44,342 nt of DNA. It comes from Caldifarciminota bacterium (GTDB lineage: Bacteria > Hydrothermota > Hydrothermia > LBFQ01 > DSFT01). Positions 1-44,342 of the stretch are shown here, in pieces; position 1 is the stretch's first letter; every line of letters starts with the position of its first letter. Under the pieces are notes generated by a model that was not told the origin of the DNA, ran no database searches, and worked only from the letters and a program-made list of their open reading frames with translations. Location of the stretch: the NCBI GenBank assembly GCA_025060695.1, contig JANXBH010000014.1, forward strand, positions 1 through 44,342, written 5' to 3'. The position numbers were made by a program, and so were the translations under genes.

Positions 1-426
1 GATTTTGTCCAACATATAAGATGGATTGATGCTCATAGCTATACCTGGGATCAAGGAGTAAATGGAGAAAACATAAGTCTTTCTACAGGTTTTGATAATG
101 CTTTTAATTACTTCTTTAATCCAAGACCAGTAGCTCCTAACGATAGTATATCATTTACAGGATTTATAGGCTCCCCAATAAATCCAACACCAATAAATAG
201 TAATGAATTGAATATAAACGGAAGTAAGATAAAGGTTTATAATGTTAAAAACGGATTTAATATTTACTACGAAGGAGATAAAGAAATATCAATAGGTATT
301 TATGATGTAAAGGGTTCAATAGTGAAAAAGATGAAAATCTACAAAGGCAATAACTTCGTAGAAATTAGAAATAAAGGTATTTACATTATTAAAGCTGATA
401 GTCATACTTTAAGAATAATAAGATAG
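1..426 (+). CDS. C-terminal part of a secreted protein with a T9SS-type sorting domain
   Basis: The reading frame is open from base 1 to the TAG at 424-426, so the gene begins upstream of the window and about 141 residues are visible. The last 70 or so residues have the pattern of a type A C-terminal sorting domain: beta strands with a GIYDVKGS turn, then NKGIYIIKAD and a short basic end (LRIIR). In known T9SS organisms this tail guides export across the outer membrane and is removed at the surface. The preceding part is rich in N, S, P and T and shows no enzyme motif that I recognise. A TTG at 208 could serve as a start, but the frame continues upstream in the same style, so I treat it as internal. 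The function of the exported domain is unknown. Confidence 0.75.
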   Translation, partial: DFVQHIRWIDAHSYTWDQGVNGENISLSTGFDNAFNYFFNPRPVAPNDSISFTGFIGSPINPTPINSNELNINGSKIKVYNVKNGFNIYYEGDKEISIGIYDVKGSIVKKMKIYKGNNFVEIRNKGIYIIKADSHTLRIIR

Positions 427-481
427 GGGTCCCTTTGGAACTTGCAACTTTTTATATAACTACTGTGTCTAATAATATGCT

Positions 482-1420
482 ATGAAAAACTTCAAATATA
501 TCCTTTTTATTACACTGATAATTCTTAGTGCCTGTAAGAGAGAAAAAGACAAAGAATACGAGAAGGAAACCCAATTCTCAATAAGTGCAACAAATGAAGA
601 TGCAATAAGCACTATAAATGATATAAATGATGGAGGATTTCCTATAGCAAGCAGGTATATAGGTGGCTATTTCGTGTATAATACTACGTCAGATAGTCTC
701 GGAAACTGCTTCACGAGGAAAAGAATGGGAACTGATAACGACTCTGACAGAGTATACATAGCCGATACTCTAATTTTTAATAATTGCTCAGGTTCAAAAA
801 CATTTATAATACAAGACGGACCTTTTGCGGGAGATACCGCTAAGATTGACTGGAGGTTAAATGGACAAATTGTAAGAAGTGATATTGATGATAGTGACCC
901 TTATGTATTTAATATAGTTAGAGGCACACCAGACTTTTTTAGAACTAATATAAAGTTATACTTAAATGGTAGCCTTGTTTCAAACAAAACTCATTATTCA
1001 AAGTTGGAACTATCAACTACACACCAAGGAAATCTAATGAACTTTACGATATCAAGAATAATAAACACTATAAACGAGTTTAACGATTGTCAAAGAAATT
1101 GGACAGTAAGTGGAAATGGATATATAGACTTCTCAAATGGTCAAGGATGGCATCCGGGTAAATATTTACCACACAATGGAGAGCTTTACATAGTATATAA
1201 CAAATCAGGAAACTTTATTTCATGTAGTGGTAAAAAATACTATGTTTTTATAAAAACTGAACCAAACTTAGTAATAAAAGGCTCATGTAGAAAAGCAGAT
1301 GGCGGTCTGAAAATATACTCAGGAAAAATCGTAAAAACTATAACAGATAGTATATCTTTTACAAAGAATATAACTATTCAGTGGAATAATTGTCAAGAAA
1401 ATCCAAGTATTAATCAATAG
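482..1420 (+). CDS. Hypothetical lipoprotein
   Basis: A 312-residue protein with a classic lipoprotein signal: two lysines, a hydrophobic stretch, then a lipobox ending LSAC with the lipidated Cys at residue 18. The residues after it (KREKDKEYE) form a charged linker. The mature part is rich in N, D, S and aromatic residues and predicted to be mostly beta. It contains several Cys (NCF, NCSG, DCQ, SCSG, SCRK, NCQ) that could form disulfides in the envelope. I do not recognise the family. There is no SD site before the ATG; an AT-rich stretch (TATATAAC, TAATAAT) lies immediately upstream. The stop codon lies inside a hairpin shared with the convergent gene. Confidence 0.7.
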   Translation: MKNFKYILFITLIILSACKREKDKEYEKETQFSISATNEDAISTINDINDGGFPIASRYIGGYFVYNTTSDSLGNCFTRKRMGTDNDSDRVYIADTLIFNNCSGSKTFIIQDGPFAGDTAKIDWRLNGQIVRSDIDDSDPYVFNIVRGTPDFFRTNIKLYLNGSLVSNKTHYSKLELSTTHQGNLMNFTISRIINTINEFNDCQRNWTVSGNGYIDFSNGQGWHPGKYLPHNGELYIVYNKSGNFISCSGKKYYVFIKTEPNLVIKGSCRKADGGLKIYSGKIVKTITDSISFTKNITIQWNNCQENPSINQ

Positions 1421-1439
1421 GGGGGTATCCCCCTATTTT
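1417..1439. terminator. Bidirectional terminator hairpin containing both stop codons
   Basis: ATAGGGGG (1417-1424) pairs with CCCCCTAT (1429-1436) around a 4-base loop and is followed by TTTT. The upstream flank is A-rich, so it could work in both directions between two convergent genes. The TAG stop of the plus gene (1418-1420) and the TAG stop of the minus gene (1433-1435) are both part of the stem. Confidence 0.8.
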
Positions 1440-3526
1440 ACAAAAATCTTAAAAGTACCTACATCAGTTTTTACAACATAAATTCCCCTTTTAAGATTGC
1501 TATAACTTAAGAAATTACCACTAATTTTAAATAAGAATCTCCCTTGAATATCGTAAATCCTTATACTACCATCATAATTCTTAAACAAAATACCATTCCT
1601 TGTATACTCAAGAGATATATCCTTTTCCCATTCCCTTTCACTCACAGTCCAATCAGCTACCCAAAAACCTACCCTATCGTAATACCAAATGTAGTTATTC
1701 AAAACCTTTATATGACCTGCAAATCCTGAACCCGGTAAGTTAGAAATGTGCTGTACTGAACCATCAAGAGAAATCATAGCTATAATAGGAACATAGGCAT
1801 TATTGTAACCTATAATAAAAATTCTTCCACTTCGCGTAATACCTATATCTACTATATAACTAAATTGTGAAACACTTACTCTTGCACTATCATTTAAATT
1901 GGTTATGTTATAATACTTATATAGATTGCCTGAAGCAACCACTATTACATAAGGTCTATAGTATTCTATGTGAAAAGCACCAGTAAGAAAATTGTCAGTT
2001 AAAAGTAAACTCCAGCTTTGCCCTCCATTATATGAAACAAAAAGACTATCGTAATCTACATAAAATAATGTATCCATACAAGAATAGCAAAAATAAGGAT
2101 ATTGAGAATTTCTAATTACATTCCTTGTAGAACCGCCGTTATTAGAATAATATAAAATTCTACTATTGCTAACCATAAATACGTTATTTGGATTTGAGTT
2201 TATCTGAATATCAGCAACAAGACTATCCTGTGCTCCCGGAACAAGTATCACATTGGGTGAGTAGAGAGTAGTATATGGTCCTGAACAACCATTTGAACTC
2301 CTCTTTAGATTTTCTATATTAATAAATCCAGTTAACTTTGCACCTGAAACTAAAATAGTATTTTCCGAAAATGGAGCAAATTCAACCGAACTACCAAATT
2401 CAAACTCATTAGAACAAGGAATTAAATTGTTATTGTTATCACTCACAAATACATTTCCACCTCCGTTTATAAACATAAGTTTATTGCTTCTTGAATTTGA
2501 AATAAATGATTTATATGGAGGATAGACAATAATGTTAATGTCATTAGGAGTAAGATGACCTACTAATCCATTATTTCTTATATTCCAAGTATTACCTGCA
2601 TCATTTGAGAACACAAAACCCTGACCTAAAATAGCAGAATATATATTAGAACCATCAATTGATATGGAAGATGATGCCTCTTGATTAAATACCCTAGTAA
2701 AATTCCAAGTTGTACCGTTATATTGCCCTCTTATAATACCTGCAAATGCAAGTGAGGAAATATAAATAGTGTTTGAATTATAAAACTCAATATCAAAAGA
2801 AAAAAGAACACCTGATGAAATATTATTTATAACAGAAAAATCATTACCTCCATTATTCGATTCAAATAGTCCAAAAAAACCGCTATTTGAATTAAGACCT
2901 AAAACTATTACATGATTAGGATTTGAGGGGTCAATATCTAAATCAAAAGCCAGAGATAATGATAAACCATTTGAATTTCTTATAGTCCAGCTACTGCCTA
3001 AATTAGAAGAATATGCAATTTTAAATGATTGAGAAGTATTATCGTAAAATACATAGTATACATGATTACCTCTAAAGTTTATAACATAACTGGAAACATT
3101 ATTAAATGTAGATACCAACTGCCAATTTAAACCCCCGTCAATCGACCTATAAATCTTCGCAACAGAAGATGAATCAGCAGCTATAAATATAGTATCAGAT
3201 GCCCTATCGGATATGTTTCCTATTGTATAATTATACGCATTAAAGGGATAACTTAGAGTAGTCCAATTTGTGTAGTTTGATGTATTATAATATTCAGTAT
3301 GACCAAAGACATTTCCCCTTGTCTGACCTACTATAACACTAAGTGGTGCATAATTGGAAATATTCGTATTAGACCAAGAACTACCACAATTAGAGGATGT
3401 ATAAATCACATAGAGGTTAGATATCAAAATTCTACAACCCCTGCCTGAAACCCAAAGAAAATCACCACCATCTGGACCCTTAAACTGCCAATTTAAAGAT
3501 GAAATAAATAAGTAAATCATAGTCAA
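1433..3526 (-). CDS. Secreted repeat protein (BNR/sortilin-like) with a T9SS sorting domain
   Basis: 697 residues. Repeated motifs of the form S.DGG.NW, SNNGG.S and SNDAGNTW throughout are BNR/Asp-box-like turns, as in sialidase or sortilin/Ycf48-type beta-propellers. The last 50 or so residues (YDGSIRIYDIQGRF ... LKRGIYVVKTD ... KIFVK) form a type A sorting domain. The N-terminus is a very short hydrophobic stretch (MTMIYLFISSLNW) with no basic residue. The start is TTG at 3526, chosen because a GGGAGG site formed by the end of the upstream ATPase gene lies 8 bases before it; an in-frame ATG two codons later is the alternative. It is the last gene of the minus-strand operon and was probably added to it rather than functionally linked. 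The substrate is unknown. Confidence 0.7.
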   Translation of the reverse strand: MTMIYLFISSLNWQFKGPDGGDFLWVSGRGCRILISNLYVIYTSSNCGSSWSNTNISNYAPLSVIVGQTRGNVFGHTEYYNTSNYTNWTTLSYPFNAYNYTIGNISDRASDTIFIAADSSSVAKIYRSIDGGLNWQLVSTFNNVSSYVINFRGNHVYYVFYDNTSQSFKIAYSSNLGSSWTIRNSNGLSLSLAFDLDIDPSNPNHVIVLGLNSNSGFFGLFESNNGGNDFSVINNISSGVLFSFDIEFYNSNTIYISSLAFAGIIRGQYNGTTWNFTRVFNQEASSSISIDGSNIYSAILGQGFVFSNDAGNTWNIRNNGLVGHLTPNDINIIVYPPYKSFISNSRSNKLMFINGGGNVFVSDNNNNLIPCSNEFEFGSSVEFAPFSENTILVSGAKLTGFINIENLKRSSNGCSGPYTTLYSPNVILVPGAQDSLVADIQINSNPNNVFMVSNSRILYYSNNGGSTRNVIRNSQYPYFCYSCMDTLFYVDYDSLFVSYNGGQSWSLLLTDNFLTGAFHIEYYRPYVIVVASGNLYKYYNITNLNDSARVSVSQFSYIVDIGITRSGRIFIIGYNNAYVPIIAMISLDGSVQHISNLPGSGFAGHIKVLNNYIWYYDRVGFWVADWTVSEREWEKDISLEYTRNGILFKNYDGSIRIYDIQGRFLFKISGNFLSYSNLKRGIYVVKTDVGTFKIFVK

Positions 3527-3529
3527 TTC

Positions 3530-4273
3530 TTAAACCTCCCATTTACCATAAATCTCCTTTAACACTTTATCAGTTAATCCCTTCACAGTTCCATCATATA
3601 CAACCTCTCCACTCCTTATACCCACTACCCTCTCACCATATTCCCTTACTAAGTCTACATCGTGAAGATTTATAATAGTAGTTATACCAAGCTCTTTATT
3701 AAAATTCTTTAAATAATCCATTACAACTTTCGCGGTAGGAGGATCTAAACTTGCAACAGGCTCATCAGCTAATATAATCTTTGGCTCTTGTGTTAAAGCT
3801 CTTGCAATAGCAACTCTTTGTTGCTGTCCACCACTTAATTGGTCCGCCCTAACATACGCCTTATCTTCTATTCCAACTTTCCTTAAATTCTCAAAAGCTA
3901 ATTCTATATCTTTCTTGCTAAACAAATTAAATATACTACTTATAGTAGGTGTATATCCAAGCCTTCCAACCAATACATTCCTTAATACACTAATTCTCTT
4001 TACTAAATTAAAACTCTGAAATATCATTCCAATTTCCCTTCTTAGCAGCCTCAATTCACTTTCACTCAAATTCCTTAAATTTTTGCCATTTACAACTAAA
4101 TCACCGTTAGTAATTTTCACAAATCCATTAATAGTTCTAATAAGAGTAGACTTGCCTGCACCTGAAGGACCTATTACAGAAACAAACTCCCCCTTTTCTA
4201 TAGTTAGATTTATATTACTAAGAGCCTTAAAACCATTAGGATATACAACACTTACATTTTTAAAAACTATCAT
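3530..4273 (-). CDS. phnC: ABC transporter ATP-binding protein, PhnC-like
   Basis: A 247-residue ABC ATPase closest in style to PhnC, the phosphonate/phosphite/phosphate importer ATPase. It has Walker A GPSGAGKS (35-42), Q-loop IFQSFNL (about 84-90), signature LSGGQ (146-150), Walker B IILADEP (166-172) and the H-loop His (204). It should power an inner-membrane importer together with the PhnD-like lipoprotein encoded two genes upstream. No PhnE permease is present in the window. The start ATG abuts a TTTAAAATTTTAAA palindrome that overlaps the end of the preceding epimerase gene. It may therefore have its own near-leaderless promoter as well as operon readthrough. Its last codons provide the SD site for the next gene. 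Confidence 0.85.
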   Translation of the reverse strand: MIVFKNVSVVYPNGFKALSNINLTIEKGEFVSVIGPSGAGKSTLIRTINGFVKITNGDLVVNGKNLRNLSESELRLLRREIGMIFQSFNLVKRISVLRNVLVGRLGYTPTISSIFNLFSKKDIELAFENLRKVGIEDKAYVRADQLSGGQQQRVAIARALTQEPKIILADEPVASLDPPTAKVVMDYLKNFNKELGITTIINLHDVDLVREYGERVVGIRSGEVVYDGTVKGLTDKVLKEIYGKWEV

Positions 4274-4274
4274 T

Positions 4275-4288
4275 TTTAAAATTTTAAA
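4275..4288 (-). promoter_or_regulatory. Palindromic promoter-like motif before phnC
   Basis: Exact TTTAAAATTTTAAA. On the minus strand TAAAAT is followed by 7 bases and then the ATG, which would give a leaderless transcript if this is a -10 element. It overlaps the last codons and stop of the upstream gene. No SD site is present. Confidence 0.5.
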
Positions 4289-4770
4289 GGTAATCTTGGA
4301 AGTTTTTTATCTTTTTCAGAGAGAATAGGGTTATCTACTGGCCAAGGTATAGACAATATTTCATCACTATAGATAATACCTCCCTCATATTCTTTATTAT
4401 AGTACTCATCTACAAGATATATTAAATTCGTATCCTCAAGAGCAAGAAAACCATGCCCATATCCCTTAGGAATAAATAATGCTTTATTTTCATCTAATTC
4501 AACAGAAATATAACGAAAATTCTTATAGTCCACAATAACGTCAAAAATTTTTCCAGTTATTACCTTAATAAATTTAGCCTGCTCCTTTGGATATCTCTGA
4601 AAATGAATACCTCTTAATACATTTTTTCTTGAAAATGAATGATTCAATTGAACAAAATGGACATTTATATTTACTTCTCTCATTACCTCCATAAAATAGC
4701 CTCTATCATCTTCGTATTTATCCAATTCAAACAGTATTACTCCTTCTAATTCTAAAGGAACTATCTTCAC
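4276..4770 (-). CDS. rfbC: dTDP-4-dehydrorhamnose 3,5-epimerase-like protein (RfbC/RmlC family)
   Basis: A 164-residue cupin of the RmlC family, slightly shorter than the usual 175-185. Family motifs are present: RGYF (23-26), the catalytic His in RGIHFQ (H56), Lys in QAKFIKV (K67), the IPKGYGHGF strand (100-108) and a Tyr-rich YLVDEYY segment (118-124), then GGIIYSDE and IPWP. In known pathways it makes dTDP-L-rhamnose precursors for surface polysaccharide. No rfbA, rfbB or rfbD lies nearby. The gene overlaps the PhnD-like gene by 4 bases and is 2 bases from the PhnC-like gene, so it is translationally tied to a transporter cassette, which is unexpected. It could act on another nucleotide sugar. 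Confidence 0.8.
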   Translation of the reverse strand: MKIVPLELEGVILFELDKYEDDRGYFMEVMREVNINVHFVQLNHSFSRKNVLRGIHFQRYPKEQAKFIKVITGKIFDVIVDYKNFRYISVELDENKALFIPKGYGHGFLALEDTNLIYLVDEYYNKEYEGGIIYSDEILSIPWPVDNPILSEKDKKLPRLPLKF

Positions 4771-5603
4771 CTAATATTTAAAAGCTTCATAGTCTCTCTT
4801 ACTACTTGATAATCACTATCTTTTGCAGGAACAATGCCATCCCAACTATAAACTTTCTTTAGTATTTCCATTGCCTCTTTGTCATCGTTCAATTCTAAAA
4901 AGACTTGTTTAATTTTCTCTCTTAGGACTGTATCTAATCCTGCTCTTACAACTATTCCATCATTCGGAATACTATCAGTATATGCAATAATTTCAATTTT
5001 ATCTTTTATATCTTTATATTCTTTTAAAAGTCTATTTTCCGCACCTTCAAAAGTTGTAGCTAAGTCCGCTTCGTTATTATATACTGCTAATATTGCATTA
5101 TCGTGAGAACCTGTCTGTATTCTATCTTTAAAAAACTTATCTGGGTCAATACCAATTTTTAACATATATGCTTTAGGAAATATATAACCACTTGTAGAGG
5201 CAGCGTCAGGATATGCCCAAATTTTACCCTTTAAATCATTTAAATTTTTAGCACTCCCTTTTCTTACAACAAACTGAGACCTGTAATATGCATGACCATT
5301 TCTTATAGCTTTTAAAATAATATCCGCCTTATACTTCTCATATGCTAAAATGTAGCCAAAGGGAGGCAAAAAAGCGATATCTATTTTATTACTACCTAAA
5401 GCCTCAACAAGCGCTGTATAGTCAGTTGCTAAGTACGACTTTAATTTCATATTTAATTTTCTTGAGAGTATATCAACGAGTGGTTTAGTAGTAGTTGCTA
5501 TTTCTTCAACTTCTGCGGATGGGACAAAACCAATAACTAAAACCTTTTCCTTCTTACAACCTAATATAATCCCTAATAGTGGAACTAATAGAGAAAACAT
5601 CAT
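4767..5603 (-). CDS. PhnD-like substrate-binding lipoprotein of an ABC importer
   Basis: A 278-residue protein of the phosphate/phosphite/phosphonate-binding PhnD family, seen in the VLVIGFVPS start of the mature domain, LVEALGSNKIDIAFLPPFGYI, VRKGSAKNLNDLKGKIWAYPD, STSGYIFPKAYM and the DLATTFEGAE segment. The signal MMFSLLVPLLGIILGC ends in a lipobox with Cys16 and lacks any basic N-terminal residue. It should be anchored in the envelope and deliver ligand to a permease energised by the PhnC-like ATPase two genes downstream. The gene follows an HMA lipoprotein by 6 bases with no clear SD site. Whether the ligand is a phosphonate, another oxyanion or something metal-related cannot be read from the sequence. 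Confidence 0.8.
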   Translation of the reverse strand: MMFSLLVPLLGIILGCKKEKVLVIGFVPSAEVEEIATTTKPLVDILSRKLNMKLKSYLATDYTALVEALGSNKIDIAFLPPFGYILAYEKYKADIILKAIRNGHAYYRSQFVVRKGSAKNLNDLKGKIWAYPDAASTSGYIFPKAYMLKIGIDPDKFFKDRIQTGSHDNAILAVYNNEADLATTFEGAENRLLKEYKDIKDKIEIIAYTDSIPNDGIVVRAGLDTVLREKIKQVFLELNDDKEAMEILKKVYSWDGIVPAKDSDYQVVRETMKLLNIR

Positions 5604-5609
5604 TACAAT

Positions 5610-5933
5610 CTAATTTAACTTTTTTAAACCCTTATAAGTATAACCTACTTTTTCAACAGCTTCCTTTATCCTTTTCTCGTCAAAAGTATATCCATCTTTT
5701 ATTACTACATGAAATACATCGTCCTTAGCATTATATTTGACATAAGCTATTTCCTCAAGGGATTTTAGTGATTTAATTATAGTTTCTACGCAATGAAGAC
5801 AGGATATACCTCCAACACTTATAGCCATGCCAGAATTTTGCTCTATACTAACTGCTGCGGTATTGCTCTTTTCTTTCCCTGGACATGCAAGCGTTATTCC
5901 AAGAAGTGAAAAAAACATTGTAGTTAAATACAT
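5610..5933 (-). CDS. Lipoprotein with a heavy-metal-associated (HMA) domain
   Basis: A 107-residue protein with the signal MYLTTMFFSLLGITLAC (lipidated Cys17), a short linker, then an HMA fold carrying the metal-binding motif GGISCLHC (Cys45 and Cys48) and a conserved GYTY near the end. It resembles MerP/CopZ but is tethered to the membrane outside the cytoplasm. The start at 5933 is preferred because a GGAGG lies 7 bases upstream. A start nine codons earlier (5960) would overlap the upstream membrane-protein gene and put basic residues before a lipobox already complete. It probably binds Cu+ or a related soft metal and passes it along. The neighbours are a cytoplasmic HMA protein, a DUF2892 protein and the PhnD-like lipoprotein. 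Confidence 0.8.
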   Translation of the reverse strand: MYLTTMFFSLLGITLACPGKEKSNTAAVSIEQNSGMAISVGGISCLHCVETIIKSLKSLEEIAYVKYNAKDDVFHVVIKDGYTFDEKRIKEAVEKVGYTYKGLKKLN

Positions 5934-5935
5934 AC

Positions 5936-6085
5936 TTAACCCTCCTTTTTTAATGGACATGTTGAAATTCCAAAAAATTTATATATTAGACAAAAAGGAT
6001 GTTTAACAATCAGGAATGTATATATTAAGATAACACCCAAAATTATTCTTACTAATCTATCCACTAAACCAACATTGCTAATCAT
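5936..6085 (-). CDS. DUF2892 (YgaP-type transmembrane) small membrane protein
   Basis: A 49-residue ORF fills the gap between the two HMA genes. It reads MISNVGLVDRLVRIILGVIL, then a hydrophobic stretch, then IYKFFGISTCPLKKEG. This is the DUF2892 pattern: NVG..DR..R...G, two hydrophobic segments, and a terminal GI.TCPL. Members are small inner-membrane proteins, in YgaP fused to a rhodanese domain, and occur beside sulfur or metal genes. The ATG overlaps the end of the upstream HMA gene by 8 bases. The TAA lies 2 bases before the start of the next gene, whose GGAGG is inside this ORF, so it fits the operon exactly. The terminal Cys and Cys32 could bind metal or sulfur; that is inference. Confidence 0.8.
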   Translation of the reverse strand: MISNVGLVDRLVRIILGVILIYTFLIVKHPFCLIYKFFGISTCPLKKEG

Positions 6086-6293
6086 ATTTAATAACCTCTT
6101 TCACCTCATATCCTTTATTAACTATAGAAGAAACAATCTCCTCTATATTTTCTTCTTTTGCATAGAACTCCGCACTTTTTCTTTCAAGAGAAATATCTAT
6201 ATTTCTTGCATCTAATTTTTCTAATACTCTTCTAATTGAATTTACACAACCTTCACAATTCATTCCTTCAACTATCAACTTATATTTTTTCAC
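6078..6293 (-). CDS. Cytoplasmic HMA-domain metallochaperone (CopZ-like)
   Basis: A 71-residue single HMA domain with the metal site GMNCEGC (Cys13 and Cys16) and the family pattern of an amphipathic helix (VNSIRRVLEKL) followed by a second strand and the NKGYEVKEV end. It has no signal sequence, so it acts in the cytoplasm, probably as a Cu+ chaperone. It uses a GTG start. There is no SD; the AT palindrome lies 2 bases upstream, making this the first gene of the minus-strand operon. A P-type ATPase partner is not in the window. Confidence 0.85.
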   Translation of the reverse strand: MKKYKLIVEGMNCEGCVNSIRRVLEKLDARNIDISLERKSAEFYAKEENIEEIVSSIVNKGYEVKEVIKYD

Positions 6294-6295
6294 GG

Positions 6296-6309
6296 TTTTA
6301 AATTTTAAA
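6296..6309 (-). promoter_or_regulatory. Promoter-like motif of the HMA operon
   Basis: On the minus strand CTTTAAAATTTAAAA precedes the GTG start, with 8 bases between TAAAAT and GTG. No SD site is present. It lies in the 42-base gap between divergent genes. Confidence 0.5.
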
Positions 6310-6320
6310 GTATAAAAACA

Positions 6321-6330
6321 CCTTAAAATT
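6321..6330 (+). promoter_or_regulatory. Promoter-like motif of the flippase-like gene
   Basis: CCTTAAAATT, with TAAAAT followed by 6 bases and then the ATG at 6336. No SD site is present, so a leaderless transcript is suggested. Confidence 0.4.
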
Positions 6331-6335
6331 CCAGT

Positions 6336-7199
6336 ATGTTTGATTATAAGAAGATTCTTAAAGCCTTTAAAATCTTCCTGATTTTTTACATTATGGTAAG
6401 TTTTATATTTCTTACATTTTTTTCTGGTAAGGAACTATTAGTTATATTGAAATCTGTAAATATTCTTTACTTTTTACTGGGAATTTTAAACTGGGGGTTT
6501 TTTATTGTTTTAGATAGTTTGAGAGTGTTAATTTTAAGCAGAGGCTTAGGTAAGAGCTTAGATATAAAAACATCAGTAGAATTTATTACATCTGGTTCAT
6601 TTTTAGCACTTATTACACCATTCGGTAGTGGGGGATTACCTTATCAGATATGGCTACTTAATAAATTTGGTTTTTCAATTCAAGAAACTATAGCTTTAGT
6701 TCTTACAAGAGGTCTGTGCATATTTATTCCATACTTAACCTTTCTTCCTTTTACAATAAAATACATAAGTGCAAACTTCGTGAGAATTTTCTTAATATAC
6801 GCAATAGTAGTAGCAATTGGTTTTCTCATTTTCTTTATATTAAGGAAGAATTATAGAGAAAAGTTAAGGAGCATAAAGCTAAGATTTCTTATTTTCGCAA
6901 TAGTTCTAAGCTTTCCGGCTCAAGTAGTATACCTAAGTTTTTTATTTATTGTCCTAAAATCGTTATCTGTTAATATAGATTATTTCTCTGCGTTTTTTAG
7001 ACAATTAATTATGCAAATTTCAACATATTTTCAAATTACACCTGGCGGTCTTGGACTATCCGAAGCTATTTCATCAATTATAATTTCAGAAAATATTGAT
7101 TTTGCATATATAGGTATTAGCATTGTTTTATGGAGGCTATTTACGGGTTATCTTAGCGGATTTTTAGGTTTCTTCTTTGTAATAAAAAGAATAAAATAG
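6336..7199 (+). CDS. Flippase-like integral membrane protein (LPG synthase TM / UPF0104 family)
   Basis: A 287-residue polytopic membrane protein with about eight hydrophobic helices. Diagnostic motifs of the lysylphosphatidylglycerol-synthase transmembrane family are visible: FGSGGLPYQIWLL (about residues 94-106), LVLTRGL, and the C-terminal TPGGLGLSEA. Members of this family move or modify lipids in the inner membrane, and some associate with polyprenyl-linked glycan pathways. The soluble aminoacyl transferase domain of true MprF is absent. The gene stands alone, divergent from the HMA operon and convergent with the sialidase-like gene. There is no SD; the start ATG follows a TTAAAATT element by 6 bases. 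Substrate unknown. Confidence 0.8.
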   Translation: MFDYKKILKAFKIFLIFYIMVSFIFLTFFSGKELLVILKSVNILYFLLGILNWGFFIVLDSLRVLILSRGLGKSLDIKTSVEFITSGSFLALITPFGSGGLPYQIWLLNKFGFSIQETIALVLTRGLCIFIPYLTFLPFTIKYISANFVRIFLIYAIVVAIGFLIFFILRKNYREKLRSIKLRFLIFAIVLSFPAQVVYLSFLFIVLKSLSVNIDYFSAFFRQLIMQISTYFQITPGGLGLSEAISSIIISENIDFAYIGISIVLWRLFTGYLSGFLGFFFVIKRIK

Positions 7200-7215
7200 C
7201 CCCCAAAGGGGGCTA
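7197..7215. terminator. Bidirectional terminator hairpin
   Basis: TAGCCCCC (7197-7204) and GGGGGCTA (7208-7215) pair around an AAA loop between convergent genes. The TAG stop of the plus gene is the first three bases of the stem. There is no long T-run, but the stem is nearly pure G-C in an AT-rich genome. Confidence 0.75.
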
Positions 7216-7220
7216 TAACA

Positions 7221-8921
7221 TCATTGAATAACTATTTTACCTTTGAGATTTCCTATGTGGAAGAAGTATATACCTCTATTAAGCTCTCTTAAGTATATGT
7301 AGTTATTACTAAGCTTATAATTTCTTACCAATACACCACTTGAATTATAAATCTTAAGTTCATAGTTCGTTGCATTTGGTAAGTTAAATTCTAACTTCTT
7401 TGACTTAGCATCAAACTTATAGGAAATTTTTGAATTTGGTGTTTCGGAAACTGAAACAGGACCAGACCAATACTTAATTCTTGAATATGATAGCAATGTA
7501 TCAGGATTTGTTCCTGTTGTTGTTCCATCAAAACACCTCTCTTCCCATGCAACATGTAAATTACCTGAATTGTCTATTACAGCAGAAGGTCTAGTAACCC
7601 ATACAAGGCAATATGGATTCTGTTCAGTTGGAGGATCGTTTTGAAGATTTCTCTTAGGTGTTTCAGGGAATATAGTAATAGGTCCTGTCCAATTAGCACC
7701 GCCATCTGTTGAATAGTAGTAATAAAGCCCTGGATCGTATGATGCAGTATCAGATTGGCGAGCTATTACCCATACTACGAGGTTTGGATCATTTACAGCA
7801 GAAATAATTGTTCCTCTCTCAATAAATCCCTGGTCTGTTTCTATAGGTAAATCACCCTCTGACGTCCAAGTTGAACCACCATCAGTTGTTCTAAATAAGA
7901 CTTCGTTATTGGTTCCAGCTCCATGTTTTTTGCACCATAATATCCAATTATTATCGTCAATTGCGTAAATAAAAGGTGATCTACAATTTCCAGCGGCAGT
8001 ATTTGGAAGATTTATTGGTAATGAAAATGAAGCAGCACCCTCTGATTGGTCTCTTACGGCCCTTGCTTGAAGAGATGGTGGAACATGTGCACTTATTAAA
8101 GCAGCATTATTTGTAAGCAGTGATAATGAACCAAAACCATTACCATTGTCTGGAACAGCTTCTACACCTACACCAGTTGGGTCCAACCAGGAACCTGTAC
8201 TAGCATCAAAGAAATTATAGTATTGCTTTCTAATATCTCCCGATGTTCCTCTATTCATATAAGCAAAATGGATATTTAAACCATTTTTAGAAACAGCTAT
8301 CCACCTATATGATGCATTTCTTGAATAATCGTAATCGCTTTTTCCTACTATATCATTTTTAACTTCATTAAAGTTGCTGTTTATACTTCTTTGTGATACT
8401 ATCCAAGGTGACACTATTTGTGCGCCTTCGCCAAAAAGACTGGAACCGCACTGTAGGTCATAGAGATATAGTATAGGAAGAGTATCTGAATATATGTAAT
8501 TTGGAGCATCTGGCCAAGTTTCACAAGCATCTGGAGTATTCGTTAGATTTATAGCTGTTGTCCAAGAACCACCACCTACATACGAAGTTATCCAGACATC
8601 GTGGTTTCTAACATTAGTTTGAGGGTCAGCATCTGCACAAACAACATTATTCCAGTCAGAACCAGTTAACTTTGAACCAAATACTAATCTTAAAGAGTTA
8701 TCACTTGGTCTATATACAAGCTTTGGAGCGAAGAGTTGAAGTGTATTTGTGCTTATTCTGCAGGTTTTTTCAAGGTCGGCGTTAGCTCCTGTATGCGGCA
8801 TTTCAACAACAGTTATACCAGCTGTATTTATTTGAGAAGCTGAACCCTTTCCACCCTTAGAAGGGTGCATAGGGGCTATTCTCACTTCATCACTAAAAGC
8901 AAACAAAAGTGGCAACATCAT
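7221..8921 (-). CDS. Secreted sialidase-like (BNR) protein with a T9SS sorting domain
   Basis: 566 residues. The body has Asp-box-like motifs (TTDGGSTW, YSTDGGANW) and long beta-rich stretches, typical of sialidase-fold propellers. The catalytic arginine triad of true sialidases cannot be assigned by eye. The end (LEFNLPNATNYELKIYNSSG ... LNRGIYFFHIG ... KIVIQ) is a type A sorting domain. The signal is minimal, MMLPLLFAFS before DEVR, with no lysine or arginine. The ATG is preceded by TAGGAGGTAGAGT, a good SD site, so this start is secure. It is the last gene of the long secretion operon and ends just after a terminator hairpin. The target glycan or ligand is unknown. Confidence 0.75.
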   Translation of the reverse strand: MMLPLLFAFSDEVRIAPMHPSKGGKGSASQINTAGITVVEMPHTGANADLEKTCRISTNTLQLFAPKLVYRPSDNSLRLVFGSKLTGSDWNNVVCADADPQTNVRNHDVWITSYVGGGSWTTAINLTNTPDACETWPDAPNYIYSDTLPILYLYDLQCGSSLFGEGAQIVSPWIVSQRSINSNFNEVKNDIVGKSDYDYSRNASYRWIAVSKNGLNIHFAYMNRGTSGDIRKQYYNFFDASTGSWLDPTGVGVEAVPDNGNGFGSLSLLTNNAALISAHVPPSLQARAVRDQSEGAASFSLPINLPNTAAGNCRSPFIYAIDDNNWILWCKKHGAGTNNEVLFRTTDGGSTWTSEGDLPIETDQGFIERGTIISAVNDPNLVVWVIARQSDTASYDPGLYYYYSTDGGANWTGPITIFPETPKRNLQNDPPTEQNPYCLVWVTRPSAVIDNSGNLHVAWEERCFDGTTTGTNPDTLLSYSRIKYWSGPVSVSETPNSKISYKFDAKSKKLEFNLPNATNYELKIYNSSGVLVRNYKLSNNYIYLRELNRGIYFFHIGNLKGKIVIQ

Positions 8922-8931
8922 ACTCTACCTC

Positions 8932-9861
8932 CTATGGTTGAGATATAACTTCATAGTACTTGCTTTTTACTTGATTTAAATTAGATAAAACCCATTTAAT
9001 ATCACATGTAGATAATTGCCATGTCCCGCAATTCCATCCAATTGAATTATTTGGCCAATTACTATCAATTTTATTTAAAATGTGGGCAAGTAGTATATAA
9101 TCAGGCAAACCATTTAAAACCTTTACAAGATTGATATATAAATCAGCTTTTGAAAATTTTTTCCTTACACGACTTGCTAAAGTACCACTTGTATCTCTAT
9201 AAGCAGGTATTAAAGCAGTATTTTTCGCTTCTACTAGCTTACCATCAAAATAATAGGCAGAACTGGATATTGTAAATAGATGCCATTTATACACATTGAG
9301 TTTTTGATTAGGTGTTCTTTGAATAGAAAAAATTATAGTATCACCGGGTTTTAGAAGTTCGCTTAATACAGCTTGACCAATTATTAAACTATCGTAATAT
9401 GTATCGTAAATTATAGGCAAATTACCTTTTGCTATTGAAACAATATTTACTATATTCCTATGAGGTAACTTTATTCTAAATACATAATTATTGCCGCTAA
9501 TCCTTGAAGTATCGTAATAAGTTGAGTAATTATTATTATCAAGGACAATACTACCTACTGTAAGCTCAAGAATATTTTCACCTCCAACTGCAGTCCCCGT
9601 AATTCCATAAGAATATGCTTCATTATAAAAACCCAAACTTGTAGAAGATAGAGACAATCCATAGTATGCTTCAAGATTTTCAGCATTACCATTTACTATA
9701 TCATAGAAACTAGCCCTAGCTTGACCAAACCTGAACTCACCGTAATCTTTCCAAGCGTTTTCTAATAGTTCATCTACAGTTATAGGACTTTCTGAAGGGG
9801 TTTTTTTGGCAGAGCACGCTAAAGATAAAAGAAGTACAAAAACATAGAGTATATTCTTCAT
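8932..9861 (-). CDS. Lipoprotein with TPR-like N-terminal region
   Basis: A 309-residue protein with a lipoprotein signal ending LSLAC (Cys16). Residues 30-95 (ELLENAWKDYGEFRFGQARA ... NAENLEAYYGLSLSSTSLGFYNEAYSYG) have TPR-like helix pairs with the usual A, G, Y and F spacing. The remainder is beta-rich and unfamiliar. An SD site (AGGAGGTGGAGTT) precedes the ATG. It sits between the degenerate-protease gene and the sialidase-like gene in the same operon, so it may be an envelope scaffold for the secreted proteins; that is inference from position. Confidence 0.7.
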   Translation of the reverse strand: MKNILYVFVLLLSLACSAKKTPSESPITVDELLENAWKDYGEFRFGQARASFYDIVNGNAENLEAYYGLSLSSTSLGFYNEAYSYGITGTAVGGENILELTVGSIVLDNNNYSTYYDTSRISGNNYVFRIKLPHRNIVNIVSIAKGNLPIIYDTYYDSLIIGQAVLSELLKPGDTIIFSIQRTPNQKLNVYKWHLFTISSSAYYFDGKLVEAKNTALIPAYRDTSGTLASRVRKKFSKADLYINLVKVLNGLPDYILLAHILNKIDSNWPNNSIGWNCGTWQLSTCDIKWVLSNLNQVKSKYYEVISQP

Positions 9862-9873
9862 AACTCCACCTCC

Positions 9874-12096
9874 TTAGTATACAACGAAACTCTTATAATG
9901 CACACTATCATTAACCCTTAATATAGCTCTATACAACCCGCTCTTAATAGGAAGTTCGTAAATACCAGATAATAACTCCATACTTAACACTTTTCTACCA
10001 TCTATAGAGTATATTTCAAGAATTGCACTTTCACTTACTTGCACATATAGTTTTTTATTTACTATATTAAATAGAAATGTCTGCTTTGGAGTTCCATTTG
10101 AAAGATAGTAGTTACCTGAAGCATTAATATATGCCCATACATAATCTCCTTCTTTGTAAGTATCAAAGCAACCATTTTCATTACATATGATACCTTCACC
10201 CTTAATTTTTATGATAAGTGGAGTGTTATCTTCTTTGTATATACCAAAAGCATTCTTTTCAAACTTAGTCATAACAGGAATGCTTCTACTACCAGGATTT
10301 TTTATTTTAACATTGTCAAACGAAAGTATTGAATTTGGAGTTAGATAGCTAAAGATAACAGAATCGCTATAACCTGTAACTAAATTATCTAAAGCATCAT
10401 TTATTCTTACAGGTCTTAGTAGGTATTTTCCAACTTTCAAATACGGCAATTTGTAATCAAATATAAAATAGTAAGTAGTAGTATTTCCTATTTTAACAGT
10501 ATCTTTTAGTGGAACATCAAAAGTATCAACTATACCATCAGGATAGAGTAAACTAAGAGTTATCTTGTTCGCAGAAATATCAGAATATAGACCTTCTGTA
10601 CTACTTGTAAATGTTTGGAGTAATGTCAGAGAAAATCTATTTGGTATAAGTGAAAATTTACTTAGCGTAGGAGGTAAAGTATCATTTATTGTATATGAAA
10701 TACTTTGAATGGTCGGGGATGTGCTAACTATAAGAACATATTGCGTCCTAAGATTTAAACCTCCCTTAAGATATAGCCTTCTTGAATTTTCAACTGAGTC
10801 GGATAGCTTTATCACCTCTTTAGTTATAGTATCTATTTTATAGACAGTTATTTTATTATTAATATAAGCATTATCACTAAAGTTTACAATCAGTGGCTTT
10901 TGTGCGGTTGCTGCAGTTAGAGCATATATAGCAAATGCACCTCTTGGATTAAGGGATATAGTAGAAAGAGAAGTAGAAATGGAAGTTATTACACTTGGAG
11001 GATAAATTGTAACACCTTGCAAGTACGGTTGACTATATCTATATTGTTGAGGAAATGAAGTAAAACGATTTAGAAGATTTTTTATATGAAACAGATTTAT
11101 TAATGAGTCAAGAGATATGTTTCTTAATTCTAACTCACTATTAATGAGTTCAGAAAATGTCCTTCCTTTAGTTAAAAAGAAGGATTTTAACTTTTGATAG
11201 CCCAAAATATCTTCTAAACTTGTAAGCCAAAGAATACCTGCAATTGCATCAGACGAATTCATCATATAGAGCGTTGTCAAATATGCGGATTTATTTGTAA
11301 GTGGATTAAAGTTTGCTGTATTAAGAGCATCAGTTGGAGTTTCAAAACCATTGTAATATTTATCAGCATTAGAAAGATCTACTCTTGAAGCAAGATAAAA
11401 AGCCCCCCTTAAAATATCACTAACCAACTCATTATCATTTCTATTTATACTCCATAACACATACTGAGTATATAAATAAAAGAGAAATTTCCTTAATATA
11501 CCTTTCTTTATTGAGAGGTTTACATTTGTAGTAAATAGCGATGACTTGTAATTAAGAACAAAAAACTCATGCTTTGGATAAATAGTAGAAGTTGAATAAT
11601 ATGGATCGAAATAACCCTTTATATCAACATCAGTTATACCTATACTACCTGACTGAGATGTTATGAAAAATCCTGCTGCAACTACTATATAAATTCTTGG
11701 GTCATTATCTGAATCAAAAAGTTGAAATTGGGAAACACCTAAACTGTCAAGAACTCTCTGAAATATCTTATGTGATTCTAAAACATCAACTATAGAATCT
11801 ACTATAGGTTGTATATGGGATGGAGGTATTACATCTACTCTCGTAGTAGGTTGAGGAGGATTACCAGCACTATAGTCGTATTTTATAGTATCTATCGTTA
11901 TTATATAGTACCTATCACTTTTGTAGCGGACTTTTCCGTAAAATCTATAGTTTGAGTAAAGTGGGTCAGACTGAACATAATCTCTTGTTAAATTTAGAAA
12001 GAATACGTTTATTGGAACAGTTAAGGTATCACCTACATTATATTCTGCCCTTAAATAGCCAAAGAAAATTAAGAATATAGCAAAAAGTCTTTTCAT
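9874..12096 (-). CDS. Secreted protein resembling a metalloprotease without its zinc motif; T9SS tail
   Basis: About 740 residues with a signal MKRLFAIFLIFFGYLRA. The start at 12096 is chosen because GGAGG lies 5 bases upstream; a GTG two codons earlier overlaps that site. Residues about 115-310 follow the order seen in secreted M30/M6-like zinc peptidases: DPRIYIVV, then a hydrophobic YLYTQYVLW where the family has HExxH, then RNDNELVSDILRGAFYLA where the family has a DEG-type motif, then repeated helices. The zinc ligands are missing, so it is probably a non-catalytic relative. Its C-terminus (AILEIYSIDGRKVL ... KSGLYRAILRV ... KSFVVY) is a sorting domain. The protease relationship is my alignment by eye and could be wrong. 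Confidence 0.6.
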   Translation of the reverse strand: MKRLFAIFLIFFGYLRAEYNVGDTLTVPINVFFLNLTRDYVQSDPLYSNYRFYGKVRYKSDRYYIITIDTIKYDYSAGNPPQPTTRVDVIPPSHIQPIVDSIVDVLESHKIFQRVLDSLGVSQFQLFDSDNDPRIYIVVAAGFFITSQSGSIGITDVDIKGYFDPYYSTSTIYPKHEFFVLNYKSSLFTTNVNLSIKKGILRKFLFYLYTQYVLWSINRNDNELVSDILRGAFYLASRVDLSNADKYYNGFETPTDALNTANFNPLTNKSAYLTTLYMMNSSDAIAGILWLTSLEDILGYQKLKSFFLTKGRTFSELINSELELRNISLDSLINLFHIKNLLNRFTSFPQQYRYSQPYLQGVTIYPPSVITSISTSLSTISLNPRGAFAIYALTAATAQKPLIVNFSDNAYINNKITVYKIDTITKEVIKLSDSVENSRRLYLKGGLNLRTQYVLIVSTSPTIQSISYTINDTLPPTLSKFSLIPNRFSLTLLQTFTSSTEGLYSDISANKITLSLLYPDGIVDTFDVPLKDTVKIGNTTTYYFIFDYKLPYLKVGKYLLRPVRINDALDNLVTGYSDSVIFSYLTPNSILSFDNVKIKNPGSRSIPVMTKFEKNAFGIYKEDNTPLIIKIKGEGIICNENGCFDTYKEGDYVWAYINASGNYYLSNGTPKQTFLFNIVNKKLYVQVSESAILEIYSIDGRKVLSMELLSGIYELPIKSGLYRAILRVNDSVHYKSFVVY

Positions 12097-12106
12097 ACAC
12101 ACCTCC

Positions 12107-13081
12107 TTAAAAACTATAGTATAGTGCTACTTGATTTATTGGCGGTAAGATACCCTTATTATAAAATCCATAGTCTACACCCAACCTACCATATCTAACT
12201 CCTAAACCAAAGGTAATTCCATTAGCACCTGCTACTGCTTCATCAACATTTTGATAAATCTTATATCCAGTTCTTATAAACAATATATCTATAAGACTAT
12301 ATTCTAAACCAATATTATAGTTTTCAAGATTATCAACTGGGTGGTCTATTTGAAGAGCAAAAGATAATTTACCATATGCACTTCTTAGTATACTTCCAGA
12401 TATTCCAAAGCTAAATATTGCAGGAAGTTTATATGCGCTATAGGACTGTTTTGAACTATCAAGTGAAGCTTCATATACGTATTTAGTATACTCACCACTT
12501 GGTTTTAAGTCAAACCCAAAGTGCCTAATGCTCGCTCCTAAAACAAAATCTCTAAAACCAGTCATATAGTAAGTTCCAACATCTAAAGCCAAACTGTATG
12601 CATTTGAATAACCACCAAAACCCTCATATATAAATTTTCCATTTATACCAATAGAGAATTTATCAGTTAAATATCTTGAAAAATTGGCACCAATTTGACT
12701 TCCAAGATATGAGAATGAACCTTCATATATAATATTTCCATTTAAATCTACACTATATGCTTCAAAACCACTAATATTTACACCTCCAATGAAAAATCCA
12801 ACATTCCCTCTCTTTGTCGGAATAATATAAGATGCACCAAATTGTAATATTCCCCAATAGTATCCCGATAGTATATATACACTTCTTCTATTTATATTAG
12901 AAACTCCTGCAGGATTAGTGAATATTGAAGAGGCATCTGAAATGTTTACATACGAGCCACCCATGGATTCGCCACGAACATTATATGGAAGTGAGAGAAA
13001 TTTCGCACCTGCCTGACCTGCTTTTGAGCTTTGAGCAAATAAAGGCAAAGGTAATAAAAATAAAAATACTATTTTCCTCAT
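12107..13081 (-). CDS. PorV/PorQ-like outer-membrane beta-barrel protein
   Basis: A 324-residue protein with signal MRKIVFLFLLPLPLFA and a typical PorV-family start after it: AGAKFLSLPYNVRGESMGGSY, then DASSIFTNPAGVSNI. The rest is alternating beta strands with a final aromatic residue (LYYSF), as in FadL-like barrels. In known T9SS, PorV carries substrates from the translocon to the attachment complex and binds sorting domains. Its position among several genes for sorting-domain proteins fits that role. An SD site (GGAGG, 5 bases) precedes the ATG. A second paralogue lies at 40329-41186. Confidence 0.8.
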   Translation of the reverse strand: MRKIVFLFLLPLPLFAQSSKAGQAGAKFLSLPYNVRGESMGGSYVNISDASSIFTNPAGVSNINRRSVYILSGYYWGILQFGASYIIPTKRGNVGFFIGGVNISGFEAYSVDLNGNIIYEGSFSYLGSQIGANFSRYLTDKFSIGINGKFIYEGFGGYSNAYSLALDVGTYYMTGFRDFVLGASIRHFGFDLKPSGEYTKYVYEASLDSSKQSYSAYKLPAIFSFGISGSILRSAYGKLSFALQIDHPVDNLENYNIGLEYSLIDILFIRTGYKIYQNVDEAVAGANGITFGLGVRYGRLGVDYGFYNKGILPPINQVALYYSF

Positions 13082-13090
13082 TTTCCCCTC

Positions 13091-15331
13091 CTATCTTAAT
13101 ATCATAAGTTTTAAAAGTTTATAATCACCAGTGTCATCAGTTATTTTAACGAGATAAACTCCAGGAGCTATTACAAAACCATTTTTAGACAAAAGATTCC
13201 ATCTTAGACTTCCCGTAAGTGGAGAATTATGTTTAAGAGTAATAATATGATCACCGCTTAGAGTAAATATATCCACTCTTGAAGAAGGTGGTAAATTCTG
13301 AATTTCAATTTCTTGCGCTATTTTAGTAGCTGACCAAGCAGTAGAACCTCTAAATGGATTAGGAACAATTCTTACCTTATCTTTCCATCCTTGCTTACTT
13401 GCTTCTGATGGAATATATAATTCTACTGGAACTCCATCCATATCCTTCTTATAGTTATTTCTTGCACTCTCTTGAGATTTACCATAGATAGATGGATCAG
13501 CTGTTGGAAAATCAAAAGAGCTTACCGCATAAAAGTATGGAAATCCTGGTCTAACATCCTTATCCTCATATGTTCTTACTATGCTATCTATAACTGAAAC
13601 TCCCAATGACCTAAGTTCATTTAAACTCAAACCATAAAGTGCTTTAACTATTGAATCCTTTCTACTTTCACTTATGTTCTTTTTAAACACAATGGCAATT
13701 AAACTACCTTTGCTATTACTTGTAGGATTACTAAATGATGGCTTATATAAAGCTCTATAAATTGCATAGCCTGCAAAGTCAAGCTCTCCAGTTACATAAT
13801 CTGGCGTTATTTCAGACATATTGTCCCAAACAAGTTTAACACTACCAGAACTTGCACTATAGTTTAAGTTAGGTGTTGGAGGTGGTATAGGTATTTTCCA
13901 GAATTTATTATTTGCAACATTTTCTGGATCTGAAGCACAAGGTTTACCAGGATCACATCCAGAACCACTATAGTATGCTATATATGCTAAGTCAACAAGA
14001 TTCCTTGCACCAAGCATGTATGCACCGGATTTATAGTAGTTATCCTTACCCCCATATAAACCATATCCTACACCTGTAACCAAAACTAAACGAATAGTAT
14101 CAGGGTATTGAGAAATTTTATATGGACCGACTGTTAGTAAAAATCTATAGTCAAATACTGGAGCTCCGAAGTAATCAGGTTCAGTTGGTAAAGGTACAAA
14201 CCTAAAGAATTTAGTTTTTCCTGTTTTTCCTGCCATATATAAATATTGTGATGTGTTATCTCCAGGGTCAGTTTCTATATTCCACCACTGGTGAGCAGCA
14301 GGTCTAACTATTCTTATATTACCACTTACTGAATCATTTGGTGTAGGATCTGCATATATCCAAGCAGCAAAATTATAACCAGCACATCTTCCAAAATCCC
14401 CCTCATCATCACCAGCAACCTTTGGATCATCCGCATCAAATATATATGCCATTCCTCTTGGTATTAAATAAATATACTTTCTACCGTCAGGTAAGGTAGG
14501 AAGGTTTGTAGTATCAACGCCAGCATTATAAGATATTACTCTTTCCTCTAATTCATCTCCCCATACTATGTACCCATCGGGAACATTATCACTACCTTCT
14601 ATAGTAGTATCGCTAAATATCTTAAAATTATCTTCCATTCCGTATTTAATGTTATAACCGTTTATATCAGTCCTACCCTTAAGATTTAGATATCTCGGGT
14701 CTTCATCTATCAAAGCCTTATAAATACCATCATAACTTACCAAATCATCATACCAAAATTGAGTTTGGACACCAGCTCCACATACATCACTATCAAACCA
14801 AACTCCAAAATATACGCTATCCAAACTAGTATAATCCGAAATAGTTGGGTCAAAAACAATTTTATATTCATGACCAAAGAACATATTGTACGGTCTATTA
14901 GGCCAAGAAAGTGTTCTCTCAAAAACTCTAACGCCCAATCTATTGGTTGTTAGGTTTTCTCTATATACAGCATAAACGTCAAAAGCGGACTTACCCGGAC
15001 CTAAAGCTCTAAAACCAGTAGCAGGATTTATGAAGTTATCATCAGATGTCATTTCAACATTATAAAATACACTACTTACAAAGTAATTACCTGACTTCGC
15101 TCCTATCCAAAGTCCTCCCTTATACAAATAATCTGCAGTAGTTGGTCCAGGGTAATTGTATGAAACAGGATCTGCTTCCTTATATCCATATGCTCCATAG
15201 TTCCATTTTGTATTCCATACTTCTCCTATTGTAATCTTAGCACCTTTATTAGGACCCATAGGATAGTAGTATCCGGGTTTTTTAGCACTAAGAATAGAGA
15301 ATGAAATTAACAACAAAGCTATTAGCCTCAT
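13091..15331 (-). CDS. Large secreted protein with FlgD-like/T9SS C-terminal domain
   Basis: 746 residues with signal MRLIALLLISFSILSA. The N-terminal half begins with a conserved-looking GYYYPMGPNKGAKITIGEVW and contains YLYKGGLWIGAK, a pattern I associate with large secreted proteins of FCB-type genomes but cannot name. A fibronectin-like segment (about 490-560) is followed by a C-terminal region beginning VRIVPNPFRG and ending PGVYLVKITD ... LLKLMILR, a FlgD-Ig or sorting-like tail. The gene follows the TonB receptor by 2 bases; its GGAGGAGA site is made from the last codons of the receptor, so the two are translationally coupled. That coupling suggests the two act together at the cell surface. 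Confidence 0.7.
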   Translation of the reverse strand: MRLIALLLISFSILSAKKPGYYYPMGPNKGAKITIGEVWNTKWNYGAYGYKEADPVSYNYPGPTTADYLYKGGLWIGAKSGNYFVSSVFYNVEMTSDDNFINPATGFRALGPGKSAFDVYAVYRENLTTNRLGVRVFERTLSWPNRPYNMFFGHEYKIVFDPTISDYTSLDSVYFGVWFDSDVCGAGVQTQFWYDDLVSYDGIYKALIDEDPRYLNLKGRTDINGYNIKYGMEDNFKIFSDTTIEGSDNVPDGYIVWGDELEERVISYNAGVDTTNLPTLPDGRKYIYLIPRGMAYIFDADDPKVAGDDEGDFGRCAGYNFAAWIYADPTPNDSVSGNIRIVRPAAHQWWNIETDPGDNTSQYLYMAGKTGKTKFFRFVPLPTEPDYFGAPVFDYRFLLTVGPYKISQYPDTIRLVLVTGVGYGLYGGKDNYYKSGAYMLGARNLVDLAYIAYYSGSGCDPGKPCASDPENVANNKFWKIPIPPPTPNLNYSASSGSVKLVWDNMSEITPDYVTGELDFAGYAIYRALYKPSFSNPTSNSKGSLIAIVFKKNISESRKDSIVKALYGLSLNELRSLGVSVIDSIVRTYEDKDVRPGFPYFYAVSSFDFPTADPSIYGKSQESARNNYKKDMDGVPVELYIPSEASKQGWKDKVRIVPNPFRGSTAWSATKIAQEIEIQNLPPSSRVDIFTLSGDHIITLKHNSPLTGSLRWNLLSKNGFVIAPGVYLVKITDDTGDYKLLKLMILR

Positions 15332-15333
15332 TT

Positions 15334-18300
15334 TTATCTCCTCCAGTTAATTTCTATACCTATTTCCACATTCCTTGGAGCGTTATATACACTTATATCC
15401 CTTGTTTGACCTTCAGCAGCACTTAAACCTTGGCACTCTGGCTGATTATTTTGACAGTAGGTTGAATTTGGACCAAAGGCACTCCAATAATCTAAATCGC
15501 TATATGTAATTAATTCCTTGTCGTTTAGCAAATTGTATATATTAGCAAAAAATCTTATATCAGCTCCCAATACGTTGTATAACTTAAATAAATTCAAATC
15601 TACATTATTCTGTCCATAGAATCTTAGGGAATTTGTTAATTCTAAAACATCTCTAGGTGATCTAAGTTGTGGAGAATATGGCTGGGCAGTTCCATAGGTG
15701 TATATTAAGCTACCACCAAAACCAGATAACCATACATTATTATTGGATAGAGGAACATTTAAACCAATATTTAAAACTACACCATGTCTCTGATCCCAAT
15801 CAAGATAGTATTCCTGTGTATATCCTGGAGCTATACCATAGTAATTATTTAAGTAATTAGCATTAGGACTTGAATTACTACCACGAGCAACTTGGAACGT
15901 ATAGTTCAAATCAAAAAATAGAAATGGTAAAAATCCTCCAAGTTGCTTTGATAACTGAATTTCTAAACCTCTAACTGATGCATAATCTTCGTTGACATAT
16001 ACAGTATACCACTTGGCCTGTCTTTCTTTTACACCATTTCTTATAAAGTGTATATAATAGCTCTTAGTTTGAATGAGGTCATATATATCCTTATAGTATC
16101 CTGTAATATCTATAAAACTATATGGATTGAAGGCATGTCTGATACCAAGCTCGTATGATATAGTCTTTTCAGGCTTTAGTGATGGATTACCCATTATAGG
16201 ATAGGCACCTTGGGCTATCCACCACTGATTCATATATAGTCTTACTAATTGTGGAACTTGGAAATAGTGTCCATATGTAAAGTGCAAAACATCATTTTCA
16301 CTTATAGGATGAGAAATACCTATCCTTGGACTTATATAGTAAGTGGGTTTTACTTTTACAGGATTGTACATTATTAAAGTATCTCTTCTTATACCATATC
16401 CTCTATCCCAGGTAAAAGCTCCATCAAGAGCATCAGGAGTTATTGTATTTATTATACTATAATACTCTTCTTTTATTGGAACATCAAAATCCGCAGGAAT
16501 GTATGCATTAGGGTCAAAATAATCAAATCTTAATCCAACATTTGCTATTAATCCTTCAAATTCTATTTTATCCCTAACATAAAATGCATAACTCTTTGGA
16601 TTTGCATCTACAATATCAGGATATAAATTAGTTCCTGATGCAAAATCCCAATCGTCCTGTCTTAATCTAATATTCCTATATTCAAAACCTACTTTTACTT
16701 CATGATTCTTTAAATTGAAAAAGTCCTGAGCTACATAATCAAATCTTATCTGATCAGTATAGTTTCTTACCCACCAAAATGAGCTTCTATCATAACCTGA
16801 AGGTGTAGGCAATTTTAAGTTAGATAATAAAAACAACCTCTTAAATCCTGGTTGATTTACCCTTGGGTCCTCTAATGTGGTGGTTATAGTATCACCCGTT
16901 TGAGTAATTCCTGTTACAAGTGTAATATTTCTTCTATCTTGCGGATAACATCTTAGTATTAAAGAATTCCACCAAAAACTCTTTACTTCTAAAACATTTG
17001 GAATACCTGTTGATTCTGAGAAGTTAGGGTTAACCTTAATTTCATTTATCAAATCTATACATCTTTCACCATATGTATATGTTTCGGAACCTACACTAAG
17101 CTTATAAAGTAAAGCACTCGTATCAATTTCTATATATCCATCACTATCTCTATCAGCAAAATCATCTATGCCGTTAACATTAATATCCTCAAATATATTG
17201 CTTGTGATATTAGTATAGTATCTACCAGCCCTTAATTCAAAATATGTCTTTGGAGACCAAAGATAGTTAAAACCTAAAATATATCCTTTGTAATCAAATT
17301 TTATTCCACTGGTAAAGTGTGAGGGAGCTAATCTCCACTCTGGATGCCAGTATGAGTTAAGAGAGTTTGTCCCAACAGTAGTTCCAAACAATTTAAACCT
17401 TTGAGTTATAAAACTAGTTAATTTTAATTGATAATTAAACTGATTGTATTTTGTTGACATTGTTGGACTTTCACCTTTATTTAACCTGTGAAACCTTCCA
17501 TTGCCACTTTGAATATCAATAGAACCACTAAATCTTAGATATTTCTTAACAATAGGACCAGAAGCACTAAACTCAAACCTATTTAAATTTGGTTTCATAT
17601 TATAATAATTTTCTCCAAATGGCATGCCATCGGTATAATAAGGCTTTAGATATTCAAATAAAGGATCTTCGCTCTTAAAGTTCATTTTATTATATACTTT
17701 ATGCCTTAAAATCTCATATGCATAAATTTCATCATAAAGTGAGCCTAAGTATCTTTTGCTTAAATACTTAGCATAAATATCACCTTCACTTGAAGATAAG
17801 AAGTTGGCTAAACCTCTACCGAAAGCATACGAACCAAGATAAATATTGTTTAATGCCGAATAATTAGAAGTTCTTGCTCTTAATTGAAATTCATACTTAT
17901 CAGTACCCTCCTTGGTAACGACCTCTACCACTCCAGAAGCAGCATTACCAAACTCAGCACCAAAACCTCCCTTATTAACGGAAACTTCGGATATAGAACT
18001 AAGAGGCAAGTTTGGTGTCCTTGCATTATTGTATGGATCTCTTAAATCAGCTCCATCTACAACATACGCAACTTCACCAACCCTCCCACCTCTAATTTGA
18101 AGAAAACCACCATACCTTCTTACACCAGCTTGTAATTGTAAAGCTTGTTCAACATTAGCAACAGGAAGACTTTGCAACTTTTCACTTCTTATTTTATCAA
18201 CACTTGCAGTAATATCCTTTTTTACAACAGGTTCTCTCGCTATTACTACTTGCTCCTGTAAAACAACACCAGTTTCTTGTAATTTAATTATACCACCAGG

Positions 18301-18591
18301 AGGAGATACCGTTCTATCAGCCTCTACTACTAAGTTTTTAAGAGTAAACGGACTATATCCTGTAAATTCTACCTTTAGCGTATAAGTTCCAGGTGGGACT
18401 CTTAATAGAACAAATTCCCCATTTTCATCAGTATAAGTTCCAATTCCGATTTCCTCAAGATATACGGCAGCGGCAACGATGGGTTGTCCACTTTTCGCAT
18501 CTACAACCTTACCTGTTATCTTTCCATACTGGGCATATGCAACACCCCATAAACCAAGTACAAAGATTAGCAACTTTGTAAGTTGCTTCAT
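15334..18591 (-). CDS. TonB-dependent outer-membrane receptor with N-terminal carboxypeptidase-regulatory-like domain
   Basis: About 1085 residues. After a signal (MKQLTKLLIFVLGLWGVAYA) comes a CarboxypepD_reg-like domain (GKITGKVVDAKSGQPI to VVEAD), then a plug domain (QALQLQAGVRRYGGFLQIRG, VNKGGFGAEFGNAASGVVEV) and a long beta barrel ending PRNVEIGIEINWRR. It takes up a large ligand using energy from the adjacent ExbB/ExbD/TonB system. The start at 18591 is chosen because GGAGG lies 8 bases upstream; the longer frame from 18612 has no signal or SD support. It heads the operon that includes PorV and the secreted proteins. The ligand is unknown. Confidence 0.88.
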   Translation of the reverse strand: MKQLTKLLIFVLGLWGVAYAQYGKITGKVVDAKSGQPIVAAAVYLEEIGIGTYTDENGEFVLLRVPPGTYTLKVEFTGYSPFTLKNLVVEADRTVSPPGGIIKLQETGVVLQEQVVIAREPVVKKDITASVDKIRSEKLQSLPVANVEQALQLQAGVRRYGGFLQIRGGRVGEVAYVVDGADLRDPYNNARTPNLPLSSISEVSVNKGGFGAEFGNAASGVVEVVTKEGTDKYEFQLRARTSNYSALNNIYLGSYAFGRGLANFLSSSEGDIYAKYLSKRYLGSLYDEIYAYEILRHKVYNKMNFKSEDPLFEYLKPYYTDGMPFGENYYNMKPNLNRFEFSASGPIVKKYLRFSGSIDIQSGNGRFHRLNKGESPTMSTKYNQFNYQLKLTSFITQRFKLFGTTVGTNSLNSYWHPEWRLAPSHFTSGIKFDYKGYILGFNYLWSPKTYFELRAGRYYTNITSNIFEDINVNGIDDFADRDSDGYIEIDTSALLYKLSVGSETYTYGERCIDLINEIKVNPNFSESTGIPNVLEVKSFWWNSLILRCYPQDRRNITLVTGITQTGDTITTTLEDPRVNQPGFKRLFLLSNLKLPTPSGYDRSSFWWVRNYTDQIRFDYVAQDFFNLKNHEVKVGFEYRNIRLRQDDWDFASGTNLYPDIVDANPKSYAFYVRDKIEFEGLIANVGLRFDYFDPNAYIPADFDVPIKEEYYSIINTITPDALDGAFTWDRGYGIRRDTLIMYNPVKVKPTYYISPRIGISHPISENDVLHFTYGHYFQVPQLVRLYMNQWWIAQGAYPIMGNPSLKPEKTISYELGIRHAFNPYSFIDITGYYKDIYDLIQTKSYYIHFIRNGVKERQAKWYTVYVNEDYASVRGLEIQLSKQLGGFLPFLFFDLNYTFQVARGSNSSPNANYLNNYYGIAPGYTQEYYLDWDQRHGVVLNIGLNVPLSNNNVWLSGFGGSLIYTYGTAQPYSPQLRSPRDVLELTNSLRFYGQNNVDLNLFKLYNVLGADIRFFANIYNLLNDKELITYSDLDYWSAFGPNSTYCQNNQPECQGLSAAEGQTRDISVYNAPRNVEIGIEINWRR

Positions 18592-18615
18592 TTTTATAAC
18601 CTCCATTAGCAAAAC

Positions 18616-18627
18616 TTAAATTTTAAA
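18616..18627 (-). promoter_or_regulatory. Promoter-like motif of the TonB receptor operon
   Basis: On the minus strand GCTTTAAAATTTAAG. Here TAAAAT is 28 bases from the ATG, leaving room for a short leader with a GGAGG site, unlike the leaderless cases. Confidence 0.45.
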
Positions 18628-18635
18628 GCACATTA

Positions 18636-19337
18636 TCATTTTATAACAAAGTTAAAGGGTATTATAACTTTTACTTTTACCCTTCTATCTTTCATCATTG
18701 CAGGAGAAAATTTATACTGATAAGCAGCTTTTAAGGCGGATTCATTAAATATACTATTCGTAGAGCTAAGTATCTCTGCTTTTATTACATTCCCTTCCTC
18801 GTCAAGAATAGCGCTAATTACTACCCTACCTTCCATACCAGCCTTTTTAGCAAGCTCAGGATATACTGGATTTACTACTTTTATGGGTTTTGGTTTTACC
18901 TCAACTTTAAAAAATTCATAAACCTCATCTGCCGGTATTACAGATGGTAAAGAAATATCCTCCACTTCCTTTGGAATATCAATTTCACTGCGAATATTCT
19001 CAATTTGATTAGTGGAAAGTACTTGAGATTCATTGTCTTGTACTTTAGATGGGACGTCCTTCTGCTGCTCTTGTTTTGCTACAATTTTTATATTCAAAAC
19101 TGGCCTTATAGGTGGAGGTTCCTCTTCTATTCTTTGAATTACAGGTGCGAATGAAACAATAACGGGTTTTGGGACAGGAGGTGGGTTATAAGTACCAAAA
19201 TCTATTTTCCTTATAGAAAAAAATAGAAAACCTACAATACCAAAAGCTAAAATTATAGCAAAGAATAAATTTTGCACATAACTTTGTTCTAATTCCTTAC
19301 CCTTATAAACGTAGCTCTTGCTTGACCTTACCGCCAT
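18636..19337 (-). CDS. tonB: TonB energy-transducing protein
   Basis: A 233-residue protein with an N-terminal transmembrane helix (about 23-42), a Pro/Glu-rich periplasmic spacer containing PPPVPKPV and EEEPPPIRPV, and a C-terminal TonB domain (about 150-233: KVVNPVYPELAKKAGMEGRV, VIKAEILSSTNSIFNESALKAA, VIIPFNFVIK). It couples the ExbB/ExbD motor to outer-membrane receptors. The gene follows exbD by 1 base and is last in the exb operon, with the TonB-dependent receptor next on the same strand. Confidence 0.93.
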   Translation of the reverse strand: MAVRSSKSYVYKGKELEQSYVQNLFFAIILAFGIVGFLFFSIRKIDFGTYNPPPVPKPVIVSFAPVIQRIEEEPPPIRPVLNIKIVAKQEQQKDVPSKVQDNESQVLSTNQIENIRSEIDIPKEVEDISLPSVIPADEVYEFFKVEVKPKPIKVVNPVYPELAKKAGMEGRVVISAILDEEGNVIKAEILSSTNSIFNESALKAAYQYKFSPAMMKDRRVKVKVIIPFNFVIK

Positions 19338-19338
19338 A

Positions 19339-19746
19339 TTATCCTCCTGTTACTAAGGCCACTTTAGTAATACCTATGGACCTTAACTTATCTATAATAT
19401 CTATTATAGTATTAACACTTACATTTTTGTCCGCTCTTATTAAAATAGTAATATCACCCTTGGAGTTTTTTGAGTAAATATTCTTTATGTCGTCTATTGA
19501 ATTTATTCTAAAGCCTTTTGCGTAAATTTCATGATTTGAGTAGATATATATAGTTGAAATATTCTTCTGACCCACAATCTTATAGCTCGATACAGAATTA
19601 GGTAAAACTACACTTTTTGTCTTTACTGTTTTTTCAAACCTTACTAAAAATACCATGAATATAACCATTATCAAAGCCAAATTTGCAAGTGAAATCAGAG
19701 GAATCGCTAAAACACTCTTCCTAATAACTCTTATTCTTACAGCCAT
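19339..19746 (-). CDS. exbD: ExbD/TolR-family protein, second copy, lacking the membrane aspartate
   Basis: A 135-residue protein with one transmembrane helix and the periplasmic ExbD fold; DITILIRADKNVSVNTIIDI and ITKVALV match the conserved ExbD C-terminus. In characterised ExbD the helix begins with a PFIDV-type motif whose Asp carries protons. Here the matching segment is PLISLANLALIMVIFMV, with Ser or Ala in place of Asp and an Asn nearby. The gene starts at the last base of the preceding exbD-like gene and runs straight into tonB. It is clearly part of the motor, but the usual proton site is absent. Confidence 0.85.
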   Translation of the reverse strand: MAVRIRVIRKSVLAIPLISLANLALIMVIFMVFLVRFEKTVKTKSVVLPNSVSSYKIVGQKNISTIYIYSNHEIYAKGFRINSIDDIKNIYSKNSKGDITILIRADKNVSVNTIIDIIDKLRSIGITKVALVTGG

Positions 19747-20168
19747 TATCTCTTTATAACCCCTATATATAGCTTAGGAGACAAATTTAAGTTTTTATAT
19801 GTCTCATTAACCATATCAAAAGACTTTATAAGATACTCATAAGTAGCACTTTGATGAATTATCAAGTAAATGCTTCTTGTGGTATCTTCTATTATATATT
19901 TTTCAAGGATTTGTCTAACTTCATCGTATCTTACTGGTTGGTCCTCTACAAACATTTCACCCTTATCATTAACAGAGAATCTAATGTAATTAGCTATAAA
20001 CTGAGTATTTTCTTCACTGTGTTGCGGGAATGAAAATAATATTCCTTTTTCTTTCTTTGGAATACTCAAAGCGAAAAATGAAAGAATTATAAAAGATATA
20101 CTTGCTATCGATAAAGAAACAAAATCAAAATTGTAGTCCACTTTTCTTCTCTCTTTAAAAATCTTCAT
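19746..20168 (-). CDS. ExbD-like protein, first copy, divergent and lacking the membrane aspartate
   Basis: A 140-residue protein with a basic N-terminus (MKIFKERRKVDYNFD), one transmembrane helix (about 16-35, VSLSIASISFIILSFFAL) and a periplasmic domain with ExbD-like strands (NDKGEMFVEDQPV, SIYLIIHQSATYEYLIKSFDMV). There is no Asp or Glu inside the helix; the nearest is Asp15 before it. Position between exbB and the second exbD supports the assignment better than similarity alone. It overlaps exbB by 4 bases. It may form a heteromeric pair with the second copy. Confidence 0.72.
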   Translation of the reverse strand: MKIFKERRKVDYNFDFVSLSIASISFIILSFFALSIPKKEKGILFSFPQHSEENTQFIANYIRFSVNDKGEMFVEDQPVRYDEVRQILEKYIIEDTTRSIYLIIHQSATYEYLIKSFDMVNETYKNLNLSPKLYIGVIKR

Positions 20169-20785
20169 GCAACAATAATGCCTTTTTCAAGAAGATATTC
20201 AACGAGGGCATTTGAAGCTTCCTCTATTTGTCTTTGATAAACATTTATCCTATTTGTAAATATAGCATAAAATAGAGCAGCTGGTGCTGCAATTATAAAA
20301 CCAGCCCCTGTCGCAATTAAAGCTTCACTTATTCCACCTGCAACAAGTTCTGGTTCAACCTCACCAGTTATACGAATAGTATTAAAAGCTTTCATTAAAC
20401 CTATAATAGTTCCTATAAATCCCAAAAGAGGAGCTATGGTTGTTATGGAAGAAAGATAAATCATGTTTCTATCAAGGAAAGCTAATTCACTCACAGCCTT
20501 TCTCACCATTGCATCTTCAAAGGCAACTTTACCCTGATGAACTTTTTCTAATCCTGCTGCCAAAACCTTTGCAAGTGGTGAGGGATTATCATACAAGTAG
20601 TCTAATGCTTCCTTTAAACCTTGTTCTTCTATTATATCTATAACTTTTTGGACGAGCTTTAGAGGATTTGCACTAGCTAACATATAAAGGGTTATAAACC
20701 TTTCAAGGATAATTGCTATTGCAATAATAGCAAGGGCTAAAAGCCCCCACATCACAAAGCCACCTTTTTGAAAAATTTCAAGCAT
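20165..20785 (-). CDS. exbB: ExbB/TolQ-family proton channel protein
   Basis: About 206 residues with three transmembrane helices and the MotA/TolQ/ExbB core: LSSITTIAPLLGFIGTIIGL, MKAF, then GGISEALIATGAGFIIAAPA and LFYAIFTNRI. The Thr residues lining the channel in characterised ExbB appear kept (GFIGT and EALIAT). The start is set at 20785. A longer frame to 20953 runs antisense through tRNA-Ala and gives the LNPRPPECHSGALPTELPP-type artefact. The ATG follows a TTTAAAATTTTAAA motif with no SD site, so it is the first gene of exbB-exbD-exbD-tonB. Confidence 0.92.
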   Translation of the reverse strand: MLEIFQKGGFVMWGLLALAIIAIAIILERFITLYMLASANPLKLVQKVIDIIEEQGLKEALDYLYDNPSPLAKVLAAGLEKVHQGKVAFEDAMVRKAVSELAFLDRNMIYLSSITTIAPLLGFIGTIIGLMKAFNTIRITGEVEPELVAGGISEALIATGAGFIIAAPAALFYAIFTNRINVYQRQIEEASNALVEYLLEKGIIVA

Positions 20786-20789
20786 AACT

Positions 20790-20803
20790 TTTAAAATTTT
20801 AAA
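20790..20803 (-). promoter_or_regulatory. Palindromic promoter-like motif of the exb operon
   Basis: Exact TTTAAAATTTTAAA; TAAAAT on the minus strand is 10 bases from the exbB ATG. No SD site is present. Confidence 0.5.
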
Positions 20804-20817
20804 GCCAGTGATTAGCC

Positions 20818-20828
20818 TTAAAATTTTA
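20818..20828 (+). promoter_or_regulatory. Promoter-like motif of tRNA-Ala
   Basis: CCTTAAAATTTTAG, with TAAAAT 17 bases before the mature 5' end of tRNA-Ala. It is the second such palindrome in a 56-base divergent gap. Confidence 0.45.
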
Positions 20829-20841
20829 GAACTTCGTTTTA

Positions 20842-20914
20842 GGGGCGGTAGCTCAGTTGGGAGAGCGCCTGAATGGCATTCAGGAGGTCGGGGGTTCAAA
20901 TCCCCTCCGCTCCA
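20842..20914 (+). tRNA. tRNA-Ala (GGC anticodon)
   Basis: A complete 73-base cloverleaf: acceptor GGGGCGG paired with CCGCTCC including the G3:U70 identity pair of alanine tRNAs, D-arm GCTC/GAGC, anticodon stem CCTGA/TCAGG around loop ATGGCAT (anticodon GGC), T-arm GGGGG/CCCCT with TTCAAAT, discriminator A. CCA is not encoded. A protein start codon follows after only 5 bases. Confidence 0.97.
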
Positions 20915-20919
20915 TATAA

Positions 20920-21474
20920 ATGATTTATAGGAAATTATTTCATTTACTTTCACTACTCCTTATAATTCCAGTTATAATTTTAGATGATAAGTGGAGAATA
21001 ATCTTTTCTATAGTTTTTCTTCTTTTAGTCTTTTTTGTAGATTCCTTAAGACAAAAGCACAAAGGATTTAGACAACTTTTTATGATATTCTTTAAAGGTT
21101 TATTAAAGAGAAATGAACTTAATGAATATACATCCGCGACTTACTTGGCATTTTCGTATGCTATAATAAATTTACTTTTTAGTAAAGAAATAGTGATTTT
21201 CTCACTTTTAATCTTAGCCATATGCGACCCTATAGCATATATATTTGGAAATTACATAAAACCAAATATCACAATTTATAGTAAATCAATTAATGGATTT
21301 ATTGGCTTTCTTCTAAGTGGTATTATTCTCTCTACTTTCTTATTTAGTGAAATAAAACTAACCTCAAAAATATTCGCTGTTTTAGTTAGTGCTATTGTTG
21401 AATTACTTACACCAATAGACGACAATTTAAGTGTTCCCATTGCAAGTTCATTAGTTCTAAAGTTTACAATTTAA
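20920..21474 (+). CDS. Dolichol/phytol-kinase-like membrane protein (CTP-dependent lipid kinase superfamily)
   Basis: A 184-residue polytopic membrane protein. It starts with RKLFHLLSLLL and carries DPIAYIFGNYI and KSINGFIGFLLSG in the middle, ending with ELLTPIDDNLSVPIASSLVL. These are the signatures of the dolichol kinase/phytol kinase/CDP-archaeol-type superfamily, which phosphorylates polyprenols or similar lipids in the membrane. It is a little shorter than most members. The start codon lies 5 bases after tRNA-Ala with no SD; the RKLFH motif begins at residue 4, so this start is firmly placed. Its exact substrate is not determined. Confidence 0.8.
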   Translation: MIYRKLFHLLSLLLIIPVIILDDKWRIIFSIVFLLLVFFVDSLRQKHKGFRQLFMIFFKGLLKRNELNEYTSATYLAFSYAIINLLFSKEIVIFSLLILAICDPIAYIFGNYIKPNITIYSKSINGFIGFLLSGIILSTFLFSEIKLTSKIFAVLVSAIVELLTPIDDNLSVPIASSLVLKFTI

Positions 21475-21491
21475 AATAGGAGGTAGAAGCT

Positions 21492-23393
21492 ATGAGCTTA
21501 TTTCTAAGTCTATTGATTTTTAAAATACCAAAAATATATAAAGATGAGAGCTTTATAGGGGCAAAGCGATATGAAACTGAACTAAACTACGAAAAAGCAA
21601 AGCAAGAATACCTAAAACTCTCTAAAAAGTATAAAGGTAAAGACTTAGCAATAATATACGAAAATCTTGCGGATTTATACTTCTTTTACTACTACCCAGA
21701 TAGTAATAAACTCGCATTAGATTATATCATTAAAGCACATAAGTTAGATAAGAAAAATGACAGAATTTTATACAAAGTTGCACTATATTACGAAGCAGTA
21801 GAAAATTATAAAGAAGCATCAAAATACTATGAGGAATTAGCAATTAAATTTCAAAAGAGTGAATTTTTTAATGATGCAATGAATGGAGTAGAAAGAATAT
21901 TTCCTAAAAATTACAAAGATGAATTAGCTGCAAAGTATAATAATGAAGAATACATAACACTTATGGAATTAGAAAAAGAAATTGAAAACCAGCCGGTATT
22001 TTTAAGGTCAAAGTATGAAACTTATGATGGTAAAAAAGAATTGATAAATCAAATAATAGAAAATAGACTACTATTGAAAAAGGCGTTAAGTGAAGGTTAT
22101 CATTTATCAAGACAATTTAGAGAAAAACTATATGAAGCCTTAAAAGATGAATTTGCAAGAGTATACTACACAAAATATATTGTAGAAAAAATAAAAGTTG
22201 ATTCAAATGAAGTGAAACAATTTTATGAAAAAAATAAGCAAAACTATAGAATATGGGGATTTGTTAATTTAAAACTATTAAAATGGGACGATACTCTAAA
22301 TTTACCGAACGACAGCATATTTGATAGTCTATCAAAAATAATGACTTTTTATGAAAACTCACCAGATAGTCTTATATATAAATCACTTTCAAAAAGAGAT
22401 ACAGGAAAGATTTTTATAGAAATCATAAAGGATACAACTTATGCAATAAGAATAATTAAAATACAAGAGCCCGGTTATACAAAGCTTGAAGATATATATA
22501 CCTCTATAGAAAGCAATTTAAAGTTTGAGAAAGAAAGAAAAACTTGGGAAGCATTATTAGATAGTATTCTAATTAGATACGGTTTTAATACAATAAACAA
22601 AGATACTGCAAGCAAGGAAATACCTGAAACACTCGCAGTAATAGAAGCTTTTAATACATACATTACCAAAAGTGATTATCAAAATTATCTAAATAAAGTT
22701 CCAGTTATATACAGAAAGGCATACTCAACAAAAGAAGGAGCTTACGAACTAATCAAAATATATACACAAAGAGAACTATTATTTAGAGATGCTATTGTAT
22801 ATACGAGAATATTCACAATCTCGGATGGATATACCACATTTAAGAGAAATTTTGAAAACCTATTAATAAATGAACTAAAGGATGAGATTTTAAGAGATAT
22901 TTCAGTATCACAGGAAGAAATAAAAAATTATTACCAAGAAAATAGAGAAAAATTATTTAGAATTCCTGCAAATGCAAAAATTAGAAAGTTAACTTTAGAT
23001 AATGAGAAGGAAGCAAGAAGAATTTTTAACTTAATATCTAAAAATCCACAAAAGTTTGATTCTTTAGCAAAAATATATGCAAAAGAGCAAGAAGAGAAGC
23101 AATTTGGAGGTTTGATGTTTGTTAATGAATTTGATACTTCACTATTTAATCAGATTAAAAACTTAAAAATTGGAAAACCTAATTTAATAAAAAGGGATAA
23201 AGAATGGATGATTGTAAGTGTTCAAGAACTTAACCCTGCAAGGTACAGAGAACTAAGTGAAGTTGAAGAACAAATTAGACAATTACTATTAAACAATAAA
23301 AAGGAAGAAGCATGGAATAATTATAGAGAAAAATTGAAAGAAGAGGCGAAAATTCAAATACTTATAAAGGAGGAAAATAAAGAAGGCGGATAA
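21492..23393 (+). CDS. TPR protein with PpiC/SurA-type peptidyl-prolyl isomerase domain
   Basis: A 633-residue protein. The N-terminal part (about 20-155) contains TPR-like repeats (YEKAKQEYLKLSKKYKGKD, ALDYIIKAHKLDKKNDRILY, YKEASKYYEELAIKFQKSE). A SurA-like helical chaperone region follows, with VKQFYEKNKQNYRI as a typical pre-parvulin linker. A second linker (IKNYYQENREKLFRIPANA) leads into a parvulin-like domain containing FDSLAKIYAKEQEEKQFGGL. It probably assists folding of envelope or secreted proteins. The signal is short and non-basic at the start (MSLFLSLLIFKIPKIYKD). SD site GGAGG is 8 bases before the ATG. Confidence 0.8.
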   Translation: MSLFLSLLIFKIPKIYKDESFIGAKRYETELNYEKAKQEYLKLSKKYKGKDLAIIYENLADLYFFYYYPDSNKLALDYIIKAHKLDKKNDRILYKVALYYEAVENYKEASKYYEELAIKFQKSEFFNDAMNGVERIFPKNYKDELAAKYNNEEYITLMELEKEIENQPVFLRSKYETYDGKKELINQIIENRLLLKKALSEGYHLSRQFREKLYEALKDEFARVYYTKYIVEKIKVDSNEVKQFYEKNKQNYRIWGFVNLKLLKWDDTLNLPNDSIFDSLSKIMTFYENSPDSLIYKSLSKRDTGKIFIEIIKDTTYAIRIIKIQEPGYTKLEDIYTSIESNLKFEKERKTWEALLDSILIRYGFNTINKDTASKEIPETLAVIEAFNTYITKSDYQNYLNKVPVIYRKAYSTKEGAYELIKIYTQRELLFRDAIVYTRIFTISDGYTTFKRNFENLLINELKDEILRDISVSQEEIKNYYQENREKLFRIPANAKIRKLTLDNEKEARRIFNLISKNPQKFDSLAKIYAKEQEEKQFGGLMFVNEFDTSLFNQIKNLKIGKPNLIKRDKEWMIVSVQELNPARYRELSEVEEQIRQLLLNNKKEEAWNNYREKLKEEAKIQILIKEENKEGG

Positions 23394-25382
23394 ATGCTCC
23401 CATTTTTATATTGGACAAACCTTAGTGGAGTTTACGACGGAATTATTTTTAAAGATACTATTTACCTTGCAACTTTTGGAGGAATACTTGTTTTAAATAA
23501 AAATTTAGATAGCATAATAACATATAAGTTTTCAGAAGGTACAAATTCTAATATTATTGTTTCAGTTGACACATTTAAAGGTAAAATTTACTATTTAACG
23601 AAAAATAAAGGATTTGGATATATAGAAAATGGTAAAGCTGTTCATTTCCCTATAAGCAAATTACCAAGAAGTAATTTAAGTAATGCGAAAGGACTATTTC
23701 CTTATAAGGACTATCTTTTTATATATGGCTACAATTGGATTTTATATATGGTAGGAAATTCAATAAAGACAATAGAGCCAGATGTTTATAATATAAAACC
23801 ACGAATAGGCTCAGTATTTGTATATAATGATACGGTATACATTGGGGATAGCTCGGGCTATTTAAAGACACATATTAACTTCGTGGATATTCCTGCAAGT
23901 TTTCAAAGGGTAAATTTACCAAGAATAAACTATATTGGAATGTATAATGGAGAAATTATTTTTGCGACGGATAAAGGAATTTACGATAAGTTAGGCAACT
24001 CAATAGTAAGTGGTTTTTCAGTTATTTACTTTGAAAAATTCAAAGATACACTATTTATTTCCGCAAGAAATCAAGGAAATGTTGAAGTTTATGGTTTGGG
24101 AAATCTAAAGAAATACTATAACGGTATAGTGGTTGACGAACCAAACTACAAATATACTTATTTTCTAATAAGTTTAGATACTATGCTACTTGTTTCTACA
24201 TTTCACCATAGCTCACTTTCAATCTATATTGATAATGTTGCTTTTGGTATATATACCTATCCAAATTACAAAAACTACAAATTTGGACTTCCATTTAATT
24301 ATATTTCAAATACGTATACTCTGAATGACTATATATTCCTTTTTACTCACACGGATTATGACTATATACCCCAAAATTTGAATCATGCAATTTTTATTCC
24401 GAGCAAAAATAAAATTATTGAACTTGGAGATAGTGTATATAGAATTACAGAACCTATTAAAATTAGTGATACTCTTATTGGAGTTTCCTCATTTTTCTCT
24501 TATTTTTTAGTAGATACTTCTTTAAGTGTAAGATTTTGCGTAGCGGTTCCTATATTTCCAGTAGATCCAACTAAGGCATTTACAAGTTTAGCATTATACA
24601 AGGATACTATTTATATTGGAAGTTATAATGGAGAAGTTTATAAAGTAGATAAAAATTGCAATAGTTTTTCAATAAGTCCATATAGTTATAGTGTTTCAAC
24701 CACTTCTGATATTGAAAGTAATGGAAATTTAATTGCTGTAGGCGGAAATGGAGGCATAGCTATATTCCAAAATGGAAATCTTATATATAAGAATTCCTCA
24801 ATTATTCCAATAACGATAGAAACCTATAATGATAAGTTTATTATAGGGACGACCAGTGGTATTTATATATACGAGCAAGACTTAAGAAAACTAAACACAT
24901 TTCCTGATAAGGCAATAACGGACATAGTAGTAGATAAAGTAAATAATACTCTTTTTGTGCTTTCTGAAGATGGACTATATAGGTTAAATGAGAATTATGA
25001 AATTATTGAGAACTACAGAATAGCAGGAATAACTTATTTACAAGCTACCAATTTTCCAATACTTCATACTCTTTCAATTTATAAGGATAGTATACTGCTT
25101 GTAGGTTCAAGTGAAGGTGTAGGTTTAATTAGAATAGCAAGCTTAAGTGAAGGAAGTTTAATTGTATATCCCAATCCTGCAAGAGAATATATTAAAATCA
25201 AAAATCTAAAAGGTAATTTTGAATATGAATTATTTATATTGACGATGTCAGGGAAAAAAGTAAAAAATATGAAAGTAAAAACTGATGCAAATGGAGAGAT
25301 GAGAATTAACATTAATGATTTAGAACGTGGTCTTTATATCTTGAGAATTTCAAGCAAAAGTATAAAATTTTTAAAAGATTAA
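23394..25382 (+). CDS. Secreted beta-propeller protein with a T9SS sorting domain
   Basis: A 662-residue protein made of repeated strands with motifs such as DTIYLATFGGILVLN, DTVYIGDSSGYL, DTIYIGSYNGEVYKV, NGNLIAVGGNGGIAIF and KFIIGTTSGIYIYE, as in regulator-type or PQQ-like beta-propellers. The last 80 or so residues begin VYPNPAREYIKIKN and end LERGLYILRISSKSIKFLKD, a type A sorting domain. The N-terminal export signal is extremely short (MLPFLYW, no basic residue). The ATG directly follows the TAA of the upstream PPIase gene, suggesting coupling, and the chaperone may assist this protein. Ligand unknown. It ends immediately beside the end of guaA with no gap. Confidence 0.75.
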   Translation: MLPFLYWTNLSGVYDGIIFKDTIYLATFGGILVLNKNLDSIITYKFSEGTNSNIIVSVDTFKGKIYYLTKNKGFGYIENGKAVHFPISKLPRSNLSNAKGLFPYKDYLFIYGYNWILYMVGNSIKTIEPDVYNIKPRIGSVFVYNDTVYIGDSSGYLKTHINFVDIPASFQRVNLPRINYIGMYNGEIIFATDKGIYDKLGNSIVSGFSVIYFEKFKDTLFISARNQGNVEVYGLGNLKKYYNGIVVDEPNYKYTYFLISLDTMLLVSTFHHSSLSIYIDNVAFGIYTYPNYKNYKFGLPFNYISNTYTLNDYIFLFTHTDYDYIPQNLNHAIFIPSKNKIIELGDSVYRITEPIKISDTLIGVSSFFSYFLVDTSLSVRFCVAVPIFPVDPTKAFTSLALYKDTIYIGSYNGEVYKVDKNCNSFSISPYSYSVSTTSDIESNGNLIAVGGNGGIAIFQNGNLIYKNSSIIPITIETYNDKFIIGTTSGIYIYEQDLRKLNTFPDKAITDIVVDKVNNTLFVLSEDGLYRLNENYEIIENYRIAGITYLQATNFPILHTLSIYKDSILLVGSSEGVGLIRIASLSEGSLIVYPNPAREYIKIKNLKGNFEYELFILTMSGKKVKNMKVKTDANGEMRININDLERGLYILRISSKSIKFLKD

Positions 25383-26897
25383 TTATTCCCACTCAATAGT
25401 AGCAGGAGGTTTAGAAGTAATATCGTAAACTACACGATTAACTCCCTTTACTTCATTCGTTATCCTACTACTTATTGTTTCTAATAGTTCATATGGTAAT
25501 TTTGACCAGTCCGCAGTCATACCATCTTCACTTTCTACTACTCTAATTGCAACTACAAATTCGTAAGTTCTTCTATCTCCCATAACACCAACGCTTTTAA
25601 TGGGAAGTAGCACTGCAAAAGCTTGCCACAAACTATTATAAAGATTGAACTTTTTTATCTCTTCCTCTACTATCAAATCAGCCTTTTTTACTATCTCTAA
25701 TTTTTCTTCATTTATTTCTCCAACTATTCTTACCGCATATCCAGGACCCGGAAATGGATGTTTATATATCACTTCATCTGGTAAGTTCAATAGTTTTCCT
25801 ATCTTCCTTACCTCATCTTTAAAAAGATACTTAAAAGGTTCAATTAGTGTAAATTCCAAGTCCTCTGGCAAGCCACCTACATTATGATGGGTTTTTATCT
25901 TATCAGAGGGACCTACAACTCTTTTAGACTCAATTAAATCAGGATATAGTGTTCCCTGAGCTAAGAATTTAATATCTAAATTTTGGTCTCTTATAAAATT
26001 TCTAAATAATTCTATAAATTTCTTACCTATTACTTTTCTTTTTTCTTCCGGATCACTAATACCTTTTAGTGCTTTCAAAAATTCTTCTTTTGCATCCAAA
26101 ATGTATAAATTTTTATTAAACAAACTTCTTATTCTATCTCTTTCATAACCTTTCATTAAACCCGTATCTACGAAAACTAAATAGGCATTTTCGTTTATAG
26201 CAGTCTGAAGTAGTTTTCCTAATACAGTAGAGTCTACACCACCCGAAAGGGCAAGTAAAACTTTATTTTCTTTTACAATTTCTCTTATTTCATCAATCTT
26301 TTCAATTAGAAAGTTTTCTAACTTCCAATCACCTTTAGCTTTACAAATTTTATATAAGAAGTTCTCTATAATTAGTTTTCCATATTGAGTATGATGAACC
26401 TCAGGATGAAATTGAGTTGCATATATGTGGTCCTTTTCTATTACACAAAATTCTGAATTTTCACTCCTTGCAACCACTTTAAATCCATGAGGTAGTTCAA
26501 TTAGTTTATCACCATGACTCATCCAAACTATGGAATTATCCTCAACTCCCTCTAAAAGCTTGCTCCTTTCTATAATTTTTAGATATGATTTACCATACTC
26601 TCTTTTTGTGGAAGGTGCAACTTTTCCATTAAAGTGCTTCGCAACTATTTGAAGACCATAGCATATCCCGAGAATAGGTATTTTTAACTCAAAAATCTTT
26701 GTATTTATATCTGGTGCATCTTTTTCATAAATACTATATGGACTCCCACTAAGCACAATACCTACTACATCTTCAAAACTTCCAGAATAATTAGGCTCTA
26801 CAATTTCACAATATACATTCAACTCCCTTACTTTTCTTGCAATTAGTTGAGTATATTGACTTCCAAAGTCAAATATAATAACTTTTTGATGTTTCAT
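25383..26897 (-). CDS. guaA: GMP synthase (glutamine-hydrolysing)
   Basis: A 504-residue two-domain enzyme that converts XMP to GMP with ATP and glutamine. The class I amidotransferase domain has the nucleophile Cys79 in GICYG and the His164/Glu166 pair in QFHPEVHHT. The ATP pyrophosphatase domain has the P-loop SGGVDS (218-223), and the dimerisation domain ends in TSKPPATIEWE, the universal GuaA terminus. The length is near the family norm of about 510-525. The start overlaps the end of the upstream OmpA-like gene by 4 bases, so it is the last gene of the DNA-repair/envelope operon. Confidence 0.97.
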   Translation of the reverse strand: MKHQKVIIFDFGSQYTQLIARKVRELNVYCEIVEPNYSGSFEDVVGIVLSGSPYSIYEKDAPDINTKIFELKIPILGICYGLQIVAKHFNGKVAPSTKREYGKSYLKIIERSKLLEGVEDNSIVWMSHGDKLIELPHGFKVVARSENSEFCVIEKDHIYATQFHPEVHHTQYGKLIIENFLYKICKAKGDWKLENFLIEKIDEIREIVKENKVLLALSGGVDSTVLGKLLQTAINENAYLVFVDTGLMKGYERDRIRSLFNKNLYILDAKEEFLKALKGISDPEEKRKVIGKKFIELFRNFIRDQNLDIKFLAQGTLYPDLIESKRVVGPSDKIKTHHNVGGLPEDLEFTLIEPFKYLFKDEVRKIGKLLNLPDEVIYKHPFPGPGYAVRIVGEINEEKLEIVKKADLIVEEEIKKFNLYNSLWQAFAVLLPIKSVGVMGDRRTYEFVVAIRVVESEDGMTADWSKLPYELLETISSRITNEVKGVNRVVYDITSKPPATIEWE

Positions 26898-27940
26898 TTA
26901 ACTACATAAAAATTGACCCTCCTATTACCTGCCATATTACTTTCACTATTGTTAGGATATTTTGGTCTAAACTCTCCTGCTGCTGCAACTCTAATCTTTT
27001 CGGGTGGTGCTCCTATTTCTATGAGATACTTTACCACATTCAAGGACCTAAATATTGATAGCTCCCAATTTGAAGGATATTTCTTTGCTAATTCACCTCT
27101 TATGGGCCTTGGGTCAGCATGCCCTTCTACAACAACTTCCTTTATATTTTTCCAATCTATACTATTATAGACTTGTCTTAAAAGTTTTCTATCTTCCTCA
27201 GTTAGGTCTGCGACTCCAACAGGATACTTTATCTCTTCTTTTAGTAAAACTATTTCCGGACCTGTAGCCTTTGCTTCAACTGCAACAACTTCCTCTTTTC
27301 TTTCCCTTTCTTCTTCAGCTGCCTTTACCAATTCTTTTACTAATGTATCATATACTGGTTTAAATGCTATATAAATATCGGTTTGTGGTATTCTTGTTGA
27401 GTAATAATTTAATGTAGAACCAACGAGTTTCCATTTTCCTTCAGCTGTTGAGTAATAACTATACACTTCAAATCCATATGGAAAAACGAAAGAAAGTGAA
27501 ACATAATCATATAGAATAACTGTTCTTCTTCTTCTCTCAGGATCACTAATAAGCTGGGCTGTGGCTTTCATAACGTAGAATTGATCGGCATTGTCTTTAC
27601 TAATATTTAATCTTTGTAAAATTTCGTCTTTAACTTGAGTAGCTGGAAGCATATATAAAAGTGCGGAATCTCTTTGAAGTATGGTAAAAGAAAAAGAAGG
27701 AGGAAACTCAACGCATAACCTTTGATTTCCAAAAGGATCCTTACACTTAGATACTACAAAGTTATCAGGCTTTGCATATACTATATAGTTAGGATTGTAT
27801 TCAGGAATATAATATCTTATGAGACCACCTTTTTGTGGTCTCTTCGTAGTTGTAAAAACAATTACCGACCTTAGGGAAGGATCTACATAATAAACATCTT
27901 CCCTTGAATAACCAAGTATAAAAAGCGTTAAATTTAACAT
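26894..27940 (-). CDS. OmpA-like envelope protein, paralogue 2
   Basis: A 348-residue protein. The C-terminal 110 residues form an OmpA/MotB peptidoglycan-binding domain (VVVEGHADPRPI, NWELSIFRSLNVVKYLIEIG, AAGEFRPKYPNNS, NRRVNFYVVK), with the key Asp of GHAD and an Arg in the following helix. The first 170 residues are a separate domain shared with the neighbour at 27956-28984 and otherwise unfamiliar; it starts YSREDVYYVDPS and contains a conserved Cys pair (CKDP and RLCVEF). A Glu/Lys-rich coil (about 200-220) joins the two. The export signal is only MLNLTLFILG. A GGGGG-type SD lies before the ATG, and an in-frame stop just upstream excludes a longer start. Confidence 0.8.
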   Translation of the reverse strand: MLNLTLFILGYSREDVYYVDPSLRSVIVFTTTKRPQKGGLIRYYIPEYNPNYIVYAKPDNFVVSKCKDPFGNQRLCVEFPPSFSFTILQRDSALLYMLPATQVKDEILQRLNISKDNADQFYVMKATAQLISDPERRRRTVILYDYVSLSFVFPYGFEVYSYYSTAEGKWKLVGSTLNYYSTRIPQTDIYIAFKPVYDTLVKELVKAAEEERERKEEVVAVEAKATGPEIVLLKEEIKYPVGVADLTEEDRKLLRQVYNSIDWKNIKEVVVEGHADPRPIRGELAKKYPSNWELSIFRSLNVVKYLIEIGAPPEKIRVAAAGEFRPKYPNNSESNMAGNRRVNFYVVK

Positions 27941-27955
27941 AATTCTTACCCCCTT

Positions 27956-28984
27956 TTATTGAACTTTTCTTTCCTCATTTATAATAATAAACTCCACTCT
28001 CCTGTTCTTAGCTCTTCCTTCTATTGTAGAATTAGTTGCAATAGGTCTTGCATCCGCATAACCTACTGCAGCTAATTTTTCCTTAGGTGCTCCAAGTTCT
28101 ATTAGATATCTTACAACAGCTGAGGACCTTGCAGTTGATAATTCCCAATTAGTAGGATACTTTTCAGCTAATTTACCGATTATTGGTATGCTATCAGTAT
28201 GACCCTCTACTCTCAATTCTTTAATATTTGAAAAGTCTATTTTTTTGTAAATTTCTCTTATTAGCTCTTTACCACTTTCTTTAATTTCAGCAGAACCACT
28301 TTCAAATAAAACACTTTCAGGAAGCCTAAGCAAAAGTCCTCTTTCAGTTCTTTCAATGGTAATTTCTTCGCGCTTTTCTCTCTCTTCTTCTATTAGTTTA
28401 ACAAGTTCCCTATAAAAAGTATCCTCCTTTACTTTGAAAAATACATAAACTTTGTTAGACGGGACATTTGAACCATAATAAGCTAATGTATTTGCTACTT
28501 GTCTCCAATTTCCCTGACTTGTAGAGTAATATCCCACAATCTCAAATTTTAAAGGCAAAACAACAACCATAGCAAGCTCTTCGTATAGTCCCTTAAATAT
28601 TTTGCCACTTGCTTTAAAGACATATATTGAACTATCATTTTTGTCTACATTTATAGGTATTGCACTTTTTTCATTATCTTCAAGCTCTGTAATCTTTGAT
28701 ATATATATACTTACAGTGTCTTTTTGTAAAACTGAAAAAGAATATGCATCAGGAAAATCTAGACACATTCTATCTTTATTTTCAGGATCTTTACATACAC
28801 TCCACTTATACCCAAATGGTCTTGCATACATAACGTAATTTGGATTATAGTTTCTAGGATAGTATCTTGTAACGCCTCCCTTATCACCCCTCTTATTTAC
28901 TGTAAATACAACTACATATTGCAAAGATGGTTCGACAAAATATATGTCTTCACGAGTATAAGAAAAAATCAAGAAAGTTATCAT
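27956..28984 (-). CDS. OmpA-like envelope protein, paralogue 1
   Basis: 342 residues with the same layout as the protein encoded next: an unfamiliar N-terminal domain (REDIYFVEPSLQYVVVF, NYNPNYVMYARP, a Cys pair in CKDP and RMCLDF), a charged coil (EEEREKREEITIE), and a C-terminal OmpA domain (VEGHTDSIPI, NWELSTARSSAVVRYLIELGAP, GYADARPIA, NRRVEFIIINEE). The domain should anchor to peptidoglycan. The signal MITFLIFS is among the shortest in the window, and no in-frame ATG, GTG or TTG exists between this start and the preceding TAA. Instead of an SD site a TATAAT lies 10 bases before the ATG, suggesting its own promoter. Confidence 0.8.
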   Translation of the reverse strand: MITFLIFSYTREDIYFVEPSLQYVVVFTVNKRGDKGGVTRYYPRNYNPNYVMYARPFGYKWSVCKDPENKDRMCLDFPDAYSFSVLQKDTVSIYISKITELEDNEKSAIPINVDKNDSSIYVFKASGKIFKGLYEELAMVVVLPLKFEIVGYYSTSQGNWRQVANTLAYYGSNVPSNKVYVFFKVKEDTFYRELVKLIEEEREKREEITIERTERGLLLRLPESVLFESGSAEIKESGKELIREIYKKIDFSNIKELRVEGHTDSIPIIGKLAEKYPTNWELSTARSSAVVRYLIELGAPKEKLAAVGYADARPIATNSTIEGRAKNRRVEFIIINEERKVQ

Positions 28985-29003
28985 AATATTGAAAATTATA
29001 AAG
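28985..29003 (-). promoter_or_regulatory. Possible -10 element of the OmpA-like gene pair
   Basis: On the minus strand TTATAATTTTC; TATAAT is 10 bases before the ATG at 28984, the same geometry as the AT palindromes elsewhere. No SD site is present in the 21-base gap. Confidence 0.4.
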
Positions 29004-29005
29004 TA

Positions 29006-31309
29006 TTATCTGACAATCGCTGTACCGTTTCTCCTTTCAAGATGTATTCTATTTCCAACGTCTACAAAATCATCTTCATGTGTTATAACTATTAGCTGAT
29101 AATCAGGATTATATAATATAAAGTTAGAAAACAATTCTTTTAAACTATCTATTCTTATATCGTCCATGCCATCAGTTGGTTCATCAAGTATGAATAGTTT
29201 AAATTTAATATCAAGCATCTGGGCTATTGCTAACCTTAGTGAAAGTGATAAAGCAGTTCTTTCACCACCACTTAGACGATTAGCTTCTATTTTATTACCA
29301 CTATGATTTATAAGATATAGCATAAGTTCATCATCTATAAAATCTACTTCAATATCCTTATAATCAGAAAGCAGAAACTTTTCAAAATAGTGCTGAACTA
29401 AAAATTTTAGATTTTTATAGTATCTTTTCCTCTCGTAATTTATCAGCTCAGTAAGCTTCTCCGAAATATCTTCATAAAATGTCCTTTTTTCTTTTAATTT
29501 TTTATAATCATCTATTTGTCTTTGTAGCTCTTCATAATTTTTACTAATTTCTTCTAATCTCTGGCGATTTGAAACATCTTCAGAACTTAACTCTCCAAGT
29601 TTTCTGTGAAGCTCATTAATTTCATCTTCTACTTTTCTTAAATATTCATAAGGTTCAATATCTATCTCCTTTTTATATTCTTCAACTTCTTTGATTAATT
29701 TGTCCTTCCTTGAAATTTCATCTTTCAAGCTTTTTATCTGACCTAACACTTCATTATATTTAATATAAATTTGCTTATTTTTTTGTATAAAATCAATTAC
29801 TTCTTGGTAGGAAAATGGGTAATTCCAACTTTTAAAAATTTCTTCATTTTCCTTCAATTGTTTTTCAACTTCACTCCTTTTCATATATTCAGAATATGCT
29901 TCTTTGTTTTCCTTAGTAGCAAAACTTTTTATTCTGCTCCACTCCTTCCATCTTTCTAAAGGAAATTGAGATTTTAGCATAAGATATTCATTTACTTCTG
30001 ATTCATATTTCAATAGGCTTTCAACTTCAGTTAAATTCTTCTTTACTTCCTCTAACAACTGCAGGACTTTCAACTTCTTACTTTCAAGTTCCTTAACTTT
30101 ATTCTTTGCTTCAAATATAAGTTCATCTTTTGTATGCTCATTTATTTCCCTTTTACATATTGGACATAAATTACCTACATTTTTCAATTCCGAAAGAATT
30201 TTCTGACTTTGAACTATTTCACTGTCTATTTTTCCAATTTCAGATATGTATTCTTCTTTTAGTTTTTCTGATTCAAGTTTTTTATTCTTTGCATTCTCTA
30301 TTTTTTCCTTTAAACCATTAGTAGTTTCAAAAACCTTCTCTAGTTTTTGTTTAAGTTCTATACCTCTTCTATAACTTAGCTCCAAGGATTTAATCTCTGG
30401 ATTTTCAGAAAACTTTAAAAATGTTTCGTATTTTTCATAGCCTTCTTTATACTTCTCAATCTCCTCTAATCTTTTAATTAGAATATCTATATTTTCTTTT
30501 GAATTTTTTACTTTTATCGCAAGTTCGTAGAGTTTTTCAAACTCTTTATATTTATCGTAAATTTCCTGATTATCTTGTATGAACTTATCAAGTATTCTTA
30601 AGTCGTCCTCTTTTTTGGAAATATTCTCTATCTCTTGCATACATTTTATCAAATATTCAACTCTACCTCTCTTTTCTTTTAAACTTTGTATGTGGTTATT
30701 TATTAAAGCCGATTGAACTTTAATTTCTTCACTCCTATCTTCTATTTCCTTTTTTCTTCTCATTAGTTCTTCGGTTTTTCTTATTAATTCCTCATAATTA
30801 AATATTTGCATTTGTCTTTTAAATTCATCCGCAATTTTTTTACTTTCATCCCTTATCTTCTTAATTACATCAACGCCTACTATTTTTTCAAATCTTTTAA
30901 ACCTCTCACGAGGCGTCATCAGTATAAAACTATCAATACTTCTTTGCTTTACTAATAGTGTATTTTCATATCTCCTTGGAGTAATGTTATACTTTCTTAA
31001 TAAATATTCCTTCAATTTTGTAGGACTATCGTATCCATGAAGGTTAGTAGAAAATGTTTTCATAGTTCTTCTAATTGTCAAATCCGTAGTTTCAAGCTCT
31101 ACCAAGAAATCTCTTTCACCAAATCTTAAAAATTCGGATGAACGACTATAATACAAAGTCTCTCCAAAAAGTGAATAGTATACTGCCTGAACTATAGAAC
31201 TTTTACCACTTCCATTTTCTCCAGTTATAATATTTATCCCATCAGAAAACTCCAATACAGTTGATTTATGAACTAAAAAGTTATTAAGCCTTATTGATTT
31301 AATTTTCAT
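29006..31309 (-). CDS. sbcC: Rad50/SbcC-type DNA repair ATPase
   Basis: A 767-residue SMC-like ATPase. Walker A GENGSGKSS (30-38) lies at the N-terminus. Two long Lys/Glu-rich coiled coils flank a zinc hook with CPIC (Cys382 and Cys385). The C-terminal half-site has the signature LSGGER (679-684), Walker B with FILDEPTDGMD (about 708-717) and an H-loop THEDDF. With the Mre11/SbcD nuclease it processes DNA ends and hairpins. It is shorter than E. coli SbcC (1048) and nearer archaeal Rad50 in size, because of shorter coils. It overlaps the sbcD gene by 4 bases. Confidence 0.93.
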   Translation of the reverse strand: MKIKSIRLNNFLVHKSTVLEFSDGINIITGENGSGKSSIVQAVYYSLFGETLYYSRSSEFLRFGERDFLVELETTDLTIRRTMKTFSTNLHGYDSPTKLKEYLLRKYNITPRRYENTLLVKQRSIDSFILMTPRERFKRFEKIVGVDVIKKIRDESKKIADEFKRQMQIFNYEELIRKTEELMRRKKEIEDRSEEIKVQSALINNHIQSLKEKRGRVEYLIKCMQEIENISKKEDDLRILDKFIQDNQEIYDKYKEFEKLYELAIKVKNSKENIDILIKRLEEIEKYKEGYEKYETFLKFSENPEIKSLELSYRRGIELKQKLEKVFETTNGLKEKIENAKNKKLESEKLKEEYISEIGKIDSEIVQSQKILSELKNVGNLCPICKREINEHTKDELIFEAKNKVKELESKKLKVLQLLEEVKKNLTEVESLLKYESEVNEYLMLKSQFPLERWKEWSRIKSFATKENKEAYSEYMKRSEVEKQLKENEEIFKSWNYPFSYQEVIDFIQKNKQIYIKYNEVLGQIKSLKDEISRKDKLIKEVEEYKKEIDIEPYEYLRKVEDEINELHRKLGELSSEDVSNRQRLEEISKNYEELQRQIDDYKKLKEKRTFYEDISEKLTELINYERKRYYKNLKFLVQHYFEKFLLSDYKDIEVDFIDDELMLYLINHSGNKIEANRLSGGERTALSLSLRLAIAQMLDIKFKLFILDEPTDGMDDIRIDSLKELFSNFILYNPDYQLIVITHEDDFVDVGNRIHLERRNGTAIVR

Positions 31310-32448
31310 TTATATAGCTCCAAAAGATAGCTTTTTATCTTCTCTTCCTGCTCTCTTTCATTTTCTATATCATCAACTTCAGAAATAATCTTAATAATAT
31401 CATCGTAGTATTTACCTAAGATTGCTGACTTATAGTTATCTTCAGTACTTATAGAGAACTTCTTAATTTCATCTTTTATGCTTATTATTGTGTTAATGTG
31501 ATAGAATTTAAATGAAGAAATAAAAGATTTTATCTCTACTATAGCATCAGAAGGTATATTCTTTAGTATCAAGGTTATTATTTTTTCTTCATCTTCATAG
31601 TTTTTGAGTGTATTTTTTAATTGCTCAATACTAAAGTCTATAAACTCAAGTCTTATAAATTCCCTTGGAGTTTCTAATTTATATTCATATTCTCTAAGCT
31701 CATTTTTGTCTAAAACTTCATATAAAATAACCCTCTTTTTACTATTTTCCTTTATAAAGCCATTTTCATCGTATTCATATTCATCATAACTTACTGCCTC
31801 AGTTGAGCCCACGTATGCATATTTTTTCTTTTTAATAGGAGTATGAAAGTGTCCTAAAAATATATAGTCAAAACTAATTAAATCCTCAATTGGAATATCT
31901 ACTGTATTTATCTTCTTCCTTCTTGAAACTTCCTCATCTACTATTTGATGTAAAGCTATAAAGTTAATTTCGTTCGTATTTAAGCTATCATTAATCCGAA
32001 AAACAAGTTCTCTCAATAGTCTCCTATCACTAAAATGTGGAATGCAATAGAAATTAATACCATTATAAGAAAATTTAACATTATCAATATTAAAACCATC
32101 TTCTTTGAAAATATGTTTATATTCAAAAACTTTTATATTTTCGGAAAAATAATTTAAAGGTTCAAGTGAGGAAATACCAATACTTGTATAAAAATCGTGA
32201 TTTCCGGGAACTATTAAAATCTTAAAATTCTTCGAAAGTTCAACGAATTTCTTATATACAATACTAAGGGTTATATTATCTGGTCTTCTCATATCAAATA
32301 CATCACCACTATGTAATACAATATCTGGATTTAAATCGTATACCAAATTTATAACCTCTTCAAAAGTTCTAATATAGTCTTTTTGACTTCCCGATATGTT
32401 GTATCTTTTTCTACCCAAGTGTGTATCTGAGAAATGTAAAATTTTCAT
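31306..32448 (-). CDS. sbcD: Mre11/SbcD-type exonuclease
   Basis: A 380-residue metallophosphoesterase with the complete metal-ligand set: DTHLG (Asp8, His10), GDVFD (Asp49), GNHD (Asn83, His84, Asp85), ALHQ and GHFHTP. It is the nuclease partner of the adjacent Rad50/SbcC gene. The C-terminal region beyond about residue 260 matches the capping and coil-binding part in length. It overlaps the DUF4159 gene start-to-stop by 4 bases and the sbcC gene by 4 bases, so all three are translationally coupled. Confidence 0.93.
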   Translation of the reverse strand: MKILHFSDTHLGRKRYNISGSQKDYIRTFEEVINLVYDLNPDIVLHSGDVFDMRRPDNITLSIVYKKFVELSKNFKILIVPGNHDFYTSIGISSLEPLNYFSENIKVFEYKHIFKEDGFNIDNVKFSYNGINFYCIPHFSDRRLLRELVFRINDSLNTNEINFIALHQIVDEEVSRRKKINTVDIPIEDLISFDYIFLGHFHTPIKKKKYAYVGSTEAVSYDEYEYDENGFIKENSKKRVILYEVLDKNELREYEYKLETPREFIRLEFIDFSIEQLKNTLKNYEDEEKIITLILKNIPSDAIVEIKSFISSFKFYHINTIISIKDEIKKFSISTEDNYKSAILGKYYDDIIKIISEVDDIENEREQEEKIKSYLLELYK

Positions 32449-33047
32449 TGTAAGGTTAGTGCATATAGAACTATGTTCATTCCAAATTTTAATGCGGTTT
32501 CTTGAACTTCTAACGGATCTCCGTGTCTATCCGTCCATCCATCTGATATATTAGTCTCATAAGTATATAGTAATACAAGTCTTTCTCCTATAAATATTCC
32601 GTACGCTTTTGGAGACTTATCGTCATGTTGATGTATTTTTGGAAGTTTATCGAACTTCCAGTAAATATTGAATATTGGATGACTTGTAGGGATTTCCTCC
32701 AGTTCTTTATCAGGAAATACTTTCTTAATTTCTCTTCTAAAATAGTAATCCATACCGTAGTCGTCATCTACATATAAAAATCCACCCCTTTCAAGATATT
32801 CTCTTAAATTCCTTGCATCCATATCGGAAAAATATACATTTCCATGCCCTGTCATAAACAATATAGGATACTTAAATATATCCTTACTTGAAGGTTTTAC
32901 TACTGCCTGTTTTTCAGAAAGGCTAATATTTGCGTATTTTTTTATAAATCTTACAAGATTGGGTATAACCTCAGGGTCATTGTACCAATCTCCTCCACCT
33001 TCATATTGTAATCTTGCGATTTGAAATGATAATAAAAATTGTATCAC
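32445..33047 (-). CDS. DUF4159 family protein
   Basis: A 200-residue protein with the DUF4159 pattern: ARLQYEGGGDWYNDP, FMTGHG, a YLERGGFLYVDDDYGMD segment, and near the end YTYETNISDGW followed by ETALKFGMNIVLYAL. Members have a class I glutamine-amidotransferase-like fold and often an export signal; no enzyme activity is firmly known. The signal here is short (MIQFLLSFQIA). It uses a GTG start; the overlapping ATG one base upstream reads straight into TGA. An AT motif lies 7 bases before it and there is no SD, so it heads the sbcD-sbcC transcript. Confidence 0.8.
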   Translation of the reverse strand: MIQFLLSFQIARLQYEGGGDWYNDPEVIPNLVRFIKKYANISLSEKQAVVKPSSKDIFKYPILFMTGHGNVYFSDMDARNLREYLERGGFLYVDDDYGMDYYFRREIKKVFPDKELEEIPTSHPIFNIYWKFDKLPKIHQHDDKSPKAYGIFIGERLVLLYTYETNISDGWTDRHGDPLEVQETALKFGMNIVLYALTLQ

Positions 33048-33051
33048 ATTG

Positions 33052-33062
33052 TAAATTTTAAA
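33052..33062 (-). promoter_or_regulatory. Promoter-like motif of the DUF4159-sbcDC operon
   Basis: On the minus strand CTTTAAAATTTA; TAAAAT is 7 bases before the GTG start. It lies in the 21-base gap after the sugar transferase gene, which is upstream on the same strand. Confidence 0.45.
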
Positions 33063-33068
33063 GTGTTT

Positions 33069-34361
33069 TTAATATGCTCCTTTTCCAGATATTACAATAG
33101 GAATAGTTCTAATAATGATAAAAATATCAAGCCAAAAGTTCCAATTTAAAACATACCAAGTTTCTAACTTTAATTTTGTTTCAAAATTTAAATCACTTCT
33201 TCCACTAATCTGCCAAAGACCTGTTAAACCAGGCTTAACTGAAAATATAATATCTTTGTATTCTCCCATCTCCTTTAATTCATCCAATTGATACGGTCTT
33301 GGTCCCACTATGGACATATCGCCTTTTATTACGTTAAATAGTTGCGGCAATTCATCCAAAGAAAATTTCCTTAAGAATTTTCCTACTTTCGTTATTCTTG
33401 GATCATCTTTTAACTTTTTATACTTTTGAAATTCAAGTTTTAAACTTTGGTCCTTTTCTAAAACTTCTTTCAATTTTCCTTCTGCATCCATATACATTGT
33501 TCTAAATTTATAAATTTTAATAACCTTTCCATGTTTTCCCGGTCTTTCTTGTATGTAAAAGATAGGTCCTTTACTTGTTAATTTCACAAGAAAAGCAATA
33601 ATTACCATAACGGGAAAAAATAAAATTAATAAAAAGGTTGCAAAAACAATATCAAAAATCCTCTTATTTATTTCCATAGTTTTTGAAACTAAGTTATTTC
33701 TTACTGAAATAAAAGATAGAGGTCTTGTAAATATGTTTTCTACTTGAACATTTAATAATGGAATGCCATCCTCAGCAAAAGCAAACTTCAAGCTTTTGTA
33801 CTTTTTAAATAATTTTGAAAGTTCATTTAAGTCTATGCGAGGATTTAATACTATTACTTCACTTGCTTCTTTTTCATCTTCAACTATCTCATATCCCAAA
33901 TAGATATTTTCATTTATTATCTTCTTTGCTAAATCATAATTTGACGAATTATTTAGTATATAAACTTTCTTCAAAAACCATCCCTTTTTAAAAATGTATC
34001 TTTTAAATAAATACTTCTGTGCTATTAAAAAAATACTTCCAAAAAACCAAAAAACCAATAGCATATATCTTGATATAGCATATACATTGTATATAAGAGC
34101 AAATACAAGTATAGACATAAGCGAAATTGTTAAAATCCTAAAAATTCTATAACTTTCTTCAAAAAATGAAAATCTATGTGTATAAATACCCTGAAAGAAA
34201 AGTAGAATAATTATAAAAAATGGAAGCCAGTATAAATGGGTAATGTAAAAATCAAATGAGAACTGAATGCCAATTTTAAAAGCAACTTTAAAAGTATATG
34301 CAAGGAAGAACAGTAAAAATAGTGTAATTAAATCTAAAACTATGAGAATTATTGCAAACAA
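33069..34361 (-). CDS. Polyprenyl-phosphate sugar-1-phosphate transferase (exopolysaccharide initiating glycosyltransferase)
   Basis: A 430-residue membrane enzyme of the WbaP/CpsE (bacterial sugar transferase) family. Four to five N-terminal helices are followed by a CoA-binding-like middle region and the catalytic domain (about 235-430): KRIFDIVFA, then GPIFYIQERPGKHG, IYKFRTMY, LRKFSLDELPQLFNVIKGDMSIVGPRP, and KPGLTGLWQISGRS. It moves a sugar-phosphate from a nucleotide sugar to undecaprenyl phosphate, the first step of capsule or O-antigen synthesis. The start is TTG at 34361, with a GGAAG formed by the end of the upstream dehydrogenase gene. No other glycan genes are adjacent. Confidence 0.9.
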   Translation of the reverse strand: MFAIILIVLDLITLFLLFFLAYTFKVAFKIGIQFSFDFYITHLYWLPFFIIILLFFQGIYTHRFSFFEESYRIFRILTISLMSILVFALIYNVYAISRYMLLVFWFFGSIFLIAQKYLFKRYIFKKGWFLKKVYILNNSSNYDLAKKIINENIYLGYEIVEDEKEASEVIVLNPRIDLNELSKLFKKYKSLKFAFAEDGIPLLNVQVENIFTRPLSFISVRNNLVSKTMEINKRIFDIVFATFLLILFFPVMVIIAFLVKLTSKGPIFYIQERPGKHGKVIKIYKFRTMYMDAEGKLKEVLEKDQSLKLEFQKYKKLKDDPRITKVGKFLRKFSLDELPQLFNVIKGDMSIVGPRPYQLDELKEMGEYKDIIFSVKPGLTGLWQISGRSDLNFETKLKLETWYVLNWNFWLDIFIIIRTIPIVISGKGAY

Positions 34362-34370
34362 ACAAAATTA

Positions 34371-35537
34371 CTACTTCCTAAAGGATTCCATACCTGTTAA
34401 AAACTCGCCAAGTATTAAGGTATGAATTTCATATGTCCCCTCGTATGTCTCTACCGCTTCAAGATTCGTCATATGACGCATTATATGATAGTCTAACATT
34501 ATACCATTTGCACCTAATATTGACCTTGCCATTTCTGAAACAACTTTTGCAGCCCTTACATTATATCTCTTAGCATAAGAAATATGATAATGGGACAATT
34601 TTCCTTCTTTTTCAAGCTCAGCTATTCTATATGCTATCAAATTAGCATTTTGAGTGTAAGTTAAAATATCAGCTAATTTTTGCTGGGTTAACTGATAACT
34701 TGCTATTGGATTTGAGAACATTATTCTTTCCTTTGAATATTTTAGTGCTGTTTCAAGGCAAAACTGAGCTATTCCTACTGCACCCCAAGCTATACCAAAT
34801 CTTGCTTGGTTTAAACACATAAGAGGAGCCTTTAAACCTTCAGCAAAAGGAAGTCTATTTTCCTCAGGAACTTCAACATCATCTAAAATTACCTCCCCAG
34901 TATCAGATGCTCTTAGCGAAATTTTTCCTTTCATTTCCTTAGTTTTATAACCCATATCCCTTTCTACTATAAATCCTCTAATAATATTATCATCATCTTT
35001 TGCCCAAATTATTGCAATATCTGATATATTCGCATTAGTAATCCACATTTTAGTACCTCTTAAAATCCACTTATTTCCCTTTCTATACGCTCTTGTTTTC
35101 ATTGAAGATGGATCACTTCCTGCATCAGGCTCGGTAAGACCAAAACAACCAATAACTTCACAGCTTGCAAGTTTTGGAAGATACTTTTTTCTTTGATTCT
35201 CTGAACCAAATGTGAGTATTGGATACATTACAAGAGAAGTTTGAACACTTACAAAACTTCTAATACCTGAGTCTCCTCTTTCTAATTCTCTTGTTATAAT
35301 ACCATACGCAAGCTTATCAAAGCCTCCACCCCCATATTCAACGGGCATATAACTTCCTACAAGTCCAAGCTCAGCTATTTTGCTAATTAAACGTCTTGGA
35401 AACTTTCCATTTTCCCAATATTCTGAAATTATAGGTATTACTTCATTATCTACAAATTTTCTAACACTCTCTCTTAAAACCTTATATTCACTGGAAAGTT
35501 TTTCATCTAATAGGAAGAAATCTTCATATTTTAACAT
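34371..35537 (-). CDS. Acyl-CoA dehydrogenase, glutaryl-CoA dehydrogenase-like
   Basis: A 388-residue FAD enzyme. Family motifs include MPVEYGG, CFGLTEPDAGSD, MWITNA and QARFGIAWGAVG. The catalytic Glu sits in TYEGTYEIHTLILG (Glu366), the placement of glutaryl-CoA dehydrogenase. Arg93 in DSGIRSFVSVQTSLVMYPI matches the arginine that binds the glutaryl carboxylate in characterised enzymes. Glutaryl-CoA is therefore the best guess for the substrate, but no other lysine or benzoate catabolism gene is nearby. The start abuts an AT palindrome with no SD and is only 22 bases from the divergent TonB receptor. Confidence 0.85.
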   Translation of the reverse strand: MLKYEDFFLLDEKLSSEYKVLRESVRKFVDNEVIPIISEYWENGKFPRRLISKIAELGLVGSYMPVEYGGGGFDKLAYGIITRELERGDSGIRSFVSVQTSLVMYPILTFGSENQRKKYLPKLASCEVIGCFGLTEPDAGSDPSSMKTRAYRKGNKWILRGTKMWITNANISDIAIIWAKDDDNIIRGFIVERDMGYKTKEMKGKISLRASDTGEVILDDVEVPEENRLPFAEGLKAPLMCLNQARFGIAWGAVGIAQFCLETALKYSKERIMFSNPIASYQLTQQKLADILTYTQNANLIAYRIAELEKEGKLSHYHISYAKRYNVRAAKVVSEMARSILGANGIMLDYHIMRHMTNLEAVETYEGTYEIHTLILGEFLTGMESFRK

Positions 35538-35540
35538 AAG

Positions 35541-35553
35541 TTTAAAATTTTAA
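35541..35553. promoter_or_regulatory. Shared bidirectional promoter-like palindrome
   Basis: TTTAAAATTTTAA in a 22-base divergent gap. TAAAAT occurs on both strands and the two hexamers overlap at 35547-35548. Distances to the two ATGs are 9 and 11 bases. Neither gene has an SD site. Confidence 0.55.
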
Positions 35554-35559
35554 GGCACA

Positions 35560-37683
35560 ATGACGTTAATATTACTTAGTCAAACTTTAAGTATTATAGT
35601 AGTTGATGAAAATACGAGAGAACCTGTACCATATTGTGCAATTGAAATAGGTAATTTTGGTGGTTATTGTGATGAAAAGGGATTTTTTCAGATTAAATTA
35701 GAAAAAGGGAAATATAGAATAAAGGTTTCCTCTCTTGGATATGAGGATTATATAGAGGAGATAGAACTTAAAGGAAATGTTCAAATAAAGATTTATCTAA
35801 AACCAACTGGTATAAAATTATCAGAAATAGTTGTAAGTGCAAAAAAAGAAGCTTTTAAAAGGGACTTTTCAATAAATACTATACAAGAAATAGAAAAGTA
35901 TAGAACACTTCCTAGTCCATTTGAAAAAGACCTAATGCGAGTTATTCAAGTTCAGAGTGGTGTAGTATTTGTAAATGATTTTTCAGGAAGGTTTTCCGTA
36001 AGGGGCTCAGCACCATTTGAAAATTTAACTATTTTAGACGGTATGTTTTTATATAATCCTTATCATCTGGGTAGCTTTGTTTCTATATTTGATTTAGATG
36101 TTTTAAGTTCATTTCAATTTTTAAAAGGTGGCTATAGTGCAAAATATGGAAATGCAACAGGTTCTATAATTCATGCAAAAATTAGAGAAGGAGATTATAA
36201 AAACTATAAAAACTTATCAGTAATTAGCCCACTAACTACCAAGTTTTTACTTGAAGGACCAATCAGTAAATATAGTAGTTATATTCTAAGTTTTAGAAGA
36301 ACTTACATTCAAGAGTTTGCAAGACTATTTAACTTTGACTTACCTTATTACTTTTTTGATATTACAGGAAAAGTTTCTTATAATTTTTCGGATATTACAA
36401 ACCTTGGTATTTCATTTATAAATAGCGAAGATAATTTAAATTTTTCAAATATTGTATCTTCAAACTGGGGAAACAGAGGAATTAGTCTAAACTATAAAAC
36501 ATTTTGGAGGAACTATCTTCTAAATAGTTATATTTCTTATACCAAAAATTTTATAGATTTTCAATTATTTACGGGTGCTTTCGCTGTAAAGAATGAATTC
36601 GGTGTTTTAGCTAATAGACTGGATTTTGAATATATTACAAGTAGCTGGAATATAAACTTAGGATTTGACTTAGCGTTTATTAATGGCTACTACAGAAGTA
36701 ATATATTTGGCATTAAGATAAATAGAGAAGGTACCCCTTCTATTATTTCTACATTTTTTGATATAAAGCGAGAATTTAACAAACTTAGCCTAAATTTTGG
36801 GACAAGATTAAACTACTATAGACTTTCCGGATACTACTTTAAGGAAGATATATCGTTTGAACCAAGGTTTCAAGTAAAGTACTTTTTAAGTAATGTATTA
36901 GCATTGAAATCAGCATTGGGAATATACAATCAATACGCAGTTGGATTTTCAACAAACAATTTACAAATATCTTCCTTCTATTTTTGGGTACCCATATTTG
37001 AAAACTTATCACCCATAAAAACACCACATATAATCTTTGGAGTGGAAGGTATACCAAAAATTGGAAATTTTGAAATTACACTATTTTTAAAACCCTACTT
37101 TAATACAGTAGAACTAAATCCAAACATAGCAGATATTAATAATGTAGATAAGGAACTTTTAAAAAATGCAAAGGCAATTTCTTATGGTATGGATATATGG
37201 TTTGAAAATAGAAACTTAGAATTTTCTTATACTCTAAGTTTTGCATATAGTAAGCTTGAAACTGATAGCTTATGGTATAGAACAAGTTATGATAAGAGAC
37301 ACGTGCTAAACATCGTTTTAAAGAGAGGTCTTTTTAATGGAGAAATTGGAACCAAGCTTACTTATGCAAGTGGTAGTCCATATACTGATATTTTAGCAAG
37401 ATATATAGTAGCAAGTGTATATCCAGATGGAGGTTTAGAGTTTCCATTCTGGTACGAAGTATATAGTCCAAGAAATAGTTTAACACTTCCACCATATAGA
37501 AGAATAGATGTTTACTATGAGAAAAAGTATAAGAATGTGGAATTTGGTCTTGGAGTTATAAATATTATGAACTTTAAAAATCTTTTTGTTAGTTTCTATG
37601 ACTATTCAAAAAATCCACCAATAAAGACAGAAATAAATCAACTTCCAATTTTGCCCTATTTTACGATAAGATCGGTGTTTTAG
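35560..37683 (+). CDS. TonB-dependent receptor with carboxypeptidase-regulatory-like N-domain
   Basis: A 707-residue outer-membrane protein. A very short non-basic signal (MTLILLSQ) precedes a CarboxypepD_reg-like domain (SIIVVDENTREPVPYCAIEI to IKIYLKPT), then a plug (IQVQSGVVFVNDFSGRFSVRG, FLKGGYSAKYGNATGSIIH) and a barrel with many alternating strands ending LPYFTIRSVF. It is about two thirds the size of the receptor at 15334-18591 and not in an operon with secreted partners. The ATG follows the shared palindrome by 11 bases from TAAAAT and has no SD. Its stop overlaps the convergent transporter gene by 4 bases. Ligand unknown. Confidence 0.85.
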   Translation: MTLILLSQTLSIIVVDENTREPVPYCAIEIGNFGGYCDEKGFFQIKLEKGKYRIKVSSLGYEDYIEEIELKGNVQIKIYLKPTGIKLSEIVVSAKKEAFKRDFSINTIQEIEKYRTLPSPFEKDLMRVIQVQSGVVFVNDFSGRFSVRGSAPFENLTILDGMFLYNPYHLGSFVSIFDLDVLSSFQFLKGGYSAKYGNATGSIIHAKIREGDYKNYKNLSVISPLTTKFLLEGPISKYSSYILSFRRTYIQEFARLFNFDLPYYFFDITGKVSYNFSDITNLGISFINSEDNLNFSNIVSSNWGNRGISLNYKTFWRNYLLNSYISYTKNFIDFQLFTGAFAVKNEFGVLANRLDFEYITSSWNINLGFDLAFINGYYRSNIFGIKINREGTPSIISTFFDIKREFNKLSLNFGTRLNYYRLSGYYFKEDISFEPRFQVKYFLSNVLALKSALGIYNQYAVGFSTNNLQISSFYFWVPIFENLSPIKTPHIIFGVEGIPKIGNFEITLFLKPYFNTVELNPNIADINNVDKELLKNAKAISYGMDIWFENRNLEFSYTLSFAYSKLETDSLWYRTSYDKRHVLNIVLKRGLFNGEIGTKLTYASGSPYTDILARYIVASVYPDGGLEFPFWYEVYSPRNSLTLPPYRRIDVYYEKKYKNVEFGLGVINIMNFKNLFVSFYDYSKNPPIKTEINQLPILPYFTIRSVF

Positions 37684-38984
37684 GGTGAGAAATTATATGT
37701 AATAAGAATATTTAAGATAACAGAAATTAAATCTAAAAATACACCATATTTTACCATCTCTTTAAAACTAACAAATCCTAAAGAGTAGGCAAGCATATTT
37801 GATGGGGTTCCTATAGGCATCATAAATCCTGTGGAAGAACCAATAGCAATTACCGCAGAAAGTCCTGAAACTTTTAGGTTTAAACTACGAGCCATTTCTA
37901 TAGAAATGGGTATTAATAGAGAAGCTGTAGATGTATTAGAAGATATTTCCGTTATCAAAAGAGTAATAATTGCCATAGTTATTAATACGATAAGTGGTGA
38001 AAGCCCAAGATTTACTACTGTATTTTCTATAATTTCTGATTTCATCAACATTTGAGAAAGTGCAAAACCACCACCGAATACAAATAGTGTATCCCAATGA
38101 ATTTTCCTAATATCTTCTAAGTCAACTATTTTAAATACTACTAAAAAGATGGAAGATATCAAAATAATAGTCGTTTCATCAAGAAATTTAAAGTAAGATG
38201 AAAAAATCCACAAGAAAATAGTAAAAATAAAGACCATAAGAGTAATCTTTCCTTCTTTTGAAAGTTTTTGATAACTTATTTCTATATCAACTTTCTTAAA
38301 ACCTATACGAAAAACGTTAATTGCAAAAAGTATAAAAATGAACTCCAAGGTAAGTGCATAGGGAAAAGCAAATTTAAACCAAGACCAAAAGCTTACTTCA
38401 ATATTTAAATTTTTCATCATACCCGCATATATCATATTAGGAGGAGTTCCAACTAAAGTAGAAATTCCGCCAATATTTGAAGAATACGCGGAAGATAATG
38501 CCAAAACCTTCGTTAGATTGCTTCTTGGGATTGGGGATATAATAGAAAGTGCAATAAGGGTAGCGGATGTATTCGTTATCCACATAGATAGGAAAAACAC
38601 TGTAAGAGAAAATCCTAAAAACATACCAAGTTCATTTTTTGGAAATAGCCTTAATAATAAGTTCAGTAAGAATAGATGAACATTATGTTTTTCAATAGCT
38701 TTTGCCAAAATAAAACATCCTAAAAATAAAAATATAACTGGTTCCGCATAACTTTTAGATATTTCTTTCATAGGTATATACCCTGATATAGAAGATACAA
38801 CAAGAGGAATAAATGAAGTTATTATAAGTGGGACTGCTTCGAATATCCACCAAAGTGCCACCCAAAAGATTGTCCCTAAAACAATCTTAACATGAAATTC
38901 AATAGGAAGAAGTTGAAAAGCTAAAAATCCAATAGGACCAATAAAGATTATAAGAATGTCAAAAATACCTCTTTCTTTCCTCAT
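37680..38984 (-). CDS. SLC13/DASS family anion (dicarboxylate or sulfate) sodium symporter
   Basis: A 434-residue membrane protein with about 11 helices. The family's two Ser-Asn-Thr-type motifs are visible: SMWITNTSATLIAL in the first half and EISSNTSTASLLIPI in the second. Each is followed by the helix-hairpin motif with TPPNMIYAG and GTPSNMLAYSLG. These form the sodium and substrate sites in VcINDY-type transporters. It imports di- or tricarboxylates, or sulfate, with sodium. The gene overlaps rpe by 26 bases, so it is translated from the same message. Confidence 0.88.
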   Translation of the reverse strand: MRKERGIFDILIIFIGPIGFLAFQLLPIEFHVKIVLGTIFWVALWWIFEAVPLIITSFIPLVVSSISGYIPMKEISKSYAEPVIFLFLGCFILAKAIEKHNVHLFLLNLLLRLFPKNELGMFLGFSLTVFFLSMWITNTSATLIALSIISPIPRSNLTKVLALSSAYSSNIGGISTLVGTPPNMIYAGMMKNLNIEVSFWSWFKFAFPYALTLEFIFILFAINVFRIGFKKVDIEISYQKLSKEGKITLMVFIFTIFLWIFSSYFKFLDETTIILISSIFLVVFKIVDLEDIRKIHWDTLFVFGGGFALSQMLMKSEIIENTVVNLGLSPLIVLITMAIITLLITEISSNTSTASLLIPISIEMARSLNLKVSGLSAVIAIGSSTGFMMPIGTPSNMLAYSLGFVSFKEMVKYGVFLDLISVILNILITYNFSP

Positions 38985-39588
38985 AACTCAAACTAAAAAA
39001 GGCTTTTCCCATTACAACTCTATCTACGTTCATTTTTTTTAGTTTTTCTAAGTTTTTAAAATTTACACCGCCATCTACAGTAATTTTAAAAGAAAGACTA
39101 TTTTTTATTCTAATTTCATTTAAAAAGTCCAATTTCCATAGAACTTCCTCTATCATCTCCTGGCCTGCAAAACCGGGATTAACAGTCATAACTATAACTT
39201 GTTCTATATCTTCAAGAAAAGGTAATGCATACTTAGGATCAGTTTCTGGATTTATCACTATACCAATACTATACCCATTTTCCCTTGAAATTTTAATACA
39301 TTCAAATGCTTCTTTTCCTAATTCTATGTGAACATCTACAATATTAGAGCATTCATAAAATTTTAATAAGTACTTTGATGGATTTTTTATCATTAAATGC
39401 GTATCTAAAATAAGAGCGGTCATTGACCTAATGGCACATACAATTGGCATCCCAAATGTTAAATTATCTACAAAATGTCCGTCCATTACGTCTAAATGAA
39501 TATATTTCAAATTGCACTCTTCTATACTTTTAATTTCCTCCCTTAACTTGGTAAAATCGCAGGCAATTATAGAGGGTAAAACTTCCAC
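38959..39588 (-). CDS. rpe: Ribulose-phosphate 3-epimerase
   Basis: A 209-residue TIM barrel that interconverts ribulose 5-phosphate and xylulose 5-phosphate. Metal and catalytic residues are visible: LPSIIACDF (Ser6, Asp11), HLDVMDGHF (His31, Asp33), THLMI (His64), MTVNPGFAGQ and TVDGGV. The start is GTG at 39588, directly after a TTTTAAAATTTAAAA motif with no SD. It has its own promoter despite lying close behind truA. Its end overlaps the next gene by 26 bases. Confidence 0.95.
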   Translation of the reverse strand: MEVLPSIIACDFTKLREEIKSIEECNLKYIHLDVMDGHFVDNLTFGMPIVCAIRSMTALILDTHLMIKNPSKYLLKFYECSNIVDVHIELGKEAFECIKISRENGYSIGIVINPETDPKYALPFLEDIEQVIVMTVNPGFAGQEMIEEVLWKLDFLNEIRIKNSLSFKITVDGGVNFKNLEKLKKMNVDRVVMGKAFFSLSYEERKRYF

Positions 39589-39603
39589 TTTTAAATTTTA
39601 AAA
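39589..39603 (-). promoter_or_regulatory. Promoter-like motif of rpe
   Basis: On the minus strand TTTTAAAATTTAAAA abuts the GTG; TAAAAT is 6 bases upstream. It is in the 17-base gap after truA. No SD site is present. Confidence 0.45.
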
Positions 39604-39605
39604 TC

Positions 39606-40328
39606 TTAGTAAAATACTTTCATTAAAGTTAAACCTTGTGGAGGCACTACATATGGAATAAATTCCTTCTTAGAATCAAGAATGTTAATAATATCCTCCT
39701 TGGTAAGTTTATCTATGCTATATAGAATCATAAGACCCACTATGGACCTTACCATTTTATACAAAAATCTATCAGAAAGGATAAAGTAATCGTAATAAAT
39801 TTCATTATTTAGCCAGCTTGAGCTAATTACATTACAAACCCCGTTTTTTTCAGTCTTTGCAGAAATATTTCTAAAATCCCTTTTTCCAATAAACACTCTT
39901 TCTATTTCCTTTAATTTTCCAAAATCAATCCTATATTTTGGGAAAAATCCATATCTTAAAAGCAAAGGAGAAGGATAAGTTAGTATTCTATAGCAATATA
40001 GCTTATACTTTGCACTATATCTTGCATGAAAACTATTATTGACTAATTCTACACTTTTTACAAAAACATCACTACTACTTAGTCCATTTATTGCATCCTT
40101 AAGCCTGCTAATATCTAATTTTAACTTCCCTTTAACTTTTACATTGCATACATAATTTAGAGCATGAACTCCCCTATCAGTTCTACAGCATCCAATAACT
40201 TTAAAATCTCCATCTATTATTTTACTTAATGCATTTTCAATTTCACCTTGAACTGTTCTTTTATTTCCTTGTCTTTGCCAACCATAAAAATCCGTCCCAT
40301 CAAATTCTAAAACCAATTTTATATTCAT
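39606..40328 (-). CDS. truA: tRNA pseudouridine(38-40) synthase
   Basis: A 240-residue protein of the TruA family, which modifies uridines 38-40 of the anticodon arm. It has the start LVLEFDGTDFYGWQRQ, the catalytic Asp51 in CCRTDRGVHAL and the SFHARYSAKYKLYCYRI motif, then DRFLYKMVRSIVG and an ending VPPQGLTLMKVFY. The length is a little under the E. coli enzyme (270). It begins 1 base after the PorV-like gene, so it is co-transcribed. Confidence 0.95.
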   Translation of the reverse strand: MNIKLVLEFDGTDFYGWQRQGNKRTVQGEIENALSKIIDGDFKVIGCCRTDRGVHALNYVCNVKVKGKLKLDISRLKDAINGLSSSDVFVKSVELVNNSFHARYSAKYKLYCYRILTYPSPLLLRYGFFPKYRIDFGKLKEIERVFIGKRDFRNISAKTEKNGVCNVISSSWLNNEIYYDYFILSDRFLYKMVRSIVGLMILYSIDKLTKEDIINILDSKKEFIPYVVPPQGLTLMKVFY

Positions 40329-41186
40329 TTAAAAACTAACATACAAACTAGTTCTATGAGTTAATCCTAAATCCCTATGATAAAAACTTCCATAATCTAT
40401 TGAATAATTTTTGTATTTTATACCAAATCCAAACGAAGGTCTTGCACCCTTAAATCCACCTCTTATACTAACAATACCTAAGTTATACTCCAAACCAATA
40501 CTAAATCCTATAGAAAATCTATTTAAACTAATTAGCCTATCAAATTCTCTGCTTTCAAGTGTTGTGAAATCAAAACTTGAAGAAATAAGAAAGTTTTTGT
40601 AATTTATTGAAGAAGATAGGATAATCAAAGGAGGAATAAACTCTAAGGACTTACTATTCCAATATAAAAGCGATGGCACAAAGTCCTTAAAAATTATGGA
40701 AAAATTTTTAAAATTGGTAGACAAGTCAAAACCAATACCAAGAGCCATATACTTTGAAATACCTTGATATAGAAGCTTTGCACTTACACCAAAATTCTTC
40801 AATGCTATAGAAAAATATAGAGCGCTTGCAATGTAGTTTTCAACAGAACTAACGTATGGTCTATTATCAGAAGATGGAGGTCTTGATGTATCTGGTAAAG
40901 AAGTTAGTTCTATATTATCAGTTAAAACCAAATATAAACCAACTCCATATGGTCTATTTTTAAATTTATACGATATAGCACTTGCGCTTATACCTTCGTA
41001 TAGAAGCCCAAATCCAAAAAACAAACTTTCATCTATGCTATTTATATTGAAAGGATTATAAAATATAGAAGATGCACTATTTACATTGTAGTATGAAGAA
41101 CCAAGACCTATATTTCTTGCATCTAATTCTACTCTATAGACTTCTCCTGAAAAGTTTAAGAATTGAGAAATAAAAAAAATTAGCAT
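40329..41186 (-). CDS. PorV/PorQ-like outer-membrane barrel protein, second paralogue
   Basis: A 285-residue protein with the PorV-family opening VELDARNIGLGSSYYNVNSASSIFYNPFNIN, then a series of beta strands ending with an aromatic residue (LYVSF). The export signal is very short and non-basic (MLIFFISQFLN). It overlaps the secG stop by 1 base and precedes truA by 0 bases, so an outer-membrane protein is encoded between a translocase subunit and a tRNA enzyme. It may be a second T9SS shuttle or an unrelated barrel of the same family. Confidence 0.72.
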   Translation of the reverse strand: MLIFFISQFLNFSGEVYRVELDARNIGLGSSYYNVNSASSIFYNPFNINSIDESLFFGFGLLYEGISASAISYKFKNRPYGVGLYLVLTDNIELTSLPDTSRPPSSDNRPYVSSVENYIASALYFSIALKNFGVSAKLLYQGISKYMALGIGFDLSTNFKNFSIIFKDFVPSLLYWNSKSLEFIPPLIILSSSINYKNFLISSSFDFTTLESREFDRLISLNRFSIGFSIGLEYNLGIVSIRGGFKGARPSFGFGIKYKNYSIDYGSFYHRDLGLTHRTSLYVSF

Positions 41187-41500
41187 TATTTTTTAGGTTG
41201 TTGAGGTTGAACTGGTAATTGTTTCATAATATCTCCTTTTTTAATTGCTTCCTCAATTGCTGAGCCACTTGTAGCAGGTCTATTGATTAATGAAAGTATA
41301 AATGAAAGTATCATAAAAGCTGCACCAATGCCTGCGGTTAATTTTGTAAAGAATGTGACTGTTCCTTTTGGACCAAATACAGTTTCCGCACTCCCAAGAA
41401 AGCTTCCAAGTCCTGCACTCCTTGGCTGTTGTATCATTATAATTAAAATCATGAATATTACCAAAATAACAAATATAAAGAGCAAAAACCCATATAGCAT
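41186..41500 (-). CDS. secG: Preprotein translocase subunit SecG
   Basis: A 104-residue protein with two transmembrane helices separated by the SecG loop: MIQQPRSAGLGSFLGSAETVFG followed by KGTVTFFTKLTAGIGAAFM. The Pro-rich tail PVQPQQPKK is typical. It assists SecYE in protein export. The start ATG has no SD and follows TAAACT by 9 bases, so it heads the secG, PorV-like, truA transcript. It is divergent from coaD with 34 bases between. Confidence 0.93.
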   Translation of the reverse strand: MLYGFLLFIFVILVIFMILIIMIQQPRSAGLGSFLGSAETVFGPKGTVTFFTKLTAGIGAAFMILSFILSLINRPATSGSAIEEAIKKGDIMKQLPVQPQQPKK

Positions 41501-41505
41501 AGTTA

Positions 41506-41529
41506 TTAAAGTTTAAAGCATTAAAATTT
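41506..41529. promoter_or_regulatory. Divergent promoter-like motifs of secG and coaD
   Basis: TTAAAGTTTAAAG (41506-41518) reads CTTTAAACTTTAA toward secG, 9 bases from its ATG. TTAAAATTT (41521-41529) points to coaD, with TAAAAT 7 bases from its TTG start. Neither gene has an SD site. Confidence 0.4.
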
Positions 41530-41534
41530 CGGTT

Positions 41535-42017
41535 TTGAGAAAAGCAATTTATCCAGGTTCATTTGACCCTATTACAAACGGACATATAGATATTATAAAA
41601 AGAGCAGTAAAACTATTTGATGCGGTAATTATAGCAATAGCTCAGCCAAGACACAAAAAACCACTATTTAGCTTAGAAGAGAGAATATATCTTGCAAGGG
41701 AAAGTTTAAAAAACATAAGTAATATAGAAATTATGAGCTTCGATGGACTTTTAGTAGAATTTTGTAGGAAGTTAAATATAGATATTGTAATAAGAGGAAT
41801 TAGAGCAGTTTCAGATTTAGACTATGAATTTCAAATAGCATGGATGAATAGGAAACTATATAGCAACATTGAAACGATTTTTCTAATGCCATCAGAAGAA
41901 TATTTCTTTCTATCTTCAAGTTTAGTAAAAGAAGTTGCAATGTTAAAAGGAAATATAGATAATCTTGTCCCCAAGGTTGTAAAAGAAGCATTAATAAAGA
42001 AACTTAATTTAGGATAA
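41535..42017 (+). CDS. coaD: Phosphopantetheine adenylyltransferase
   Basis: A 160-residue nucleotidyltransferase that makes dephospho-CoA from 4'-phosphopantetheine and ATP. Motifs: AIYPGSFDPITNGH (TNGH at 14-17), VIRGIRAVSDLDYEFQ and FLSSSLVKEVA, all diagnostic for CoaD. The start is TTG; the family begins within a few residues of AIYPG, so no other start fits. It has no SD and is close behind a TAAAAT element, so a leaderless TTG-initiated message is implied. Its end overlaps the convergent malate dehydrogenase gene by 9 bases. Confidence 0.95.
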   Translation: MRKAIYPGSFDPITNGHIDIIKRAVKLFDAVIIAIAQPRHKKPLFSLEERIYLARESLKNISNIEIMSFDGLLVEFCRKLNIDIVIRGIRAVSDLDYEFQIAWMNRKLYSNIETIFLMPSEEYFFLSSSLVKEVAMLKGNIDNLVPKVVKEALIKKLNLG

Positions 42018-42941
42018 AAATCTATCTACTACTAATTGAAGTTCTTTAATATGTTTTGCACAATTATTTAAAAGCTCCATTTCCCTTTCGTCTAAATCAA
42101 GTTCTACAATTTTCTCTATACCATTTTTCCCAAGTACTATAGGCAAACCTATCACAACGTCGTTTAATTTATACTCACCTTTTGTATAAACACTTGCACT
42201 AATAAGCTTTTTAATATCCTTTATTATAATTTCTGCCATATATCCAGCAGCATCACCGGGTGCAAAAAATGCTGAAGTCCCCATTATTTGAACTATTTCT
42301 CCACCCGCATATTTTGTTTTATTTACTATTTCGTCTATATCACTTTCACTTAGTAATTTCGTAATTGAAATACCATTTACAGTTGTATATCTTACAAGAG
42401 GGACCATGTCATCACCATGTGTCCCAAGGACTAAACCTTGAACTTCATATGGTAAAACATTTAACTTTTGAGATACAAAATATGCAAGTCTTGAACTATC
42501 TAATACACCCGCTTGTCCAATTACTCTTTCTCTTTCAAATCCAAGAATTTTATATGCTGCATATGTCATTGCATCAAGAGGATTAGTTACTACTATTACT
42601 ATTGAGTTTTTTGCATATATCTTAATTTTCTCGCTTATATCTTTAATAATTTTAAAATTTACCTCTATTAAATCGTCTCTTGACATTCCGGGTTTTCTTG
42701 GAACACCCGCAGTTATTATTACAACATCAGAATCAGCAATATCTTCGTAATTATTTGAACCTTTTATCTTTCCTGAAAATCCTATTATCTGACTTGCCTG
42801 AGCTAAATCTAAAGCCTTTCCCCTTGCTATTCCTTCTACTATGTCAATTAAGACTATATCAGCTAAATCTTTATATAATAAATATCTTGCAGCTTCCGCA
42901 CCAACATTCCCTGCCCCTATGATAGAAACTTTATATCTCAT
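42009..42941 (-). CDS. mdh: Malate dehydrogenase (LDH-like type)
   Basis: A 310-residue NAD-dependent dehydrogenase. The Rossmann motif GAGNVG (9-14) is followed by Asp33 at the end of the second strand, which favours NAD. Substrate residues Arg82 and Arg88 in VPRKPGMSRDD mark malate rather than lactate, with Arg151 and His175 in LGTHGDD as the catalytic pair partner. It interconverts malate and oxaloacetate. The ATG lies 6 bases after the 3' end of tRNA-Asp with no SD, so the two are transcribed together. Confidence 0.93.
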   Translation of the reverse strand: MRYKVSIIGAGNVGAEAARYLLYKDLADIVLIDIVEGIARGKALDLAQASQIIGFSGKIKGSNNYEDIADSDVVIITAGVPRKPGMSRDDLIEVNFKIIKDISEKIKIYAKNSIVIVVTNPLDAMTYAAYKILGFERERVIGQAGVLDSSRLAYFVSQKLNVLPYEVQGLVLGTHGDDMVPLVRYTTVNGISITKLLSESDIDEIVNKTKYAGGEIVQIMGTSAFFAPGDAAGYMAEIIIKDIKKLISASVYTKGEYKLNDVVIGLPIVLGKNGIEKIVELDLDEREMELLNNCAKHIKELQLVVDRFLS

Positions 42942-42947
42942 TAAAAA

Positions 42948-43021
42948 CGGGGACGACGGGATTCGAACCCGCGACCTCTGGCGTGACAGACCAGCGTTCT
43001 AACCAGCTGAACTACGTCCCC
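42948..43021 (-). tRNA. tRNA-Asp (GTC anticodon)
   Basis: A complete 74-base cloverleaf on the minus strand: acceptor GGGGACG/CGTCCCC, D-arm GTTC/GAAC, anticodon stem CTGGT/GCCAG around loop CTGTCAC (anticodon GTC), T-arm GCGGG/CCCGT with TTCGAAT, discriminator G. CCA is not encoded. TTTTTA and then the mdh ATG follow directly. Confidence 0.97.
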
Positions 43022-43026
43022 GAAAG

Positions 43027-43041
43027 TTTTAAAATTTTAAA
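43027..43041. promoter_or_regulatory. Shared palindrome between tRNA-Asp and thiI
   Basis: TTTTAAAATTTTAAA in the 30-base gap. Toward the tRNA, TAAAAT is 12 bases from the mature 5' end. Toward thiI it is 16 bases from the ATG. A tRNA gene cannot use an SD or leader signal, so a role in transcription is more likely than one in translation. Confidence 0.6.
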
Positions 43042-43051
43042 GTATAAACTC

Positions 43052-44342
43052 ATGAAATATCTAATTAGATATTCTTCTGAAGTCTTTTTAAAGTCAGAAA
43101 GTTCAAGAAAAGAACTTCTTTCAATCTTAAAAGAAAATTTTAAAAAGGCTTTTAAAAATGCAAAAATACAAATGAGAAGAGATATGGCAATTATTGAAAG
43201 TGAAGAGGAAATAAGTGAAAGATTAAAAAATATCTTTGGAATAGAAAATTTTGCAAAAGTTCATATAGAGAAGTTTAATAGTTTTGATGAATTAATTGAA
43301 AAGGCTTTTAATTTTTTTAAGGAAAGAGTAAAGGATGATTTTAAGGTAGTATGTAAAAGAAAAGGAAAGCATAGTTTTCGTTCATATGATGTAGAGAGAG
43401 CATTAGGAGAAAAATTATCATATGTTAAAAGGGTAAATGTAAGGGAACCTAAGTATATTGCATATGTTGATATTGTAGATGATACGGTATATTTCTACGA
43501 TGAAAAGTATAGTGGATATGGAGGATTTCCTGTTTCAAGTCAAGGGAAGGGATTAGTTCTTATTTCTGGGGGTATTGATTCAGCAGTTGCAAGCTTCTTA
43601 TCTTACAAAATGGGAATAAGACTAAATTTTTTATTTTTTAACCTTGGAGGAGATAGTATTTTTTACGCATATAATGTATATAGGTTTTTAGAAGAAAAGT
43701 TTGGATTTACAAGCAAGGGTAAATTTTACTATTTGGACTTTAGACCGATAATTTTGGAGATTATTAGAAATGTAGATGATAACTATAGAAATATGGTATT
43801 AAAAGTGTTTTTTTATAAATTTGCAAATGAGGTAGCAAAGAAATTAAAAATAGATGCAATAATTACAGGGGAAAGTATTGGTCAGGTTTCAACTCAAACA
43901 TTAAAGAATATTTCAATTTTAGACAAATTCTCAGATGTTTTAATATTAAGACCTCTAATTACGTATAGAAAGGAAGAAATTATCAAAAAGGCAATGGAAA
44001 TTGGGGTTTTTGACATTTGCTATAAGGGAAAGGAGTATTGCGCTATATCAAAGTATAGTGCAACTCCTAATGCAAGAGAAGAGAGTTTATTTTCTTATTT
44101 AGAAAGGATAAATAAAGAAGTGTTAGAAGAGGTAAGGAAAAGTCTAAAAATTATAAAGGAATTGAAAAAAGAGGATATTTCAGATAAAACATATGATATT
44201 CTTGTAGACTTGGATAAGATTGATATTGAGGAGTTTTTAAAGAATTTAGATAAGCTTGATAAAAATAAGATATATCTACTAAAATGCAAAAATGGTCAAA
44301 TAAGTTCTATATTAGCTAAAGAAATGGAAAAACTTGGATTTA
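43052..44342 (+). CDS. thiI: tRNA 4-thiouridine synthase ThiI (partial at the window end)
   Basis: The frame is open from ATG 43052 through the last base; 430 residues are visible and the stop is outside. An N-terminal ferredoxin-like/THUMP region (to about 165, with RKGKHSFRSYDVERALG and FPVSSQGKGLVLISGG) leads to the PP-loop SGGIDS (172-177) and ITGESIGQVSTQTL. The rhodanese-like tail is present: Cys330 in KEYCAIS and Cys412 in LLKCKNGQ match the disulfide pair Cys344/Cys456 of E. coli ThiI. It makes s4U8 in tRNA and can supply sulfur for thiamine. It is the divergent partner of tRNA-Asp across one palindrome. Confidence 0.92.
   Translation, partial: MKYLIRYSSEVFLKSESSRKELLSILKENFKKAFKNAKIQMRRDMAIIESEEEISERLKNIFGIENFAKVHIEKFNSFDELIEKAFNFFKERVKDDFKVVCKRKGKHSFRSYDVERALGEKLSYVKRVNVREPKYIAYVDIVDDTVYFYDEKYSGYGGFPVSSQGKGLVLISGGIDSAVASFLSYKMGIRLNFLFFNLGGDSIFYAYNVYRFLEEKFGFTSKGKFYYLDFRPIILEIIRNVDDNYRNMVLKVFFYKFANEVAKKLKIDAIITGESIGQVSTQTLKNISILDKFSDVLILRPLITYRKEEIIKKAMEIGVFDICYKGKEYCAISKYSATPNAREESLFSYLERINKEVLEEVRKSLKIIKELKKEDISDKTYDILVDLDKIDIEEFLKNLDKLDKNKIYLLKCKNGQISSILAKEMEKLGF

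Follow-up and report, generated by a model that had tools for sequence, protein, structure and literature searches.

Predicted promoter words in the window

The window, the whole stretch of DNA that was analysed (44,342 nucleotides), is one contig of a 1.50-Mb draft genome that has 77 contigs, is 95% complete and has about 30% GC (~70% AT). Gene starts throughout are those of our own gene finder. The initial annotation had described a TAAAAT-like hexamer just ahead of several gene starts and of two tRNAs. All the gene sites that it listed are present, and the number of bases between hexamer and start codon is in each case the one it gave. Its spacing of 17 for the tRNA-Ala (+) is also correct; that for the tRNA-Asp (-) is 11, not 12. 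Two sites were absent from its list, those of the gene starting at 18612 or 18606 and of the gene starting at 43052. The predicted sites are as follows.

4278..4291, - strand: promoter word acctttaaaatttt of the ABC-transporter ATPase gene 3530-4273 (Pfam ABC_tran); 15.8 bits, 7 bases to ATG. It is contained in the final codons of gene 4276-4770, which lies upstream.
6299..6312, - strand: promoter word of the HMA-domain gene 6078-6293; 15.0 bits, 8 bases to the GTG start.
6319..6332, + strand: weaker promoter word caccttaaaattcc of gene 6336-7199; 6.6 bits, 6 bases to ATG.
18617..18630, - strand: promoter word of the TonB-dependent receptor gene 15334-18612 (TTG start) or 18606 (ATG start); 16.3 bits.
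20793..20806, - strand: promoter word of the ExbB/TolQ-like gene 20165-20785; 18.2 bits, 10 bases to ATG. It overlaps the palindrome 20791-20802.
20814..20827, + strand: promoter word of tRNA-Ala 20842-20914; 17.9 bits, T of TAAAAT 23 nt before the tRNA.
28992..29005, - strand: promoter word, TATAAT variant, of gene 27956-28984; 11.4 bits, 10 bases to ATG.
33052..33065, - strand: promoter word of gene 32445-33047; 14.1 bits, 7 bases to GTG.
35542..35553, both strands: common palindrome TTAAAATTTTAA in a 22-bp intergenic gap, 17.4 bits (-) and 13.4 bits (+). It is one site for the acyl-CoA dehydrogenase gene 34371-35537 (-, 9 bases) and gene 35560-37683 (+, 11 bases).
39592..39605, - strand: promoter word of the ribulose-phosphate 3-epimerase gene 38959-39588; 8.9 bits, 6 bases to GTG.
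41507..41520, - strand: promoter word, TAAACT variant, of the secG gene 41186-41500; 14.3 bits, 9 bases.
41517..41530, + strand: promoter word of the coaD gene 41535-42017 (TTG start), back-to-back with the secG promoter; 13.9 bits, 7 bases.
43031..43044, - strand: promoter word of tRNA-Asp 42947-43022; 16.9 bits, T 17 nt before the tRNA.
43025..43038, + strand: mirror copy of the tRNA-Asp promoter, for gene 43052-44341; 12.4 bits, T 22 nt before ATG. Together with 43031..43044 (-) it makes up the palindrome 43029-43040, a common site in a 29-bp gap.

Motif discovery at the heads of transcription units

Of the 1.50-Mb host genome, 1.11 Mb was read. A dicodon gene finder, blind to whatever precedes a start codon, called 1130 genes in it (95% coding), and the start positions therefore carry no bias towards the motif. 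A simple search with a PIN-like sequence pattern for a protein-only RNase P gave no convincing candidate.

The initial annotation had proposed motif discovery at operon heads as a check, and this was run on the 1.11 Mb. De novo EM, given no seed, recovers RCYTTAAAATTTT (aRCYTTAAAATTTtaa, 14.9 bits) from 308 divergent heads. Its estimated usage is ~82% of these heads (gamma 0.82), compared with 0.07 (7%) in shuffled input; ~18-25% of divergent heads are without a clear site. In most heads with the motif the T of the TAAAAT core lies at -12..-17 from the start codon. TAAAAT is found within 40 nt upstream of 227/308 divergent heads and of 141/634 operon-internal genes. The 12-mer CTTTAAAATTTT, matched at 10 or more of its 12 positions at -10..-20, is present at 220/308 divergent heads; the controls give 4.4 after shuffling of the upstream DNA, and 15 when the interval is moved 40 nt further up, to -50..-60. 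The genome has 61 copies of the 12-mer TTAAAATTTTAA and 15 of the reversed control sequence.

A motif that is equally frequent inside genes would have spoken against the initial annotation; 352 of the 403 matches of at least 13 bits (87%) are upstream of a gene start or tRNA. Antisense matches of at least 12 bits are depleted inside genes (4 observed, 21.8 expected from codon shuffles), and sense matches of at least 12 bits are not (8 observed, 11 expected).

The aligned sites have R at -16 and C at -15 (0.89), then YTTAAAATTTT, whose first position, -14, is T at 0.80. In the hexamer TAAAAT the positions T-12, A-11 and T-7 are at 99-100%, as in a sigma70 -10 element, and most heads with the motif have, like the leaderless -10-adjacent class, a -10-like hexamer centred ~10 bp before the start codon. 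The TG at -15/-14 of an extended -10 (TGn) is not found in the aligned sites. A literature search on the core TTAAAATTT as a promoter gave nothing relevant among the 12 best matches, and one on leaderless genes in WOR-3 found none.

Absence of a -35 element and recognition by the sigma factor

The -35 region of the aligned heads carries no information (KL <=0.06 bits per position at -36..-33). The pair TTGACA-N16-18-TATAAT occurs once in the host and once in the control, that is, at chance, and the view that a TTGACA-like -35 is lacking at 16-18 bp therefore holds. The other families of the class were sampled by small loci and pattern counts. In families f3-f11 the same pair is mostly present in 7-55 copies, compared with 0-5 in the control; the figures for f7 are 2 and 9. 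The closest back-to-back promoters in the host have their Ts 6 bp apart. In such close arrangements the upstream region of each promoter is taken up first by its partner and beyond that by the partner's gene, so that no space is left for a dedicated -35.

Three sigma factors are encoded. RpoD is present at full length, and its region 4.2 helix is kept. The residue facing -12, at the position that we take to be T440 of E. coli (numbered by the E. coli sequence and by alignments), is I in the host and M in its congener. Other sampled members of the class have T at this position, or S in two f4 genomes. The TGn-contacting residues H455 and E458 are kept, and in the host family (f1) RpoD has one extra residue directly behind the recognition helix of region 4.2. 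The T440I change in E. coli affects how base -12 is recognised (PMC2613000), and in the citation of Siegele (1989) given there it suppresses a T to C promoter mutation at -12. The same residue change is natural in the host RpoD. Unlike the promoter suppressed by the E. coli mutant (-12 C), the host word still has T at -12. The relation of these residue changes to the promoter word appears as a correlation only.

The word is richer in information than a normal sigma70 -10 and its contiguous stretch is longer, so its reader may be some factor besides RpoD, or its contacts may be non-canonical. Another sigma factor or an accessory DNA-binding protein would account for 13 contiguous conserved positions (~15 bits) with a C at -15 that is unlike TGn, and three sigma factors are available in the genome. 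The use of the word at rRNA, tRNA and most other heads points to the primary sigma instead, and RpoD itself has the lineage-specific change at the residue facing -12. Another factor is unlikely, and RpoD is the probable reader of the word.

Palindromes and divergent genes

The conserved word is directional, even though its core TTTAAAATTT is almost self-complementary. The word is asymmetric, with RCY upstream and little conservation downstream of TTTT. The initial annotation suggested that the palindrome is kept even where one direction suffices, and this is contradicted by the single-use sites. Their median mirror score is -2.9 bits, a usable mirror (at least 10 bits) is present in 22/339, and the AA extension that completes the palindrome is not enriched (28/151 vs 31/113). 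One-direction sites with an exact palindrome (4276-4287 and 20791-20802 are examples) are no more numerous than A-rich flanks predict. The mirror-score and AA-extension tests rule out the palindrome as the functional unit. At sites between two divergent starts, on the other hand, the mirror reaches 10 bits in 22/26.

Among divergent pairs with a gap of 28 bp or less, 11 of the 17 share one palindrome; with a gap of 29-60 bp, 70 of the 79 have two separate sites and one shares. The T-to-T offset between divergent words is exactly -9 or at least +6. These gap classes and the quantised offset indicate that the palindrome is two superposed promoters. There are 12 shared sites, a minority of all sites, with Ts exactly 9 bp apart and gaps of 18-29 bp. 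Each is a single -10 region between divergent units with hexamers on both strands, which is the arrangement of a bidirectional promoter. Judged by its sequence, the complete palindrome is two overlapping copies of the predicted promoter on opposite strands, used by two divergent units. The fixed geometry predicts that the transcription start sites (TSS) are 15 bp apart.

The palindrome could also be the operator of a dimeric global regulator or of a nucleoid protein that binds over the promoter, and both the near-palindromic core and the four-fold excess of the exact 12-mer over its control would fit. At single-use sites, however, the word is directional, it is used at tRNA, rRNA and most mRNA heads alike, and no -35 or other -10 remains to act as the promoter. 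An operator is thus very unlikely, and superposed promoters are the preferred explanation.

The word at RNA 5' ends

With tRNAs internal to clusters set aside, 28 of the 29 tRNA units have the word, its T 13-23 nt upstream of the tRNA. The word is 34 nt upstream of the tmRNA. A 15.8-bit copy is found ~70 nt upstream of the 16S rRNA (locus L186, reverse strand), whose 3' end, also read on the reverse strand, retains the anti-SD. Rfam identifies two riboswitches in the sampled DNA, TPP (L011) and cobalamin (L082). In these two cases the word is not near the start codon but at the aptamer's 5' edge, and its T stands at -9 and -1 relative to the Rfam match; a start ~12 nt downstream would fall where the aptamer helix begins. 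The genes downstream of the TPP and cobalamin aptamers carry SD sites (AGGAGG and GTGAGGAG). Counted by gene, 328 have the motif only, 232 an SD only and 1 both (Fisher P = 3e-44). An SD is present in 1/329 motif genes, as in a leaderless class.

The tRNA, rRNA and tmRNA heads, the aptamer edges and the mutual exclusion of motif and SD indicate that the word is a promoter flush with the RNA 5' end. The promoter function proposed in the initial annotation is strongly supported by these features and by conservation among orthologues. Equally well supported is its suggestion that transcription would begin at the start codon or only a few bases from it, the start being predicted from promoter geometry.

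An AT-rich translation signal, a site for ribosomal protein S1 or for unstructured mRNA within a longer 5' UTR whose real promoter is elsewhere, would also stand at an SD-like distance from start codons and take the place of SD sites. For the AT-rich bias that other phyla show at -20..-10, a role as S1 signal has been considered possible (PMC5397173). Such a signal would not precede tRNAs, the 16S rRNA and the tmRNA, nor sit at the aptamer edge instead of the start codon in riboswitch genes, and the 60 nt upstream contain no other promoter motif. It is highly improbable here, and the tRNA, rRNA and riboswitch heads rule it out as the function of the word.

Distribution among relatives

The congener (24.8% GC in sampled DNA) has the identical word and the same back-to-back arrangement. 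Between it and the host, 69 orthologue pairs (median 73% amino acid identity) were compared. The word is present in both members of 17 pairs and in only one member of 12. Core positions are identical in 17/17 word-bearing pairs except at position 4, an identity that is inflated because the pairs were picked by motif score, and the flanks are ~35% identical, roughly random for their composition. In a sister genus (50% GC), CYTTAAAATTTN4-9ATG occurs 35-39 times against 0-1 in the control, and CCTTTAAAATTTT is found before tRNAs. In the neighbouring family f2 (53-54% GC) TARAAT abuts start codons, and the full word is not present. Across 133 genomes of the phylum, CYTTAAAATTTN4-9ATG is strong only in f1 and slight in f2, and most other genomes are near background. 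A class-wide or phylum-wide word is thereby ruled out. Despite the ~70% AT of the host genome, AT-rich composition with a gene-start bias is refuted as the source of the motif and has next to no probability, since shuffles, shifted windows and reversed patterns yield a small fraction of the signal and the motif persists in 50%-GC relatives.

The relatives line up as a natural series. Canonical -35/-10 pairs are above control in the class's remaining families, the order (f1 and f2) has TARAAT abutting start codons, the host family has the full word, and the sigma change at the residue facing -12 is confined to the host genus.

A probable -35-less housekeeping promoter

The DNA itself shows the motif and where it is placed, its association with RNA 5' ends, the missing -35, the exclusion of SD sites and the sharing between divergent genes. 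From these sequence features, RCYTTAAAATTTT is very probably the housekeeping promoter of the host genus, a 13-bp word without a -35 that would produce leaderless or near-leaderless mRNAs (0-5 nt). The word would consist of the -10 hexamer TAAAAT, preceded by a conserved extension RCYT (-16..-13) and followed by a T-rich flank. RNA polymerase with RpoD presumably reads it through sigma regions 2.3-2.4/3.0. The RNA is predicted, from promoter geometry and the ends of RNA genes, to start ~12 nt downstream of the first T of the word, which is so placed that this start would fall at, or 0-5 nt before, the start codon. Unit-head mRNAs would then be leaderless or nearly so, and probably translated as such, with operon-internal genes using SD sites. 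Where divergent units are 28 bp or less apart, two copies would overlap head-on as a 16-bp palindrome, CTTTAAAATTTTAAAG, that serves both directions.

A broader proposal is more tentative, and we place it somewhat short of an even chance. The lineage may have exchanged the two-part -35/-10 promoter for one contiguous 13-bp word that requires no further promoter sequence and is read by a primary sigma whose region 2.4 is altered. This word would be welded to RNA 5' ends throughout the genome, so that promoter and translation start form one element, and its overlapping copies would be true symmetric bidirectional promoters with a TSS spacing of 15 bp. The system bears on two open questions, the minimum DNA needed by a bacterial primary sigma factor, and leaderless translation as the default at unit heads with SD sites kept inside operons. 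The word aids the annotation of start codons and operons in such genomes, and it offers a very small promoter, compact bidirectional forms included, for synthetic use.

Comparison with known systems

Pure extended -10 promoters that have neither a -35 match nor an activator are not clearly known (PMC2613000), although an upstream TGn extension contacting sigma region 3.0 can replace the -35 (PMC2613000). The host word resembles TGn promoters without a -35 in having an upstream extension; unlike them, its extension is R-16 C-15 Y-14 and not TG at -15/-14.

Bidirectional promoters with one symmetric -10 region for both strands have been described (Warman et al. 2021; PMC10268837, PMC12825309), and the shared sites of the host resemble them in this respect. 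The usual TSS separation in E. coli is 18 bp, with 10 and 23 also found (PMC12825309, PMC10268837), whereas the host geometry predicts 15 bp, with hexamers that overlap by 2 bp. Both RNAs at the host sites are mRNAs or tRNAs, and the gaps are 18-29 bp.

Leaderless genes with a TANNNT -10 motif make up about one third of genes in Deinococcus-Thermus, beside classical -35/-10 promoters (PMC12340547). Promoters that abut leaderless genes are therefore of a kind already known. As in that group (de Groot 2014; Zhong 2025, PMC12340547), the -10 hexamer of the host lies ~6-7 bp before the start codon, at genes apart from those with an SD, and the mRNA is probably leaderless. Unlike TANNNT, the host 13-bp word serves ~80% of the divergent heads and almost every tRNA unit, and the classical -35/-10 pair is at chance. 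New here are the 13-bp word, its near-exclusive use, which includes tRNA and rRNA, its quantised sharing between divergent units and the sigma change.

Promoter words within coding sequence

The TAAAAT-core promoter word is not confined to the spaces between genes. The ABC ATPase gene has its promoter partly inside the gene upstream, where it covers that gene's final codons and stop codon, and across the genome the word is found at 98 of 634 operon-internal genes. Nearly all of these 98 lack a Shine-Dalgarno (SD) site, which suggests that they carry putative embedded promoters. Antisense words within genes are about 5-fold rarer than in the codon-shuffle control (4 observed versus 21.8 at a score of at least 12 bits, sampled coding regions). 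This depletion suggests that antisense promoters are selected against in the coding regions of the sampled genome.

Features discussed, by position:
Window 4276-4291, promoter of the ABC ATPase gene
Locus L011, 17449-17562, TPP riboswitch
Locus L082, 5758-5926, cobalamin riboswitch
Locus L109 (genome G000, contig C44, 20313-21023), RpoD, the primary sigma factor

Riboswitches and CRISPR arrays

Only two riboswitches, TPP and cobalamin, were found in the 1.11 Mb sampled. In each case the promoter word lies at the 5' edge of the aptamer, and the gene has an SD site. Such scarcity is as expected if leaders are missing from most mRNAs.

Arrays with CRISPR-DR2 repeats occur at L015 (15409-16587) and at contig ends in L011, L082 and L086; several are located at contig edges.

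RpoD

RpoD has Ile in the host and Met in its congener at the residue aligned with E. coli T440. In the host's family (f1), RpoD also carries one extra residue following the recognition helix of region 4.2.

RNase P

Whole-genome searches detected no RNase P RNA (RF00010) match in any of the four family f1 genomes; it was found in 26 of the 27 other class members searched. rnpA is absent between rpmH and yidD, yidD directly following rpmH (L011 reverse strand, around 6006). Because tRNA clusters still require 5' processing, the family is expected to possess either a very divergent enzyme or a protein-only RNase P like that of the Aquificaceae (PMC10941002).

Follow-up and report, generated by a model that had tools for sequence, protein, structure and literature searches.

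The window, that is, the whole stretch of 44,342 nt analyzed here, is a GenBank contig (C5) of a Caldifarciminota genome (G000; 1.50 Mb, 77 contigs, 95% complete). It carries two tRNA genes, each followed within a few nucleotides by a protein gene on the same strand:

20816..20824, plus strand: promoter-like box CCTTAAAAT upstream of tRNA-Ala, read from the sequence, with the hexamer TAAAAT at 20819-20824
20842..20914, plus strand: tRNA-Ala(GGC), discriminator A at 20914, CCA not encoded (ARAGORN; Rfam RF00005, 67.3 bits)
20915..20919, plus strand: 5-nt spacer TATAA, read from the sequence
20920..21474, plus strand: 184-aa polytopic membrane protein, dolichol/phytol-kinase-like (CTP_transf_1-like), from the open reading frame and its homologues
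21478..21484, plus strand: Shine-Dalgarno (SD) sequence AGGAGGT of the second cistron, read from the sequence
21492..23393, plus strand: second cistron, 633 aa, with a PPIC-type rotamase domain
43034..43042, minus strand: promoter-like box CTTTAAAAT upstream of tRNA-Asp, read from the sequence
42948..43021, minus strand: tRNA-Asp(GTC), discriminator G at 42948, without CCA (ARAGORN, Rfam)
42942..42947, minus strand: 6-nt spacer TTTTTA between tRNA-Asp and mdh, read from the sequence
42009..42941, minus strand: malate dehydrogenase (mdh), 310 aa, ATG at 42941, 6 nt after tRNA-Asp

ARAGORN and Rfam agreed on tRNA-Ala(GGC) at 20842-20914; for tRNA-Asp, the Rfam end at 42948 was taken as the discriminator, the ARAGORN call being one base longer. 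An earlier note on this DNA had placed the ATG at 20920 five bases past the tRNA-Ala discriminator, without SD or CCA, and both programs and the sequence confirmed these coordinates, as they did its remark that both tRNAs of the window lie flush with a start codon (gaps of 5 nt for tRNA-Ala and 6 nt for tRNA-Asp). An SD was absent from the TATAA spacer and from the acceptor strand of tRNA-Ala, and no GGAGG-like sequence precedes the ATG at 20920. Between tRNA-Ala and this ATG there is no space for a promoter and none was seen, nor is there a TA-like −10 signal ~10-12 bp before the ATG, tRNA-Ala sitting in that place. Given the box at 20816..20824, the leader of the tRNA-Ala transcript is predicted to be ~10 nt long. 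Within this operon, the distal cistron (21492) is SD-led and the tRNA-proximal one (20920) lacks an SD. The tRNA-Asp-to-mdh gap of 6 nt narrows to 1 nt in a relative of the same genus, and the closest named relatives of the window mdh belong to candidate division WOR-3 bacteria (58-60% identity).

The start of the 20920 gene had been assigned in the earlier note from the motif RKLFH, an assignment that held: all 19 homologues compared across the phylum share R4, K5, and H8, and no other ATG, GTG, or TTG precedes these residues. The invariant motifs of the protein are RK..H, DxxA, K..EG/NG, and DDN. The alignment with the same-genus orthologue starts at the codon of ATG 20920, which there is TTG and lies 3 nt after the same tRNA. 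The AlphaFold model (pLDDT, 94.9) has a helix beginning at residue 2; a fold search with this protein gave no significant match, and Pfam support for the family is weak, with one homologue matching PF01148 (E=8e-4). The orthologues in G002 and G003, members of the same family, have no tRNA and carry CTTTAAAAT 19 nt before the ATG; judged by sequence, they look like leaderless genes themselves. In the genus of the window, tRNA-Ala stands where these two orthologues have the putative promoter. A homologue in G010 was left out of the order-level evidence (nearly the G003 sequence, in a bin with 7% contamination).

To the earlier note, two junctions out of two had suggested a habit of the lineage rather than chance, and it had proposed a survey of tRNA-to-start distances. 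Such a survey was run on retrieved stretches. The window genome has 42 tRNAs, none with an encoded CCA, and the next gene is a same-strand protein gene in 29 cases, a tRNA in 7 (2-5 nt apart), and an opposite-strand gene or none in 6. In 26 of the 29 tRNA-to-protein junctions, the start codon lies 0-9 nt after the discriminator, far from being a rare event within 15 bases, and the habit extends through the order. The gaps were distributed as follows:

0 nt: Pro-CGG, Cys
1 nt: Thr-GGT, Glu-TTC, Thr-CGT, Leu-TAG, Met
2 nt: Val-GAC, Arg-CCT, Glu-CTC (rpmE), Leu-GAG (ndk), Val-TAC, His
3 nt: Lys-TTT, Gly-GCC, Gly-TCC, Leu-TAA, Tyr (RdgB-like), Trp (rpmG)
4 nt: Ser-CGA, Ser-GGA
5 nt: Ala-GGC (20920 gene)
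6 nt: Asp (mdh)
7 nt: Gln-CTG
9 nt: Ala-TGC (prs-like), Met/iMet (GGGP-synthase-like)

Gene names other than mdh come from sequence inspection. Eight of the 26 flush starts were set by hand, either because the gene caller had begun the gene further downstream or because it had overlooked a short or non-ATG gene; each of the eight was backed by family N-terminal motifs or by the orthologue in G001. Gaps of ≤9 nt were far more frequent after tRNAs (26/29) than among non-negative same-strand gaps between protein genes (42/143; Fisher p=1.3e-9), and the difference persisted with uncurated automatic starts (18/28 vs 42/143, p=6e-4). Base composition predicts that ~14% of cases would have a start codon within 10 nt in a given frame. 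The three exceptions (Arg-CCG, Gly-CCC, and Ile-GAT) carry their own initiation signals: the genes after Arg-CCG and Gly-CCC have their own TTTAAAAT box immediately before the ATG, and Ile-GAT is followed by glnA with an AAGGAGG leader. Where a gene after a tRNA has its own box, the gap is widened to 15-25 nt. The tRNA-Ile/glnA leader (loci L002 and L103) contains tandem hairpins with AAAG loops (CCACAAAGUCGUGG, GAACAAAGUUGUUC), which are conserved and lie ahead of the SD; it matched no Rfam family, and it is possibly a regulatory leader.

The start codons of the 26 flush genes are ATG (12), TTG (10), CTG (3), and ATA (1), so that non-ATG starts are enriched relative to genes in general (14/26 vs 84/414, p=3e-4). 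We considered whether the UUG excess reflects deliberate down-tuning and rejected this, the pyrimidine-rich trailers (CTTTG, TTTTG) explaining it more simply. Chance start codons in AT-rich DNA were ruled out by the conserved N-termini of orthologues and by a relative with 59% GC. In G000, apparent CTG or ATA starts follow tRNA-Leu (C44:71962), tRNA-Tyr (C11:125298), tRNA-His (C33:36912), and tRNA-Val (C11:137687); in G001, such starts are kept for Tyr, His, and Val, and ATG is found instead for Leu. Gene finders trained on SD motifs and ATG, GTG, or TTG will miss or mis-start flush genes of this kind. The tRNA trailers in G000, G005, and G018 begin with pyrimidine-U-U, are pyrimidine-rich, and never read CCA; in G005, 40/40 have C or T as first base and 38/40 have T as second. 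This trailer start is perhaps a signal for 3′ processing or termination.

We compared relatives at increasing distance: G001 from the same genus, G002-G003 from the same family, G004-G011 from the same order, G012-G039 from the same class, G040-G059 from the same phylum, and G061, a named WOR-3 genome. The same automatic procedure was used throughout for these counts, with G006 represented by a 15-locus sample. Gaps of ≤9 nt within the order amounted to 18/27 in G001, 4/27 in G002, 14/27 in G005 (GC 59%), and 7/11 in G006, the layout thus recurring in two order-level relatives with GC contents of 59% and 42%. Outside the order, they were 0/19 in G018, 0/7 in G022, 0/6 in G052, and 1/11 in G061, and an actinobacterium gave 1/10. 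Pooling the order without G002 against G018, G022, G052, and G061 gave p=2e-12. Between G000 and G001, N-termini and junctions are conserved while spacers and start codons vary (ATG/TTG, CTG/ATG). The flush layout is a trait of the order, partly lost or not yet gained in the genus of G002, whose count also indicates that the layout is not essential to the family. The tRNA-Trp/rpmG pair, common across the phylum, has a 3-nt gap without SD in G000 and G005 (TTT-ATG), whereas the gap contains an SD in G018 (14 nt, AGGGGGAG), G061 (~28 nt, TTGGAGGAAG), and G002 (29 nt, AAGGGAGG). The same gene pairs thus form a natural series across related genomes, from an SD-led leader through a gene's own leaderless promoter to the tRNA-flush state, along which the loss of SD initiation can be followed one junction at a time.

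In 444 kb of the window genome, 113/414 genes (~27%; 14.6 expected) have a TAWAAT whose first base lies 16-10 bases upstream of the start codon. Its positions peak sharply at −16 to −12, and SD matches are only modestly above background (16% vs 8%). The same TAWAAT peak was found in G001, G002, G005, and G006. In G018, G022, and G052 (small samples), 38-58% of genes have an SD and there is little or no TAWAAT peak. TA-like −10 signals just before start codons have been read as marking leaderless genes (Zheng et al., PMC3160421), and on sequence grounds many mRNAs of the order would likewise be leaderless, a near-leaderless mode apparently being used widely. TAWAAT also precedes 30/35 transcript-leading tRNAs in the window genome, starting 26-10 bases upstream of the tRNA 5′ end and implying short tRNA transcript leaders of roughly 0-10 nt.

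The enzymes that might process such transcripts were also sought. No RNase Z (TIGR02651) scored above cut-off in the 21 genomes searched, the window genome and the order included, and thus no convincing RNase Z was found across the order although no tRNA there encodes CCA. Two candidates were rejected: C3:23519, a general MBL-fold protein with a weak score, and C55:11152, a PRK00685 hydrolase, neither being a convincing RNase Z. Processing of 3′ ends where no tRNase Z is obvious has a precedent in Cutibacterium (P. acnes) (PMC3848588). At the 5′ side, neither RNase P RNA (RF00010) nor its protein (PF00825) was matched in G000-G003, and both were matched in all eight other order members and G012 (in G004, one of the eight, the RNA was matched only as fragments below cut-off). 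The distribution of HARP (PF08745) is the reverse within the order, with presence in G000-G003 and absence from the eight other members. In the window genome it lies as follows:

C22:7721-8152 of G000 (locus L005), minus strand: HARP, PF08745

Its TIGR03875 score is 126.1 bits (cut-off, 95.3), and it adjoins the 3′ side of tRNA-Lys at a flush junction. The family of the window thus appears, from these searches, to live with HARP alone, that is, with a minimal protein-only RNase P and without the RNP enzyme; bacterial HARP-only genomes reported so far belong to Aquificae, Nitrospirae, and some unclassified groups (PMC6380272). The HARP reading frame is split after ~36 codons at the same A9 run in G000 (C22, ~8.1-8.2 kb, minus strand) and G001 (L079), and its continuation requires either a −1 shift or an extra A (transcript slippage). 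With 5 occurrences in 444 kb, A9 runs are rare; the HARP of G002 is uninterrupted. Loss of RNase P as the cause of the flush layout was rejected, G005 and G006 being flush with an RNP RNase P and G018 having HARP without flush junctions.

We infer from these sequences, and consider likely, that maturation of tRNA 3′ ends releases near-leaderless mRNAs, through co-transcription, cleavage at the discriminator, and translation of the downstream fragment without an SD. In the window, tRNA-Ala would be the first cistron of the unit and the 20920 membrane-protein gene the second. RNA polymerase would initiate a few bases upstream of tRNA-Ala, the tRNA would fold, and, since the gene lacks CCA, the tRNA 3′ end would be made by a cut at the discriminator. 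The same cut would leave the 5′ end of the mRNA 5 nt from the AUG, to be translated as a near-leaderless message; if the transcript is cut there, the TATAA spacer is the entire mRNA leader. Trimming the tRNA would probably make the 5′ end of the message as well, much as in mitochondria. In favor of this reading are the flush layout at most tRNA/gene pairs, its conservation across species, the promoter-like boxes before the tRNAs, the missing SDs, and the leaderless-type promoters of orthologues that have no tRNA; against it are the lack of a canonical RNase Z match above cut-off, the low count in G002 (4/27), and the eight starts set by hand.

Three other explanations are less probable. Same-strand protein genes also lie close together in this genome, ~40% of their gaps falling in the range from −4 to 8 nt, and the tRNA might merely be the first gene of a tight operon, its short gap having no functional meaning. 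Such ordinary compactness is unlikely, however, considering that gaps of ≤9 nt make up 29% of the non-negative gaps between protein genes vs 90% of those after tRNAs, and that other WOR-3 genomes of similar size lack the layout, which does occur at 59% GC. It is very unlikely that the tRNA-mRNA is translated uncut from an SD-independent start, the folded tRNA beside it serving as a structured 5′ UTR. With a stable acceptor stem as near as 0-5 nt to the start codon, 30S binding should be blocked; the tRNA also needs to be released for use, and tRNA-tRNA junctions of similar length must be cut. In favor of this option, no clear RNase Z was found, and in Nanoarchaeum the 5′ UTR of valS consists of a tRNA half (PMC3491384). 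A promoter of the downstream gene inside the tRNA gene (e.g., in the T arm), yielding a leaderless primary transcript, seems extremely improbable. This genome does form leaderless-type promoters near start codons, but the required TAWAAT at −16 to −10 would fall in the acceptor strand, none is visible in the junction sequences, and genes with a box after a tRNA are those with an opened gap (15-25 nt). The T-loop was dismissed as an internal −10 box, its spacing being wrong by several bases too far upstream (position reckoned by inspection).

Processing at the tRNA 3′ end, as we favor it, resembles several known systems in part. In the E. coli thrU-tyrU-glyT-thrT-tufB operon, tRNAs and an mRNA likewise share a transcription unit, but the last tRNA is followed by a leader of ~100 nt with an SD, as opposed to 0-9 nt without one here. 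The likeness to animal mitochondrial tRNA punctuation drawn in the earlier note stands insofar as the tRNA 3′ end abuts the reading frame a few nucleotides from the start, tRNA excision would set the 5′ end of mRNAs that would be near-leaderless, and non-AUG starts are tolerated. It does not extend to punctuation of the whole genome, because only ~26 units are involved, the leading tRNAs have promoter-like boxes of their own (30/35), and the tRNAs stand only on the 5′ side; with 42 tRNAs in 1.5 Mb, the genome is not one in which nearly every mRNA is bordered by tRNAs within one long transcript. Bacterial TA-led genes share the −10 box ~12 bp before the start and the missing SD with many genes here, but the 5′ ends of the flush genes would arise by RNA processing rather than transcription initiation, and the survey of leaderless genes does not mention tRNAs (PMC3160421). 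In Nanoarchaeum equitans, tRNA 3′ processing at tRNA-sRNA and tRNA-mRNA junctions likewise creates the 5′ end of the RNA that follows, the tRNA promoter lies near the tRNA, and the RNP RNase P is missing (PMC3491384). That organism, however, is an archaeon in which RNase P is absent altogether, whereas HARP is present here, and its products are sRNAs and a few merged mRNAs rather than a genome-wide set of SD-less mRNAs. Within the open-access literature, and hence as weak evidence, searches turned up neither leaderless mRNAs reported for WOR-3 nor a description of tRNA-flush mRNAs as a bacterial genome-wide layout.

Whether a free-living bacterial order uses tRNA excision generally to make mRNA 5′ ends is, in our judgment, evenly balanced; tRNA promoters would then drive dozens of genes, an endonuclease (no canonical RNase Z having been found) would cut at the discriminator, and SD-less mRNAs would start at AUG, UUG, CUG, or AUA. 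On this view, a single transcript would couple tRNA supply to the output of genes such as mdh, ndk, rpmE, rpmG, prs, and HARP. A family that seems to have HARP as its only RNase P also prompts one to ask how both ends of its tRNAs are generated. If our reading is correct, one RNA cut would yield both a tRNA and an mRNA start. The order would then show, on a genome-wide scale in bacteria, a parallel to mitochondrial tRNA punctuation that arose hand in hand with leaderless translation.
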